Assembly (NCBI RefSeq): GCF_020906515.1
Contig: NC_085853.1
Span: 2,356,001 to 2,420,000, forward strand
Source: Vanrija pseudolonga
Taxonomy: Eukaryota; Basidiomycota; Tremellomycetes; Trichosporonales; Trichosporonaceae
DNA length: 64,000 nucleotides
Reading direction: 5' to 3'
Shown: in pieces, positions 1 through 64,000 of the stretch
Layout: the number at the start of each line of letters is the position of its first letter
How positions within the stretch are numbered: position 1 is the first letter of the stretch
Translations under genes and position numbers: made by a program
The notes under the pieces: model-generated
Told to the model about the DNA's origin: nothing
Database searches by the model: none
What the model saw: the letters and a program-made list of their open reading frames with translations, nothing else

Positions 1-792
1 TCGGCGAGTGCGCGGTGGATGTCGAGCACAGACAACATCGCCGCGTGCCGTGTCGCCGGGGAGGACAAGTCGGACCCCGTCGACGTTGACGCCGTCGAGA
101 TGCTCAGGCTTCGCCGGTGTAAACTCTCCGGCACAGTCTTCGGCACCCCGGGGAATTTGTGCAGGTCAAACGCTGGCGTCTCGGCCCCGCCGCCATGGGC
201 GTGCTCTGGCATGGTGGGCGTCGCCGTGTCGTCCTCTGCGCCTGCTGTCTCGGATGGTTTCTTCCTCGGGGGCAGGACGGTCGAGTCGGGGAGATCCCAC
301 GCGTTTCGCACTGCTGCAAAAGTCTCCCGGAACTGCGGGTACTGAATTGTCAGGCAGGTCTCAGGGGTGGCTGATGATGTGATGGTGGGCTGGTGGGCAG
401 GGGGCAGCGAGCAGCGGCACTTACATGGCACTCGAGGCGGTTGAGCTTGCGCACCAGCTTGCCCCGGTCCTCGTTTTGCCAAAACTTAGTGTCGAGGTAG
501 GCGTTGAGCACGCGCCGGCGGAAGCTGCACCGTCAGTGGGGCTGCCGTCTGCCGTCTGTCTAGAAGCCGAAGCACACACTCACACCTCGTCGTGGGACCG
601 CTTGCTCCCAAACGCCATGCGCACATGCTCCTGGGTCCTGATGCCCTTCTTGAGCGACCGCTCGACTTTCTTGTCGCTGCTGCTGGTGGAGAAGCCAGGC
701 TGTGGGCGTCTGTCAGTCACAGCCGATGATGCAACCCTCTTGTTCTGCGCATCGCTCCCTCCCTCGCTCTCTCCCTCCCTGTACGCACCCAT
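1..792 (-). CDS. KLE-1, KLE-family protein, 3' end beyond the window
   Basis: Exons read as 584-792, 425-524 and <1-341; 216 residues are visible and the last exon is open to the left edge. The first exon ends in block 1 (a degenerate HVRMAFGSK version). The 100-nt exon encodes FRRRVLNAYLDTKF and KLNRLE (block 2). The last exon opens with YPQFRETFAAVRNAWDLPDS (block 3), followed by a polar Ser/Thr-rich tail. Introns are GTGAGT...GTGCAG (59 nt) and GTAAGT...TTCAG (83 nt), in phases 2 and 0. Whether a PPxY motif exists cannot be seen. The ATG at 792 is the first in the open frame; a further 5' exon joining at an acceptor near 735 cannot be excluded. The function is unknown. The family assignment is firm from block 2, block 3 and both intron positions. 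Confidence 0.8.
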
Positions 793-2366
793 CCAGTGTA
801 CAGGTCCGCCCCCATCGCCCAGCCGACTGGCGCCATGTTTTGAGTCATGGTGGAGTGCGTGTGCGGGGGTGGGGGCGGGGGATGGGGGTTGGCGGCGTGT
901 CTGTTCCTGTCCTGTCTGCCGAGGTCGTTTATTTATCTCCTGGCTGCGTCAAGGGCCGAATGATAACAGCGGTGGGTGGTGCTCTCCTCGTCGTCGCCAC
1001 TCAAGCCTCTGCTCGTCGACAGGCAGCCGACATGGACGCAAAAATTATAAGACGCGAGTACGAGTGGCGGGCTGGGGGTGGTGCTGCTGCTGGAAGAGCG
1101 CACTGCAAGTGGGGAATGGGGTGTGGTTAGGTTGCCGTTGTTTTATTTGTACATCACGCCTGTCGTCTGTCCATCCATGCCGTGTACATCTCCCGCGCGA
1201 GACCCAACAGCAGCCCACATCCAAGATCTAGAATCCTTTGGGTCTGGTGGCGTCCCTCCCGCAAAACGCAAGTCTCCAAGAGACGTCGTGCTGGAACGGC
1301 GCCATACGCGGGGACATGGGGGGAGGGCATGGGGTGCAGCAACTCGGTGGTGGTCACGAGTCACGAGGGGTCATGCCTCTCTCCACGCGGGAGCGCGCGG
1401 CGAGGGGTAAGGGAGGGAGAGGGTAGGTGGATTGCGTGCGTGCATGCATTACTGCACCACGCTGGCCTGCTGACTGCCTGCCTTGATGCCTGACTGCGTC
1501 TTTGAGGAACCACCCGCCGACCAAACGGGCATTGTGCATGCTGGCAGGTTTCCTGTGCCGTTGTGCAGTCGTCAAGCTCCCTCTCCGCTGCTGGCCCACC
1601 CGAGATACCCCTCTGCCGTTGCTCTTCGGTGCCTGGGGACGACACTTGGCCACTGCGTTGAAAGCTTTCCACATGCCGCCGCCGTCTGCGCGCGTACTAG
1701 CATTGCTTTCTGTGTGTTCTCTGCCTCTGCACATCTTCGCGGCGTTCGGAGTAACACGACTGGCTGGTCGAGGCCCAGCCAACCTCGGCTCCAGCCATCT
1801 CTCTCCTGCCGCGCCGCCGCCTCACGCTCCACTGCGCGGGGACACACCAGCACCACTTCACTAGTCTCAAACGTTGTCCCCATCCCACAATTTCAGGTTG
1901 AACATCTGAGACAGTCTTGCATGATCGACTGGCGCACGCGCGTGCAGTTAAAGTCTATGCATAGGGTACAACAAGTCTGTCCCTGTGGACGGCAATACCC
2001 TGGTAACAATACAACGTGGTCGGGGCCCAGTTAAGCTACAAGCTACAAGCTTCATTTCATCACTAGGCAATGGAGGGGTGGCAGGGTGGCTCAGTTTAGA
2101 AACTGCCTAACTGCCTAGTGTTTCTTGATGCTGCAGCAGCACCCGGCGCCGCCTTCATAAGTCTCACACTTGGCTCGGCGTGACGGGCCTCTTATTGCCA
2201 GTCTTTACGTCAAGACGACTTGGGCGACTTTACGTCGTCTTGTCGACGGCGCGAGTCGACGCGCGACCATTCTGAAACGACGCCGTCGACACGATCGGCA
2301 CCATCAAACACCAGCACGCGTTGGCTCGGCTCGGCACGGACGCGTGCGCTCGGGCATCAAGCACTA
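793..2366. other. Intergenic, no supported gene
   Basis: This separates KLE-1 from KLE-2, both on the minus strand. It should hold the KLE-1 promoter; an AT-rich TTTATTTAT stretch at 926-934 lies about 140 bp upstream of that ATG. A TGCATGCA element is at 1441. Several open frames cross the stretch on both strands, but none has a recognisable motif or a convincing exon series. Confidence 0.5.
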
Positions 2367-3456
2367 TCATGCTTGGCCTTCGTGCTCGTCGTGCTTGGCG
2401 CGGAGGGCCGACAGCCGGGTCATGAGGCTCGAGCGCCGGCGGCCGCCGGCTCCGGCCAGCGGCAGGCCAGTGACGATCGCGCTCGTCATGGGGTCGGGTG
2501 CGCGGAGGTGGGGGACGGCGTCGTGGTGCGCCTGGGCGACGGGGAGGTCGTATGCCAGGTGCCGCAGGAAGCCGCCGCTCCGTGATGGTGACGAGCCTGT
2601 TGGCGAGGATGCTGTCGACGACGCGTTGGACGTGGCGGGCGACAGCGGCTGCGTGAGGCCGTCCTCGAGCAGGTCGAGCGGGAACGGGTTGCTCTCGACG
2701 TGCTCGAGCTCGTAGTCGAGGCTCTCGAGCGACGTGTCGTCGCGCAGCTCGACCGCCTCGATGGTGTGTACTGGCTCTGGGGCGAGGATGCTCGACGGCG
2801 CGAGCCGCCACGCGTGCCGCGCAGCGTGGAACGTGTCGGCAAAGTGCGGGTACTTGATCTCGAGCAGCTCGAGCTTGGGCCCGAGGTAGAGCTTGTTGCC
2901 GTACCGCTGAAACTTGGTGTCGAGGTAAGTGTGGATCACACGGACGCGGTAGCTGCGTGTGGTTAGTGGTTGTGCTGGAGTGGGTGGGGTGAGGGGCGCC
3001 GTGCGGGGCGGGCGGAGCGTGTCCGTCCACCTAGTGGCGTGCACATTGCGTCTCGACCACCCGCGAAAGGGTTGGTGAGACAACAGAATGAGTGTGCCAC
3101 CTCGCTGGGTCGCGCGCGCCGCCGCCTCCGCGTGCAACTCGCGCCACGCGAGCAATACTCACTCGGGATCCACCGATTGATCAGAGCTAAAGGCGGCATC
3201 GACGTCCTGGTGAGTGACAATGCCGTACACCTTTGTCGAGTCCTGCGAGTGTGTGTCAGTGGGTGTCGTTGGTGCATACAACCGTGGCAAATGGTGGCAG
3301 CCAGTTGCCACGGTGTGTGGTGGCCGATGTCCCAGCCGCGGCCGGCCGGGGGTCACCGAGCCCGGTCTTGGCTTTGGCCCCGTGTGTGCTCACCTTCAGC
3401 CAGCCAAACGAGCTCATGGGCGCGTGAGGGGGGTAGATTGCACCTGCGTCGAACAT
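2367..3456 (-). CDS. KLE-2, KLE-family protein with fused last exons
   Basis: Exons 3394-3456, 3163-3242 and 2367-2952 give 242 residues. The 21-codon first exon starts MFDAGAIYPP. The 80-nt second exon is block 1 (VTHQDVDAAFSSD, closing DPD). The last exon carries block 2 (YRVRVIHTYLDTKF, KLELLE) and runs straight into block 3 (YPHFADTFHAARHAW), so the intron that most siblings have between these blocks is absent. The tail is long, Ser/Thr/acidic and then basic, and has no PPxY motif. It resembles KLE-1 most closely: both have YLDTKF in block 2 and AW before the L-P position. Role unknown. Confidence 0.85.
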
Positions 3457-5270
3457 TGTGCAGCAGGGGAGTGGGTGCGTGGTGTGGTGTGTACTGTTTG
3501 CTAAAGCTACTCTAGTCTCTCAGACTTTTATTCCTGGGTGGCAAGAATAGGCGCGTGAGCCCATCCACATTGTTTGGCTTTATGGTCGACTCGAAGGTGC
3601 CAAGCGACGGTCACGTTACGGGATACCGGCGCCGGTCACTTGACAAGAGGAGCAGCGTGCTTGCTCGCTGACGGGTCTCGGCCGCGGGCGGCTTATCTCT
3701 GCATGTGCTATGCCAAATGTTGCGACCGAACTGACTGCAGTCACCCGCCGCACAAGAAGCGAGCGGCGGCTCTGACCCGAAGCCTTGGGAAAGGTCGTCG
3801 GGCTACTCCGCCTCTGCCACCACCGGGGGGCGGGGGGCAATTTGACTCACCCGCCCACCCGTCCGCTGGCCGCTCAGTGCTGCCGACCGACTATACACCT
3901 CACGTCTGCATGCATTCTGCAGCTGTGTGCGGCAGTTGCATGCATACATGCACAGCGGTATGCAGCTAGCCCCGTCGAGATACTCTGGGCGAGGGCTCCG
4001 CATGTGGCGCTGCTTGCCAAGCCGACTAGAGAGTGACGCCGCACGCAAACATTGCTCGCCTGAGGCGTGTGGTCAGCTGACCAGCCCATGCGTCACCAGA
4101 TCCTCGTAGTCAGCCACGATGTGTGGAATCGTGACGTCGACGCGCACATCATCATCACAAGCACAAGCGACCTATCACGGTGCGTGCGTGCTGCCCGCCG
4201 TGACAGACATCGGGAGCAACGCTCGCCTACGACAACTAGAGCAACAGCTCGCTTCACACGTCCCACCCAGCACCACACGGCCATGTCCACTCCACCATCT
4301 GTAATGCGCCATAATCTCCAACAATAGATGCCGATCTCCAACTCTGCGCACCACAACATCACCGCAGGCACCCGCGCGCAGGCGTGGCGGGTGAGTTCCA
4401 CCCTCTCCGTCGGCGGAGACAGCCGGCTATTATCTGACTCTGAGTCGAGCACAAGGCCTCGACTCGCACCACTCATCCCGTTCACGGAGTCTCCGTCGAG
4501 GCAGCCTGCCGTGCCTGATAACCGAGAGAACGCCGGAGTATCTTGCCCGCCCATCACTTGCGCCACTCTCTCCAGTTGCCCTTCCGACTCGGCATGCCGG
4601 TCGTGCTGCTGCTTGCGCGCGCAGCAGTGGCCAGTCGGGTGCCGAGGATGGACTTGGCGGGTTGTGGTGCATGCTCCATCCCGAGCACCATCGTGGCACT
4701 GCCAACCGATCGCCGGCGACCACCCGGCAACGACCCGACCACCCGAAGGCACTCTGCCTGCACGTGCGCTCTCGGGCCGGATCGGCGCCGTGGTGAGCTT
4801 GAGCACGAGCAATGTCGAGCAAGTGCTGCATGTTTGGGAATACGGCCGAGTGGGCGGGTAGAGTCTCTGCGACGTGGGATTCAGTGTGCTGATGCTACCC
4901 GATCGGATATGCTGAGCTCGAGGAGAGGAGCGAGTGGCCGGCGGCGAGGGGCGAGACGAGCGCGAGTACGCCGCGGGCAGTTGGCGGGAAACGAGCGCAC
5001 TGTTTGGAGTGGCAGGCAGACAGACTCGTCGACTCTCTCCATCGCATCATGTTCGCGTGCTCATGTTCTCTTCCCCAAGATGAATATCCATCCAACTGTC
5101 AAAGCACGCAGCCCAGCATCCGTGCGACGCGACGAGGCGCGCAGAGGCGTTTTGCCAAGCCGTCAAAGCCCAACGCCACCATGCTCCGTCTTCCCACTGA
5201 GATCTCAACTCCCCGATCCAGACGTCTGCCGCTGACATGACCATCCACAACCTCACCTCACGACCTCACC
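3457..5270. other. Intergenic between KLE-2 and the Ayr1-like gene
   Basis: This 1.8-kb stretch presumably carries the divergent promoters of KLE-2 and the reductase. Two TGCATGCA elements lie at 3907 and 3937. A 239-codon open frame on the minus strand (4093-4812) has no recognisable motif and I do not call it. Confidence 0.5.
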
Positions 5271-6296
5271 ATGCCCCGCGTAGCACTCATCACAGGCTGC
5301 TCGGAACCCACGTCAATCGGCGCGGCGATCGCGCTCGAGCTCCACCGGCGCGGCGTGCGAGTGTTCGCTACCGCGCGGCGCATCGAGACGCTCAAGCCGC
5401 TCGCCGAAGCGGGGTGCGATGTGCGTCGGGCGCGAGTCTGCGACCGAAGGCTAACTGACGACGACACCAGACGCTCGAGCTGGACGTTACCAAGGCCGAG
5501 TCGATCGCGGCCGCCGTCGGCGCTGTCACGTCCGCCGCGGGGCGGCTCGACATCCTCATCAATAATGTAAGCTCAGGGTGTGCAGCGCTGACCCACTAGG
5601 CCGGCGTGAGCGGCACCGCGCCGCTCCTCGAGACGGACCTGGACCGCATGCGCGCGCTGTACGAAGTGAACGTGTTCGGCCCCTTGGCCCTCGCGCAGGC
5701 CTTCACGCCGCTGCTCCACAGCGAGCAGCACGACAGCGTCATACTCAACGTCGGCTCGGGGGCGTGCTGGGGCCCGCCCATGCTCGGCGCGTACGGCAGC
5801 TCCAAGGCGGCCATCCAGGCGTGGTCGGACGCGCTGAGGCGCGAGCTGGCGGGGTCGCGCATCCACGTGGTGACGCTCGAGCTGCGTGCGTCGCGGCGCC
5901 GTGTCCTGCTTCCCGCTGACGACGTCACTAGTCGCCGTCAACACGCCGCTCTGTAAGCTCGACAAGACGTTCGCTCTGCACTCTTCCACGCCGAGCGGGC
6001 TTTTCCCAAACTTTGCCGAGTGGGACCGCATGTTCGCCGACGAGGCCAAAGTCCAAGCGGAGCGCGGTGCGCGTCCCGCCGACGTGGCGCGGCGTATCGC
6101 CAATGTCGTGCTGGCCAAGAAGCCGCCCGGGAAGATATGGGCGGGGAACCCCGCGTGGCTGTTTCGATACTTCTGGCCCCTCGCGCCCGTCAAGCTCATG
6201 GACTATGCGTTCTGGCTCGTCGGCAAGGTCAAGGGGTTCGATCCGACCACCGCTGCGAGGGTGCCGGCTGAGACGAGTGGCGCCGCCCCCGTCTGA
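5271..6296 (+). CDS. Short-chain dehydrogenase/reductase, AYR1-like
   Basis: Exons 5271-5420, 5471-5566, 5600-5885 and 5932-6296 encode 298 residues. The cofactor motif is ITGCSEPTSIGAAIA (about residues 7-21), followed by ATARR, which suggests NADPH preference. ELDVT is the adenine-ring Asp region and NNAG is split by intron 2. The catalytic set is visible as Ser135, Tyr147 and Lys151 (YGSSKAAI). NVFGPLALAQAF and the C-terminal hydrophobic segment fit the classical SDR branch that contains yeast 1-acyl-dihydroxyacetone-phosphate reductase Ayr1, an enzyme of glycerolipid synthesis on the ER and lipid droplets. The usual Pro-Gly after VVTLE is replaced by Leu-Leu if the third intron is read as drawn. 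Class is certain; the Ayr1 substrate is inferred from overall likeness. It converges with the sugar permease. Confidence 0.88.
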
Positions 6297-6952
6297 GCGC
6301 GGAGGGCGATGTGGTGTACTGTACATATAGTTTGATCATGTAAGTCATGTTCAGACTGCGAGCGTGTATGGGTGCCCAGTGGACCATACGGGTTCGAGGA
6401 AACCCGGTCCCCGCGCACACAGCCGATCCGGCAAGACTCCGAGGTGCGATTCACAAACTTGGACGCCACATTGACTCCTTCAACATGACTGTCATGTTTG
6501 GTGAGGGACCAACAATAAAACCCCCCGTCTCTTGGCATAGGAACAATGCTGGGGCTCCTCGGGGCATTAATGTGATGCGCCCGTGTCATTATGGATGTGC
6601 TTCAGTGTACAATTGTGCTCATCGGGCCGTGGTATCGGCGCCGGAAGATAGTGCCTAAAGCCGCTTCGGAGTACCAGAGCCAACGTTCTTGGGCCGCTTC
6701 GGGCCTTCCACCGCCAACAGTGTTCTTGGCACCCCGCTCGGAGCATTACACGGCCCGGAGCGTCGGCCATGTCCTACGACTTGACTCGGCGCGGCGCCGG
6801 GCGCGGCAACACAGAGCCAGCTCAACAACGTATAATGCAGCGCAGCACAGGTCTGAACTCCAAGATGACATTCCCATATAACCCTACTGAACTTCTCACA
6901 CTTTCACTCTTCTCCCACAACCCTACTACACACACAGCCAGCTCAACCGCGC
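6297..6952. other. Intergenic between convergent genes
   Basis: Contains only the 3' flanks of the reductase and the permease. I see no gene or clear repeat. Confidence 0.6.
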
Positions 6953-9109
6953 TCAGATACCCTGGGCGTGGTTCATACGAGCGTCGAGGTCGCGCTCAAT
7001 GTTCGTCTTGTGGCCCTTCCACTTGCGGAGGTTGACGCGCTCGACGAAGAGCTCGTGGATCTCGGCCGACGAGCGGCCCATCGACTCGGGCATGATGAAG
7101 TAGGCGAGGACGGTGCCGGGGATGCCGAGGCACACGAAGAACCACGCGGCCTTGACGGCCCACTTCTGGATCATGAGCGGCAGGCAGAAGTTGATGAGGA
7201 TGGCCCAGATGTTGCAGAAGGCGAGGCCCCAGCCGGTCGCGCGCGCCTTGAAGCGCAGCTCGGGCATCTCGGTGAGGTACGCGTACGAGGTCGACCCCTG
7301 GAGCTGGTTGCAGAAGTTGGCGAACACGCCACCGAACACGAGCACAGCGCCGAGCTTGGCATTCTCGTACTGGAAGCAGCCGATGATGGCCATGATGAGC
7401 ACACCCGTGCAGGCGCCGCTGAAGCCGATGAGGGTCATCCGGCGACGGCCGATAACGTCAACGAGCGCGGCGTCAAGGAGAACAGAGGCCCTGGGTAGTG
7501 TTAGCGCACGGACAGGGCACCGCAGATCAAAGGAGTGGAGAAAGTGGCGGTTGGGAATCGGCAGTCGACGTGGAGGATCGGCACTCAAAAGTGCCACTTT
7601 GACCGTCCTCCATCCTCCAACCTTTCCAACCTTTCACAACGTCTCCGAACACCTCCAAAGACCTCAAAATCGCGCTTACCATCCAACGCAAGTGAGAATA
7701 AGCGTCACGTTGAAAGGGTCCTTGTTGCCGGCGAGCTGGAAGAAGTAGGTCGCGTACGAGGTGAAGAGGGCGAGGCCGGCAAACTGCTGAAGGACCTTGG
7801 GGTAGCAGCCAATGAGGAAACGCTTCAGGTTGAGTCCGGTGAGGATAGCGAACGGACCCTGGGACTTGGCCTCGAGCTCCCAGCGCTTCTGCTGCTCAAT
7901 GGTAGCGGCGATGATGGAGATCTCGTGGTCGGCGTCGAAGCCCGGCACGCCCTTGTAGTTCCACTGGAGGACCTTCTTGGCGCGCTCGAGCTTGTTCTTG
8001 CGGACCAGCCACCAGGGGGACTCGGGAAGGATGATGAAGATGCCGGCCATGAGACCGATCATGGCGAACTGGGTGTAGATCATCTGTCCGGGTTAGAATG
8101 GCTCCGGAGAGGGAGGGAAGGGGCACTCACAATGCGCCAGTCGTAAGGGTGCGTCTTGTTGCGGCTGTAGAGGGCGATCGAGGCGAAGAACTGGCCAAAG
8201 GCGAACCAGCTGGGACGTGTTAGCAGGGGCCAGGGGTGTCTCGGTGTTCGCTGAGCGAGATCTCGCTGAGAGAGGGAGGTAGAGGGGTCGACTGATTGCC
8301 GCCACTAATTCGCGCCACGTGAACCACGTGGCGCCCCGCACTCTGACCCTACTTTCCAACCCTGTCCGCAGAAAGTCTGGACGCACGACTCGATCTACTC
8401 ACAAGCTGTAGGCCACGACGACGATACCACGGATCTGGACGGCGGCCATCTCGTTGATGTACACGGGCAAGTTGACCTGGATGGCGCCGACACCCATGCC
8501 GGCAATGAGACGCGCAATGGTCCAGTTCCACCACACCTTGCTGAGGCACTCGGTCATGGCGGCCTGCGAGCGGGAGAGTTAGAGTTGCGGTCTTCACCAG
8601 GTCACCACCAGCGGTCACCACCACTAGGCCACTACTCACAAGGGCGAGCACGACACAGCAGACCCAGACGCCGCCGCGGCGACCGAGCCACTCGAGCGGC
8701 CACTGGACAACAAACTGGCCCAGGACCATACCCGCCGAGTAGACACCGCCAAAGGTAGAAACGTGCTTGGGGTCGAGCTTGGTGCCGCCGTTGGAGAACT
8801 GCTTGATGAAGCCCTTGTTGGCGACGATGGACGCAATCATCTGGTGCTGGTAACCTGGTCGTTAGCGCGGCCGCGATCTCGGAGTCACCCACCATCGAGA
8901 GCGGCGCAGAGACCGGCGGCGAAACAGACCAAAATGATACGCCTGAAGACCTTGACACTCTTCAAGAGGCTGAACGAGTCAAGCTCCGACTTGAGCTGCG
9001 TGTCCGAGAACTCGGTCGCCTTCTGGATGATGACGCCGTCGGCCGTCGCCTCGACATGGGTGACCTCGGCCTTCTCGTCGTAAGCGCTGACCTCTGGGCG
9101 CTGCGACAT
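6953..9109 (-). CDS. MFS sugar permease, alpha-glucoside (maltose) type
   Basis: Six exons (8893-9109, 8640-8854, 8403-8563, 8131-8209, 7680-8083, 6953-7490) encode 537 residues. This is a sugar-porter family transporter with about 12 predicted membrane spans and a long cytosolic N-terminus. Signatures: EWLGRRGG after span 2-3 (about residue 131), PESPWWLVRK before the central loop (about 244), DVIGRRR (about 374), and the PES-GRS motif near the C-terminus (about 480). The double Trp in PESPWWLVRK is typical of MAL-type alpha-glucoside:proton symporters, whereas hexose transporters usually have PESPRWL. It is divergently transcribed from the alpha-glucosidase across a 1.19-kb shared promoter, the layout of fungal maltose clusters, which supports uptake of maltose or related alpha-glucosides across the plasma membrane. 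Other disaccharides are possible. Confidence 0.92.
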
Positions 9110-10298
9110 GGTGAAGAAATTTCTTTTGCTGTTGCTTGCTGTTCTTGACTCGACCGCGGGGAAGTTGTGGAGGTGTCGAGATGTGTCTTGCGGGGCCGAC
9201 TTGGGGTATCGCCCTCAAGGTTCTTATAAACGCCTGGCCAGAGCTGCGCGACTCCGGCCTCTGCGGACTGGCAGCGGCGAGCAAGATGCGCGATGCACAG
9301 GGTTGCCCAACATGTCTCCGGGGGGTAGGGGGAGATCGAGGCTCCAGAGTGCCTGCCAAGCGACGTCCGAAGCGGAGCCCCCGGCATGCCGTTCCGGACC
9401 AAATGTTCGTCGTAGGCGAGTGGACGGCGCACGGCCAGAGTCTCGGACCTCATCTGGAGGTGGCGCCGACGGCCAAGATCCAGCAGCGGCGGTGGGCCAA
9501 GCGCGAGCGAAGGCCAAGATCCAGCGAATGCCGCCGCGTCAAGGGTCCCTACATGGCCACTGTCCGTCGCCCTCGGCCTTGGAGGTCCCCGCTGGGCGAG
9601 TGCGTGCGCCGACGGTGCTGCCCACCACCGGGGTGAACCCGCCTGTCCCTGCCCTTAATTCGTGGCGGCCTTCATCCGACAGGCATGGGGCGACATGCGC
9701 GCCGGATCCTGCACGCCTGCACGCCTGTGGAGTACGCATTCGGGTTCGGCCCCGACAACGGACCGAGGTCCGAGTGGACTTCGCGGATCGTCTGTCTTCT
9801 ATTCCTCCTTCTCCTCGATGTCGGAACACTCCAAGCGCGATTAACGCGCATGCATCCGGAAAGATAACAGTGGCGCACCACAACTCGCCCGTGTTTCTCG
9901 CTTACGTCTTAACCCGAGACTCCGGGACGCGTCCAAGGTCCTGCAACGTTGGCGGTGACTCCCGCTTGTGTCAACGAGTTCGGTGCCAGGTCGGAGGCAG
10001 CCCCGGGCGCTACCGTTCCGGAGTACCCGCCGTTCTAGAGCGCGTGACGTCGCCCCTGTGCTGCTCCCCACGCCTGGTGCCCGCTCGGCACCTCGGCGCC
10101 TCGGCTCCCCACCACACTCTTGCCCGGTGGTGCGGGGCGGCGGCGGGTGTGGGGGCCAACCAGTCGGCCAGCAACGTCGACCTCCGGCCCGGACGCACCT
10201 TGGCATCGCACCCAACGCCGACTCGCGCAGTTAATATGAGCAGCGCGCCGACTACGTCTCCGCCTTCATTCCCCGCACATACCGCAAACTCAATCACC
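9110..10298. promoter_or_regulatory. Bidirectional promoter of the maltose pair
   Basis: This 1.19-kb intergenic region lies between two start codons facing away from each other. On the permease side a TTATAAA box sits at 9224-9230, about 115 bp before the ATG. Near the middle lies a perfect inverted repeat with CGG and CCG ends (9759-9772). A 514-codon open frame runs through on the plus strand but it ends inside the first glucosidase exons in the wrong frame and is rejected. Confidence 0.65.
9759..9772. promoter_or_regulatory. Candidate Zn2Cys6 activator site
   Basis: CGGACC-GA-GGTCCG is a perfect 6-bp inverted repeat with terminal triplets CGG and CCG separated by 8 bp. Binuclear zinc-cluster dimers bind such CGG/CCG pairs, and fungal maltose and amylase regulators belong to that class. 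Its position in the shared permease-glucosidase promoter is the only functional support. Confidence 0.35.
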
Positions 10299-12286
10299 AT
10301 GGGCTCTGTCGACTCTACAGCATACCAGCGCAAGTGGTGGAAGGAGGCCAACGTCTACCAGCGTAAGTTGGCGGCGCGCGCGTGTGATTTCCCACCACTT
10401 ACTCAACTCCAGTCTACCCCGCCTCCTTTGCCGACCATGCCGCCCACGGCCACGGCACGCTCCGCGGCATCACTGAGCGCGTGCCCTACCTCAAGGAGCT
10501 CGGCATCGACGTCGTCTGGGTCAGCCCCATCTTCGAGTCGCCCCAGGCCGACATGGGCTACGACATTAGCGACTACCGCAAGATTGACCCCCGCTACGGC
10601 GACCTCAACGACTGGGACGCGCTCCGCGACGCATGCCACGAGCGCGGCATGAAGCTCGTCATGGACCTTGTTGTCAACCACTCGTCGGACAAGCACGCCT
10701 GGTTCACCGAGTCGCGCGCCGACAAGACCAACCCCAAGCGTGACTACTACTACTGGCACCCTGGAAAGGTCAACGACAAGGGCGAGCGTGTTCCCCCAAA
10801 CAACTGGCGCTCGCGCTTCGGCCTGTAAGTGGTCGGCGTGGTAGACGTGCAGGAGCGCCGCTGACATGCCCAGCGGCTCGGCTTGGCAGTGGGACGAGCA
10901 GTCGCAGGAGTACTACTTCCACCAGTTCCTCAAGGAGCAGCCCGACCTCAACTGGACCAACCCCAAGCTCCGCGAGGAGGTGTACGAGATGATGCGCTGG
11001 TGGCTCGACCGTGGCTGCGACGGCTTCCGCATGGACGTGATCAACTTCATTGCCAAGGCGCCTGGATGGCCCGACGCGCCCATCAACGACCCCGAGCAGC
11101 CGTTCCAGGCTCCCGGCAACCTCGCGTGGAACCGCCCCGAGGTCCACCCCCTCCTGCAGGAGATGCACGAGAAGGTGCTCAAGGACTATGACGCGTTCTG
11201 CGTCGGCGAGGCTCCCGGCAAGGAGGGCCCCGAGTCGTTCGCCGTCTACTCGCGCCCCGAGAACAACGAGCTCCAGATGGTCTTCAACTTCCACACGCAG
11301 TACTTTGACCGCGCCGTGTACGAGAAGAAGTGGAACAAGGACTGGAAGCTGTCCAAGTTGAAACAGATCTTCACCCAGTGGCATACTGAGCTGCCCGCGT
11401 ACGGCGGCTGGATGGCCAACTAGTAAGTCGGCTCGTACTTCCATGGCAAGCACGCCGCCCTAACACCCCACCCAGCCTCGAGAACCACGACCAGCCCCGC
11501 ATGGTGACCCGTGTGGGCTCAGAGTTGCCCGAGTGGCGCGCCAAGTCGGCCAAGCTCAACGCCCTCTTCCACACGTCGCTCACGGGCACAATCTTCGTGT
11601 TCCAGGGCCAGGAGATTGGCCAGGTCAACCTGCCCCGCGAGTGGCCCGAGGAGGAGTACAAGGACGTGTCGTCGGTGCAGCGTCTGGCTGCTGAGCGCGC
11701 TTGGTGCGACGCACAGGGCATCACTGGCGAGGCGAAGGAGGCGTACATTACCAAGATCCGCACCGACCTGCGCGAGGCCGGCCGCGATAACGGCCGCACG
11801 CCGATGCAGTGGGACGCGACCGAGTACGCCGGCTTCTCCAAGGCCAAGCCATGGATGCGCGTCGTGGACGACTACCCCCAGTGGAATGTCGCCAGCCAGC
11901 GCGCCGACCCCGACAGCGTGTGGTACTTCTACCAGAAGCTGCTCGCCCTGCGCAAGGAGCGCCTCGCGCTCGTGTACGGCACGTTTGTGCCCCTCGACGA
12001 GGCGAGCGAGGAGAACTACAGCTACATCCGCCACGACGAGCACACGGGCGAGAAGCTGCTTGTTCTGCTCAACTTTGCGCGCGGCGAGGGCGGACCCGGC
12101 GGCCTCGGCCACGGCACGACCATCACTGTCGACCCCAAGGCGTGGGGCGTGGACGTCAGCAAGGCGCGCCTGCTTGTTTCCAACGACAGCGCCAAGGTCG
12201 GCTCGGGCATCGACGGCCCCATCACCCTCGACAACTGGGCCGGCCGCGTCTACGTCTTGGAAGAGGCCAAGCGTCTCCCCAACTAG
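10299..12286 (+). CDS. GH13 alpha-glucosidase (maltase / oligo-1,6-glucosidase type)
   Basis: Exons 10299-10362, 10413-10824, 10874-11422 and 11476-12286 give 611 residues, close to yeast maltase. It starts WWKEANVYQLYPASFAD, typical of intracellular GH13 glucosidases, and has no signal peptide. The conserved regions are in order: DLVVNHSSD (from residue 106), GFRMDVINF with the nucleophile Asp213, VGEAPG with the acid/base Glu271, and LENHDQPR with the stabiliser Asp347. The enzyme should hydrolyse maltose, and possibly isomaltose or sucrose, to glucose in the cytosol after import by the divergent permease. Val-Gly-Glu-Ala is common in maltases; exact alpha-1,4 versus alpha-1,6 preference cannot be read with confidence here. 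All introns are about 50 nt and interrupt the reading frame cleanly. Confidence 0.95.
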
Positions 12287-12424
12287 CTCGCTTCATAACT
12301 GCTGTGTACAATATAGTAGCATGCATGGACTCTGTAGTTTGCGTGTACTGTGGTGATGGTGATGTTACAGGAGTACTATATACATTCGGCCGCCGGCCAC
12401 AACGAGGCAGCTGCGGTGACGTCG

Positions 12425-13413
12425 CTAGCATCGCAGCGGGTCAATCGCCGCGGCCTCGGCGGCAGGAAAGGCGCGGGGTACGAAGCCAGGCGACGGTGGG
12501 GGTGGTGGCGGCGGTGGCGGCGCGTCGTCCCTGTAGTCTTGTGATTCTCCTTCTTCTAGGTCTACACCGACGCCGGCTGCGGCACCCCCCGCTGCGATGG
12601 CGCGCAGACGTAGGTCGAGCAGCCTTGTCGCCTCGGGCTCAGGGTCGTCCTTCGCGTACGCCGGCAGGCCGGCCTGCCCGTCGACGTCGAGGTCGTCTGC
12701 GCCGAGGGGACGGGTGACGGCGACGGGCGCGCCCATGAGTGCTTCGACGCGCGCGCCGCGCGTCTCCGTCACCTCGCCGCGGGCTGTCGGCGCCGAGTGC
12801 TGTAGCAGTGTCGCGAGCTCGGAGGGCGGCGGCAGGACGCGCGATGGGGGCAGGTTGAAGGCTATCCTTACTGCGTGGAGCGCGTCGGCGTGCTCTGGGC
12901 GCTGGAGGTCAGCGTTGGTCAGCAGGGCCACAACTCACCGCTCGTTCGACTGCCTCGAGCTTGTCAGCTAGCACGGCCGCGCCGCGCCGCTTGCTCTTGT
13001 TCTCGACGTAGGCCTTGGTGAACTTGTATGCGTAGCTGGGTGTTAGGTGGGCCAAAGGGATGAGAGCAACATACGCTGGGTCGCGCAGGCACACGTCGAG
13101 GTCGAGGGCAGCGACAAGCGCCTTGGTGGTCGTGAGCGTGGACAGTTTGGGCTGCGAGGTGAGCTTGGTCCTACTAGGGCGAGCTCACAGTGATTGTCAC
13201 AGACTGGTTCATGTAGTCTGGCACTGCGCGCCGCCGCTCCAGCCGGGTCTGGGCGTTGCCCGCGCGGAGAGTCGCGATGCGCGACGGCCCAGCGTTGCTC
13301 GAACCGTCCGACGCCGCCGATACCTGGCGGGAGAGAGAGACGCGGGGGCTCGAGAAGGCTGACGAGAGACGGGAGTCGATGCCCGAGGGCGGGCGGGACG
13401 CGAAGAGACTCAT
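12425..13413 (-). CDS. KLE-3, KLE-family protein
   Basis: Four exons (13189-13413, 13075-13151, 12939-13035, 12425-12901) encode 291 residues, the longest member. The first exon gives a Ser/Arg-rich leader starting MSLFASRPPSG. The 77-nt exon is block 1 (TTTKALVAALDLD, closing DPA). The third exon is 97 rather than 100 nt and encodes YAYKFTKAYVENKSK with the variant KLEAVE. Block 3 reads HADALHAVRIAFNLPPSRVL. The tail is mixed acidic/basic and ends with a run of nine prolines followed by SPGF; it has no PPxY. The gene faces the glucosidase tail to tail with only 138 bp between. Function unknown. Confidence 0.85.
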
Positions 13414-14504
13414 GTTTCGTGGGGTGGATGATGATGGTGGTCGAAAGCAACAACAGCGTACGTCTTATCCACAGAACAGTTGCACTGCAGCGTCGTGCCC
13501 TCCACCGTGTGCCGAGATTGTTGACGCTCTTGGCCGTCTTGGCTTGCCGAGTAGCACCGAATATGCGATTGCGGGAGTGCTGCTTGGTGGACGTTTTGAT
13601 AATGGCTAGGTGTACCCGACGCTGCTGATGGCAGCGAGCGAACAGAAGTCCAGATGCACGTCTGGCGAACTCCAAAAGATGGGACGGGGATGCCAAATGG
13701 CATCGGCCTTTTTGGTCACTTTGCGGACGGTTTGTGATATTCCCCAGGCGCGTCGGGGCAATCCGAGCGAGCGACGACACGGGTACGGCGCGCAAGCCTG
13801 TGCATGCGACGGCGACGAGTTCAGGCGCGTCAACGGCCACGCTCCTCACTGCTTCCGCTGCTCATCACACAGGCACGCGCGCTCGCGGCGACTGTCGAGG
13901 TCGAGGCGTGGCACGATTCCAGTGAAATCAATCAATCAGTCAGCTGTGGGTTGTAACTATCCATCCATCGGGTTTCCCGACGCCGACACAGGCATCATCA
14001 ACACCAGCGTGCACGCCATCCACGCCATGCAAGTGGCCGTGCCACTGCACAGACGTGGCGATACCACACCCAAGGGCGCGTATGGCGTGCATCGGATGCA
14101 GATCACAGGCCGTGTGTGTAGGGCGCGGGCAACACAAGCCGTGTCCGTGTACCACCGACGATCGTGTCTGTCCTCGCTGAGCGCTGGGCGCCGCCGTGTT
14201 CCCCGACCCAGGCCGCGATGGCGACGGCGTGGCGTATCAGGATCGTAGAAACGACACGGAGGTCAGTCAGCCGCAGTGACTGTACTCCGACACCGAGCAG
14301 AAGCCACACTTCGCCCGCGAACCGGTTTATCGGGCAAGTCGGCGAGGTCGGCGAGCGAGGGGGATATCCATCATCTCGGGCCGGGGTGGCCGTGTCGTCG
14401 TGTGGGTGGGTGAGGGAGTGAGGACTGGCGCGTAAAGAGTTACACGCTCTCTATCCTCGTGCTATTGAGCCGCCGTGGATAACCACGGGTGCTGCATGGC
14501 CTCG

Positions 14505-14695
14505 TTCGGCACCCCCCTTCCGCAGCCCCCTTCCACACCCCCGTTCCACGGCCACCGTCGACACCCCCCTTCGACCCCCACGATCCACACCCTCCTTCGA
14601 CACCCACAGTTGACACCCCCAGTCGACACCCACGATCCATAGCCCCCTTCCACACACCCCGTTCACACCCTCGTTAGGCGCCCTCGTTCGCCAGA
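14505..14695. repeat. Degenerate C-rich minisatellite
   Basis: A pattern of roughly 13-16 bp built on CCCCCTTC-GACAC recurs about a dozen times with substitutions. Copies are imperfect, so the array is old or drifting. No flanking duplication is apparent. Confidence 0.6.
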
Positions 14696-15655
14696 CTCGA
14701 GAACGTTGTAGTTGTCGATCGTATCCAAGACTCGAGTGTACCACCACACATCACATCGATCACGAACCTACAACACAATGAGCCGACTAACAGCGCTCTC
14801 TGTATGAACTCTTGACGCGCGTGCCGTTGCGATCTCATCTAAGCCCATGCGCAAGCTCATGCTCAACCCGTCGTGCCGATCTGTCTCAGCCCCCTCGTCT
14901 CGCTTCTCGAGATACACTCCTGCCAAGACCTCGAGTCGGGCGACTGATCATTCGATATCTACCCGTGCAGGTCGGTTCGTATTGCACTCAGGTCAAGGGC
15001 ACCCCCGATAGCCAACCGGCCGGCTCGTCTGGCCTATCACCTCCTCCCTCCACAACTCGGCAACGACCCGGGGCCGACGTCTGGTGTCCCTGGGGCCGAC
15101 ACGAGCCAGCTCAAGGTTGAGTTCCATTCAGATCGCCCCCCATACGCAGGCCATGTGACTACCCCCCGTGCGCTTCCCCGCACAAAGCAGTCAGTAACCC
15201 ACGCCACCAGGAATCAAGCGGGAGCCAGCGTGTCCTGAGGAAGCTTGCGCCTGATCACCCCGTACCGGATACGGGAGGCTTTCCTGGCGCCTGGGTCGTT
15301 AATTGAAAGTTAAGTCTATCGGGGGATGTGGAGGTGTGAGACGATGTGGACGTGGGCGTGGGCGTGGGCGTGGGGGGTGTCGAGCCGAGCCAGGAAAGAG
15401 GAAAGTGGGTCGATGAGCTCGGATGATGCAGAGTTTACCTGGACCTCTGCCGAAGGAGCGGGCGGACCTTGGCCTGTCCTTGCCCTCGGCGTGGTCCTTG
15501 CCCTCGTTCGTGTTGGTCGGTCGGTGCCCGCCCTCAGCGACTGCGTGTCTCGTGTCTGCCAGCAGCAGCAGCGCCCTGCCCAACTTAACCTTGAATCATG
15601 ACATGGGCCACCAGTCACTAGGGCGCTAACCGGACGGACGTCTTGGGTTTTCGGC

Positions 15656-15656
<1 letters not shown>

Positions 15657-15693
<37 letters not shown>
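15657..15693. repeat. CAG trinucleotide microsatellite
   Basis: About 12 uninterrupted CAG units. It lies in noncoding sequence as far as I can tell. Confidence 0.9.
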
Positions 15694-15694
<1 letters not shown>

Positions 15695-15993
15695 CAGCGG
15701 CCCGCGCCGCACTCACGTGCACCCCGTGCACGACCGCCGACTGGTGGGCCTAGTCGGTCGCGAGCGTGGCGTGCGGGGGCGAGAGCTAACCAACCAACTT
15801 GCGCCTCGCCGAGAAAGAAACGCGCGCGCCACAAACCCAACCATGCTTACTTGCGCTCTGGCGATCCGATTGGGCTGACGTGAGTTTGGAGTTGGGCCGA
15901 GGTGTGGCTGCGCTGCGTGCGTGCGCGCCGTGCGAGTGAGTGAGTGGGGCGCCCTCGCGGCGAAGCTTGTCGTGTGCAGTGGGGCTACCTTCC

Positions 15994-16018
15994 GAGCGAG
16001 CGAGCGAGCGAGCGAGCA
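15994..16018. repeat. GAGC tetranucleotide microsatellite
   Basis: About six tandem GAGC units. The same tetranucleotide also expands inside introns of KLE-4 and KLE-14. Confidence 0.8.
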
Positions 16019-16757
16019 GCCAGCCCGCTCAACGCAATGTACTGAAACATGCGCGACGAGACACGGCAACGGCGGCCACTGGTGCCGAGCATCGCCGCTG
16101 CTAGCCACTGATGGCAGGCAGTACGACACGACACGTACGACGAACGCGCTGCGCGCGTGTGTACTCGCCCGCTCGCTCACATGACGACGACGGCGGTGGG
16201 CGGCGTAACTGTACCATAAATGAAACGAGATGGGAACCAGCGACCAGCAGGCAGCGCTACATGACACCTCCAGGGTCCACAAACCTTGTTCCCCCTGGCC
16301 CACGTCCATGGATACGGCATGAGCGAGGCAACCAGCCCCCAGTCATGAAGCCTACTGTGCTCCTTGACGACGGCGTGCGCTTCGTGCGCTGCATGCTTGC
16401 CCTACGCAGGGACGCAAGCTTGGGTTTCGGGACGCGCGGGCTGGCTCGTTCCTGTTAGTTAGGATGCGATGAGATGTGCGTGGGGTTAATGTTCGGTCGG
16501 CGGCGTGCACCACGAGCCAGAGCATCGCCTCCGTCCGTCGCCGAACCCACCATTGCGCGCAGCCGGCCTCCGAGCGCGCGCGTGCGTGCGCCGAGAAGCT
16601 TGCTGCTGCACTGCGACTCTCGCACCCACGACGCATGCGCGCAAGCTTGCTTCCCCTGCTCGCTCCCGGTAACTGGTGTCAACTGGCGCCGGATGATCGG
16701 GCAACTAACGGTGTCAACTGACCCAGTGATGGAAGACGAGGGGGTCGGGTTGTAAGG

Positions 16758-16765
16758 TATATAAG
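16758..16765 (+). promoter_or_regulatory. TATA box of the secreted cysteine-rich gene
   Basis: TATATAAG lies 193 bp before the ATG. A possible 5' UTR intron (GTGAGT near 16835 to an AG near 16882) would shorten the leader. Confidence 0.5.
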
Positions 16766-16950
16766 GAGGTGAGTTGGGCGTCTAGTCTCATCAGAACAAC
16801 AACTTCTCTCACAGCTCAACACTTCTCTGCCAGAGTGAGTAGCAACGGTTGTGGGCAGTGCACGAGTCAAGCTGACAAGACAGACAGACAACCTTCCCAA
16901 CCTCAACCCAACCCAACCCAACCCCACCACCCCACACCACCCACGCCACA

Positions 16951-17397
16951 ATGCTCTCCAAGACCCTCCTCGCCCTCGCCCTCGCCTCGGTCGCCGCCGC
17001 GGCCCCCGCGCCCGCCGAGCCAGCCCTGGCCAAGCTGACATGCTACGCGCCCAAGGACTGCGGCGGCGCGCCCGTCTTCAGCAGCACCTACAGCGCAAAG
17101 GACAAGATCACGGGCTACTGGGTGGACAGCGTGTCGCAGAACGAGGGGCTCGGCGCGTGCATTGACTTCCCCGCCGACAAGGTCGTCGCCAGCTGCCGCA
17201 TCGAGGCGTACGACCCCGCCTACCGCTGTACCTTTGGCGGCACGTGGGCGTCCAACTGCTACGGCACGTTTGCTGTGGGCTACGCCGACAAGAGCCCCAA
17301 CGGCGAGGACCAGAGCTGCGCCACGGGCGACGCGTACCTCCAGATGCAGGGCAAGCGTATCTACGGCGGCCTGCTGTCGTGCCGCAAGCGCGCATAG
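16951..17397 (+). CDS. Secreted small cysteine-rich protein
   Basis: A single exon encodes 148 residues. The N-terminus MLSKTLLALALASVAAAA is a clear signal peptide, with cleavage likely after an Ala about residues 18-22. The mature part has eight cysteines at irregular spacing (CYAPKDC, then C-I-D-F, SCRIE, RCTF, NCYG, SCATG, and SCRKR at the end), enough for four disulfides. It is small, globular-looking and lacks repeats or a GPI signal. I do not recognise a family. The layout fits an extracellular or wall-associated protein, and an effector-like role is possible but unproven. A strong TATA box and a C-rich leader suggest good expression. Confidence 0.8.
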   Translation: MLSKTLLALALASVAAAAPAPAEPALAKLTCYAPKDCGGAPVFSSTYSAKDKITGYWVDSVSQNEGLGACIDFPADKVVASCRIEAYDPAYRCTFGGTWASNCYGTFAVGYADKSPNGEDQSCATGDAYLQMQGKRIYGGLLSCRKRA

Positions 17398-18361
17398 GGT
17401 GAGAGGGTGAAGTGATGGTGATGGACGGACACTACAGACAGATAGTCAGAAGAAGCATAGTTAGGACACTCGCATAGGTATATAGCACCGGACAATGGCA
17501 TGAATGTAATGGCAGCGGCATGGCTGGGATCGTGTCCAGGGTGGGGGGCGAGGAGGGTAGTAGCCAAGGCGAGGAACGGGCCGAAGGGGACTACGTCCCT
17601 GGTGCTTCGGATGACCGACACGCATATCCAGCATATCTCCAGCTGCTGCGCCGGGCGTGCCGTGCGTCGGCTCCAAGCCACAGCACAGCATATGGACGTC
17701 GGGCGCGATGGTGGTACCGCACGCGCGCGCATCGGCGTTGAGATGAGAAGCCTCCGACTCCGGGCCGACTGCCACGCCGACCACCGGCTCCCCCACCTCC
17801 ACCGCCGGCGCCCTCTTCGCACCATGGCCGAACGAGCCATGGAACGAGCTGCACCGACCGAGCATGCCAGGACGACGGGAATGCGTGCACTCGCAGCTGT
17901 CAGTGCACAGCAACGAACGGGAATGGGCGCGAACGAACGGGAATACCTCGCCGCCGACGAGGTTTCGGGGTCTGCCCTGGACCTCTTACCCCACGCCAAG
18001 GCTGGAAACGCCGGGCCGAGATCCGTTTTCTGAGTGTTCTGGTGTCACAACAGTCGCATGCCTGCCTGCCTGTCTCGTACTGCACACACCCCGCTGCTGG
18101 GGCGGGGTCTGCCTGCCTCTTGCTCTGGCTCCAGCACCTCCACGTCCACAGCTCGACTCCTAGCCCACCTCGCCGGATCCGCAGCGCTCGTCGTCGTGCC
18201 CCACCTCGATCGTCGCTAGCTCGTCCTCGTTGCCGTCCCAGGAATGTATCGTACACCGTCCGGCCCATCTGCTGCGTGTCGCCCGCCGAGACGTGGCAGC
18301 AGATCGCCAGTCTAGCCAGATCGCCAGATCTCGATATTTTCGTCGTGTTGCCTGTTGCTAC
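17398..18361. other. Intergenic, no supported gene
   Basis: This is the 3' flank of the secreted gene and of KLE-4, which converge. No motif or repeat worth naming. Confidence 0.5.
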
Positions 18362-19001
18362 CTACTGCCCAATGTAATCGGCTCCGTCGCGGCCCGGGTA
18401 CGCCGGCGGAGGGGGGTGCATTCTCCTCGCGGTGTCCTCTGGCTCGTCGGTCCCGCTCCTACTTGCGCCGCAGCGGCACACACTTGGGCGGTGTGTCGGC
18501 ACCGGGAGGACGGCAGAATCGCCCAGGCCAAACTGTTTTCGCACGGCGTAGAAGTCGCTCGCGAACTGGGGCATCTGGAGGGAGCGAGCGAGCGTCAGCG
18601 AGCGAGCGAGGCAGGAGGTGGCGACGCGAGGCGACGCCCTCGCCGCCGCTAAGAGGCCCACTCACATCCCGCTCAAGCACCAGCAGCTTGGCGTTGACCT
18701 GCGCCGTCGTCTTGCCGCGGCCCATCTTGGTCTGGACGTAGGTCGTGATGATGGCGTGGGCGTAGCTGGGCGTTGTTAGCGCCGGCGAGGGGGGCACACG
18801 TACCCGGGGTCAGCGAGCGCCCGTGTCGTGTTGAGTGCGCGGACGACCTGTGATGAGACGCGGGCCGGGGCGAGTGCCGGCTGTGATGGTGGTGGTGGTG
18901 TCAGCGATGGTGACGACGGCGATGACGGCCCCACCCACCTGGATAGCGGTGATGCGCTGCGGCTCTGACCTGGGCGAACGTTCTGATTCAGACGATGACA
19001 T
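18362..19001 (-). CDS. KLE-4, KLE-family protein with PPxY tail
   Basis: Four exons (18939-19001, 18804-18880, 18666-18765, 18362-18574) encode 150 residues. The leader starts MSSSESERSPRSEP; a 58-nt intron in a CACCAC-rich stretch then joins the 77-nt block-1 exon (VSSQVVRALNTTRALADP). The 100-nt exon reads YAHAIITTYVQTKMGRG and KLLVLER. Block 3 is MPQFASDFYAVRKQFGLGDS. The tail is short, contains two close cysteines (CRC) and one PPAY motif, and ends DYIGQ. Introns 2 and 3 occupy the family positions (phases 2 and 0); intron 3 contains GAGC repeats. Function unknown; family assignment firm. Confidence 0.85.
18582..18607. repeat. GAGC repeats within KLE-4 intron
   Basis: Two short GAGC runs separated by GTCA sit in the last intron of KLE-4. 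Confidence 0.6.
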
Positions 19002-20129
19002 GGTGACGACGAAGTGAGTGATTGTGTAGAGTCAAGCATGGACAAATGTCGCAGCCCGAGAGATAAAGTGGGGCTGTTGCTGTCTGCAGTCGTCGCCGGT
19101 GCCGAGCTTCAAGAGTTTAACAGAGTCGGCCTTGTCGGCCCACCCCACACCGAGAGACAAGAATGTGACTTCTTCGAGCCCACCCCCGCCACGAACAGAG
19201 TTGATCCTCGCTGGCGGCTGCTTGCCTCGCTTGCCTTGCTTCACCCGCGAGCAAGCACGAAACAGGCACAGCATCAGCATAAACGTTTGTCGCTTGTTGT
19301 TGGGGGTGCATGGACATGTCTTGGGTCTTTGCCCTTGCTGCGCTAGCTCGGCGCGTTATCGCACACCAGCTGGCGATGTGGGCAGGCATCCAGGCAGTCA
19401 GCACCCTGGAAGTGCACTCACTGGATAAGGCCAAGGCTTGGCTGACCGCCGTGACCGATGGCGCCTTTGGCAGCCATACGCGCGTCTATATTGTTCATCT
19501 ACGTCGCCTCGTCTCTCAGCATACATGGGCGATACAATTGGGTGCACCAACGCGTGGGAGCCCAAAATGATGCATGTCGCGCAGCAGAGCACCCAAGCTA
19601 CATAGGCTAGGCTGTGATGGTGGAGCTGGGCAAGAGCTGGAGCGTCATAGTCGCCGCCATGAGTCACGGCACCCAAGTCAGCACGACGACGCCGCTGCGG
19701 TAGTAGAGGGGTGCTTTGGCGGGACTGCAGCCGCCGGAGAGGTACACAGATCCACGGACGACAGAGCCGGCGGCTGCGTTGGGGCGAGGCAGGCGGACCA
19801 TCTCGTCCGCTGCCTCTCCAAGCCAGCCATGCATTGCCTCACGTCGCGTCGTCGACCAACCGCAGCCTCATAGCTGGCTTACTGCGAGGTGCGCCGGCGC
19901 CCGAGCCCGCGGCAGCCGAAGCCGAAGCCGACCGACGGACAGCAGCGACGACGTCGGCGTCGACGTCGCCTCTGCTGTGTCCCTTGACGCGACTGACCTG
20001 ACCTGACATGGCAGACCTGCCAAGCCGACCGACCGACGGAGCGCAGCTCATGCATCATCATCCTCGAGTGCTATGGTACAACAGGCGCCTGTCCCCCCCA
20101 CCCGGCATTTCTGTCCCCACCCGTCGGCG
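19002..20129. other. Intergenic between KLE-4 and KLE-5
   Basis: Upstream region of KLE-4 and downstream region of KLE-5. No gene recognised. Confidence 0.5.
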
Positions 20130-20836
20130 TCATGCAGCGGCAGTGTACACTGGCAGCCGGTCGCTCGAGTATGCTGGCGGCGCGTGCATCTCCCCTCCGG
20201 CGCGGCACGGCGCGGCGACAAGGCTGGGGAGGACGTCGGACGGGCCGAGGGCGTATGTGTCGCGGATGGCGTGGAAGTCGGCTGCGAACTGGGGCACCTG
20301 GGCGGTGTTAGCGAGTGTGCAGGCATGCACGTCAAGCGCAGGCGCGATGCACACGACTGGCCAGGCAGGCGCAGCCGACATTGCGCAACTTTGCGCCGCT
20401 GACGACTGGGTGCGCGACTTGGCCCGCCAGTGGCCGGTGGCCCAATCACGCCCCACCCCAGACCAGTCACACGACCACCCGACACCCGACACGCACCTTG
20501 CTCTCGATGCGCTGCAGCTTTGCGCCGACCTGCTCGCGCGTGCGCTTGCGGTGGAGCTTGCGCTCGATGTAGTGCCGGAGGACGGTGTGTGCAAATCTGC
20601 CGCGCGGTGGTTAGCTACGTGCGTGTGCCGGCCTCTGCCCGCCTACGCTACGCACTCTGGATCTGAGAGCGCCCGCGTCGTAGTCAATGCGACGAGCACG
20701 TCGCTCGCGTCGGCGACGAGCGCTGCGCCGTTGGGCTGGCCTTGTCAGCTAGTGCTTGCTTGCTTGCAGCGCGCACACCCACCTCGAGAATCATGCACTT
20801 GCGCACTGCGCGGCGGTAGGCGCCGAGGTCTTCCAT
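20130..20836 (-). CDS. KLE-5, KLE-family protein with PPxY tail
   Basis: Exons 20783-20836, 20656-20735, 20497-20596 and 20130-20297 encode only 133 residues, the shortest member and close to a minimal version of the family. The 18-codon leader MEDLGAYRRAVRKCMILE shares RRAVR and the IL ending with KLE-11. The 80-nt exon is block 1 (ASDVLVALTTTRALSDP). The 100-nt exon reads FAHTVLRHYIERKLHRK and KLQRIE. Block 3 is VPQFAADFHAIRDTYALGPS. The tail has PPAY and a degenerate LPVY. All three introns follow the family plan; the last is 199 nt. Function unknown. Confidence 0.87.
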
Positions 20837-22407
20837 TGGGTGGTGGGGCGGTCACACGACCAGGTTGGGTGGGTGGGTGGTGGAGGTTGTGGGGTGGGTT
20901 GGTGAGCTTGAACAGCTGCTCGTGTCGATGCAATGAATGTCGTGTGGTGTGTAGTGAGACGCTCGCGTCAGTCGTCAGTCGTGAGCAAGAGTAATGAACA
21001 AGAGACAAGAGATGAAGAGATGAGAACAATGCGCGCTGTGATGATGTCGCTGCGAGCGAGGGGACCGGCCGTCATGACAAGTTGCCAAGCACCAGTCGGC
21101 GAGCGCCACTTGCCGCACCACAAAGTGGGGCCCGTCACTCGGCCCGACTCGCTGCCGCCCCACCCGTCGACGGTGGGCAGGCAGACCTTGCTTGCCTTGG
21201 CGCTGGCAGCATGCATATGTACGGCGCGGCCCCCGGCCCTGGTTGTACTCACACGTTCTTGACTGATTGCAGAAGGCTCAAACTCGCTGGTGCCATCACT
21301 GTGGGCATGGGAAGCGCGCGTTGAAACATTCTCACACGCGCCGGCGCCAGCCAGCCAGCGCGAGGCGACGCGGTCGTGCCCACATCCTCATGCGCGCGCC
21401 AGTGGATGTGCTGCTGCTGCTGCGGCCGGCCGGTGCTTTGCTCTGACGGGCATAATGCCCGCGAGCAAGAATCGTAGCGGGCAACAATCAGAGCAGGCTG
21501 GGCTACGCTGGGTGACTGTCGTCCCCGCTCACCTCATCGCACTGCTCGCCCAGGCGCCGAGCGGCCGCCGCCCAGCTGCCCAGCGTGCCCAGTGCGCTCA
21601 GCCTGATCTCGCCGAGCCACCGGCTTAACCAGCGAGAGATCGCAGCTGCATTGTTCATGGCTGCGGCCAAGAGGCCCAGATTCATTCGCCCGGAGGCGTG
21701 CCAAGAGGCCCAATGTCTGGGGCAGGGGCAGGAACAATGGGGTAGGTCCTGGGGTAGGGCGGCTCGTCGTCCATGCTCGTGAGTGCAGCTCATCTGCGGG
21801 GGCTGGGAGAGCAGCAGATCGAGGACTTGGCTAGCCGTCGCGTCTACAAGAGATGCTGCTGTAGCAGAGTTGCACAGTCCCTCGGCGATGTATGGCCATC
21901 AAACCCAGGTTATCGGCCCCCGCTCGGCACCAGCACCACTCGTCGTCGCAATTCCAGCAACCCCGTTGCTCGCTCGCTCGAGTCGTGCAGTGCAGTACAG
22001 TGCATGCATGCATGCAGCATGTTGTCATTGCCGAAGAAGTAGCCATTGCCCACTCTCTCGCTCCAGCCAGCTCCAACTCGACGCACAATGCATGGTGGAA
22101 TCCGTGGATCTGATGATGCCAGTGACGTTTTGTGCATGCCGTGATGGCCGCGGCCACGACGAGGTTGTGGAGTGCCAAGCCCATAAAAGATCTCTTCGTC
22201 GTGCTTGGCAGGACAGGCATCGCTTCGGCGTGCAAAGATACTCTGCGCGACGGCGGCCTCGACGCCGACGACTAGAGCGACAGCGCCGGCGACTGCATTG
22301 TTGACATTGCACCATTGCTCTCAAGTCGGACACGGCCTCTGCAGCCCTCGTCACCACCCCACAAGCCACCACCTTTTAGCATCATCTCCGCCCCAAACCG
22401 CCGCACA
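20837..22407. other. Divergent intergenic region between KLE-5 and KLE-6
   Basis: This is where the array switches from minus to plus strand. It holds G-rich GGTGGGT repeats next to KLE-5 and an extended TGCATGCATGCATGCA element at 22001-22016. No gene recognised. Confidence 0.5.
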
Positions 22408-23114
22408 ATGTCGACATCTCCCACATCACCATCATCGTCGTCCTTATCCAGCGAGCACCTCGCAACGACCCCGCCCCCTCACCCACCACCCCCACCACCC
22501 GCACCCCGCACAATGGTCAAGGCCGCCGACGTGTGGGTCGCGCTCGACGCCGAGCAGGCGCAGCAGAGCCCGCAGTACCGGCTCGAAGTGATCCGCGCGT
22601 ACCTGCTGCACAAGGTGCGGCGGCACCGCTCAAAGGTCGAGCTGCAGCTCAAGCTCATCCCGCTCGAGCGGACCGTACGTCCCCTCGCCCACGTCCCCGC
22701 TCACACACGCAGTACCCCCACTTTGCGGACACGTTCCAGACCGCGCGGCTCGAGTTTGCGCTCCCCGCGAGCCCGGTCGTCGGCGCCCCGCCCCCGCACC
22801 TCGCACGGGCGTACCACCGCGCGCGCGCGGCCCGCACCCCCAGCGACCGCCGACTGCCAATAACGCTCGACGCGGCCGACCTGGCCGACCTGGCGCCGCC
22901 GTCCCCGCCGCCAGAGTTTGTCGCGCCCCCGCCGGCGTACGAGCGCGAAGACACGGAAGCAACCATCCGTGACCTCCAGGCGAGGTTATCTACCGCCCTC
23001 GAAGAGGCCGAGCGCGCACGCGCACGCCTTGCCGAGGCCGAGGAGGCCCGCCGCGAGCTCGAGGAGCGCGTCGTGTGCTTGGAACGCCGCGGGGGGGAGG
23101 AGGTCGCGGTTTAG
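22408..23114 (+). CDS. KLE-6, KLE-family protein with C-terminal coiled coil
   Basis: Exons 22408-22674 and 22713-23114 encode 222 residues. Blocks 1 and 2 are fused in one exon (VKAADVWVALDAEQ, then YRLEVIRAYLLHKVRRH and KLIPLER), so the block 1/2 intron seen in most siblings is missing, while the block 2/3 intron (38 nt) is kept in phase 0. Block 3 is YPHFADTFQTARLEFALPAS. One PPAY motif follows. The last 50 residues form an Ala/Glu/Arg heptad-rich helix (IRDLQARLSTALEEAERARA and on), a probable coiled coil unique within the visible family. The leader is Ser/Pro rich. It may oligomerise or bind a partner; function unknown. Confidence 0.85.
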
Positions 23115-23485
23115 TGAGTGGACGGCGGTGGACGGACAGGAATAGCCCAGCTCGCCCGGCCGGCTTCGCGGAGGACAGCCGCGCGAGGGAGGGGCCGGCG
23201 CCGGAAGCGACCGACGCGCGGACGTCGGGCAACGACGAGCAATGTGTGCATAGATATTAGAGGGTTGTACCATGTGACGAGTGGGTATTGTATCGAGTTG
23301 GAGCCGAGTGTAGAGGAGCACGGCAGACGTGAGTGAGCGCGAGCAGCACGGAATTGGACGGAGTTGGAGTTTGTGTCGTGCCGACGAGACGACGACAGCG
23401 TTCATATGATCATACGTTCATGCCGCTCTATGCCGCTCTATAACTCTGCTTCCCAAGCTCTATGCCTGGCTACCCAGGACCGCGG
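23115..23485. other. Short intergenic stretch
   Basis: 3' flanks of two convergent genes; no feature seen. Confidence 0.5.
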
Positions 23486-23744
23486 CTAGCACCGCCGGCC
23501 CCTTCGCCCACGACGCCGCCCACCAGGCGGGCCCATGAACCCTCCGCCAGGGCCGTAAGCGTTGCTCATCGGCCGGCCGAACCCGCCGCCGCCGTGGTGG
23601 CCCGGCGCGTAGCCCAGAGGCTGCTGCGGCCCGCAGCCGGGGCCGCCCATGGGGTTGTAGTGTCGCTGTTGTCTGGATGATGCGCACTGCGCGGGTGGGT
23701 TAGCTGGGCCGAGTGGAGGGGAAGGGGGGGGGACTCACGCCCAT
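23486..23744 (-). CDS. Small Gly-rich protein with MGC lipidation signal, 6-nt first exon
   Basis: Exon 1 is only ATGGGC (23739-23744). A 52-nt GTGAGT...GCGCAG intron follows and exon 2 (23486-23686) finishes a 68-residue product starting MGCASSRQQRHYNP. The body is rich in Gly and Pro (GPQQPLGYAPGHHGGGGFG, then a Gly-rich stretch) and the C-terminus is strongly basic (RRRGRRGRRC). Met-Gly-Cys-x-x-Ser is the classic pattern for N-myristoylation on Gly2 plus palmitoylation on Cys3, and the basic tail would help membrane binding, so a small peripheral membrane protein is inferred. No family is recognised. The frame is open only with the intron removed, which supports the model; the exon is too short for ordinary gene finders. 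Confidence 0.65.
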
Positions 23745-24428
23745 TGTTGTTTGTTGTGTTTGTGGCGAGGACGTGAGGGGGCCGGCTGGCTTAAGTACTG
23801 CCTGGCCCGGGGGTGTGCGGCACTCTGCACGTCGGCGTGGACGTCGTACAAGCCCGCACTGATGAAGACGTCACACCCAGCAGCACCACACTGCGCTCTA
23901 CGACCGCGCAGCACCTCGACACCACCGTCACACCGCAGCTCGGCGCCACCACAGCCGCGCCGCTTGGCGTGACGTCAATGACGCCGTGACGCCGTAATGA
24001 CTCCACTGACGACAAGACTCCAACGATGCGACTGCGGCACACTGCTTGGCGATGCGGCGCAGGCAGACCAAGTCAGCGGTCTGGACTTGCATGCTTGCTG
24101 TGGGCGGTGGGTGGGTGGGTGGGCTGGACGACAATCGGGAGGGAGGCGACGTGTAGCCGGCGGGCGGCGGTGGGCAGCACTGGAGCCGGGACGGCCTGCC
24201 ACTGACTACATGTGCGCCGTGCGGGCCAGTGCCGCCGGCTTGAGGTGGAGCAGCCGCGCCCGACCTCACCCACCCACCAGGCAGCCTACGAGCCAAAGGC
24301 CAAGCAACACACACAACAATAATGCATAGTTTACACGAGTCTAGAGTCTGTCTTGGGGGTCTTGGGTCTTGGGGTCGGAGACGAGTCTAGAAGGGGTCGG
24401 GGTCGTCTTGAGGCCGCCGTCGTCGAGC
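23745..24428. other. Intergenic, G-rich tract, no supported gene
   Basis: A run of GGGT units around 24100-24125 could fold as a G-quadruplex. No coding evidence. Confidence 0.5.
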
Positions 24429-24878
24429 CTAGCGGCGGCGCTTCTCGAACGCGGAAGCAAAGAGCGCCTGCACGTCGGCGCGCGGGTCATAAGGCGGCGC
24501 GGGGTCGGCAAGCGCGCGGGTCTGGGGGCTAGCACCGCCGCCGCCGCCGTACGCCGTGGGCGGCGGGGGGGACGCCGAGCGGCCGCCATAAGGCGCAGGC
24601 GGGGGCGCAGCGTTGCCGTACGCCGTCGTCGGAGGCGGCGCGAGGGCCTGCTGCTGCGGTGGTGGGGGCGGGAGAGTCTGGCCCTGCTGGCCGTAGGCCG
24701 GCGCGCCGGTGCCGTACACGCTCTGCTCGGAATACGGGCAGTGCGGGCAGTTGCACGGCGGGTGCGGGGGCGTCTGCTTGCCGTGCTTGGCCTGCGCGGT
24801 CGCCTCCATCGTCTTGGTGATCTTGTTCACGGCGGCGTAGGCCACGCCGGCTTGGATGCCTGTCTTGATGATGCCCAT
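24429..24878 (-). CDS. Proline/glycine-rich protein with CxCxxC motif
   Basis: A single exon of 149 residues. The ATG at 24878 is preferred over an upstream in-frame codon because it begins a conserved-looking amphipathic segment, MGIIKTGIQAGVAYAAVNKI. A cysteine cluster follows (PCNCPHCPYS, about residues 40-50). The middle is low complexity, with Pro runs and repeated TAYG/PYGG units. The C-terminus returns to ordered sequence, DPRADVQALFASAFEKRRR. The N-terminus could be a membrane-associating helix, and Gly2 is available for myristoylation but without a palmitoylation Cys. Its nearest neighbour is another Met-Gly protein. Function unknown. A TATA box lies about 155 bp upstream. Confidence 0.7.
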   Translation of the reverse strand: MGIIKTGIQAGVAYAAVNKITKTMEATAQAKHGKQTPPHPPCNCPHCPYSEQSVYGTGAPAYGQQGQTLPPPPPQQQALAPPPTTAYGNAAPPPAPYGGRSASPPPPTAYGGGGGASPQTRALADPAPPYDPRADVQALFASAFEKRRR

Positions 24879-25687
24879 TGTGTGGTGTGGGGTGGGGGGG
24901 TGTGGGGGGGGTTTGGTCAAGCTGAGGCTGGAGAGGCGAAGATGTCTGTCGCTCGAGAGGTGAGGTGGTGGTGGTGGTGGTGTTGCGTCGCTGCTATTGC
25001 TGCTGTTGCTGTCGACATCCCCCCCGCACCTTTATACCCCTCCCCGCTGCACTCGCTACCCAACAATTCTTATCTCGTCGCGTTAGACACCGACTCGGTT
25101 GTAATCTCGCTTCACACTCCGCCTCGACAAGACGCGCAAAGTGCCACTTTGGCTCGGCTCGCTCGGTTGTCAGCCAGCATTTCGCATCACGTCGCTTCCC
25201 ATCTCGCATCGCTGTTCGTCTCTTCGTCTCTTGCTTTATCCATGACGCGCAGTGTGTCTATGCATAGCTAGCAGCATTGTACTGCTCCCCGCACCGCCGC
25301 ACCGCCGCTGCATGCATATGTAGCGAGGCGTGTCTACATTGCCGATACGGAGAACCTGCCCGCCCCGCCCCAGTGCCCCGCGCCGCGGCGCGCGTGAAAC
25401 GGGCAAGGCAACAAGCAAGCAAGGGTTGGCTGCTGAAACCATGATCGACACGGACAAAGCAATCGATACCAGCGTTCCAGCGGCAGCAGCGGCGCGGCGG
25501 ACGTACCCGTCGGTTGAGGCCGCGGAGCTGTGCCGCGGGCAGTGGCGTCGGCAGAGGCGGCGTTCGCGGCGGAAGGTGCTGGCGCCGCGCGCGCTGGGTT
25601 CGTTGGCGCTGACGCATCGCCGCCGGCGAATGATAACAACAACGCACACTCTCAACCCGACTTTCGTCTCACCCACTCTCACACACG
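24879..25687. other. Divergent intergenic region
   Basis: Contains the TATA box noted separately, a GGT tract at 24963-24984 and a TGCATGCA element at 25309. From about 25395 onward the sequence belongs to the first unit of the MVWVQ duplication. Confidence 0.5.
25031..25037 (-). promoter_or_regulatory. TATA box of the Pro/Gly-rich gene
   Basis: GTATAAA on the minus strand, about 155 bp before the ATG at 24878. Confidence 0.5.
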
Positions 25688-26525
25688 ATGGTCTGGGTCC
25701 AGCACCACAACGAGTTGTGCCCTCCCAATCATACATCCAACAGGCCGGTGCTGCTCGCGCCCCCGCTCCCACCGCGCCAGCAGCAGCACCATACAGAGTA
25801 CTATGCCGACGGGACGCCGGTCGTCGACTGCCCGGACCCATGGTACCAGATGGCGCCGGCGCCGGCCGTGCCCCTGCCCGTCGTGCCAGCGAGCACCACG
25901 CCGCCGATGTACGCGCAGCCGTCGGCGTCGGGCTGCAATTCTTGGCGCGAGGACGCGGCGCTCGACGCCTTCGGGCTGGGCTTTGGCATGTGGATGAGTC
26001 CCGGTCTGTCGCCGGCGCCGTGCAGCAAGGCGTCGAGTAACTCGACACCGGGGCTCTCGCCGCCTGGCATGGCGTCTTCGGCGCCGACAAGCGCCAGTCT
26101 GCAGACTACACCGTCGTCCTCGCCGCTGCACCTGGCGCCGAATGGCGCGGCCTACGCCCCCGCGCCGGCGCTCCTCCCCATCCCTTCGCGGCTGCCGCCC
26201 GTCCCCCGTCTCGGGCGACCACCGCTGCACCGCGCGGCGCCGTCGGCCGCTGTGCCTACTCCTCCCCCGCCACCACCGCCGCAACAGCCAGCCTGGATGG
26301 CGTCCTACGCGCCCGCAACGTCCCCACAGCTGCCGTACTCGGCGTACCCGTCCTCGCACAACAACCCCATCAACCGCCCCTAAGCATCGCCTCCTGTGTA
26401 TACCTACAACACCCACTCACCCCCTGTGTAGCCAAGAAATGTATCGCTAGTCTCCCCACGTCCATGGCACGACACGAGCAACACGTCAGCGGGTATGTTG
26501 ATGCGCAGATCCATTCCGCGCCGCC
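25395..26525. repeat. Tandem duplication, unit 1
   Basis: Unit 1 of a direct segmental duplication. Shared landmarks with unit 2 are the upstream CTGAAACCATGATCGACAC, the start-codon context, the whole gene, and a downstream GTCAGCGGG followed by GCAGATCCATTCCG. Spacing between landmarks differs by up to about 400 bp, so indels have accumulated. Confidence 0.7.
25688..26383 (+). CDS. MVWVQ proline-rich protein, copy A
   Basis: A single exon of 231 residues. It shares with copy B a fixed start (MVWVQ-HH), a CPDPWYQMAPAPA segment, a central block AALDAFGLGFGMWMSPGLSP followed by APCSKAS, a run LPIP-LPPVPRLG, and a C-terminal W-x-x-SPQLP-AY-SH block; between these the sequence is Pro/Ser/Ala rich and diverged. 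That pattern points to short linear motifs held in a disordered chain. There is no signal peptide, membrane span or PPxY motif. No family is recognised. The sequence just before the ATG (CTCACACACGATGGTCTGGG) is nearly identical in copy B. Confidence 0.75.
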   Translation: MVWVQHHNELCPPNHTSNRPVLLAPPLPPRQQQHHTEYYADGTPVVDCPDPWYQMAPAPAVPLPVVPASTTPPMYAQPSASGCNSWREDAALDAFGLGFGMWMSPGLSPAPCSKASSNSTPGLSPPGMASSAPTSASLQTTPSSSPLHLAPNGAAYAPAPALLPIPSRLPPVPRLGRPPLHRAAPSAAVPTPPPPPPPQQPAWMASYAPATSPQLPYSAYPSSHNNPINRP

Positions 26526-27849
26526 ATGTGCGCGACACCGCTGGGCTGGAATCGATCGGGCGGGCCGGTGACACGACGACACGACGGCGGCATGCCGCAG
26601 AATGCCCGTTGTCGAGGTCGTGTCGAGCGGTAGCCGGCCCGCCGGCGTTGGGTCACTGGGCAGCGGCACCCCTCAGTACCCATATCCTCGGCGTCGTCGC
26701 ACGACCTTCACCGCTCGTCACTCACACGGCCGTATCGTGCCCACATGCCTCGCCCAGGTGCTGCGGATCACACATCTCCTATCGATACCCTCGGCTGTCT
26801 ACTCACGACTGGCCTCAGACACTCACCCCCGACACTCGCGCCCCCCCCCCCCCCCCGCGATGATCGCCGCACAGCCCTCATACGACAGGGATATCGACCT
26901 CAATCCCCAGTGCTTGACAATGGAGGTGCTGCGCATGCCGGCGCTAGTTGTCTCATCGGTGCGGTTGTTTTCGGGTATCCCCATGGCTCAACGTCGTGCG
27001 CGGCTGGTGACCGGCGAGCACATCATTCCCTGATCGACCCGACACGATGTCGAGCTCCAAGCTCGAGGGTACTTGACGTAGTCGCGTGGGGTGTTGTCTG
27101 CGGCCGTGGTACCTCCGCCACTTGGACTGTGGTCTCGTTCGACTCACAATCTATCTATATCCATGGATCCTATCCAAACCCCGTTCCGGCGCTTCCTGCA
27201 CTCGCAGCATAACCATGATGACAGATGCCCTCGGCCAGCAGCAGCAGCATTGCCCCCCCCCCCCCCCCCATGGCTGTGAAACGTACATTCCTGCGGGCAA
27301 GTGGCAAGGTGACCAAAAAGCTAAAAGTAAAAGCAAGACAAGGGTCGCTGAAACAATGATCGACACGTGCCGCCACATGCATGCCGCTGCTGCTACGGCC
27401 GTTTGTCAATCGCGTCGCAGTCTGATTGTCACTCAACCCCCATGTCACCACAATCAAACGATTACCAACGCGTGGCAGTGTGTGGCAATCACCCAGCCAG
27501 CAAGTCTACTAACGGCCGTGAGGGCGGCGTCACTCGTCGGCAAGGCTTTGGACCAAGCACAAGGCCGACGGACACCGACGCTAAACATCCCCCGGGCCGG
27601 CGACGTCCGCACGCTACCGTGTGCTGCGGCGCATCATGCTGACGCTGGCGGGCGGCGGTGGTGCCCGACGCGGCGTACGTGCTGCTGTATTCTGACATGA
27701 CGCATGGCGCATCGCGCACCGCACAGCACCGCACCGCACTATGCGCAACGACCAGGCATGCCGACGCGATAAGAGACAAAAATAAAATAAAACACAACAA
27801 GGCCGCCACGGCCGTGAGCTCACCTTCTTCTCTCCCACTCACACACACG
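26384..27849. other. Intergenic between the MVWVQ copies, with C tracts
   Basis: Includes the 3' flank of copy A and the 5' flank of copy B. C homopolymers of 16 and 17 bp lie at 26841-26856 and 27253-27269. No other gene is supported. Confidence 0.5.
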
Positions 27850-28835
27850 ATGGTCTGGGTCCAGCAGCACCACGACAACGGCGCCGACCACTACGCCCCG
27901 TATCTGAACGATGGCGGCGGAGTCGTCGTCACGCCACCGCCACCGAGCCGCTACGTGCAGGGGCGGGCAGTGAGCGTCGCCGAGTGTCACGACCCGTGGC
28001 TCGAGATGGCGCCGGCGCCGGCCACAGCGGCAACGGCGCCAGTGGCGACGGCGCCAGTGGCGACGGCGGGGACGGCACCACACACCCTCGCGCCGAGCAC
28101 GCTCCCGCCCTGCTCCGAGTGGCTCGAGGCAGCCGCGCTCGACGCCTTCGGCCTCGGCATCGGCCTGTGGACCAGCCCCGCGCTCTCGCCCGCGCCGTGC
28201 TCCAAGGCGTCGGCGGCGGCAGCGGCGGCGGCAGCAGCGGCTGATGCCGCGGCCCCTGTCCAGCCGCTGCCCCCCGCCACCGCCCCCGTCATGACACCGA
28301 GGTACCCCTCGCCCCCCGTGCCACCGGTGAGCACGAGCACGAGCAGCCGTGCCACGCAGTCGGCGTCGCCACAGCCACCTGCGGCAGGATACATGGCCCC
28401 GTCGGTGCTGCCCATCCCCGCCAAGCTCCCCCCTGTGCCCCGTCTCGGGCAGCTACCCCAACCTCCCGCGCCCCCGCCCCCGCCTCCGCCCGTGAGGCCG
28501 ATGGGCCCCCCGCCTCTGCCGCATCCGCCCACACACCAGTTCAGCACCCACCCCAGGTGGATGACGGCCCATACCCCGTCCCACTCGCCGCAACTGCCGT
28601 TTGTGGCCTACAGCAACTCACACCTTCGCAAATGAATGACCGACCTGAACGTAGCAACCGCCCCCATGTATCCCTAACAAAGTGTGTAGCCCTGGAATGT
28701 ACAAAGAAGTCTCTCGTACATGTACCGAGCGGGCCGACCTGGCTGCGGGGCGACGCAGCGCAACGCAACGCAGCACAACACAAACGCAACGCGTCAGCGG
28801 GCAATGCTGATACGCAGATCCATTCCGTGTGAGCA
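27300..28835. repeat. Tandem duplication, unit 2
   Basis: Second unit, holding copy B with the same 5' and 3' landmarks as unit 1. The unit is longer mainly because the gene gained Ala/Pro repeats and the flanks expanded. Confidence 0.7.
27850..28635 (+). CDS. MVWVQ proline-rich protein, copy B
   Basis: A single exon of 261 residues, paralogous to copy A. Conserved blocks are MVWVQQHH, DPWLEMAPAPA, EAAALDAFGLGIGLWTSPAL with SPAPCSKAS, LPIPAKLPPVPRLG, and SPQLPFVAYSNSH. It differs by an internal ATAPVATAPVA repeat, a run of nine alanines, and a longer Pro-rich region (PPAPPPPPPPVRPMGPP). The duplicated Trp and aromatic-bearing blocks are under visible constraint while the rest drifts, which argues that both copies are real genes. 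Cellular role unknown; a Pro-rich scaffold or SH3-type ligand is possible from composition alone. Confidence 0.75.
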   Translation: MVWVQQHHDNGADHYAPYLNDGGGVVVTPPPPSRYVQGRAVSVAECHDPWLEMAPAPATAATAPVATAPVATAGTAPHTLAPSTLPPCSEWLEAAALDAFGLGIGLWTSPALSPAPCSKASAAAAAAAAAADAAAPVQPLPPATAPVMTPRYPSPPVPPVSTSTSSRATQSASPQPPAAGYMAPSVLPIPAKLPPVPRLGQLPQPPAPPPPPPPVRPMGPPPLPHPPTHQFSTHPRWMTAHTPSHSPQLPFVAYSNSHLRK

Positions 28836-29609
28836 TGTGCTGCTGCGCTTGGCACTGGAACGATCGAAAGCGAGGCGAGCCGAGCCGCGGGGACTGTTGT
28901 CCAGTGGTCAACGGTTGTACAGGACTTGCCCCGAATGCCCTTGCCCGTGTCGGCGAGCCAACACAATGGGGGTAAGGGTGGTTGGTGCCCAACGGAACGA
29001 GCGCCGTGGCATGGTGACGGACGGCGATGATGGACGCCGCAGTCGTGCAGCCTCCTCCGCCTCCTCCATCGTCGGCCGGCGGCACCGCTCGGCACCCACA
29101 CAGCGTCCGCGAGCCTCCCTGACAATCACTCACGTAAAATACTGAGGCGCGGAGGGCTCGTGGCGGCGTGCACAGCGCGCCACTGCGCATCGACACTGCC
29201 ATCCTCGGCTGATACGGTACCAGGCCGCTGCCAGCCAGCAAGCGGACGGACACCTTGGCGCGGCCTCTTACGTGCAGCAAGAAGACGGCCGATTTCCCCG
29301 CAGCTGACACACCACTGGGATATCCAGGTCGAGTCTCACTGCTGACACGAGGCGAGGCTGCGCATGCCGCGCGCTAGTGCGATTATCGGCGCCGACTGGT
29401 CGTCGGACCTCCCGACGCGGGCTGGGGCACCTGCTGCTGTTGCATACCGACCTCTTCTGTACATTCATTGCGCACGCACTCAATTGGGTTGCCTCAAGTC
29501 GATCCATCGGCACGACAGGATGGGTACTTAAGGCGGTCGGTCGTGCCGGGTGTCGCGGGGCATCTCATCCAGCTTACTGCTCCTGTTCAGCTCACCCACA
29601 CCACCCACC
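28636..29609. other. Intergenic, no supported gene
   Basis: The first 200 bp are the diverged 3' flank of the duplication unit. The remainder is upstream of the NmrA-like gene; nothing else recognised. Confidence 0.5.
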
Positions 29610-30740
29610 ATGGCCCCAAAGAAGATTGTAGTGTTCGGCATCACCGGCGTGCAAGGCGGCAGCGTCGCGCGCTACCTCCTCGATGACGGTCCCGAGAAGT
29701 TTGAAGTGTGGGGCGTGACGCGCAGCAAGACGAGCGCCAAGGCCAAGGGTGAGTGGCAGCTTCGCGATGCTCCAGGCTAACGACGACTAGCCCTCGAGCA
29801 GCAGGGCATCAAGCTCATCGAGGGCGACCTCGACAAGCCCGAGAGCTACGAGGCGGGCCTCGCCGGTGCCGACAACGTGTGGGTCAACGCGGATTGTAAG
29901 TTTGCCCCACAGCTGTCCTGCTCACACCAGTCTGGCTCTACTACGACGGCCACAACGCCGACGTTGCCGGCGCGCGCGAGGTCGCGCAGAACAAGGGCGT
30001 CATCGACGCTGCCCGTCGCCAGAAGGTGCCGCACATCACCTTCTCCGCGCTGGCCAACTTTGGCGACAAGTTCCCCGTGCCGCACTGCGACTCGAAGGTG
30101 AAGAGTGAGTGGGGTCGCCACAGTGATGGGATGTACGTGCTCACTCCCCCGCGCAGTCGTCGAGTACCTCAAGGACATTGGCCAGAACCACGCCCTCGTC
30201 TACCCCGCCTGGTACTTCACCAACGTGCTCATCTTCCCGCGCCGCCGCGAGGGCGACAAGTGGATCGTGCAGTGGCCGTTCCCAGACGACAAGAAGATGA
30301 CGGGTTTCGCGCCCGAGCAGGTTGGCGCGTTTGCGCGCCTCGTGTTCCGGGACCCCGAGGCGTGGAACGGTGCGTCGGTAGCGGGCGGGGCGGCGCGTCA
30401 GCGCCGGCCACGGTGTGCGGGGGCTGACTTGGCTGACATCTTCTCCCCAGGCAAGGAGATCCACTGCGTGTGCGACATTGGCTCGCCGCTCGAGCAGGCC
30501 GCCGCCATCTTCGAGCACCTCGGCGTCACGGTCGAAGTCGAGCACCTCACCCGCGAGCGCTTCTTCTCGCCCGAGTTCAAGGCGACGCTCCCGGACGAGC
30601 TGTTCATCAACTACAAGGCGATCCTGGACGGCATCGAGGACCCCGAGACGGACACGGCGCATGCGCTGTACCCGGGCGCATGGTACTTCAAGGACTGGGT
30701 CGCCAACACGCCGGCGCTGGCTACGACGTTTACCAAGTAG
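29610..30740 (+). CDS. NmrA-like NAD(P)-binding protein
   Basis: Exons 29610-29748, 29791-29895, 29931-30104, 30157-30369 and 30451-30740 encode 306 residues. The Rossmann motif is VFGITGVQGGSVARYLL (Gly10, Gly13, Gly16), followed by WGVTRS and EGDLDKPESY, all standard for the NmrA/HSCARG atypical SDR group. The catalytic Tyr-Lys pair of classical SDRs is not evident, as is usual there. Known members either sense the NADP/NADPH ratio and bind transcription factors, as NmrA does with GATA factors in nitrogen control, or act as oxidoreductases. Which applies here cannot be told. All four introns are short with GTGAGT, GTAAGT or GTGCGT donors and sit in phase 1. Confidence 0.9.
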
Positions 30741-31780
30741 GCTGGTGGTAGCGTATGAATCAGTGATGTGCTGCTGCGTGTGGGTTGCCCCGCATCATAG
30801 CCCGCTGGAGTCGCGTGGGGCAGCATGGGGCAGCCAGCGCCCTCCCTCCCGGAGACGGCTGCGCTCGCCTCGGGCTGCAGGGACGTGTGGCGAAGGGCCG
30901 GCGGCCAGCCAACGTCGTTGACGTAGGCTCGGCGGGCTGGAGACTAACAGCCGTGCCGCCGCGGGGCAGCGTCCACGAGGAGCGGGGCGATGACACGGCG
31001 GGTGTGACGAGGATAGACATGCAGTATATATATACGACGGTGGCAGGCACACGACAGCGCCCCCACCATCTCACCACGGCAGGCCATGGGCGTGAGTGGC
31101 GACGGCGACGCGACAGCACACGCGACGAAGCTGACCGCCAGCCGCAGTGCGCAAGCTCTAAACTCCACCTGGCTAGCGACGACGAAGCGGACCCCCTCCC
31201 CAGCCCGTGGGGCCGGGTCGCCTTTCCCCAGCCCAAGCACAACGGCCACGCGGGAGTCATGGCCAGCACCACGAATGGGAATGGGGAGGGATCGGTGGTG
31301 GCTGCTGCGCCGCCTCCGGCTGGCAAGGCCGTGGGGCACACTATGGGAGCTGGATGGGCTACGACGCGACAGTGAGAGGAAGGCGGAGTGGTATGAGGCT
31401 CAGAGAGGCAGAGTGTCTGTACATCTATCCATTGGATCGAGCATCGTTGCAGTTGGCACTGGTGTGGGTCGCGCGATATGAGCTGGAGGCATGGAGGTGC
31501 AAGTCGGCCAGGTCCGACGGCTGCGACCGGCCCGGGCGGGCGGCTCGTCGGCATCCCATCACGTCACTGTGGGCCATTGCCACTTATCATGAGGTGGGAC
31601 GTTGTCCGCGCGCGCGCGCAGTAGCAGCAGCATGGCGCACGCAGCACGCGCAGCTGGATGACTGAATGAGCACGCCACGGGAACGAGCTGCGGTGGGTGT
31701 ATAGATAGCTCGTGGATGCGCCGTCGTCGACGACAGCACGAATCCCCCTCCCCTCCCTCCCCTTCCACCCCACCCGCGCC
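30741..31780. other. Intergenic, no supported gene
   Basis: Promoter region of the aldo-keto reductase and 3' flank of the NmrA-like gene. A TATATATA-like stretch at 31024-31031 has no assigned gene. Confidence 0.5.
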
Positions 31781-33083
31781 ATGGCAACCATCCCCCCACC
31801 GACAAAGCTAGGCCGGTACCGCGTGCTGTCGCCGCGCGCGGGGCTGCGCGTGTCCCCGATCCAGCTGGGTGCAATGTCGCTCGGGTCGCACTCGGACCAG
31901 CTGGGCAAAGTGTCGAAAGAGCAGGCGTTTGCGCTCCTCGACGCGTACTACGCCGCGGGGGGCAACTACATCGACACGGCGAACAGCTACCAGGGGGGCG
32001 AGAGCGAGGCGATCATTGGCGAGTGGGTGACCGCGAGAGGTAACCGCGACGACCTGGTCATCGCGACCAAGTTTACGAGCAACTATAAGAACGGCAACAA
32101 GGACCATCCGATCCAGGTTAATCGCGCGGGCAACAGCCTCAAGAGTATCGTGCTCAGCTTGGAGAACTCGCTCAAGCGGCTCCAGACGAGCTATGTGGAC
32201 GTGCTGTGTGGGTTGTGTCTTGAGCTAGGAGCAGCGAGCTGACTCGCACCCCAGACCTCCACTGGTGGGACTGGACCACGCCGATCGAGGAGGTCGTGCA
32301 GGGGCTCAATAACCTCGTCAAGGCGGGCAAGGGTGAGTCGATCGCTGGTAGCAATGCTGACCCCAGTCCTCTACCTCGGCATCTCGGACACGCCGGCGTG
32401 GGTGGTCGCCAAGGCGAACCAGTACGCGCGCGACCACGGCCTGGCGCAGTTCGTGATCTACCAGGGCAAGTGGAGCGTGCTCTCGCGCGACCTCGAGCGC
32501 GACCTGCTCCCCTTGGCGATCCACGACGGGCTGGCCATTGCCGCGTGGGGCGCGGTGGGACAGGGCAGGTTCCAGCGCAAGGCCGACCGCGGGGCGAGCA
32601 AGGACGGGCGCAGCGCGCTCCCGCTCACGGACAAGGAGGTCGCGGCGAGCGACGCGCTCGAGGCCGTGGCCGACGAGCTGGGCGTGGCCAGCGTCACGGC
32701 TGTCGCGCTGGCGTACATCTTCGCCAAGTACCCCTACGTGTACCCCATTGTCGGGGGGCGTAAGGTCGAGCAGCTGCACGAGAACATTGGCGCGCTGGAC
32801 ATCAAGTTGAGCCAGAAGCAAGTGCGCTTTTTGGACGGCGCGCTGCCGTTCGACTATGGCGAGCCGACTGCCTCGGTAAGTCGCCAGTGGAGGGGGAAGC
32901 TGACACCGCGCGCAGTTCGGCCTCGACCCCCACTTCCTCGGGTTCCAGCAGCACTTTGCCGTCGAGTCCGCCGGGATCGTCGACTACGTGCCCCTCCGGC
33001 AGCCGGTCGACGTCGGGCATCTGCGCGAGAGCGACAAGGAGGCCAAGAAGGCGTACTTTGAGGGCAAGGACCGGCCGTGGTAG
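31781..33083 (+). CDS. Aldo-keto reductase, aryl-alcohol dehydrogenase type
   Basis: Exons 31781-32207, 32255-32332, 32367-32875 and 32916-33083 encode 393 residues. The AKR catalytic tetrad is complete: Asp65 and Tyr70 (YIDTANSYQ), Lys97 (VIATKF) and His145 (LHWWDWT). LGAMSLGS near the N-terminus and the C-terminal IVGGRKVEQLHENIGAL cofactor segment are typical of the fungal AAD/NorA-like branch (AKR9). The predicted reaction is NADPH-dependent reduction of aromatic or other aldehydes to alcohols; physiological substrate unknown. Introns of 34-47 nt cut the frame at positions that restore Y-L-H-W and A-S-F-G. It is one of the single-copy genes set inside the KLE array. Confidence 0.92.
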
Positions 33084-33128
33084 TCGACTGTGGCATCGGG
33101 CGGGTCCGGCCGGCCCGCGTCGAGTCAC

Positions 33129-33370
33129 GATCGCTCGGAGTGCGTGGTGGAGGAGGACCACCACCTCCGCCAGGTGACGAGGATAAGGAGGCGGTTGTAG
33201 TTCTGCAGATCAACCTGCTCGAGATCAACAGATCGCTCGGAGTGGGTGTGTGGAGGTGGACTGATTACCTCCACTCGAGTGACGCGGATAAGGCAGGTGG
33301 TTGTAGCTGCGGATGAAGCTGAGCCGAGTCAAGGTCATGATCGCTCGGGGGGTGGTGGAGGAGACCCCTC
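33129..33370. repeat. Three degenerate ~105-bp repeats with hairpins
   Basis: GATCGCTCGG recurs at 33129, 33231 and 33339 (spacing 102 and 108 bp). After each copy comes a GTGGAGG-type arm and a complementary CCTCCAC-type arm. Units 1 and 2 also share a GATAAGG / GGTTGTAG stretch. It begins just after the reductase stop codon. Confidence 0.6.
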
Positions 33371-33836
33371 CACACGGTTGACGATGTGATGTATGTTTGT
33401 GGACAGCGCCGAGCCCCCGAGGGATGAGGCTTCGGCACCGGCCTCGCACGCCGAGCGAGCGAGCCTCGGCGCCGCCTCCGAGCTGCGTGCACCATATGCA
33501 ACGAGCGAGCATGATCCGAATGGACGGACGGGACGGCATGATTGTGCAGCCAGGACGTGTGCCTCGCTTGGCCGTCCGTCCGCGTGGATGCATCAGCAAA
33601 ACCTTCCGAGGCCGACATCGACGAGCTATGACGAGGGCATCAGTGGGGGTTAGTGGCAATTTGAACCTTGATATCCTCGGTACGCGGCCGATATTACAGC
33701 GAGGCGGGACACGTGCCTGCTCCACATGTTTGCTGCTACTCGCTCCACAACCACCTCGTTTGAAACCTTCCGAGATGCTTGACGACGATGCGAGGTCCGT
33801 CGCTGTTTTTCTTGGCGACGTGTTGGCGTCGGTGGG

Positions 33837-33844
33837 TATATAAG
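33837..33844 (+). promoter_or_regulatory. TATA box of KLE-7
   Basis: TATATAAG, 173 bp before the ATG, the same distance as in KLE-12. Confidence 0.6.
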
Positions 33845-34009
33845 ACGACGAGGGGGAGATGCAAAGGCCCCCATCCACAACGCAAAGCACTCTGCGCATC
33901 ACGGCGCCACAGCAAACAGCAAGCACATCACACATCCGCGCCACCACCAAAAGGCAAAGCCACCGCCACCACCACCACCACCACCACCCAGCCACCGGCT
34001 CCACACACA

Positions 34010-34585
34010 ATGCTCCAGCGCCCCTCTTCCCCCTCCACCGCGGGCCCCTCGCGCGCCGCCTCGTCCTTCGCCCCCTCGCTCCTCTCGTCGTCGTCGACGG
34101 CGTCCCTCCCCGCCGCGGCGCCCGAGCCCGGGTCGATCAAGACGCACGCGCACGTCGTGCGCGCGTTCATGGCGCCCGGCAACCTGTCCGACCTGCAGAT
34201 CCGGCTCATCCTCGAGAGCTACGTCGCCTACAAGCTCGCGCACGGGCGCAACAAGTGGCAGATGAGCGCAAAGCTCCTGCGGCTCGAGTACTCGTTCCCC
34301 GCGCACGCGCGCGTCCACCGCATCGTGCGCGCGTATTTCGAGATCCCGGAGAGCGCGTACGCCGTCCGCCTGTTCACTGCCGGCCTCGCGGCCACCGCTG
34401 AGGCCGAGCTCGAGGCCGGTGTCGACCGCGAGAACGAGGACGGAGAGTGGGCCCCCGTCCCGCCGCCCGCGTACAAGTGCAAGCCGCCCGGCTACGCCTG
34501 TGCTGGCATCGAGCCGGCGCCGCCCACCTACGCGACTAAGCCAGTTGTCAAGGTCGAGCCCGTGCCGCCAAAGATCGACGCGTAG
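34010..34585 (+). CDS. KLE-7, intronless KLE-family protein with three PPxY motifs
   Basis: One exon, 191 residues. After a Ser/Ala/Pro leader (MLQRPSSPSTAGPS) comes block 1 (IKTHAHVVRAFMAPGNLSD), block 2 (IRLILESYVAYKLAHGR, KLLRLE) and block 3 (SFPAHARVHRIVRAYFEIPE) with no interruption, so both family introns have been removed precisely. The tail has PPAY, PPGY and PPTY spaced about 8-15 residues apart, then KVEPVPPKIDA. The ATG at 34010 is chosen because the conserved part follows it and a TATA box sits at a suitable distance upstream. Function unknown; the PPxY triplet makes a WW-domain partner likely. Confidence 0.87.
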   Translation: MLQRPSSPSTAGPSRAASSFAPSLLSSSSTASLPAAAPEPGSIKTHAHVVRAFMAPGNLSDLQIRLILESYVAYKLAHGRNKWQMSAKLLRLEYSFPAHARVHRIVRAYFEIPESAYAVRLFTAGLAATAEAELEAGVDRENEDGEWAPVPPPAYKCKPPGYACAGIEPAPPTYATKPVVKVEPVPPKIDA

Positions 34586-35481
34586 GGCGATGATGATAAG
34601 GAGCTAGACATTAGAGCGTAGCCGGCGTCGCATAGCATAGCACCACAACCTCCACATTGGGTCGACTCGAACAGTGTCATTTGTATTTCCTACCATTTTG
34701 TATTTGAATGGCATCCATTGTCAAGACTCATATGAGCCAGACACGAGCCAGTGACCCAACCAATAGTGAAGCACCAAGGCCGCCGTCGTGCTGCCCACCT
34801 GAGAATGCGGGGTAAGGCTGGTGTCGGCTGGCTGATGGGCACAAGGCCCAGCCATTTGCCCATTGATCGGACATGGCCGGATCGGCCAAAACTGCCGACC
34901 CCGCAAAAATGCACTTCCTCTCGTTTCCCGCCATTGTCCCCCCATTCGACGACAGCCTGCAGCCTGCAGCCACTGACGAGACGAGACAGGAGCCTGACCC
35001 CATTGTTCTGACAGACTCACCTCGCTTGGCTGGGCATGCCCTCCCCGCCCCGCCCCCCTCTGCTAGAATGCCGACCTGCCTGCCTGCAACCGACCCAGGC
35101 CGCGCCCGCCCTTAACCCTCCCTGCTCATGTCGAGGAAGGCCGGACATGTGAAACCCACCACTGCAGCGCGCCCACAACGACGCCAGCAACTCGAATGAC
35201 TCGATATCTCATTGCATTCCATTCCAAGCTAGCCGTCGTCCTCGTCCTTGTTCTCACCCGCATCGTCCTTTTACCGCTTTCCCGTCGCTCATTGTCCGCC
35301 AAAGCGCGCACACTCACTACCATCTACATAAAAGCAGGCCGCCCGTGCTTGCACTCGCATCGGCCTCGCCATCACAACAAAACACACGCTCATTGCGACA
35401 TTACCTCTACCCCACCACTACCGGCGGCACTTTCACTTCCCCAAAATCCCTCATCCCTCACAACCACCCCACCTCACGACC
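34586..35481. other. Intergenic, no supported gene
   Basis: Upstream region of KLE-8, with an AT-rich TACATAAAA at 35325-35333 about 155 bp before its ATG. Nothing else recognised. Confidence 0.5.
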
Positions 35482-36307
35482 ATGTCCATCCTCTTAAGGC
35501 GCGCCCACGCCACGACACTCGCTGCAAAGTCCAAGGCGCAGGAGGCGAACGCTGCGTGCTCGGCGTCGGCAAATGCCTCTGCGTCGTCGTCAACCGCCGC
35601 GTCAAATAAGCCATCACCATCACCACAGCTCGGCTCGTCGCCCGACTCGTCGCGCGTCGCAATGTCCCTCCGCTCACCGCGCGCGCGCGGCGACCCAACA
35701 TTCGCGCAGCTCGTCCTCGAGAGCTATGTCGAGCGCAAGTTTGAGCAGGGCCTCAAGGTCGAAGATGTCGGGCATAAGTTGCTTGTTCTCGAGAGCCAGG
35801 TGAGTGATCGCCCAGACCACTAGCCTAGATAGCCGGCGGAGAGGAATGTGCGTCCCCGCACAGCTCGTGCGGCGTGCACATGCACCAGCGCACCTGTCGG
35901 CGACGGCGGGGACGCTAGGCTTGGTGGCGAGCGAGGACGAGTGGGTGGGCTCGGTTGGTGGACGGGTGATCGCGGGCAGCAGACCGGCATCTGCTGTGCT
36001 TCCCACTCGTGTTCCACTGAGCTTCCTCGTCTCTTCGCGTCCTCGCCTCTTCGGCTCCTCATTCCAGATACGCTCTCGCCCCCGGTTGCCCCGCGCCCCC
36101 CACTCCCCGCCCCGCACAGCACAGCACACACCCCGCTAACGCTGCGCCCAGTTCCCAGCGCTCTCGCCCACGTTCCGCACCGTGCGCGTGCACCACAAGC
36201 TGCCGCTGAGGCCCGTCAAGTCGACCATGCTCGGGCCACAGCAGTGCGTGCCCGACTGGGACACGCCCAAGCAGAGTCCTGGCCCGCCTCATCCCAGCCC
36301 GGTGTAG
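35482..36307 (+). CDS. KLE-8, KLE-family protein, divergent, no PPxY
   Basis: Exons 35482-35799 and 36152-36307 give 157 residues. The first exon holds a Ser/Ala-rich leader (MSILLRRAHATTLAAKS), a barely recognisable block 1 ending GDPT, and block 2 (FAQLVLESYVERKFEQG, KLLVLE). The second begins FPALSPTFRTVRVHHKLP (block 3) and ends in a short PSPGPPH-type tail without PPxY. The intron between blocks 2 and 3 keeps its family position and phase but is 352 nt, the longest in the window, so an extra small exon or another acceptor is possible. Function unknown. Confidence 0.75.
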
Positions 36308-37146
36308 GGGGCTCTGAGCCACCGACACCGACGACATGGACCTTGAACGACAGCTCGAGCTCGAGCTCGACCCCGACCCCGCACACGACCTTTGATCCCC
36401 GCGCATGTATGATCGCGCACGCACACACAAACAAACACCCTGCATAGATTAACTCCGAGCGCGGCTCGCGTTGTATACACCCAATAGCATTGCATGTAGC
36501 TAGGTACGACCGGTCGTGTGGGTGGAGGCGAGGAAAAGGACCGCTGACATCACTGATGTTGGCGGGCCGGCCTGTATTGATCGTCCCGACTTTGACTCGA
36601 CATCCGGCAACCCCGTGCACCTACCCCGCACACATCATGCTGTGCACAGCGCATACCGCGACTGATATCATATGGGTGCGGCGGGGCAGGCTGGACCGCC
36701 ACGCAGTGGCATCGGGAGGTCCGTTCACAGGGTGGGTGGTCCAGGGCACGGATGAACGTCGGCGACGGCGCCGGCGACTGTTTTGATGGCCATGAGCGAG
36801 CCCATCGCCCACTACTGATCTGGCCGGAGATAGTGCGCACACCCACTGGCCTGGGAGCATGGCAGATATGCCTCTACAGAAACTGGCCCGCCCACGGGGT
36901 CGACTATGCTTATACTCTGGACGATGATGTGCCTGCGCAGTCTGGACCGAAAACCCCAGCACCGACGTCGCTGTTGCCGCCGGAGACGTCGACCGCGCCA
37001 CTAGCTATCAGCAGCAGCGTCTCTGGCGCTCCGCGCTCTTGACCCACTCGACGAGTCGGTCGCTCACAGGCTATCCTTCCCTCGTTCCCAAGGGCGCCTC
37101 CGTCGTCGCCACCAGCACTCGCAACCACCACCACCCGCGACCGGCG
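36308..37146. other. Intergenic, no supported gene
   Basis: Between KLE-8 and KLE-9. No motif of note. Confidence 0.5.
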
Positions 37147-37820
37147 ATGTGGCTCTGCAAGAAGACGTCAAAGAAGCCGTCGCTCGACGATGACCCGGCA
37201 CGTATCCCCCCATTGTTTTGCCATCTCTAACACTCCCCTGCTAGCGCTACGCCTACACCGACCCCCGGCCCAAGCTCTACCATCCGTTCACGCTGCCGCC
37301 TACATACATGGGCACGCTCGCGCACGAGGCCCTGTGCGAGCTGCGGACAACAAGGGCAGTCTCCGACCCGGTGTACGCGCGCGCCGTCGTGTACGCCTAC
37401 GTCCAGATCAAGACCAAGAAGGCCGACAAGTTGGGTCTGGGGCGCGACTATGTCAATGCCAAGTTGACAATGCTCGAGCGGCAGGTGAGTGGCGTGGGGG
37501 GGGGACACAGCGCGGCGCTTTGCTGACACCATGTGCAGGCCGGCGAGCACTGGGAGCCGACGTTCCACCACATCCGCGGCGTCCTCAGCTTCCCAGAGCC
37601 GGCGCTCATCCCGCGCCCGCAGCTGTCAGCCTGGGCGCGGTGGAACCAGCCGCTCATCCAGCCGCCGCGCCCCCAGCCGCCGTCGTACGCCGCCTGCATG
37701 GCCAGCGAGGGCGGGGCGCGCGTCGCTGCGGCATCGAGTAATGGCATGCGGAGCCAGGTCATGGGCGGGGGCGGTGACAAGCCGCTCCCCTCTCTGCCGC
37801 CGTTGAGCGAGAAGCAGTAG
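37147..37820 (+). CDS. KLE-9, KLE-family protein, possible GC-AG intron
   Basis: Read as exons 37147-37197, 37245-37484 and 37539-37820, 190 residues. The first intron has a branch-like CTAAC and a CTAG acceptor, but the only donor that keeps frame begins GCACGT, implying a GC-AG intron; alternatively translation starts at the ATG at 37308. Block 1 (AHEALCELRTTRAVSDP) and an enlarged block 2 (YARAVVYAYVQIKTKKAD, an insertion, then KLTMLER) share one exon. Block 3 is atypical (HWEPTFHHIRGVLSFPEP). The tail is Pro-rich with a single PPSY and a glycine run. Function unknown. Family membership is firm from block 2 and the phase-0 intron after it. Confidence 0.78.
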
Positions 37821-39379
37821 AGCGAGTTGTGCACGCCCCTGGATCGATCGAGTCGTGTTGTCTGTCTGTCAGAAGTATAATGTATTAGAAGCAGCGTATG
37901 CAGTTGCGTGTGTGAGTGAGCAGGTGACAACCAGGTGACGAGGCAGGTGACTTGGGAGATGAAGTGACGGTGTGAGAAGAGATCGAGTGTGTGAGAAGAA
38001 GATCGAAGTGGCCGACACGGAAGACGAAGCACCCCGATTCGACCTTCTGAAACGCCATGATACTGGATCACAAACCCGCCGTCAGCGCCGCCGCCGAGGC
38101 AGCTCCACCGAGACGCCGCTACGGCCGCGCTGCGCGCTGATAAGCAGTCCATACCAAGACGAGGAACGCGCAAAGTCTGCGTGTGTCGCGTCGAGCAGCG
38201 AGCGGCATGGCGTGATGGAAACGAACAAACACAAAGAGCAGGGCGGCTGTTGTCAACGAAACGGGGCTAGTGGCGGATAAGAGGGTGCACCAAATGGCCG
38301 CCTCTGCGTCTTTTGCTTGCCCTCGGTTGGCGGATGCGTCTCCCCCGACCCGACACGGGGTGGCGCGCTGCTGCTGAGCACCTCGCAGCAGTGACACACG
38401 TGCTGTTGCCCTCTCTCTCTCTCTGGCGTGCATCCGACGACGATGCTGACATGACATGGCGTGCATTGCATCCGACCACGATCTGACGACAGACGACAGA
38501 CTGACCCAGAGTCTTGGCTGCAGAGTCGCACAGCACAGTGTGCCAAGACTGCGGAGACGACGGCGCAGCTCGATCCAGATCTGATCTGTAGATGTGGTAG
38601 AGGACCTGGGCTCTGGGTCGGTAGATGTGTCTCACGTACCTAGATATCTCAGAGCAATGCAGTGCAAGCTGCCGCAATAGCTATTGTTGGCTTTGCAGCT
38701 CACTGTACAGGTGACTGCCCACTGACTGGCGCCCACGAGTGTCCGACTTCGGGACGACTATTGTGTGTGATGTCATGAGAAAAAATTGGTGCCACAAACG
38801 AGCCAGCAGCCAACAAGACAGCCTGCGCAGTCCGTCCGGCCGCGGCCGGACTGTCATTGAACTGCGCGTCATGAAAGGACTCGTCTAAGGGCGCTTTAGT
38901 CTTTATGCATTGTATCCGACACGGTTCTGCAGGTGCTGCAGGCTGCAGCCAGCAGGCAGCAGGCAGGCAGGCCGGATTTTAGGGCACGCGGCACGACAAA
39001 CGGTCAAACGTCGGAACGAAGGCGTAACTCTTGTCCCTGCGCACGCCGCACGATCTAGCAGCTGGCGACAACGTCGTCGTCGCTTGCTCGCTCTCGTCTA
39101 ACTGCGCGCGTCTGCGCCTGCCTGCGCTTGCCGAGGATGCATGGATACTAATAACAGTAGATCAGGTGGACAGTTTGCTCGTCATAACACTCGCTTCTGC
39201 TGCTGCTAGCTCACGTCGACTTGTATCACCACCCACCCATTGCCTGCGACGACGACCACGAGCGACGACGGCCAACTACTGCTGCCTGCTCACGACACCC
39301 ATTGTTCAGCTCGACACCACTGTCCTCTTCACGACTCTCTCTACCTCAACGACCCACTCCCACCCCCACCCCCGCCGCC
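37821..39379. other. Intergenic, no supported gene
   Basis: 1.56 kb between KLE-9 and KLE-10. It includes a CT tract near 38410-38422 and CAGGCAGCAGGCAGGCAG around 38953-38970. No coding signal. Confidence 0.5.
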
Positions 39380-40185
39380 ATGCTCAACCTCCGGGCCCGC
39401 GCCGTGCCCCTGTTCCAAAAGGTCCGCGACGAGGTGCAGGGCAAGGCCGTCGACTATGGCCTCACGCCACCCTCGCCGTCCAACATGGCCCCAGTGTCGC
39501 CCATCACCTCGCGGCAGCGCGCAGCCAGCGTGCCCGAGGACCCGAGCGCCGTGCGCACGGCCACCGATGTGCTCGTTGCGCTGAGTACAGACCGAGCGAC
39601 GACCGATGCGAGGTGAGTTGGTTGCGCCCGGTCCGGCCGGTGACGTGATGGTCATCGCGTGGTGGTGGCACGCAGCACAGCGCCCTAACGCCGCCCCTCC
39701 CAGGTACACACGTACCGTCGTCACGCAGTACGTCCAGACCAAGCTGCAGCACGGGCGGTCAAAGGACGAGGTCAGCTCCAAGCTCGCGGATATCGAGAGG
39801 ACCGTGTTACTGGCTATGCGCGAGCGGGATACTGGGCGGGTGAGTGTGCCGTGAAGCCTTCGACGTCCACCGCTGAGACCACCAGCTCGCCGAGGTCGCA
39901 ATCGTCTTCGTGTCCGTGCGATCAGAGTACCGCCTCCGCCCGTCCGCCGTGCTGGCACGCACCATCCGCTCCGCGCAGCGGCGGGCGCTGATCGAGGCCG
40001 AGGCCGCCGCTGAGGCCGAGCAGGCGCAGGCGGCCGAGGTCCTCCCGCCGCCGCCGTACGTGACCACGCCGCCAGTGTACACTGCCGCGCTGCCCCTCCC
40101 CGTCGAGACCGAGCCGCCAGTATACGTGCGCGAGGAGGTCGTGGTCGAGGATGCTGGCGTGGTGGGGCCACCGCTCAAGGCGTGA
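39380..40185 (+). CDS. KLE-10, KLE-family protein with three PPxY motifs
   Basis: Exons 39380-39612, 39704-39839 and 39886-40185 encode 222 residues. Block 1 is close to consensus (VRTATDVLVALSTDRATTD). The middle exon is 136 nt instead of 100: after YTRTVVTQYVQTKLQHGR and KLADIER it reads through the ancestral splice site, now GTGTTA, for 12 more codons to a new GTGAGT donor. Block 3 is VFVSVRSEYRLRPSAV. An Ala/Glu-rich helix (ALIEAEAAAEAEQAQAAE) precedes the tail with PPPY, PPVY and PPVY, then an acidic end. The leader starts MLNLRARAVPLFQKV. Function unknown. Confidence 0.87.
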
Positions 40186-41377
40186 GTCGAGTTGGGCTTG
40201 GAGACAGCGAGACAGGCTGCAGGATGTGCTACAGACGGACTGCAAGAGCCTGCTGCTGCTGCTGTGCGAGGCAGTGCTGAGGCGCGACGACAGGCGGAGA
40301 TACCGCGCGACGGCGTAACAGCGCGGAACAGTTGTAGAATAGTGCAGTACAATAGTATCCAGTGTATTAGTCAGAAGTGTTGTGAGTCATGCAGAGGTCC
40401 ACCATGCCGTGGCTACTCCAACTGGCCTCCTCCACCTCCTCCAGCTCCTCCACCCCCTCCACCACTCCACCACCGGGTTCCCCGCAGGAGCAGGCTACGA
40501 CCACCCGAACAACTCCACCGGCGTTGTTCTCGTCCGTCGCGACCACGCCCGAACAGCTCCACTTCCCCGCGCGCACCTCTCTGCGGAAGGCACAGCACGT
40601 GAGCTACCCCGCACTGGATCGGCGTTGAGAGTGCACCACAAAGGCAGAGCAGCGGTCGAATGCTGCGGCGAGGCGACGAACCGTACAGTGACGCCGGACC
40701 AACCTCGGGAAAAATCACCTCACATCTCCGCAATGCCACGCCACTTTCCGTCCCACTCGGCAGGTTTCACCACCGTGTCGGTGTCGGTCCGTGGCGCGAA
40801 CACGACAAGCGAGATACAGCAACAAGCGAGAACAACACTCGCACTCGCGCGGGAATCCTCGCATGCGTGCGCAAGTGCGTAAGGATGTCCTCGTGCACAC
40901 GCCAAGATTGCGCCAGACGCACTACTCGTCGGAGGCTCGGATCCAGTGACGTCTAGGCCACCTTGTGACCGGCCCGGGCCACACGACGGGCATTTGGTCG
41001 CCTGCCCCCGTGGCCTCCCCCCGCAGGATGCCTCCCCTCCCGCCCGCAGGCTGGGCCGAGCCAAGCCCGATCGATCGCGATGTTCCGGCTAGCACACGGC
41101 GTTAGGTGGCGAGTATGTAGTGTGGTGGATCAGCACGGAACGAGGTATTTAGGCGGGCTCTGAGGCGCCTGCTGCTCCTCCACTTCGTCTTGCACGCTCC
41201 GGTCTCACGTCCTTTGTGCTGCCCCGCCCACTACAAGCTCACAGATAAATATTGCGAGCGGCCACCTTCGTTGGAGAGCGTGTGATTGTTCGTACCGTAA
41301 AGCTGCATTATCGTCCGGACCCCTCCCCGATCCCCGCCCGCCACCACCCTACCTCAACCCCACACACAACCACGCAC
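40186..41377. other. Intergenic, no supported gene
   Basis: A CTCC-rich stretch at 40420-40485 gives Pro/Ser-rich open frames but no splice-supported gene. Confidence 0.5.
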
Positions 41378-42117
41378 ATGCGTTTCTCCCTCCCCACCAG
41401 CATGCCGTTCGAGACCTCCCGCCGGGCAGTGCGCGCGTCTGTAATTCTTGTACGTGTCTGCGTGTTCCCTTCGACGCGACGTGTAGCTAATTAACCTGCA
41501 GGCGCAAGGCGCAGACACTGTCAAGTCGTCGTTTGACGTCTCGTGCGCACTGAGCACCAACCGCGCGTTCACGTCCCCAAGGTGCGTTGGGTTTGGCGCG
41601 TCCCCATTCGTTCGCCAGTCCTAACCCCTCCTCTCCAGATGGACTATTGCAGTGCTCACCCGATACATCGAGCTCAAGCAAATGAAAGGAAAGAGCAAGA
41701 GCTACATCGACGACAAGTTGTTGTCTCTCGAACGCGACGTGAGTGTTCCCTTTGTTCTTCCCCTCCCATAACCACTAACTCCCGCCCCAGTTCCCCCGCC
41801 TCTCAGCTGCTTTCGTGTACATTAGACGCGAGTACGAGCTCCCGCCCTCCCGCCTCGCCGCGACGACGCAGACGCCCTCCAGCTCCGCGTCAACGCCAAC
41901 AATCACCACTCCGCGCCTGGAAGAGGACCCCGCGCCGCCGTACCTCGGCGACGTGCCATCCTACGAGAGCTCGTCGGGGGACATGGACGAGGGGATGGAG
42001 GTCGACGAGGAGTGGCCTAACGAGAAGAGCCAGGCCGAGGACGATGGCGGCGGCGACAGCGAGCCAGATATGCGCGAGTTTGTCAACGAGGAGGCCCTCG
42101 AGGAGGAGAGGTCGTAA
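41378..42117 (+). CDS. KLE-11, KLE-family protein with acidic tail
   Basis: Four exons (41378-41449, 41502-41581, 41639-41738, 41791-42117), 192 residues, the full family plan of short leader exon, 80-nt exon, 100-nt exon and last exon. The leader ends SRRAVRASVIL, echoing KLE-5. Block 1 is KSSFDVSCALSTNRAFTSP, block 2 WTIAVLTRYIELKQMKGK with KLLSLER, and block 3 FPRLSAAFVYIRREYELPPS. The tail replaces PPxY with the near-misses APPY and VPSY and then becomes strongly acidic (MDEGMEVDEEWP, EEALEEERS). Loss of the PY motif together with a new acidic end suggests a changed partner. Function unknown. Confidence 0.88.
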
Positions 42118-44747
42118 AGGCCCCAGGTGTGCCGCTACTGTAACATTTAATACTGTCCTGTCCACTGTTTGTGCTCCCCGTGTGAATCTCTCTTTTGGCT
42201 GTTACGTTGCCCGCTGGCCATTATTCTAACCTCGTACATCGCACTTCCGCACGGCTGGCCGCTGCGCATCGGCGCACCGGCGACTGTGCGAAGTGTGCGT
42301 CGCTGCTGCAACGTGTCGCCTCGAACGCCACCGTACAGAATCGGCCTCGCCATCACCAAAGCTACGTCCTCCCGCCCCTCCGGCACCCCCATGCATCCTC
42401 TACATGCACCAGAAAAAATCCTCTCGTCCCTACCCAACGTCCCCAACCACCCATCAACGACGACACGTAGCATCACTACCCACGTAGCTGTGTGCCACTC
42501 GGCTCGGTCGGCTATCCCGACGCAAACCCGTCCCAAACCCGGGGTCGCTGGCTCCCTCGCTCGCGCCACAAACTCAAGCGCAGCAGCGCTGTCTTGGCTT
42601 GGCGCGGGTATCCGCTGCTTGCTCGATCATGCGAGCTGGAGAACCCGGTGCCCGATGCCCTGCGGTGGTCCGGGCCCGATGTGGCGACTCGCCTCGGCCA
42701 CCACGACGCTTAGCTTCGGCAGGTTGGGTGCCTCGGACGCCTCCGACCTCGCGAGACGCGGGGGCAAAACTGCCCGTCGCTGCCACCCTGTCGCCGCCAT
42801 ACGCGCTCTTGGCGTGTCGTGTTGTTCTGGAAGGATGCAACGTCGGTGCGCGGACCGAATGTGTCCGAGTAGCATGCGCTCGCTGAAGTCTACGTGTGCT
42901 GAGGGCGAGCCGTGTCTGGTTGATGTGGGGTTCGGTGTTGTCGGGTGCCGTGTGTGTGGGGTGCGTGTTTGGTGCCACCTGTGCCGGTGGAGGAGCAGCT
43001 GTGTCATGTTGTTACCCGGGCCGAGGGGCGCCGAGGAGAATCACAGCTACACAGATCGCCTCACAAGATGTCCCGGTACATTGACAAATTGCACCGTGCA
43101 TGCATAAGCGCAGTGGACGGATGACGCGCAGCGTCAACGGTAACCTCCTTGCCGGCCACGATGGTCCGGGTTCAGCAGTTGAGCAGCGACGCGAGTGGCT
43201 AGCAACACGGCACAAAATGCTGCCTCCTCATAGCCGACCACAGCACCTATCTCGGCCCGTCTGTTCGTGATCGTGATCACTTGATGCACAGGGCCGCCGA
43301 AGATCCTCCATCTGTTTGTGTTTGTCGGTTACAAGCGACAGCTCGGTGCCCAGCGCCGATGTGGAGTGACGTCGAGTCGACTGTCCCTCCTCCACTCGAC
43401 CCTCCTCCGCCTCCACGGACCGAAGATGGCCCCGCGATCCTCCATGCGAGCTACTCGGGACCACCGCGACGTTGGTCTGCCTAACATCTTGTCTTGTTGT
43501 GCGATCGACCCCGGCCCGGACCCAGCTATGTGGCTGCCCCGGAGGTCCCTGTGATGGGTAAAGGACGCTACTGTACCAGAGACGCCGCTACCCGCGTCAG
43601 AGCGAGTTGCAAATGGCCAGAGAGGCATGCCGAAGATGCTCCTCCCCGTCTTGGTGAGCCTCCACCACCTCCACTACGGCGATGCGGCTCCGACGAGTTG
43701 GTACTGTGGAGGGCGGTGGAGACGTCGGGACGTCCGCCACCGTTGCCACGTTGACCACGCGACAGCTAGCTGGCTGGCTGGCTGACTGACACAGCTCCGC
43801 TGACTGGCGATCACATCTTCGCCATCCATTCAAGCCGCACCAACGCCGCTGTATCACATCTCGCCTGCATGCATGCATCAAGCGAGGCGGACGCACAGCC
43901 GCACTTGCCGCAAGGCCGGCGGCAAGAGCGGCACTGTGCGCCGGCGGCATGTGGCGAGCTGAGCTGAGTGTGCAGTGCATCTCGCCTCGCCTGAGCCAGA
44001 TCGCTTCGTCTCAGCCAAAGCGAGCACCCTCGGAGGACCGGGGGTGCGAGCCGCCGGGGTCCGAGACCCCCCAATCGCCACGGCGACCGCCGGCTCCCAC
44101 CCTGCCTGTTTTCCTGGGTGGGTGGTGACTGCACGACGGGGGGTGGAGGGTCGAGATTGCCCTTGCCCTGTGAAGGCTGCTGCTGCAGTGGAGGTCCATG
44201 TATTTCACCGGGCACGACGCGCAATATCAAAATGCTGGCAGCAGATAAGCCGAAGCTATGCCGAGTGTTTGCAAAGCCACCACTCAGCTCTGGTGTGGCT
44301 GACAATGGATTACCAGCCAGGGATGCCATGGCCACCTCAGCCTCTCCCTGTTTTTCATTTTTCAGACAGCTCGTCTTCGGACCGGAGAGTCGAAGGAGAT
44401 ACGCGCGATGCGAGAAAGCAATGCGGCGAGAGGCAGCGCACACACCGCGCGGAATTGCAGCAGCTTGCAAATAGCCCGGGTGTGCAGGCGGCGAACGGGA
44501 TTGCAGCACTATGCAGTCGCCCCGATACGTCGGCTGCACGAACCCCGCCGCCCGGCCGGAAGTCGTCCACGCGCTATAAAGACCACGTCGGTGGCCGCCC
44601 ACAGTCACCCGCACGCATCAACAACGCACGCACGCAGGCTGGCGGCGATCTAGGCATAAGCAGCAGCTCGATCCTGGCGCACCCCATTGACTGTGCATTT
44701 GCTCTCTCTCTCTGTGTCTGACGTGACTTGTGCTTGTATCACCCAAA
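42118..44747. other. Long intergenic stretch, no supported gene
   Basis: Contains TGCATGCA elements at 43097 and 43866, and the KLE-12 promoter. Long open frames overlap each other on both strands at 43811-44721; neither has motifs or splice structure, and a TATA box lies inside them. Confidence 0.5.
44575..44580 (+). promoter_or_regulatory. TATA box of KLE-12
   Basis: TATAAA, 173 bp upstream of the ATG. Confidence 0.55.
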
Positions 44748-45600
44748 ATGTTCGCGACTATCCGTCCCTCGCACCCTGGTCGGGTGGGGAGCAGCTCCTC
44801 CAGCTCGAGCACGATCAGCGCTCGCGGGCGCCCCGCGCCGGCCATGACCACGGCGGACGGCGTGCTCTCCGCCCTTGGCCAAGATGACGCCAACGACCCC
44901 AGGTGAGTAGTCGACGACGAGCAAGGCCGCGTCGCAAGGCGAGCGGAGGCCTTGCTCACCCCCGCACACCCGCACACCCGCACCCCGCTCACACCCCCAG
45001 CTACGCCCTCGACATCCTCCGCACGTACGTGCGCTCCAAGCGCGAGCGCGGGCGCAGCCTCGAGCAGGTCAACTTCAAGCTTGCAATCCTGGAGCGTCGG
45101 GTGAGTTGTGCTGGCGCGGTGTCGCGCTGTCGGGGGTGGTGCGGACAACGGCGTCATTCACACACACACCCGATCGGCTAGCCGGTCGGAGTACGTGCAG
45201 TGAGCCGCGTCGTCGTCGCCCACCCCGATGGCCGGACTCGTAACAACAGCAACTAACACCCACTCCGCAGATGCCCTACCTCTCCCAAGCACCAGCCTTC
45301 GTCTCGGTACGACAGGAGTACGGCCTGCGCGCGAGCTTCGTAATCACGCGGCTCATGACGCGCCTGGACCGCGAGCGGGCGGAGGAGGCGCTCGTTGCGC
45401 GAGTCACGCGGCGCAGCAGCGCCGACGCGCTCGACGTCGAGCTCGAGATTGTGCCCCCTCCGCCGTATGCACCCCAGCCGCCCTCGTACGAGTGCGCGCT
45501 GTGCGCCGTCACGGTCGAGGGGCTGCCGCCGGGGTATGTCGTCGAGTGCATGTGTCCGTTCGTCGAGGAGCCGCTTGAGAGCTGGTTTCTGAAGAGATGA
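44748..45600 (+). CDS. KLE-12, KLE-family protein with three PPxY motifs and Cys-rich end
   Basis: Exons 44748-44902, 45001-45100 and 45271-45600 encode 194 residues. The leader MFATIRPSHPGRVGSS is Ser rich and continues into block 1 (TTADGVLSALGQDDANDP) in the same exon, so the first family intron is absent. The 100-nt exon is YALDILRTYVRSKRERGR with KLAILER. Block 3 is APAFVSVRQEYGLRAS. The tail has PPPY, PPSY and PPGY interleaved with two cysteine pairs (CALC, CMC) before the final SWFLKR. The cysteines could bind metal or be lipidated, but this is only a suggestion. The last intron is 170 nt. Confidence 0.88.
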
Positions 45601-47423
45601 CGGGTGGAGGAGGAGGACAAGAACAACAAGAACAACACGCGACAGCATTCGCGACAGACGCAAGTGCTCGCAGCCAGGCCGGAGCGCAGGCCACTAGCCA
45701 GGCAAGCGGCGCACCACCCCCGCCCGCCAGCCCGCCCACGCGGCACCTCGGCGCCGCGCCGAGCCCTCGACGTAGGCACGAATAGAGTTGTAGCCGATGG
45801 TGGGATGTACATGTACGGGTATCGTGGTGATCGGGGGGGTCGGAGGCGGGCCGGGGTGGGGGATGTGTGAGGTATGAGGAAAGAATGAGCGAAGATGGAC
45901 GAGGCTTGGCGGGTCGGGTTGCGGCTAGCGGAGCCGCTCGAGCTGCTCCACTACCACTAGCTCAACTAACTGCCGCTCGACAACAACACCTACGCGTCGA
46001 GCAGAGGACGCCGCAGAGCATACCGCGGACACACACAGACACCGGAGCGGCAGCAGCGACGACGCGCATGCATGCATGTCCTCCGAGCAGCAGCCGCGGA
46101 TGATGGCTGTGCGCGTGATGCAAGATGGCGACAGCATGGACTCCGCCACTCGCTCCGAGATATCGCTGGCCGCGGCTCCTTTTTTACAATTTAGTAATCA
46201 CCACCGTAAGTAAGTGGATGCGACACAATCGCCGCAGCGAAACGACGATCGATTGAGGGCACTCGTTTGCTTGGTCAGCAAGAGTGGCGTGATGGCGAGC
46301 ACGAGTGCATCACTGTGGCGGTGTCGGAGTGCTGTATTCCGCCTGTATGTCGAACACCGCTGCTCGCTGTATTGCTCAGCTGGCGGGCGTGTCCGTCAAC
46401 TAATTGTGCGACAAAGCGCGCTTCAATGAGCGCCGTGGTGCGAGGTCTCGGCGGCATGGCTCGCACTGGAGCTACTCGCCAAGCTCGCCGAGGACGACGA
46501 TTAGGGGGCTAGGCTATTCATGTCTGTGTGTGCTCGGCGACGTCTCGGCGACCAAACAAAACAATCACCACCTCGTGCTCACGCTGACGCGGCCTGAGTG
46601 TATCTTGTGTCTTGAAACGTTCTTGTTCGAGCTCTCATCTCGAATCAATCTCGCTCCGACAGTCTGACACAGGTACGGCAATGCATCGTTCGGTAGCGAG
46701 TCAAGCGAGCGGTTACGAGTCTGCCTCTGGGCTTGCCCGCCTTCCTCGCTCGCTGCCTGCCTCGCCTCGCCGCGGGCAAGACAGGGAAGTCGACAGGGTC
46801 TGACTGGACTCTTTGCCAGCCGTTGCCCTCTCCTCTCCTGCCTCGCCGCGCCTCGCCCACATCTCGCTCCGAACTTGCTTGCTTCCCACCCACTCGCCGC
46901 TCGGGATGTCGCTTCTGCCCTCGCGATAACAGCGCACATTTTACGCCCACTACATCCGCCCACCCGGCCTGCTGCTGTCGCTGCGCCTTGACGCGGACAT
47001 GGCCGTGGCAGTCGCGGGCCTCGACCTCCGCGCCGACGCGTAACCGTTACTCAGCCATTGATGAGTCCCTTGGGAATGTGAACCCGGAGTGAGATCGGGG
47101 GAGATGTAGAAGAGCGATATAAGACTACTGCTGCTGGGCCGAGCGAGCCGACTCACGCCTCATCATCTTCCGGAACCGAAGACCCTCGCCTCCCTACTCG
47201 ACGACCGACCCACTCAACAACCCCAAGACATATATACCGTCGGCTTCTTGACACCTCGACACGACAAGCCCCCACAAACCTGACCTCTTACAACAACTTA
47301 CCCACCATAACTGCCCCAACGCCCACCACCGAGCCAGTGCCGCCTCCCCCCGTCGCGCCCCGCACCCTCTCCTCAACCACAACCACTACCGCCTCCTCCG
47401 CGCCACTACCCACACCCCCAGCC
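45601..47423. other. Intergenic, no supported gene
   Basis: 1.8 kb with a TGCATGCA element at 46069 and the KLE-13 promoter at the right end. No coding evidence. Confidence 0.5.
47231..47236 (+). promoter_or_regulatory. TATA box of KLE-13
   Basis: TATATA, 193 bp before the ATG. Confidence 0.55.
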
Positions 47424-47957
47424 ATGCCGTGCAACCCCAACGCCACGATCGACGGCCTCGAGCGCGCAGTCGACATCCACTTCGCTCCGCCCCGCGCGCC
47501 CGCGCCCACCCCGGGCCTCTCCCTCGCGGCGCCCGACCCAGCCGAGATCCGCGTCGCTGCCGACGTGCTCAAGGCTTTCCGCACCCAGCTCGCAATGGAC
47601 GACTACAGCTACGTGCGCGAGGTGATTAGCAACTACGTCGCCGTCAAGAAGGCAAAGGGAAAGAGCCCCAAGGCGATCGCGCACAAGCTCGCCATCCTCG
47701 AGTCGCAGATCGAGCTCCTTCCCCACCGCAAGCTCGTGCGCGCGTTCGAGAGCGTCCGCGAGGAGAACGCATACCCCCGCAGCGTCATCCTCGACGAGCT
47801 CGTCGCCCGCGACTCGGCCAAGGCAGCCAAGCTCGCCGAGGCCCGCAGGAACTCGTCGTACGCGTCCTCGCAGAACTCGTACCCCTCGAGCTATGTCGTC
47901 TACCGCGACGACAGGTCAAGCGTCCACGTGCCCGAGTTTGAAGAGTTCAAGGATTGA
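47424..47957 (+). CDS. KLE-13, intronless KLE-family protein, no PPxY
   Basis: One exon, 177 residues, starting MPCNPNATIDGLERAVDI at the first ATG; open frame further upstream lacks an ATG. Block 1 is IRVAADVLKAFRTQLAMDD, block 2 YVREVISNYVAVKKAKGK with KLAILES, and block 3 KLVRAFESVREENAYPRS, all contiguous. The tail lacks Pro-rich motifs; it is Ala/Arg helical then Ser/Tyr rich (SSYASSQNSYPSSY) and ends acidic (PEFEEFKD). With KLE-7 it is one of two members without any intron. The two differ greatly in tail, so they are not recent copies of each other. Confidence 0.87.
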   Translation: MPCNPNATIDGLERAVDIHFAPPRAPAPTPGLSLAAPDPAEIRVAADVLKAFRTQLAMDDYSYVREVISNYVAVKKAKGKSPKAIAHKLAILESQIELLPHRKLVRAFESVREENAYPRSVILDELVARDSAKAAKLAEARRNSSYASSQNSYPSSYVVYRDDRSSVHVPEFEEFKD

Positions 47958-50056
47958 ACCAACCCGCCGCGCCAGACGCCGACAACGCCCACGCCCTGTG
48001 CATATGTCGAGACACCGACAACCGAACTGTTCTATACCGACCGCCGCTGCGCCGCTAGCAAGCCCAGACGCCGCCCCGCGCGAGCCGCCGACGCCGCCGC
48101 CGCGCCGCAAACCAAGCCCCTCGACCCGTTTCCAGTCCGCCCGACGACCACTCGCGCATACATGCGGGTATTTGTGAACTGGAGGCCCCCAGGGCCAGGC
48201 TGCAGCAGTAGATGCTGCAGCCCTGTAGTTTGAAATGTTACTCTGACTTTCAATGTGCAGCAGCAATGGGGAGGAGGAGATTAGATTGAGGTGGACGCTA
48301 ATGATGGTTGTAGGCACAGCGCTACTAACTAGGAACTGGTCGACCTTGTGCTGTGCCGCCTGGTTCCAACTACTGCCGGCGTCTGAGACACAGGGAGACA
48401 CGACTGCATGCACCAAGCGTGCACCACAAGCACGCTCGGCCCGGCTACTTCAACACCACACCCATTGTTCTGCGCACGCGTCGCGTCGGCAATGTGGATG
48501 TGTCCCCAGCCATTCGACCGACGGGCAAACCCAGCCAGCTGCCAGCCAACCGACCGCCAAGGCACTCGGAACGGGGCCTGCAGCGAGGGAGCGTACGCAT
48601 CTCCTCTATGCTGGACCAGCGGCCGCCGCGAGGCCTGTGCGCTCGGCGCGCCGAGGGGTGCATCGAGCGAGCCATGCGTTGCTGATCTGACAGCGATCAG
48701 CGAACGATGTGCAGTGCAGGCAGGGCTGGCAGGCCTCGCGCATGCACCGCTGTCTTGTCCGGGAAGATCGATCTCGATCTCGCCCACCCGCCTGCGTTCC
48801 GTTGGCGGCGCACAGTCGCCGTGGCGTGTTATGCACAATTGAGTGGGGTGAGCAGTGTGAGTCAGTCAGGTTGCCGCGCGCTCGCCTCGGGTACTTGTCA
48901 AGGGAGCCGTGTCAATTGCGCCAGTGGTCGTTTCGGACAATGACGGGGAGCAGTGGTGGGTGAGCGTGGGGGTGGCCGGCCGGGGTGCCGTGGGTGGGGT
49001 GGGTCTCCGCCGCCGCACAGCGTTTCAAGCGCTCATGCTCGCAAGGCCTCGTTTTACCCCGCATACGTAGGGGGCGGACGTTCGGCCATTGATGCGACGG
49101 CAGCAGCGAGAGCTGCGACGTGGGCTGTAGTTGCAGTAACAACTGCTTGCCTGCATACGGATGCGACGGCAGACTCGCTCACAGCCCAGTAATTTATTGT
49201 GACGCTGCTCGGCGACGAGACGACGCGGGCTTGCTGGCGGCCGGCTACCAGGGCAGGGCCAGCTGGCACAAGCTCGCGCCACCACAGCGCTGGGTGTTAT
49301 CGGTCGTCGGTCGAGGATTGTGGAGTTGAGGGAGCGAGGGGAGCAGAGGCGCGAGGCACGACTTTTGCTGGGCCGTGTAATGTCGCCATTCTGCTGACGC
49401 CATGGGCATAACCGCCCCGCGAGCGAGCCACGATCAATGCCGCAAGCCGCAAGCAGCCACTGTTGTCGAGACGAGGCGCGCCTCCCGAGGGCTGCTCACG
49501 GTTTTGTTATGATGCGCACACCCCGGCACGTCAACTTTTTTTTTTTTTTTGTCTAGCGGGGCCCGAGCTGTGCAAACTGAGTTTGCAGAGAGGAGCGAGG
49601 AGCGACGTACGGCATGCAGTAGCAATGTAGCGCCATGACGCACCCCCGAGACCAGCCGCTGGGAATGTATTATTGAATATTAGTCTTGTTGTCAAGTCGT
49701 AGCAGGTGGATACACGTTGTCCTCGCCCCCCCCTTCTTCGTTGTTGTCATGTCGAGGTAGCAAGCACCATAGCTCGCACGCATTGTCTCTTCGCCCACTC
49801 TCGCCCGCAGCTCCCCGTGACGACCGTCGACAAGAAGCATCAGCAACAGCACAGCAAGAGCGGCGCCTGCGTCGACGAGCCCCGGTCATCGTATCGCACC
49901 TCGGCCACCACCTGCACCCCGAGTAGTAGAAGTCAAGAAGCAACCTCGACGCCTATCATCGTGTCAACGACTACAACAGCTCCACTCGTCTCTCTCACAG
50001 CTAGCTCGACTTCACACTCGCTACACCTCACCACGCTCCCTTGACCCACCACAGCC
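47958..50056. other. Intergenic, no supported gene
   Basis: 2.1 kb with a TGCATGCA element at 48415 and a 15-bp T tract at 49536-49550. No coding signal beyond GC-driven open frames. Confidence 0.5.
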
Positions 50057-51003
50057 ATGACGACCGTCGCAGCCCGCGTCTCGTCGTTCCCAATGCACCG
50101 GCGCTCGAGCGCAGCCTCGGGCACCTCGACCAATGCCGCGACCGCCGTGGCCATGGTGAGTGGGCCACCAGCGGCAGCGAGCGCCCTCTGCACAACTCAC
50201 ACACACACGCAGTGCACGCCGTCCTCGTCGACCCTCTCCCTGTCCACCCTCGCGCGCCCGCCATCACCAGACTGCACGTCTCCGTCGCCGCCAAAGGGCT
50301 GGTTCGCAGAGTATCGCCAGCAACGCCGTGAATCCCGCGCGGGCGCCATCATCACCGCGGGGCCGACGCTCGTCAACTGCTCCTACGACGTGGTCGCCGT
50401 GCTCGAGACACAGCATGCCCTCGACGACTATGTGTAAGTGTCGCCGTGTGCGTGCGCGTGCGCGGGTCGCGGCCCATGCACAAAGCTCGCGCTTCGCCCC
50501 GCGCCTCGAGGCTGGGCGCCCCGCCCCACCGAGCCCAGCGCTGACCGTGGCACCCAGATTCGCGCAGCAGGTCGTGTCAGAGTATATCAACGTCAAGCTC
50601 GCGCGCAAAAAGTCGAAAGACTACATTCATTTCAAGCTGGGCACGCTTGAGCGGAGGGTGAGTGTGGCCAGCGAGCGAGCGAGCGAGCGAGCGCCAGCAT
50701 CCGTACTGACATCGGCAGCTCCCTCTTCAGGCCGCAGCATTCGTCGCAGCACGCGAAGAACACACACTCCGCACGTCGTACGTCCTGGCGCGGTACGCAC
50801 GCCAGCAAGAAGCGCGCCTCGCGGCCCGCGCACACGAGCTGCGCAAGCTCTGCACCCCCGCCCCGCCGTACGTGTCCGAGCCGCCAGCGTACGACGTTGC
50901 GCTGGACGCGCCGAGCGACGACGCCAGCCCGCCAGAGTACGTCAAGGTGGAGGAGGTGGGCGAGGGGTGTGGCGACGAGTTTGTGTGGGTCAAGATGGAG
51001 TAG
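50057..51003 (+). CDS. KLE-14, KLE-family protein with two PPxY motifs
   Basis: Exons 50057-50155, 50213-50433, 50558-50657 and 50731-51003 give 230 residues. The first intron is 57 nt and in frame, so retention would simply add 19 residues; its GTGAGT and CACGCAG signals favour removal. Block 1 (VNCSYDVVAVLETQHALDD) ends a long second exon. The 100-nt exon is FAQQVVSEYINVKLARKK with KLGTLER. Block 3 is AAAFVAAREEHTLRTS. The tail has PPAY and PPEY plus APPY, then an acidic aromatic end (DEFVWVKME). GAGC repeats fill part of intron 3. Function unknown. Confidence 0.87.
50671..50693. repeat. GAGC microsatellite within KLE-14 intron
   Basis: Five to six GAGC units start 13 bp after the donor of the intron between blocks 2 and 3, the same intron that carries GAGC runs in KLE-4. 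Confidence 0.8.
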
Positions 51004-52613
51004 GCGGGGCGAGTGCGAGCGCAGCGAGCACGAGCACGGCGTATACACGGCACAACGCGCGCTCGTACAAGGCGCTGCAAGTAGACGAAATGGCGTTGTG
51101 CCACAGCACCACGACACACGCCCCCACCACAACAACGACGCGTGGTACAGCATCCACCACGCAGACAACCAGACAGCATAGAACCGGCACACGCGTACCT
51201 ACCCGCGTACACGACACATGACACTACAACCACCGAGACACGACGACCGACACGCACGACCGACACTTTTTGTTTTCTAGGGACAATGGTTTTAGCGGTG
51301 GCTGGACCGACGCACACCATTGCAGCTACCAGCAGCATCATTGATAGATGGAGAAGACAGACACCGTTGTACATTGACTGTTGTGAGATGCGAGCTGCAA
51401 TACAGGCAACAATGAGTGGCAGCGCAGTTGCTGTGAGGGCAGTAGTCGGTCGTCCGAGGGAGTAAGTCGACACCGAGGTGCTTGCTCAGTGGCGATGAAC
51501 GGAGGGGGCTCGGAAGGAAGCGCAGATACGCCGAGTGATGCATCGTCCCGAGCCGAGGTTCACCGAGCACCTCGAGCAACTGCCACCAGGCCGTAACGTG
51601 GCAGTCGCCACTGGTCGAGACCGCCAAGCTCCTCTCGTGTCAGAGCTCGAGCGTCAGTGCCAAGCCCGAGACGTTTCAACGTGCCAAACGCGGCGGCCGT
51701 ATCACCCGGCGGAACGAGGAGGAGAACCGAGGCGATGAGGAGGTACGCTGTCGATCCGCTGCAAGAGTCCAGACGGCGCCAAGCGAGGCTGTGGCTGCGG
51801 GGTGGAAGCGAGCGAGCGAGAGTGAGCTGCATCTGCCTCGGGGCATGTATACTTGGGCCCACGGCGGTACAGCGGTGCACCACCTTGGATACCACGTTCT
51901 GGCCACGCACGCACGACGTCAGCCCACCGCCAAGTAGCTTGGCCGCCGATCTTCAGCTCCATTGCATTCCGACGCGTCGCGCAGGAGTGACTGTATGCAT
52001 GCTCCACCAGGCCGTTGTCGTGATGATGATGTATTATAGTGGAGCTGTCTTGTCGTCGCGTCAGGACAAGCATGTCATATCCGCTCCGTGGGGAATGTCA
52101 AGGTCAGCTTCAGGGGTGGCCGTAGAGTGGGGTAAAGTGGCACTTTGTGGCTTTGAGGCGTGGCACCGCAGCAAGAACGAGGCCCCAGATCAGTGACGAC
52201 GACGTAGCCGAAGGCCTCTGTCCCTTAGGTTCCCCAGCCGCCCGCTATCCCGGGAACGTGCTGTAAGCAGCCAAGGCAGTGAGCACGAAAGCGAAACCTG
52301 CGAAAACTCAGTCTCACGCAGCCGGCGGCATGCAGACTGCTCTGTCTTGGACGATACTTGGCACCGCTGCTTGGCATCTCTCTGTGCTCACCAACCCTCG
52401 TCCACTTACATAGCTATATAGATGTCGACGGAGGGGACGCCCCTACCCCAACCCCACATCTATCGCGCACACGCACAACAGTTGTACTTTTAGAACCACC
52501 GACGAAACGAGCACAACGACGACGACAGCGACGACGACACAGGCAGCGTCGACAAACGTTTAAACAGACCACCCAATTCAACACCCCTTTCCCCCAGCCC
52601 CCCACCCACCCCC
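51004..52613. other. Intergenic, no supported gene
   Basis: 1.6 kb. The right end holds the KLE-15 promoter; otherwise nothing recognised. Confidence 0.5.
52414..52421 (+). promoter_or_regulatory. TATA-like box of KLE-15
   Basis: CTATATAG, about 199 bp before the ATG. Confidence 0.45.
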
Positions 52614-53413
52614 ATGGCACCGACCCCCCGCGACCCGCCCCAGATCGCGCGCCGCGCCATCGAGCCGTCGACCGTCAAGGAGAGCAAGGATGTCATTGGG
52701 GCCATCAGCACGCAGAAGGCGCGCCGGAATCCAGAGTGAGTGGGTGACCGCGGGCTCGGAGTGGGCGGGAGGCAGGCTGGCGACGGCGTCGGCGTCGGCG
52801 TCGGCGTTGGCAAGCGAAGCTCGGGCATGCCTCGGCGTCATGCGCTCCTCGCCACTCCGCTGCGCACCGCTGCCTCGGCGTACCTCCCCCAGCCGCACCT
52901 GAGCCCCGACCGAACACCACTCACACACCCCAGGTACGCCCGCTCCATTGTCTCCGCATACGTCGAGCTCAAGCGCGCCAAGGGCCGCTCGGCGCGCAAG
53001 ATCGACACCAAACTGCTCATCATCGAGTCGCAGGTGAGTGTGCCGGCGTTGGCAGGAGGGGCAGGAGGGGCAGTGCAGCCGCGAAACCCCGGTACAAGTC
53101 CGGTCGTCGGGTTAAGCAGACGTCACCGGCTTTGGCCGTCCACTAGCACCCAGCTGCGCCGTCCAGCCTCCCTCCAACTAGTTGCGCTTGCACACCCGCT
53201 AACATGCCCCAGATGCCCTGTGCATCCCTCGCAGACGTCTTCATCTCCGTGAGGGAAGACTACAACCTCCCGCCGTCCGAAGTGATCGAGTACCTCGAGC
53301 AGAGGAGACAGGAGCGCGAGAACAAGTACTGGGAGGTACATGGCCCGCCGCCCATGTACGGCGACGGCGACGAGCCGCCCAGCTACGGTGTCGCGGCCGT
53401 CGCCGACGCCTAG
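52614..53413 (+). CDS. KLE-15, KLE-family protein with two PPxY motifs
   Basis: Exons 52614-52735, 52934-53033 and 53213-53413 encode 140 residues. The leader plus block 1 is a single exon (MAPTPRDPPQIARRA, then VKESKDVIGAISTQKARRNP). The 100-nt exon reads YARSIVSAYVELKRAKGR with KLLIIES. Block 3 is MPCASLADVFISVREDYNLP. The tail is compact: a charged helix (EYLEQRRQERENKYW), then PPMY and PPSY seven residues apart, then VAAVADA. It is a good minimal example of the PY-bearing type. Both introns are nearly 200 nt, longer than usual here. Confidence 0.89.
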
Positions 53414-54207
53414 CCAGCCGAGCCATGTGCTACATACATGACGGGACGATCACTAGTGCCCCTGCCCCGCAGTGGCACCGCCGCCCGCCGCCGCTGCCGG
53501 TACAAGCGCCGGCTGGCTCGGAGGAGTACGACATGGACGGATTTAGAACAGCTGCAGACTACAGCGACTAGAGTTGGCCGAGCGGCCGCCGACAAGCAGA
53601 GAGAGAGGATCAGAAGACACAAGCAAGCAAGCAAGCACGCACTGTACAATATCAATGCATGGGACTAGAGTACTAGGCGGGGCGTCTCGGGTGATGCAGG
53701 CGGAGACGGGCGGGGGAAGCGCACCCTTCTTGGCGCCGAGGCGCGCCGAGGCGGCGGGTTGCGCTGGGTTGCTGCGGCGCGGGGCAGCTAGCTAGCTGGG
53801 CATTACCCTGCCGATGTGATGTTGGCCCCGTAGAGCTGCGGCGAGCCCAGCGCGCGTTCTTGGCATACGACTTGGCCGAGACGGTCGGTAGTCGGTGATT
53901 CCGCGTCGCGTCGGGGACGAACGACTGCTCGGTCGGCTCCCTTCGGCGCGCGCATGTTGTCAGTTTGCACGGCGGGGGTGAGGCTGCATAGCGCTCAGTC
54001 CCCAGCCCAGTGAGCGTGCGCGCGCCGAGGTGCGCCGAGAGAAATGGGGTGGGGAGAGCGACGCGACGTCCGGGCCGGTGTTCCGAGCCTCTGCCTGCCC
54101 ACCACGGCCAAAGCCATCCCATGTCCATAGTCCCAGAACGTACAACCCTGTACAACGCGTGTATCATGCCCCACAGCCCATGGAAACCACCGTGCTCGGC
54201 TCACAGC
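53414..54207. other. Convergent intergenic region
   Basis: 3' flanks of KLE-15 and KLE-16; a minus-strand open frame of 164 codons has no motifs. Confidence 0.5.
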
Positions 54208-54934
54208 TCACGGAGCGTACGCGGGCGCGCCCACCCCCTCGACATACTCTGGCGGGCTGCTCTCATGGTCGTACGCTGGCGGCGGGACCACGCGCCCCCG
54301 ATGCGCATAGTGGTACGGGTTATCCGCGTCGTAACCCGGCGTCTGGGGCCCGAGGATCATGCACAGCGGCAGGTCGAATGCGAGCCGCACGGCCGCAAAG
54401 TCGGGCGCGTACGCTGGGTACTGTTGGCGTACAGGCGTGGGACATGGCGACGTGGGCAGGCAGACAGAGAAGGGGGTATCGTTAGCTCCGGCGCGGAGAT
54501 GCAGATTGTGCCAGCTCACCTGGCGCTCGAGCGAGAGCAGCTTCGCGTTCACTTTCACCCTTGGCCTGCCGCGCGCGAGCTTGGCGCCCGCGTAGGCCTG
54601 CAGCACGGCGCGCGCGTATCTGGGGGAGCGGGTGAGCCGTGGTCTTCGTCGCTGTCGCTGTCGCCGCGGCGTCGGCGTCGGCGTGACGACGCCGGCTGGC
54701 GGCCTCGCCCCCACTCACTCTGGCTCGGCGCGCGCGCGGACCGTCTCGAGCAGCGCCATGGCGTCCGGCGCGGCGCGTACCCTCCCAATCCCGAGCGGCT
54801 GGGTGCGCGTGAGCAATGTGTCTCTCTCTCGCCCGACTCACACTAGACAGCCGCATACAGCGCGAGGTCCAGCTCGAGCCGGCGCTACTAGAGGCGACAC
54901 TGCTCGCGCTCGAGTGTCTCCGCGGTGTCGACAT
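54208..54934 (-). CDS. KLE-16, KLE-family protein with two PPxY motifs
   Basis: Exons 54842-54934, 54719-54798, 54520-54619 and 54208-54420 encode 161 residues. The leader is Ser rich (MSTPRRHSSASSVASSSA). The 80-nt exon is block 1 in variant form (VRAAPDAMALLETVRARAEP). The 100-nt exon is YARAVLQAYAGAKLARGRP with KLLSLER. Block 3 is YPAYAPDFAAVRLAFDLPL followed by CMILGP. The tail shares YHYAHRGRVVPPPAYD with KLE-17, then has PPEY and ends APAYAP. It is the closest relative of KLE-17, clearly a recent tandem copy, although the leaders differ completely. Function unknown. Confidence 0.9.
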
Positions 54935-55322
54935 GGTGCACGAGGCGCAGTGTACAACGCCAACGCCAATGCAGCATACATGAGCGAGGTATGCACGCAG
55001 CAGCAGACGTGCGTGTCCGCCGTGTCCCCCGACAATGCGGATTCCCACCTGCCTGCCTGACTGCCCCCCGATATTATTCACATCTGGGGCCGACAGTGCC
55101 GAAGCTCGATCGAAGTGCCACCCCCACTCTCGACCCCACCGTGGCGACACCCACCCCACCCGGCGCGGCGCCGAGGTCGCCTGCGCCTATATGCGCGCTG
55201 CGTGCGGTCTACGCGCCGTGCGCGTCGTGCTCTCCTCTCCCCGCCTCCAATGTCCGTTTGCATTGTCCGTGTATTATGAAACAGCGTACAGTCATACAAC
55301 AACAGCCTCGCTACGCGCAGTC
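54935..55322. other. Spacer between KLE-16 and KLE-17
   Basis: Should hold the KLE-16 promoter. Nothing else seen. Confidence 0.5.
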
Positions 55323-55884
55323 TCACTCGGCGTACCCCGGAGGAGCTCCGTCGCCCCCGCCCCCGCCCTCGTCGTAAGCAGGCGGCGGCACCACCCTCCC
55401 CCGATGGGCATAATGGTACGGCCACTCGGCGCTGTACCCCGGCGTCGCCGGCCCGAGGATCATGCACAGCGGCAGGTCGAGCGCGAGGCGTACCGCCGCA
55501 AAGTCTGGCGCGTAGGCCGGGTACTGGTCGCGGTGTCAGCCAGCCGGCTCGGGGTCGGTGCGTGCACGCTACACACCTGCCGCTCGAGGGTGAGGAGCTT
55601 GGCGTTCACTTTGGCTGCTGGCCGCCCGCGGGCGAGCTTGGAGCCCGCGTACGCGGAGAGCACGGCGCGGGTGTACCTAAACACAGGCGTCAGACGGGCG
55701 TTTGGGCAAGGACAAAGCACGCTCACTCCGGCTCGACTCTCGCACGCTCGCTCTCGAGCAGCGCCATCGCGGCCGGCGCGGCGCGCACGTCGCCCACGCC
55801 CGCCGACTTGGCGTGCTGCACCCACGCGCAGGGCACGACGGGCACGCTGTCAGCGTTAGAGGGACGGTGCGCGGGGCACGACAT
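55323..55884 (-). CDS. KLE-17, KLE-family protein with two PPxY motifs
   Basis: Exons 55727-55884, 55577-55676 and 55323-55523 encode 152 residues. The leader and block 1 share one exon (MSCPAHRPSNADSVP, then VRAAPAAMALLESERARVEP), so the intron that precedes block 1 in KLE-16 is missing or was never gained. The 100-nt exon is YTRAVLSAYAGSKLARGRP with KLLTLER; its donor is the weaker GTGTGT. Block 3 is YPAYAPDFAAVRLALDLPL with CMILGP. The tail matches KLE-16 up to PPPAYD, then a glycine run leads to PPGY and the end. It is the last family member seen before the right-hand region. Confidence 0.9.
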
Positions 55885-57209
55885 GATGCCCTCGCTCGAT
55901 TGATTCACACTACGGCTGCGGCGAGGCGAGGCAGGTCGCGGCCTCGTTCTTATAGCCACGACGACTATGCCACGAAAAGGCCGAGTGGCATGGGTCCGGC
56001 CGTCGGCTGCCTGTGTCCCGCCAGAGCACACCCGCCACTGTCAGTCTGACTCAGCGCGATTCGCTGCTCGCACACGTCCGCGGATCCTCCGTGTCGCTCA
56101 GCGTCGGGATCGAGCCGCCTAAACGTCCATGAGGGTCGTTGGGAAAAGTCTAGTCGGAGAGACTTTGGTCCGGAGCGCTGGAGTCGGGCCGGACAATGGC
56201 GATAGGCAGGGAGTGGGCCGTGGGCGTGCTGCCGATCGCATGCGACGGTCCTCGGTCGGCCTTGGCATCGTCGGCCACCTTACACAGCCAGCCTGCACGA
56301 CTGTGCCGTACACACACCCATGTCACTGGTCATGTTGTTGAGGCGCGGACGTACGACGCGCGCCTGATCCGTTGGCCAACCAGGGCAGGGGATGGTGGGT
56401 ATCTAGTTGTTCGGGCAGCAGTGTCCTCGTGACCACCACTGTGACGACGGGCAGAGTGAGTTTATAAAAGCGAACAAACTGGTCGTGCAGGGCTCCTTCT
56501 TCACTTCTGCCCATCTCTTCTGCTCATCTTGATCGATGTCTGCACTGCTCTCGGCGTCAACGACGCTCTGCATCGATCGCTGGGGTGCTTCGTTCAGCGC
56601 CCGCCGCCCCGAGGCTGTGGCTGGCATGCCATCGCCCCAGCCTTCCCGCCGCCTCGCCTTGCCTCGCCACTCCACCTGCATCCACGTTGACTAACTACTG
56701 CCTCGCTGACCTGTACTGCCTTGCTTCACGCACAGCACGACAGCCGCCAGTCCGGCTCCTGCGTCGCCACCGACGCCGCCTCCGACGAACACGGCACGGC
56801 ATGCAGCAGCAGCGCTAGCTTGGCCGCGCCAACTGCGCAGCCCAACGCGTCCCGCTCCACTGCACTCCACGCCATACCGTCCCACGCCGTTCCCACGACT
56901 AAGGCGGCCTACTCGACAGTCGACATCCTTACATTCTATTACCCTCGGTAGGGGCTATGACGGCTGCGTCACAATGGTATGTACAGGCTCTATAATGTGA
57001 AAGTGTCCGTGTATGTGCCGCTGCTACTGCTGGCTGCTGGCTGCTGCCGCTGCGGCGGCGCTGCGCGCAGGGCACTGGGGGTGGGTGGGAGGGGGTCATG
57101 TCTCCGGTGGGCACATCCGCGCATTAGGCTCGCCGCACATCTTGGTGCGGCGACTAGTCTAGTAGGGGGGGGGGGGGGGAGGGGTGGTTCTGCTGCGCTG
57201 CCGCAGGGG
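55885..57209. other. Intergenic, no supported gene
   Basis: 1.3 kb. An open frame at 56722-56951 ends in an ordered-looking stretch but has no ATG or recognised motif. A 15-bp G tract lies at 57165-57179. Confidence 0.5.
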
Positions 57210-57901
57210 TTACCTGCGCTGCTGGAAGACGGCCTGGCCGCCGGCATCCGACGCGCGAACACACTCGCGCTTGTCGCCGCTGACAGTGTACCCAGGCATG
57301 CACGAGAAGACGGTGCACACGCCCTTCTCGCAGCCCGTTGCGCGCGTGTTGGCGATGGTCGAGCAGTCTTGTCTGTGCAATGTGTCAGTGATCCGATCAT
57401 GGGAGTGCGTGCGCCATGCACAGTGACTCACCCCTGACCGAGCGCGAGGCACCCGCCGCACTGGTTGAGTTCTGAATCCAGCTCGAGGCACTCAAAGCCG
57501 ACCTTGAACCAGTCGCCGAGGGACGAGAGCTGCGCGTCGAGCTTGGTCGCATACTCTGGCAGCGCGACGCCGTCGGGGCCGGCAGGGAAGCCCTCGGCAG
57601 GGACGGGGCAGGCGACGGCGCCGCCGGGACACAGGAAGGACGAGTAGTCCTTCTTGACGAGGATGTCCGACTTCTTTGACCGTCTCCGCTGGCCCATGCG
57701 CTTGGATGCCTGCGGGGCACGGGGCTGGAGCTTTGATGGCGCGTCGAGCGGGGCAGGGGCGACGGGCTTGGGGGCCGGCACGGGAGCCTTGGCCGCGGTC
57801 GCTGGTGCGCCGGCTGCGCCGCGGCGGTGGCCGGGCTGGATGAAGAAGCCGAACGAGGGGGTCGCGGCGAGGACGAGAAGGGCGAAGGGAGTGAAGCGCA
57901 T
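57210..57901 (-). CDS. CPL1-like secreted cysteine-rich protein
   Basis: Exons 57432-57901 and 57210-57372 encode 210 residues. MRFTPFALLVLAATPSFG is a signal peptide. A Pro/Ala-rich and basic region follows (to about residue 85), then the CPL1-like domain: FLCPGGAVACPVPAEG, GFECLELDSELNQCGGC, and after the intron DCSTIA-CEKGVCTVFSCMPG and SGDKREC, with about ten cysteines. The family is named after Cryptococcus neoformans Cpl1, a secreted factor required for normal capsule and shown to act on host macrophages; the same domain occurs in many saprophytic basidiomycetes, so no pathogenic role should be read from it. The acceptor ACAG restores Gly-Gln-Asp-Cys in frame. The gene stands alone, with a TTATAA box about 65 bp upstream. 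Confidence 0.9.
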
Positions 57902-57966
57902 GGTGACGGTTGTGGTGGGGGTGGCGAGAGGTTGGAGGAGAGGAGGGGACGGGTGGTCGGGGGTGA

Positions 57967-57973
57967 TTATAAC
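57967..57973 (-). promoter_or_regulatory. TATA-like box of the CPL1-like gene
   Basis: GTTATAA on the minus strand, about 65 bp before the ATG. Confidence 0.4.
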
Positions 57974-60452
57974 GCGACGAGAGCGCGCGGCAGTGTAAAC
58001 GAGTGACGATGGGGGCACGAAGAGGCGATGAGGGACAGTGTTGTGTCGATGCACAAGACTTTACGGGCGGCGCAGAACAACACACGCGAGGCGTCAACTG
58101 GGTGAACAATGGGCGGCGCCTGTCTTTGTGGTTGCGACTGGGGATTGGGCCAAGCGAGTCGGGCTCAACCAGAAGTCTTGTCGGACAAGTCGTCTGGGCT
58201 GGGTGTTTGAAGTGCTGCCTATTCAATGGCTTGCAGTAGGAACCCTGTGGTTGTCGAGTACTGCGGCGCGCCTGGCTGGCGGTGGTGGCGTCTGGCAGGG
58301 GGAGATGCTGTTGGGCAAAGCTGCAGACGGGCGGTGTTTGGTGTTTGGCTGCGCGGCGCGTCTTGTGGACGATGACAGCTGGCTGGGGCGGGGGCGAGGA
58401 TGAGGGCGGTGACAAGTGGTGGGAATCGAAGCAGTGCGCTCTGCGGCGCGTCTAGTCTATGTATGTGTGTCTATGGCAGTGTGCAGTAGCAGATAAACGT
58501 GCTTCCTGCTCTTCATCGAGTCTAGTGGGTTTAATAATGCGCGCGCAAAAGAGACACCCATGCAGCTTGGAAAACGGTCGCGGTGGGTGGGGAGCTGACG
58601 AGGTTGTTCCCAAACGCCACCTACACGCCACGGCAGGAATGGCGACTGGATGCTAAAAGCTGCTCTGCTCCTGCAATCCTGCCCTCTTGTCAGTCTAGCG
58701 TCACCTCGTCAGGGACTTGTTTATTGTCCCTATCGTAAGCAGCAAACCACTTGCCGGCGGCGGCAGGCGCGTGGGTGCAGGCAGCCAGCGACAAGCAGTG
58801 CTAACTACTTGCCAGGGCCTCGAGACACACCACGGTCCTAAGGCACTATTTAGCATACGATAAGGGGTCGCACCGATTCGCCTCTTTCGACCCTTTGGAT
58901 AAGCCCCTCAAACTCTGTTGGCGCCTGCGTCCTGGGATCCTGCGCCGCGCAGCAGCCCACAAGACTAGCAGCAGAGTGAGGGCAAGCATGTCGGCCGTAG
59001 CCTCAAATGGCGTCAGCCATGGCTGCCGTCACGACCAAGAGCCAAGACGGCGACAGCGGCGAGCAACCAAGTCGAGCCCACTGACTGTTTATGGCAAACA
59101 TCCTTGTTGTCGTAGTGGGGCTTGCTTGCTTTGCCCGCCTGGCACCCACCCACCTACTCACCCACCATAACCAGCCATGCATGTCTCACGCTACCTGCTT
59201 GCCACCGCATCCCACGGCCATGTCGTACCGTGCCGAGAGTGCGGGTGTCGCTGGGCGGCGATAGTGGCCATGTTGCGCAGCCGCAGCCTACGCGATAAGA
59301 CGTGCAAGCCAGCCTGAATGCAGCCCATACCGCTGTAGGAGCAGCGGCCAGGACGAAAAAAAGGACGACGCGAAACGCGCAGAGGCAGACGCGGCGTGAC
59401 ATGCCGCCGCCGCTGCGGACCAAAACATGCAAAACCATTTTGACGCTGGCTCGAACATTCCGTGCGTGCGAGCGACCCAGTTGTCGAGCTGCCCACCCCT
59501 AAAATTTGGCAAAGAGGACGTCAAACAAGACGTCGGTGGCGCCGGGATTGCGGCAACGGCGGCGTATTGGCTGCTGACAAGCTCTGCTGCGTCGAGTATG
59601 CCCACTTTTGGGTCCCCTCCCGCCCTGAGATCCTGCCTGATTCCTGGTCTATCGAGCCTCGCACTGAGCTTGTTTCGGGTCAGAGTCGTCGTCGTACTCG
59701 GCAACAAGCATGAATCGGATCGGGCAGTAGCAGATGCGACAAGCTGTGTGTGTGCCTCTGCAGTTGTGCTGCTGCAGTCTGTCCGTACCTCGCTCCTGCG
59801 TCAATTTACGTCTGTTACGGCGCATTGACGGCCAGGACCCCGTCACCCACGGCGACCCCCGCGACCCCCGTCGCCAGGTCGCACGTTTCAACGTACAAGA
59901 ACAGTCCGCTGTTAATCGCCGCGCCCACCGCCGCCGCCGTGGTTACAGCCGCCAAAACACTCGCTCGCGAAGACCGCAGCCCAGCGGCGGACACATTCGC
60001 CCGTCACCAGCCCGCAGCCCGCTGTCACCAGTGCCTCACTACAGGCCGGGACGCACGGCAACCTTCCGACTGACAGCCACTTGCTGCCGCCGAATGGGCC
60101 CAGCTCAAACACTAGGCTTGCCGCGACCAAGCAAGTGTGTTCGGAGCCTTCGGAGCCTTCGTTGGCTGATTGCTTGACAACCCACCCGCCCATACGTTAT
60201 GCTTGGGGGGTTTTAATCGTGCTAGTACACGGCGCGAACACGTCATTCGCCCAGCGACACTGCTCTCACCCCACCCAACCTTATGCTCTCTAGGGTCCAA
60301 TCCGCACTAGCAGCGATCGCCTCAGTCCAGCGCTGGTCGAATGGACGACTACGCTACTGCCACCCCCTGCACTTGTAGGTTGTAGACGGGGTCTGACGTC
60401 GGCCGCAATCGACCGTTCGATCGCCCACGTGTGTGCAGCGTGGTCGTTGCAT

Positions 60453-60555
60453 TCAGCCTCTGACATCTGACGCGTCTGACATCTAACGCGTCTCTGACAT
60501 GGGACGCGTCTCTAACATCTGACGCGTCTCCGGCATCTGACGCGTCTGATCGGTC
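60453..60555. repeat. 18-bp minisatellite with five ACGCGT sites
   Basis: Imperfect units of CATCTGACGCGTCTCTGA type. ACGCGT occurs at 60470, 60486, 60504, 60522 and 60540, that is every 16-18 bp. ACGCGT is also the core of the MluI cell-cycle box bound by MBF-type factors. Confidence 0.75.
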
Positions 60556-61567
60556 TGATCCACACACAGCCATGGGGCGGCGGCCTTTGCGATATCTGAA
60601 TGGACCGGCGCGGTTCAAGGCACCGAGGACGCGTCGCGTCGTAAGCTCTGCTGTCACCGATGATGAGCAGGGAGAGGGCGAATGGTGACGCGAGGACGCG
60701 TACATTGCTTGAGAGCGAGCCACCATTGTCACACTGCCCGTTCGTGATGCGTACTGACCCCCCCCCCCCCCATACGCCCTTACGATGGGAAGGACGTGAT
60801 GAATCGAGTTGGGGAGTGTCGAGACGAGGCTCAGCAGGCGCAAGCACCCGGGCGACTCTCCCGAGATAGCGTCGCCTCTACGGCGAGCGCGTGTTAGTGG
60901 GGACCGGTTGGGCCGGTCGTCGTAGTAGCGCTCGCGAGAGTCTTGGTCGCAGCGCGGACTGGGGTGGCCACCGGCGCATGTGGTTTTCGCTGTCGTCTCG
61001 TCTCCGAGCTCGACGGGCTCCGTGTCAAACGCCACTGACAGCGTGCACGTCACGAGCGTCTTAGCCGATCGTGGTAAGATGCCTTTTGGGTATGTTGGCG
61101 CCGCGGTCTTATGCGCTGGCTCACACTCCGTTCCACTCCTACCCACCTGCACGTGCAGTACCCTGCGCGCCCGCCCACCCACCCCTACGGGCTTCACATG
61201 AGAATGGAAGCCAACACCCACCCGTCCACCGAGCAGTCTCTGCACTCGTCCATCTCACTACCACTATGTACCATTCACGCCATCTCGTCTGGGAGGCACG
61301 GTCGTTGGCGTCTGCAAGGGTAACGCCATGATATGACTGCGGAAGTAACGCCACAGATGGTGTTGGGGCAGGGCCCCAAAGGTGTACATAGGTAGCATCC
61401 AAGATTGTACTCCAACTGGTTGGTATCGCAAAGATGTACCGGGTTTCACGAAACAACCGCGGCCCAAAAGGGCCAAAGCATCCGGCCCCACTGGATATCC
61501 CCAGTGGAGCGAATGATAAGTGGTCACCACAGCCAGCTGAGTGCGCCACGTGCCCCATGCCAGCTCA

Positions 61568-62439
61568 TCACACCAAGACAGATATGAGTCCGACGCAAAC
61601 ACCTACGCCTACACCGGCCAGAGTCCCAAAGGAAGGCAGAATGGGCAGGGAGCCCGACTTTGGAGTCGGAGTTGGTGCCGGCGGAACTACCGTCTGGTTG
61701 TTGGGGCCCTTTGGCAGATTCGGGTCCACTGTTGTGGTGTTGCGAACCTCAAATAGGTCGGAGACAACAATAGCTGGGGCATGTCAGTTCAATCACGGAT
61801 CACAGGTCTCACGAGCATCTGCAACCCGATTGCCGCCCACCATGAGGTAAATGGTGATGAAGTATCCACTGCCGGGGTGGAGGCCATACTCCTCTGTCCA
61901 GTTGAGGTATGAATGTGGGGAAATATCCCAGGGGTGCCAGTATTGATCCGCCGGCCAGTCTTTGTTGGTTGCTGGGGTGTAGTTGTTTGGCTGCGCGCGA
62001 GCTGTGCTTCTGGTTAGCGGCCTGGCCACACACCCAGTCGGTGGCTTTGTTGGGAGTAAGGAATATCCGCACTCCCAATAGCCAGTCGCCACGTACGGTT
62101 ATCCCAGGCATCAATCATGGAGCCCATGCGTATGGTCGAATCGTTTACATTACTGAGAGCCATGAACAACCCGTATTGCTGCTGTGTGCTGTTCGCAATG
62201 GTGAAAATCACCGGCCAGTCTGGAACGAACGGGAATGACCCTTGCAACAGTGTGAGTGCCCGCGCGTCTTGTGACTCACAGTAATCGCCAGCCTTCGGGT
62301 AGATGACGGTCAAGTTCGGCGAGTTGAGGACCCCCGGGTACGGTGTACCAGTTGAATTGGAGTGAGTTGGGCTAGTCGAATTGGTTTGAGCCCAGACTGT
62401 GGCCGAGAAGAGGGCGAGTATGATCGGCAAGAAACGCAT
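61568..62439 (-). CDS. Secreted glycoprotein with C-terminal hydrophobic anchor
   Basis: Exons 62034-62439, 61813-62001 and 61568-61773 encode 266 residues. MRFLPIILALFSATVWAQ is a signal peptide. The next part is Asn/Ser/Thr rich with many N-glycosylation sequons (TNSTSPTHSNSTG, NLT, NST, NDST, NRT, NWT). The ordered domain includes YPKAGDYCESQ, then FTIANSTQQQYGLFMAL, GSMIDAWDNRTWRLAIG and YFITIYLMVGGN. A Pro/Thr-rich stalk (PPAPTPTPKSG) precedes a final hydrophobic segment, FGTLAGVGVGVCVGLISVLV, at the very C-terminus, which fits either a GPI-attachment signal or a single span. I do not recognise a named family; cell-surface or wall location is inferred. Introns are only 32 and 39 nt. Confidence 0.8.
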
Positions 62440-63739
62440 GGTGGGAGCCGCGGTGAACAGGAGGGCGGGAGGGCAGGTTGGGGAGCAAACACAACACCTC
62501 GCCCCCGAGCTATTTAGGCAAGACGCGGACGACCGTTGTCATGGTATCTTGCATCTTGTGACCACCAGCAAGACCAGACTACTCGGTGCCTGTTGTGGAC
62601 AATATCACATTCTGTGGGGCCTCGGCTGCTGCAACACATGGTGTTGAAAGTTGAAACGCACGCGTGAGCATGGATGCCGTACTGTGGCAGTGCCGTGCCA
62701 CCACCTCAGTGCCTTGTTATCGCGACGTTTGATCTATTGTTAGATCGCGTCGTACTCCATACTCGATCTGGCCAAGCTGTATCAAACAAAAACTGGATAC
62801 CTTCAAACCCGGCCTTCACTTTCGGTCCAGGTCACCAAGGACCGCAACGCGTCGCACATCACACCACCCGAGAGGTCCCAAGTCTCTCGAATGTGTCAAC
62901 AGCGAAACAGTAGTCCGGTGAGGCACATTCAAACACTTTAGGCCCTTGTGGAGCCGAAGGGGCTGCGACAACCTCCACATCCACCACGGAGTGCCTCTCA
63001 GACCCAGTCACGCCCGTTGGCTATTTCCGGACGGCCACGGACTTCTTACCCGACTTGAACTCTCTGCCTCGACGGGCCACCGGTCTCTGGGCCTCTGACA
63101 CGCTGACGCCCGAGGTCATACAGGTGTTTCCGATTGATCGCCATCCGGTCGGCTGGCGTCGCATCGCCCCCCGGCTGAATGACAAGGGGCCACGACGTTG
63201 CGATCCTCCGAAGCCCGATGGCAGCCGTATCCGCTGAGGTCAGCTGAGGGATCGTGCTCGCTACTTGTGCCATTCTGCTACAGCTGACAAACATCTTTCT
63301 TGACGACAGGTCACAAACCTCTTTCTTGGCTACTGCTAACAAACATCTTTCTTGACGACGGGAGGGGTTGCTGTGTCGCGCTACGTATTCGCGTCTTGAG
63401 GGACATCGTCCGCGACCGAGGCGCACTGACGAGGTGCGCGCTTCTCCTCCGTCACCTCCAACAGAAGGAACAGCTCTCTCCTTTGTTGGCGTCAATCTGG
63501 AACGTGTAACGGCGTGGACACAAACATGGCTCTTGACGACCAGGGGATCGCGGCATGGCTTCCCGGGCTCACTGACCAGCCGCGGGGATAGGCAAGACCT
63601 TCACCACGACGGGGCCACAGAGGGGGTGACGAGGGAGACGTTATTGTCACAAGAAGGTATAAATGCAGGTCCACCGTGGAGGCATCTCACTCTCTTCAAG
63701 CCTTCCGTCGCCTCTCCCTGCTCAACATTATCCATTCTC
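62440..63739. other. Intergenic, weak coding-like patch and short direct repeat
   Basis: An open frame around 62943-63237 has an ordered-looking C-terminal half but no clear start or splice signals. A CAAACATCTTTCTTGACGAC sequence occurs twice, at 63288 and 63340. The right end is the promoter of the last gene. Confidence 0.4.
63658..63663 (+). promoter_or_regulatory. TATA box of the last gene
   Basis: TATAAA, 82 bp before the ATG at 63740. Confidence 0.6.
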
Positions 63740-64000
63740 ATGCTTTTCTACAAGCTCTTCACCGCCGCCGTTGTGGCCTCTATGGCGATGGGAAACCCCC
63801 TCCCGGTATGTTCACCAACTGCCACATTGCCACCAACATGGCTGACTCGATAGAATCCAAAGGCTCCCAAAGCCGGTCACGACGGCGGAGGAAACAATAA
63901 TGGCCACACCCAGGCTCCTGCCGACAACCAGGGTGGACAGCCTGCTACCAAGACGCATTCTGAGGCAGCCGCCGAATCATCCTCGGATGGCCTCGATCTA
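63740..64000 (+). CDS. Secreted protein, 5' part only
   Basis: Exon 1 is 63740-63805, then a 48-nt GTATGT...ATAG intron and exon 2 from 63854, open to the right edge; 71 residues are visible. MLFYKLFTAAVVASMAMG is a signal peptide, followed by NPLPNPKAPKAGHDGG and a polar, Gly/Asn/Gln- then Ser-rich sequence (GGGNNNGHTQAPADNQGG). No cysteines or domain are visible yet. It is probably a secreted or wall protein; the rest lies outside the window. The TATA box 82 bp upstream supports this start. Confidence 0.7.

Follow-up and report, generated by a model that had tools for sequence, protein, structure and literature searches.

Within a window of 64,000 nucleotides on contig C5 of Vanrija pseudolonga, a soil basidiomycete yeast, we found 17 paralogous genes whose products share a core of about 80-85 residues. 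In 11 of them the core is followed by a tail bearing PPxY, the docking motif for the WW domains of NEDD4/Rsp5 ubiquitin ligases. These motifs are in excess of composition and conserved between species, and the genome contains an Rsp5-like gene. We propose, with a confidence evenly divided between yes and no, that the family members act as adaptors (or regulators) of Rsp5 that are soluble, unrelated to arrestins in domain make-up, and bind different partners through their cores.

Identification of the gene family

A first-pass annotation of this DNA had reported 17 paralogous genes and read them as a local expansion, and both claims held. A profile of block 2 of the core, built from ten motif matches, recovered the remaining window members. 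Minus-strand loci at 526 and 2954 were weak in the initial profile (E 0.011 and 0.033), while the final block-2 profile gave 16 window loci at E≤5.8e-12 and the seventeenth (minus strand, 13043) at E 0.39, with E 0.94 as its best score in a reversed-sequence control. We regard this seventeenth locus, K3, as real because its spliced model agrees with LOC62_05G007628 in core and tail and because a profile rebuilt to include K3 scores it at E 2.4e-10. Kinship within the family is further marked by recurring intron positions and by six residues (Y, K, K, L, E, and R) that are invariant in 17/17 core rows. The members are as follows.

K1, 1..792, minus strand: first-block exon ends 584, exon 2 524-425, exon 3 from 341; 5′ end inferred, 3′ end past the window edge; no PPxY in the visible part.
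K2, 2367..2954, minus strand: modelled as blocks 2 and 3 in a single exon; no PPxY.
K3 (LOC62_05G007628, P0003), 12425..13413, minus strand: tail with LPAY, no PPxY; V. albida counterpart Q8F55_008315 (P0004).
K4, 18362..19001, minus strand: exon 2 18765-18666, exon 3 from 18574; 5′ end inferred; one PPxY.
K5, 20130..20836, minus strand: exon 2 20596-20497, exon 3 from 20297; 5′ end inferred; one PPxY; weak TEA-domain similarity.
K6, 22513..23114, plus strand: first intron absent and exon 3 starting at 22713; a single PPxY, beyond which the end is charged and coiled-coil-looking by eye.
K7, 34010..34585, plus strand: intronless core; three PPxY; V. albida counterpart Q8F55_008308 (P0011).
K8, 35482..36307, plus strand: first intron absent and exon 3 starting at 36152; PPxY absent.
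K9 (LOC62_05G007640, P0008), 37308..37820, plus strand: first intron absent; tail with a single PPxY; V. albida counterpart Q8F55_008306 (P0009).
K10, 39380..40185, plus strand: first exon ends 39612, exon 2 39704-39803, exon 3 from 39886; three PPxY.
K11, 41487..42117, plus strand: first exon ends 41581, exon 2 41639-41738, exon 3 from 41791; 5′ end provisional; acidic tail with PPxY-like motifs only.
K12, 44748..45600, plus strand: first exon ends 44902, exon 2 45001-45100, exon 3 from 45271, an acceptor picked by analogy that scores second best (32.6 versus 33.1 for 45250); three PPxY.
K13, 47424..47957, plus strand: intronless; no PPxY; V. albida counterpart Q8F55_008302 (P0002), 88% identical.
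K14 (LOC62_05G007645, P0006), 50057..51003, plus strand: two PPxY; modelled with AlphaFold2; V. albida counterpart Q8F55_008301 (P0007).
K15, 52614..53413, plus strand: first exon ends 52735, exon 2 52934-53033 with its start set by hand (not 52931), exon 3 from 53213; two PPxY.
K16, 54208..54759, minus strand: exon 2 54619-54520, exon 3 from 54420; second intron also open in frame (40.6 spliced versus 40.2 unspliced); two PPxY.
K17, 55323..55884, minus strand: exon 2 55676-55577, exon 3 from 55523; two PPxY.

Genome-wide, we counted 43 family loci on C5 at E≤0.01, more than the 17 first reported; this number includes six loci supported by block 3 alone at E≤0.01 (2247.2, 2256.7, 2257.9, 2260.5, 2352.1, and 2354.0 kb) and one, at 2240.5 kb, consisting of a single tblastn row with an internal stop. 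All but one (42/43) lie inside 2.12-2.64 Mb, a region of ∼0.5 Mb. The family extends to the left of the window and resumes about 131-216 kb past its right edge. Outside the 43 are two off-C5 tblastn rows that also reach E≤0.01, C3:3993503 (E 0.0017) and C1:2146502 (E 0.0031), and weaker C5 rows, for instance at 2179.5, 2191.0, 2204.8, and 2227.3 kb and at 2548.8, 2558.5, 2571, and 2633 kb. Database copies of family proteins are named uncharacterized or hypothetical.

The exon models place a second intron after 'LERx', in phase 0, in 14/17 members. A first intron follows the 'DP' of block 1 in 11/17 members and is absent from five, with K2 left out; its splice sites were selected visually to keep the frame open, and its common phase, 2, is therefore partly built in. 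Ten of these 11 genes have a 100-nt exon between the two introns; that of K3 is 97 nt long. Independent support comes from K3, K9, and K14, whose exon models agree with database proteins in core and tail.

Structure of the core domain

For K14, the one member modelled, AlphaFold2 predicted with confidence a core made up entirely of helices (pLDDT means over ten residues, 89-98) and a low-confidence, disordered tail. The blocks span four main predicted helices (90-97, 106-122, 127-140, and 142-154) together with one short helix and the start of another. Our model agrees with the unrecognised helical module suggested by the first-pass annotation, whose guess of three or four helices was close. 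The core, which that annotation could not match to any known domain, was not placed by NCBIfam (best E 0.051), by PDB sequence search or by Pfam, where 18 members matched ten families at E≤1, with no arrestin family (Arrestin_N/Arrestin_C) among them. PDB profile matches to immunoglobulin-binding protein 1, Brk1, and VAMP8, none better than E 0.2, seem to reflect a general likeness among helices. Comparison of the K14 model with PDB structures likewise gave no distinctive match. The structures listed are helical repeats and solenoids, among them designed repeats, chain E of cytochrome c oxidase, and a chain of the 26S proteasome (the latter two we take to be COX5A and Rpn5), at 8-15% identity; according to the tool's own note, Z scores this low may mean just a common arrangement, and no shared function is implied.

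Two other readings were set aside. The UniRef label 'Fork-head domain-containing' is carried by P0011; the Pfam scan covered its V. pseudolonga relative K7, which has no match. A membrane-protein reading was rejected since no transmembrane-like hydrophobic stretch was found in any of the 17 members, the top 19-residue mean being 1.61.

PPxY motifs in the tails

Strict PPxY motifs occur one to three times in each of the 11 tails, 21 in total. These tails, which we consider the best functional clue, had been overlooked in the earlier reading of a helical module and an expansion. When the tails were shuffled 20,000 times by composition, the mean was 0.92 PPxY and the maximum 6, as opposed to the 21 observed. 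The rate of 17.0 per 1000 tail residues compares with 0.35 (30 in 86,435) across all six-frame stretches of at least 60 residues in the window, the family itself included. Six of the 17 members have no strict PPxY in their visible part, namely K1, which is truncated by the window edge, K2, K3, K8, K11, and K13; K3 and K11 bear look-alikes. The motif is likewise missing from the proteins that correspond to K3 and K13 in V. albida.

The six tail PPxY motifs of K7, K9, and K14 are all kept in their V. albida counterparts (18/18 fixed positions); at the other tail positions 125/187 are identical, about a third having changed, and the cores are 79-93% identical. The three PPxY of K7 are all retained in Q8F55_008308, and metagenome relatives keep 3/3 (K7) and 2/2 (K14).

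Our search results returned an own V. albida counterpart for five of the 17 members (K3, K7, K9, K13, and K14). The locus numbers are consistent with a single collinear array, which implies an old array of distinct members. Adjacent members resemble each other more closely than expected if their order were random (p 0.00025; p 0.0017 without K17). Judged by sequence, only K16 and K17, with 85% core identity, look recent as duplicates. Given a mean core identity of 32% among paralogues and the five distinct counterparts, dosage, which had been offered as one reason for the expansion, was not borne out. The homologues returned by three protein searches were confined to the protein encoded in the window itself, other proteins of Vanrija, and metagenome proteins (P0005, P0010, and P0012); two of these searches scored only the 8000 candidates sharing most words, so the family may occur more widely. 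The family is absent among the matches listed for literature on Vanrija genomes and tandem families, V. albida, Rsp5 adaptors, and PPxY expansions, and the available part of PMC12820176 holds nothing on it.

A genome scan found one NEDD4/Rsp5-type ligase, a 720-residue frame at C3:1202489-1204192 with three WW matches and one HECT match. Seven further WW matches lie elsewhere in the genome.

Discussion

In the model that we favor, the family proteins would be soluble, each consisting of a conserved all-helical core and a tail. The tail would most likely dock onto the WW domains of the genome's NEDD4/Rsp5-type ligase, and the core, which varies widely among paralogues around a fixed framework, would most likely bind a different partner in each member. 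The array would form a set of Rsp5 adaptors or regulators that direct which proteins are marked for removal; it would have arisen through ancient tandem duplication and been retained since before the two Vanrija species split. WW binding, ubiquitylation, and cargo binding by the core are what we infer here. A broader version, which we put forward tentatively and consider less probable, is a Vanrija-restricted repertoire of at least 40 substrate receptors serving a single HECT ligase, nearly all encoded within 0.5 Mb of one chromosome and built on an undescribed helical scaffold.

The tails could instead mark the proteins as substrates or competitive regulators, which the ligase destroys or is occupied by while the core has a separate job. 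The available part of PMC3738095 describes Rsp5 acting on Sna3 with a lysine spacing of at least about 10 from PPxY, and five of the 11 PPxY members (K7, K9, K10, K12, and K14) have lysines at least 18 residues C-terminal to the first PPxY, compatible with that spacing. However, the other six have no lysine after the first PPxY, which makes Sna3-style tail ubiquitylation (PMC3738095, as far as the available part goes) unlikely there; the missing lysines would suit adaptors better than substrates, as a matter of fit rather than proof. A diverged core repertoire is also not expected of simple decoys, and we consider this alternative unlikely. Alternatively, tails whose coding sequence is rich in GC and in proline codons might yield PPxY incidentally, in an orphan helical family with another function. 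This is in keeping with a window GC of 58-67%, the many proline-rich tails, and the six members devoid of the motif, but the composition shuffles and the interspecies retention of PPxY make it distinctly improbable.

In a third reading, the core would be a TEA-like DNA-binding domain that has diverged, and the genes would encode transcription regulators with WW-binding tails. K5 matches Pfam TEA/ATTS (PF01285) at E 0.0069 over positions 41-66 of 68, and the genome scan gave two TEA matches, of which K5 is the second (E 0.0345, 19.2 bits); K5 and the family profile share its hydrophobic spacing over 26-31 positions, and the profile comparison score of 17.05 exceeds all 200 column shuffles (best 16.94). 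Yet the 17.1 bits of K5 fall under the curated Pfam cut-off of 25.1, the match occurs in one of 18 proteins and covers one helix pair only, the profile probability is 5% from only two TEA sequences, and the long loop preceding the second TEA helix has no counterpart in the core. The 50 structure entries shown for the K14 model include helical repeats and solenoids and no TEA chain, an outcome still compatible with TEA. We treat the similarity as a weak lead and the reading built on it as very unlikely. The clustering of 42 of the 43 C5 loci within 0.51 Mb would also suit a self/non-self or mating-linked locus, strain-variable and controlling compatibility, in which PPxY only sets turnover; with conserved cores (79-93%) in the five V. 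albida counterparts seen, this appears extremely unlikely.

Regardless of the adaptor reading, we describe a family that Pfam, NCBIfam, and PDB sequence search left unplaced. If that reading holds, an array with fixed counterparts in two species would allow one to ask how tandem duplication gives a ligase new targets. Arrestin-type adaptors are the usual explanation for Rsp5 specificity in fungi, with several α-arrestins per fungal genome linking a NEDD4-type ligase to its targets. The α-arrestin Rsp5 adaptors (ARTs, Bul1/2, and Rim8/PalF) resemble the Vanrija family in their PPxY-type motifs and cytosolic nature. Arrestin domains are β-sandwiches, whereas the family core is predicted, from one model, to be all-helical. 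If the adaptor reading is true, a second evolutionary solution for Rsp5 specificity would exist in a single genus, in the form of a large family of helical PPxY proteins without arrestin domains. Non-arrestin Rsp5 adaptors have been described in Cryptococcus neoformans, where, in the available part of PMC12345238, CNAG_05520 is tied to Rsp5, has two predicted membrane spans, and lacks arrestin domains. Like our family, CNAG_05520 is basidiomycete and non-arrestin, a likeness of description, but its two predicted spans contrast with none in the Vanrija proteins. Expansions of F-box and BTB receptors are known for cullin ligases, and the array, if it does encode a Vanrija-restricted repertoire of substrate receptors, would be their HECT-ligase counterpart.

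The family in the window and its exon structure

Vanrija pseudolonga is a basidiomycete yeast of the Trichosporonales with a 24.87-Mb genome in nine contigs, and the window spans 2356001-2420000 of contig C5. The first-pass annotation had proposed 17 paralogous genes here (K1 to K17, left to right) sharing a three-block core of about 85 residues. A motif scan gave eleven places, and a block-2 profile built from ten motif matches recovered 16 window loci in all at E<=0.033 in its first pass, the two weakest at 0.011 and 0.033. Upon iteration, which flatters E-values because the members themselves trained the profile, 16 loci were found at E<=5.8e-12 and the 17th at E 0.39, with the best match in the reversed-sequence control at E 0.94; K3 reached E 2.4e-10 once the profile was rebuilt with it included. 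Six core residues (Y, K, K, L, E and R) are identical in 17 of 17 rows. The 17-member family is confirmed, and it is larger than the window shows.

Intron 1, which we placed by eye, is a phase 2 intron following "DP" that is present in 11 of 17 members; K6, K7, K8, K9 and K13 lack it, and K2 could not be assigned. Intron 2 was modelled by scoring candidate GT-AG introns with the block-3 profile. It is in phase 0 after "LERx" in 14 of 17 members, the acceptor used for K12 having the second-best profile score and the K16 intron also being open in frame. The exon between the two introns is 100 nt long in 10 of 11 genes. An annotated protein with both introns spliced agrees with K3 in the core and in the tail that follows it, and database proteins likewise match the K9 and K14 models in both parts. 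Entries identical to genes of the window bear V. pseudolonga names of the LOC62_05G series.

Other genes lie in and around the array (window coordinates):
6953-8840, minus strand: sugar-transporter gene, Pfam Sugar_tr (the scan covered the part outside the 8349-8840 frame)
10866-12286, plus strand: alpha-amylase-family gene
25688-26383 and 27844-28635, plus strand: adjoining proline-rich genes, both starting MVWVQ, 47% identical
30126-33061, plus strand: NmrA-like (under cut-off) and aldo/keto reductase genes
57428-57901, minus strand: protein with a hydrophobic, signal-peptide-like start (judged by eye) and a partial CPL1-like match under cut-off

The first two sit between K2 and K3 and are possibly a sugar-use pair, and the NmrA-like and aldo/keto reductase genes split the array between K6 and K7. 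The second MVWVQ gene has no Pfam match, and scanning the genome added a single weak match, at C5:910031 (E 8e-4).

Extent and age of the array

Merged profile and tblastn matches at E<=0.01, two kinds of E-value with different search sizes, gave at least 43 family loci on C5, including the 17 window members, with positions compiled by hand from the match tables. The sequence covered comprised 120 kb left of the window, 90 kb right of it and three 3-kb loci further away; the whole genome was covered by tblastn, which scores best candidates only, so that the total for the genome is a minimum. All C5 loci except one at 1.21 Mb fall in 2.124-2.636 Mb (42/43). Six of the 43 are supported by block 3 alone, and the set may include broken genes; two more rows at E<=0.01, on other contigs, were left out. 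In the 90 kb to the right, the profiles gave no match at E<=0.01. A 30-base pattern that runs from "KLxxLExx" across the donor GTGAGT matched the genome ten times, always on C5, and its reversed control not once.

Adjacent members have more similar cores than a random order would give, which is the pattern that tandem duplication predicts: among the 17 members, mean identity is 38% between neighbours and 32% over all pairs (p 0.00025 by permutation), and 35% versus 32% without K17 (p 0.0017). The 17-gene tree is poorly resolved, with good support for 1 of 14 inner branches, and K16/K17 (85% identity) is the only pair of recent appearance. For five members, search results included an own Vanrija albida counterpart: K3 (Q8F55_008315), K7 (Q8F55_008308), K9 (Q8F55_008306), K13 (Q8F55_008302) and K14 (Q8F55_008301). 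These numbers fit one collinear inverted array, in which the in-between members would be placed from the numbers alone. At least these five members are thus older than the divergence of V. pseudolonga and V. albida, and the simple dosage reading of the expansion fails.

Family assignment

The first-pass interpretation is partly right. The family, predicted to be helical, is placed by none of the libraries searched. A Pfam scan of 18 members gave ten families at E<=1, each matching one member, and every match was under the cut-off in the five families for which one is shown; NCBIfam and PDB sequence searches of the family returned nothing convincing. The best Pfam match was TEA (0.0069), to K5, at 17.1 bits against a Pfam cut-off of 25.1. 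The genome has two TEA matches, and K5 ranks behind a real TEA gene (C1:1705062-1705223, 63 bits), the sole match above cut-off. Comparison of the family and TEA profiles, the latter from two sequences, scored 17.05 with a probability of 5%, against 16.94 for the best of 200 column shuffles. The similarity appears to be a weak resemblance limited to one helix pair. The V. albida counterpart of K7 (P0011) carries a UniRef label of fork-head domain protein; K7 itself has no Pfam match.

PPxY motifs in the tails

In many members the core is followed by a proline-rich tail. We counted 21 strict PPxY motifs, a short motif that docks on WW domains, spread over 11 of 17 tails (K4, K5, K6, K7, K9, K10, K12, K14, K15, K16 and K17), whereas 20,000 shuffles of these tails gave 0.92 on average and never more than 6; the motif is absent from the tails of K1 (cut by the window edge), K2, K3, K8, K11 and K13. 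Outside the window, 5 of 13 block-3 matches have PPxY in the following 60 residues, as does locus L025, a weak block-3 match. Fixed PPxY positions of K7, K9 and K14 are identical between the two species (18/18), versus 125/187 other tail positions; the non-strict PAPPY of K14 is PAPAY in V. albida. Metagenome relatives keep PPxY (3/3 for K7, 2/2 for K14), and for K3 and K13 it is missing from the V. pseudolonga and the V. albida protein alike. We regard this helical family, unplaced by the libraries, located nearly all in a single stretch of one chromosome and bearing PPxY tails that the two species conserve, as a good and testable find.

Comparison with NEDD4-type adaptors

WW domains bind PPxY, and NEDD4-family ligases use it to recruit substrates and adaptors (PMC3738095). 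One frame in the genome, with three WW matches and one HECT match, is an Rsp5-type ligase; the genome contains seven further WW matches, which makes this ligase a putative partner. Rsp5 adaptors outside the arrestin class have been described in Cryptococcus neoformans (PMC12345238). Function is read here from motifs, and the simplest reading is that the family would be a set of adaptors, some possibly modified too. Diverse cores on a fixed framework may point to different partners. A transmembrane-like stretch was found in none of the 17 members. Sna3 requires a distance of about 10 or more residues between PPxY and the modified lysine on its C-terminal side (PMC3738095); six PPxY members have no lysine after the first PPxY, and the other five, K7, K9, K10, K12 and K14, have lysines at Sna3-like spacing.
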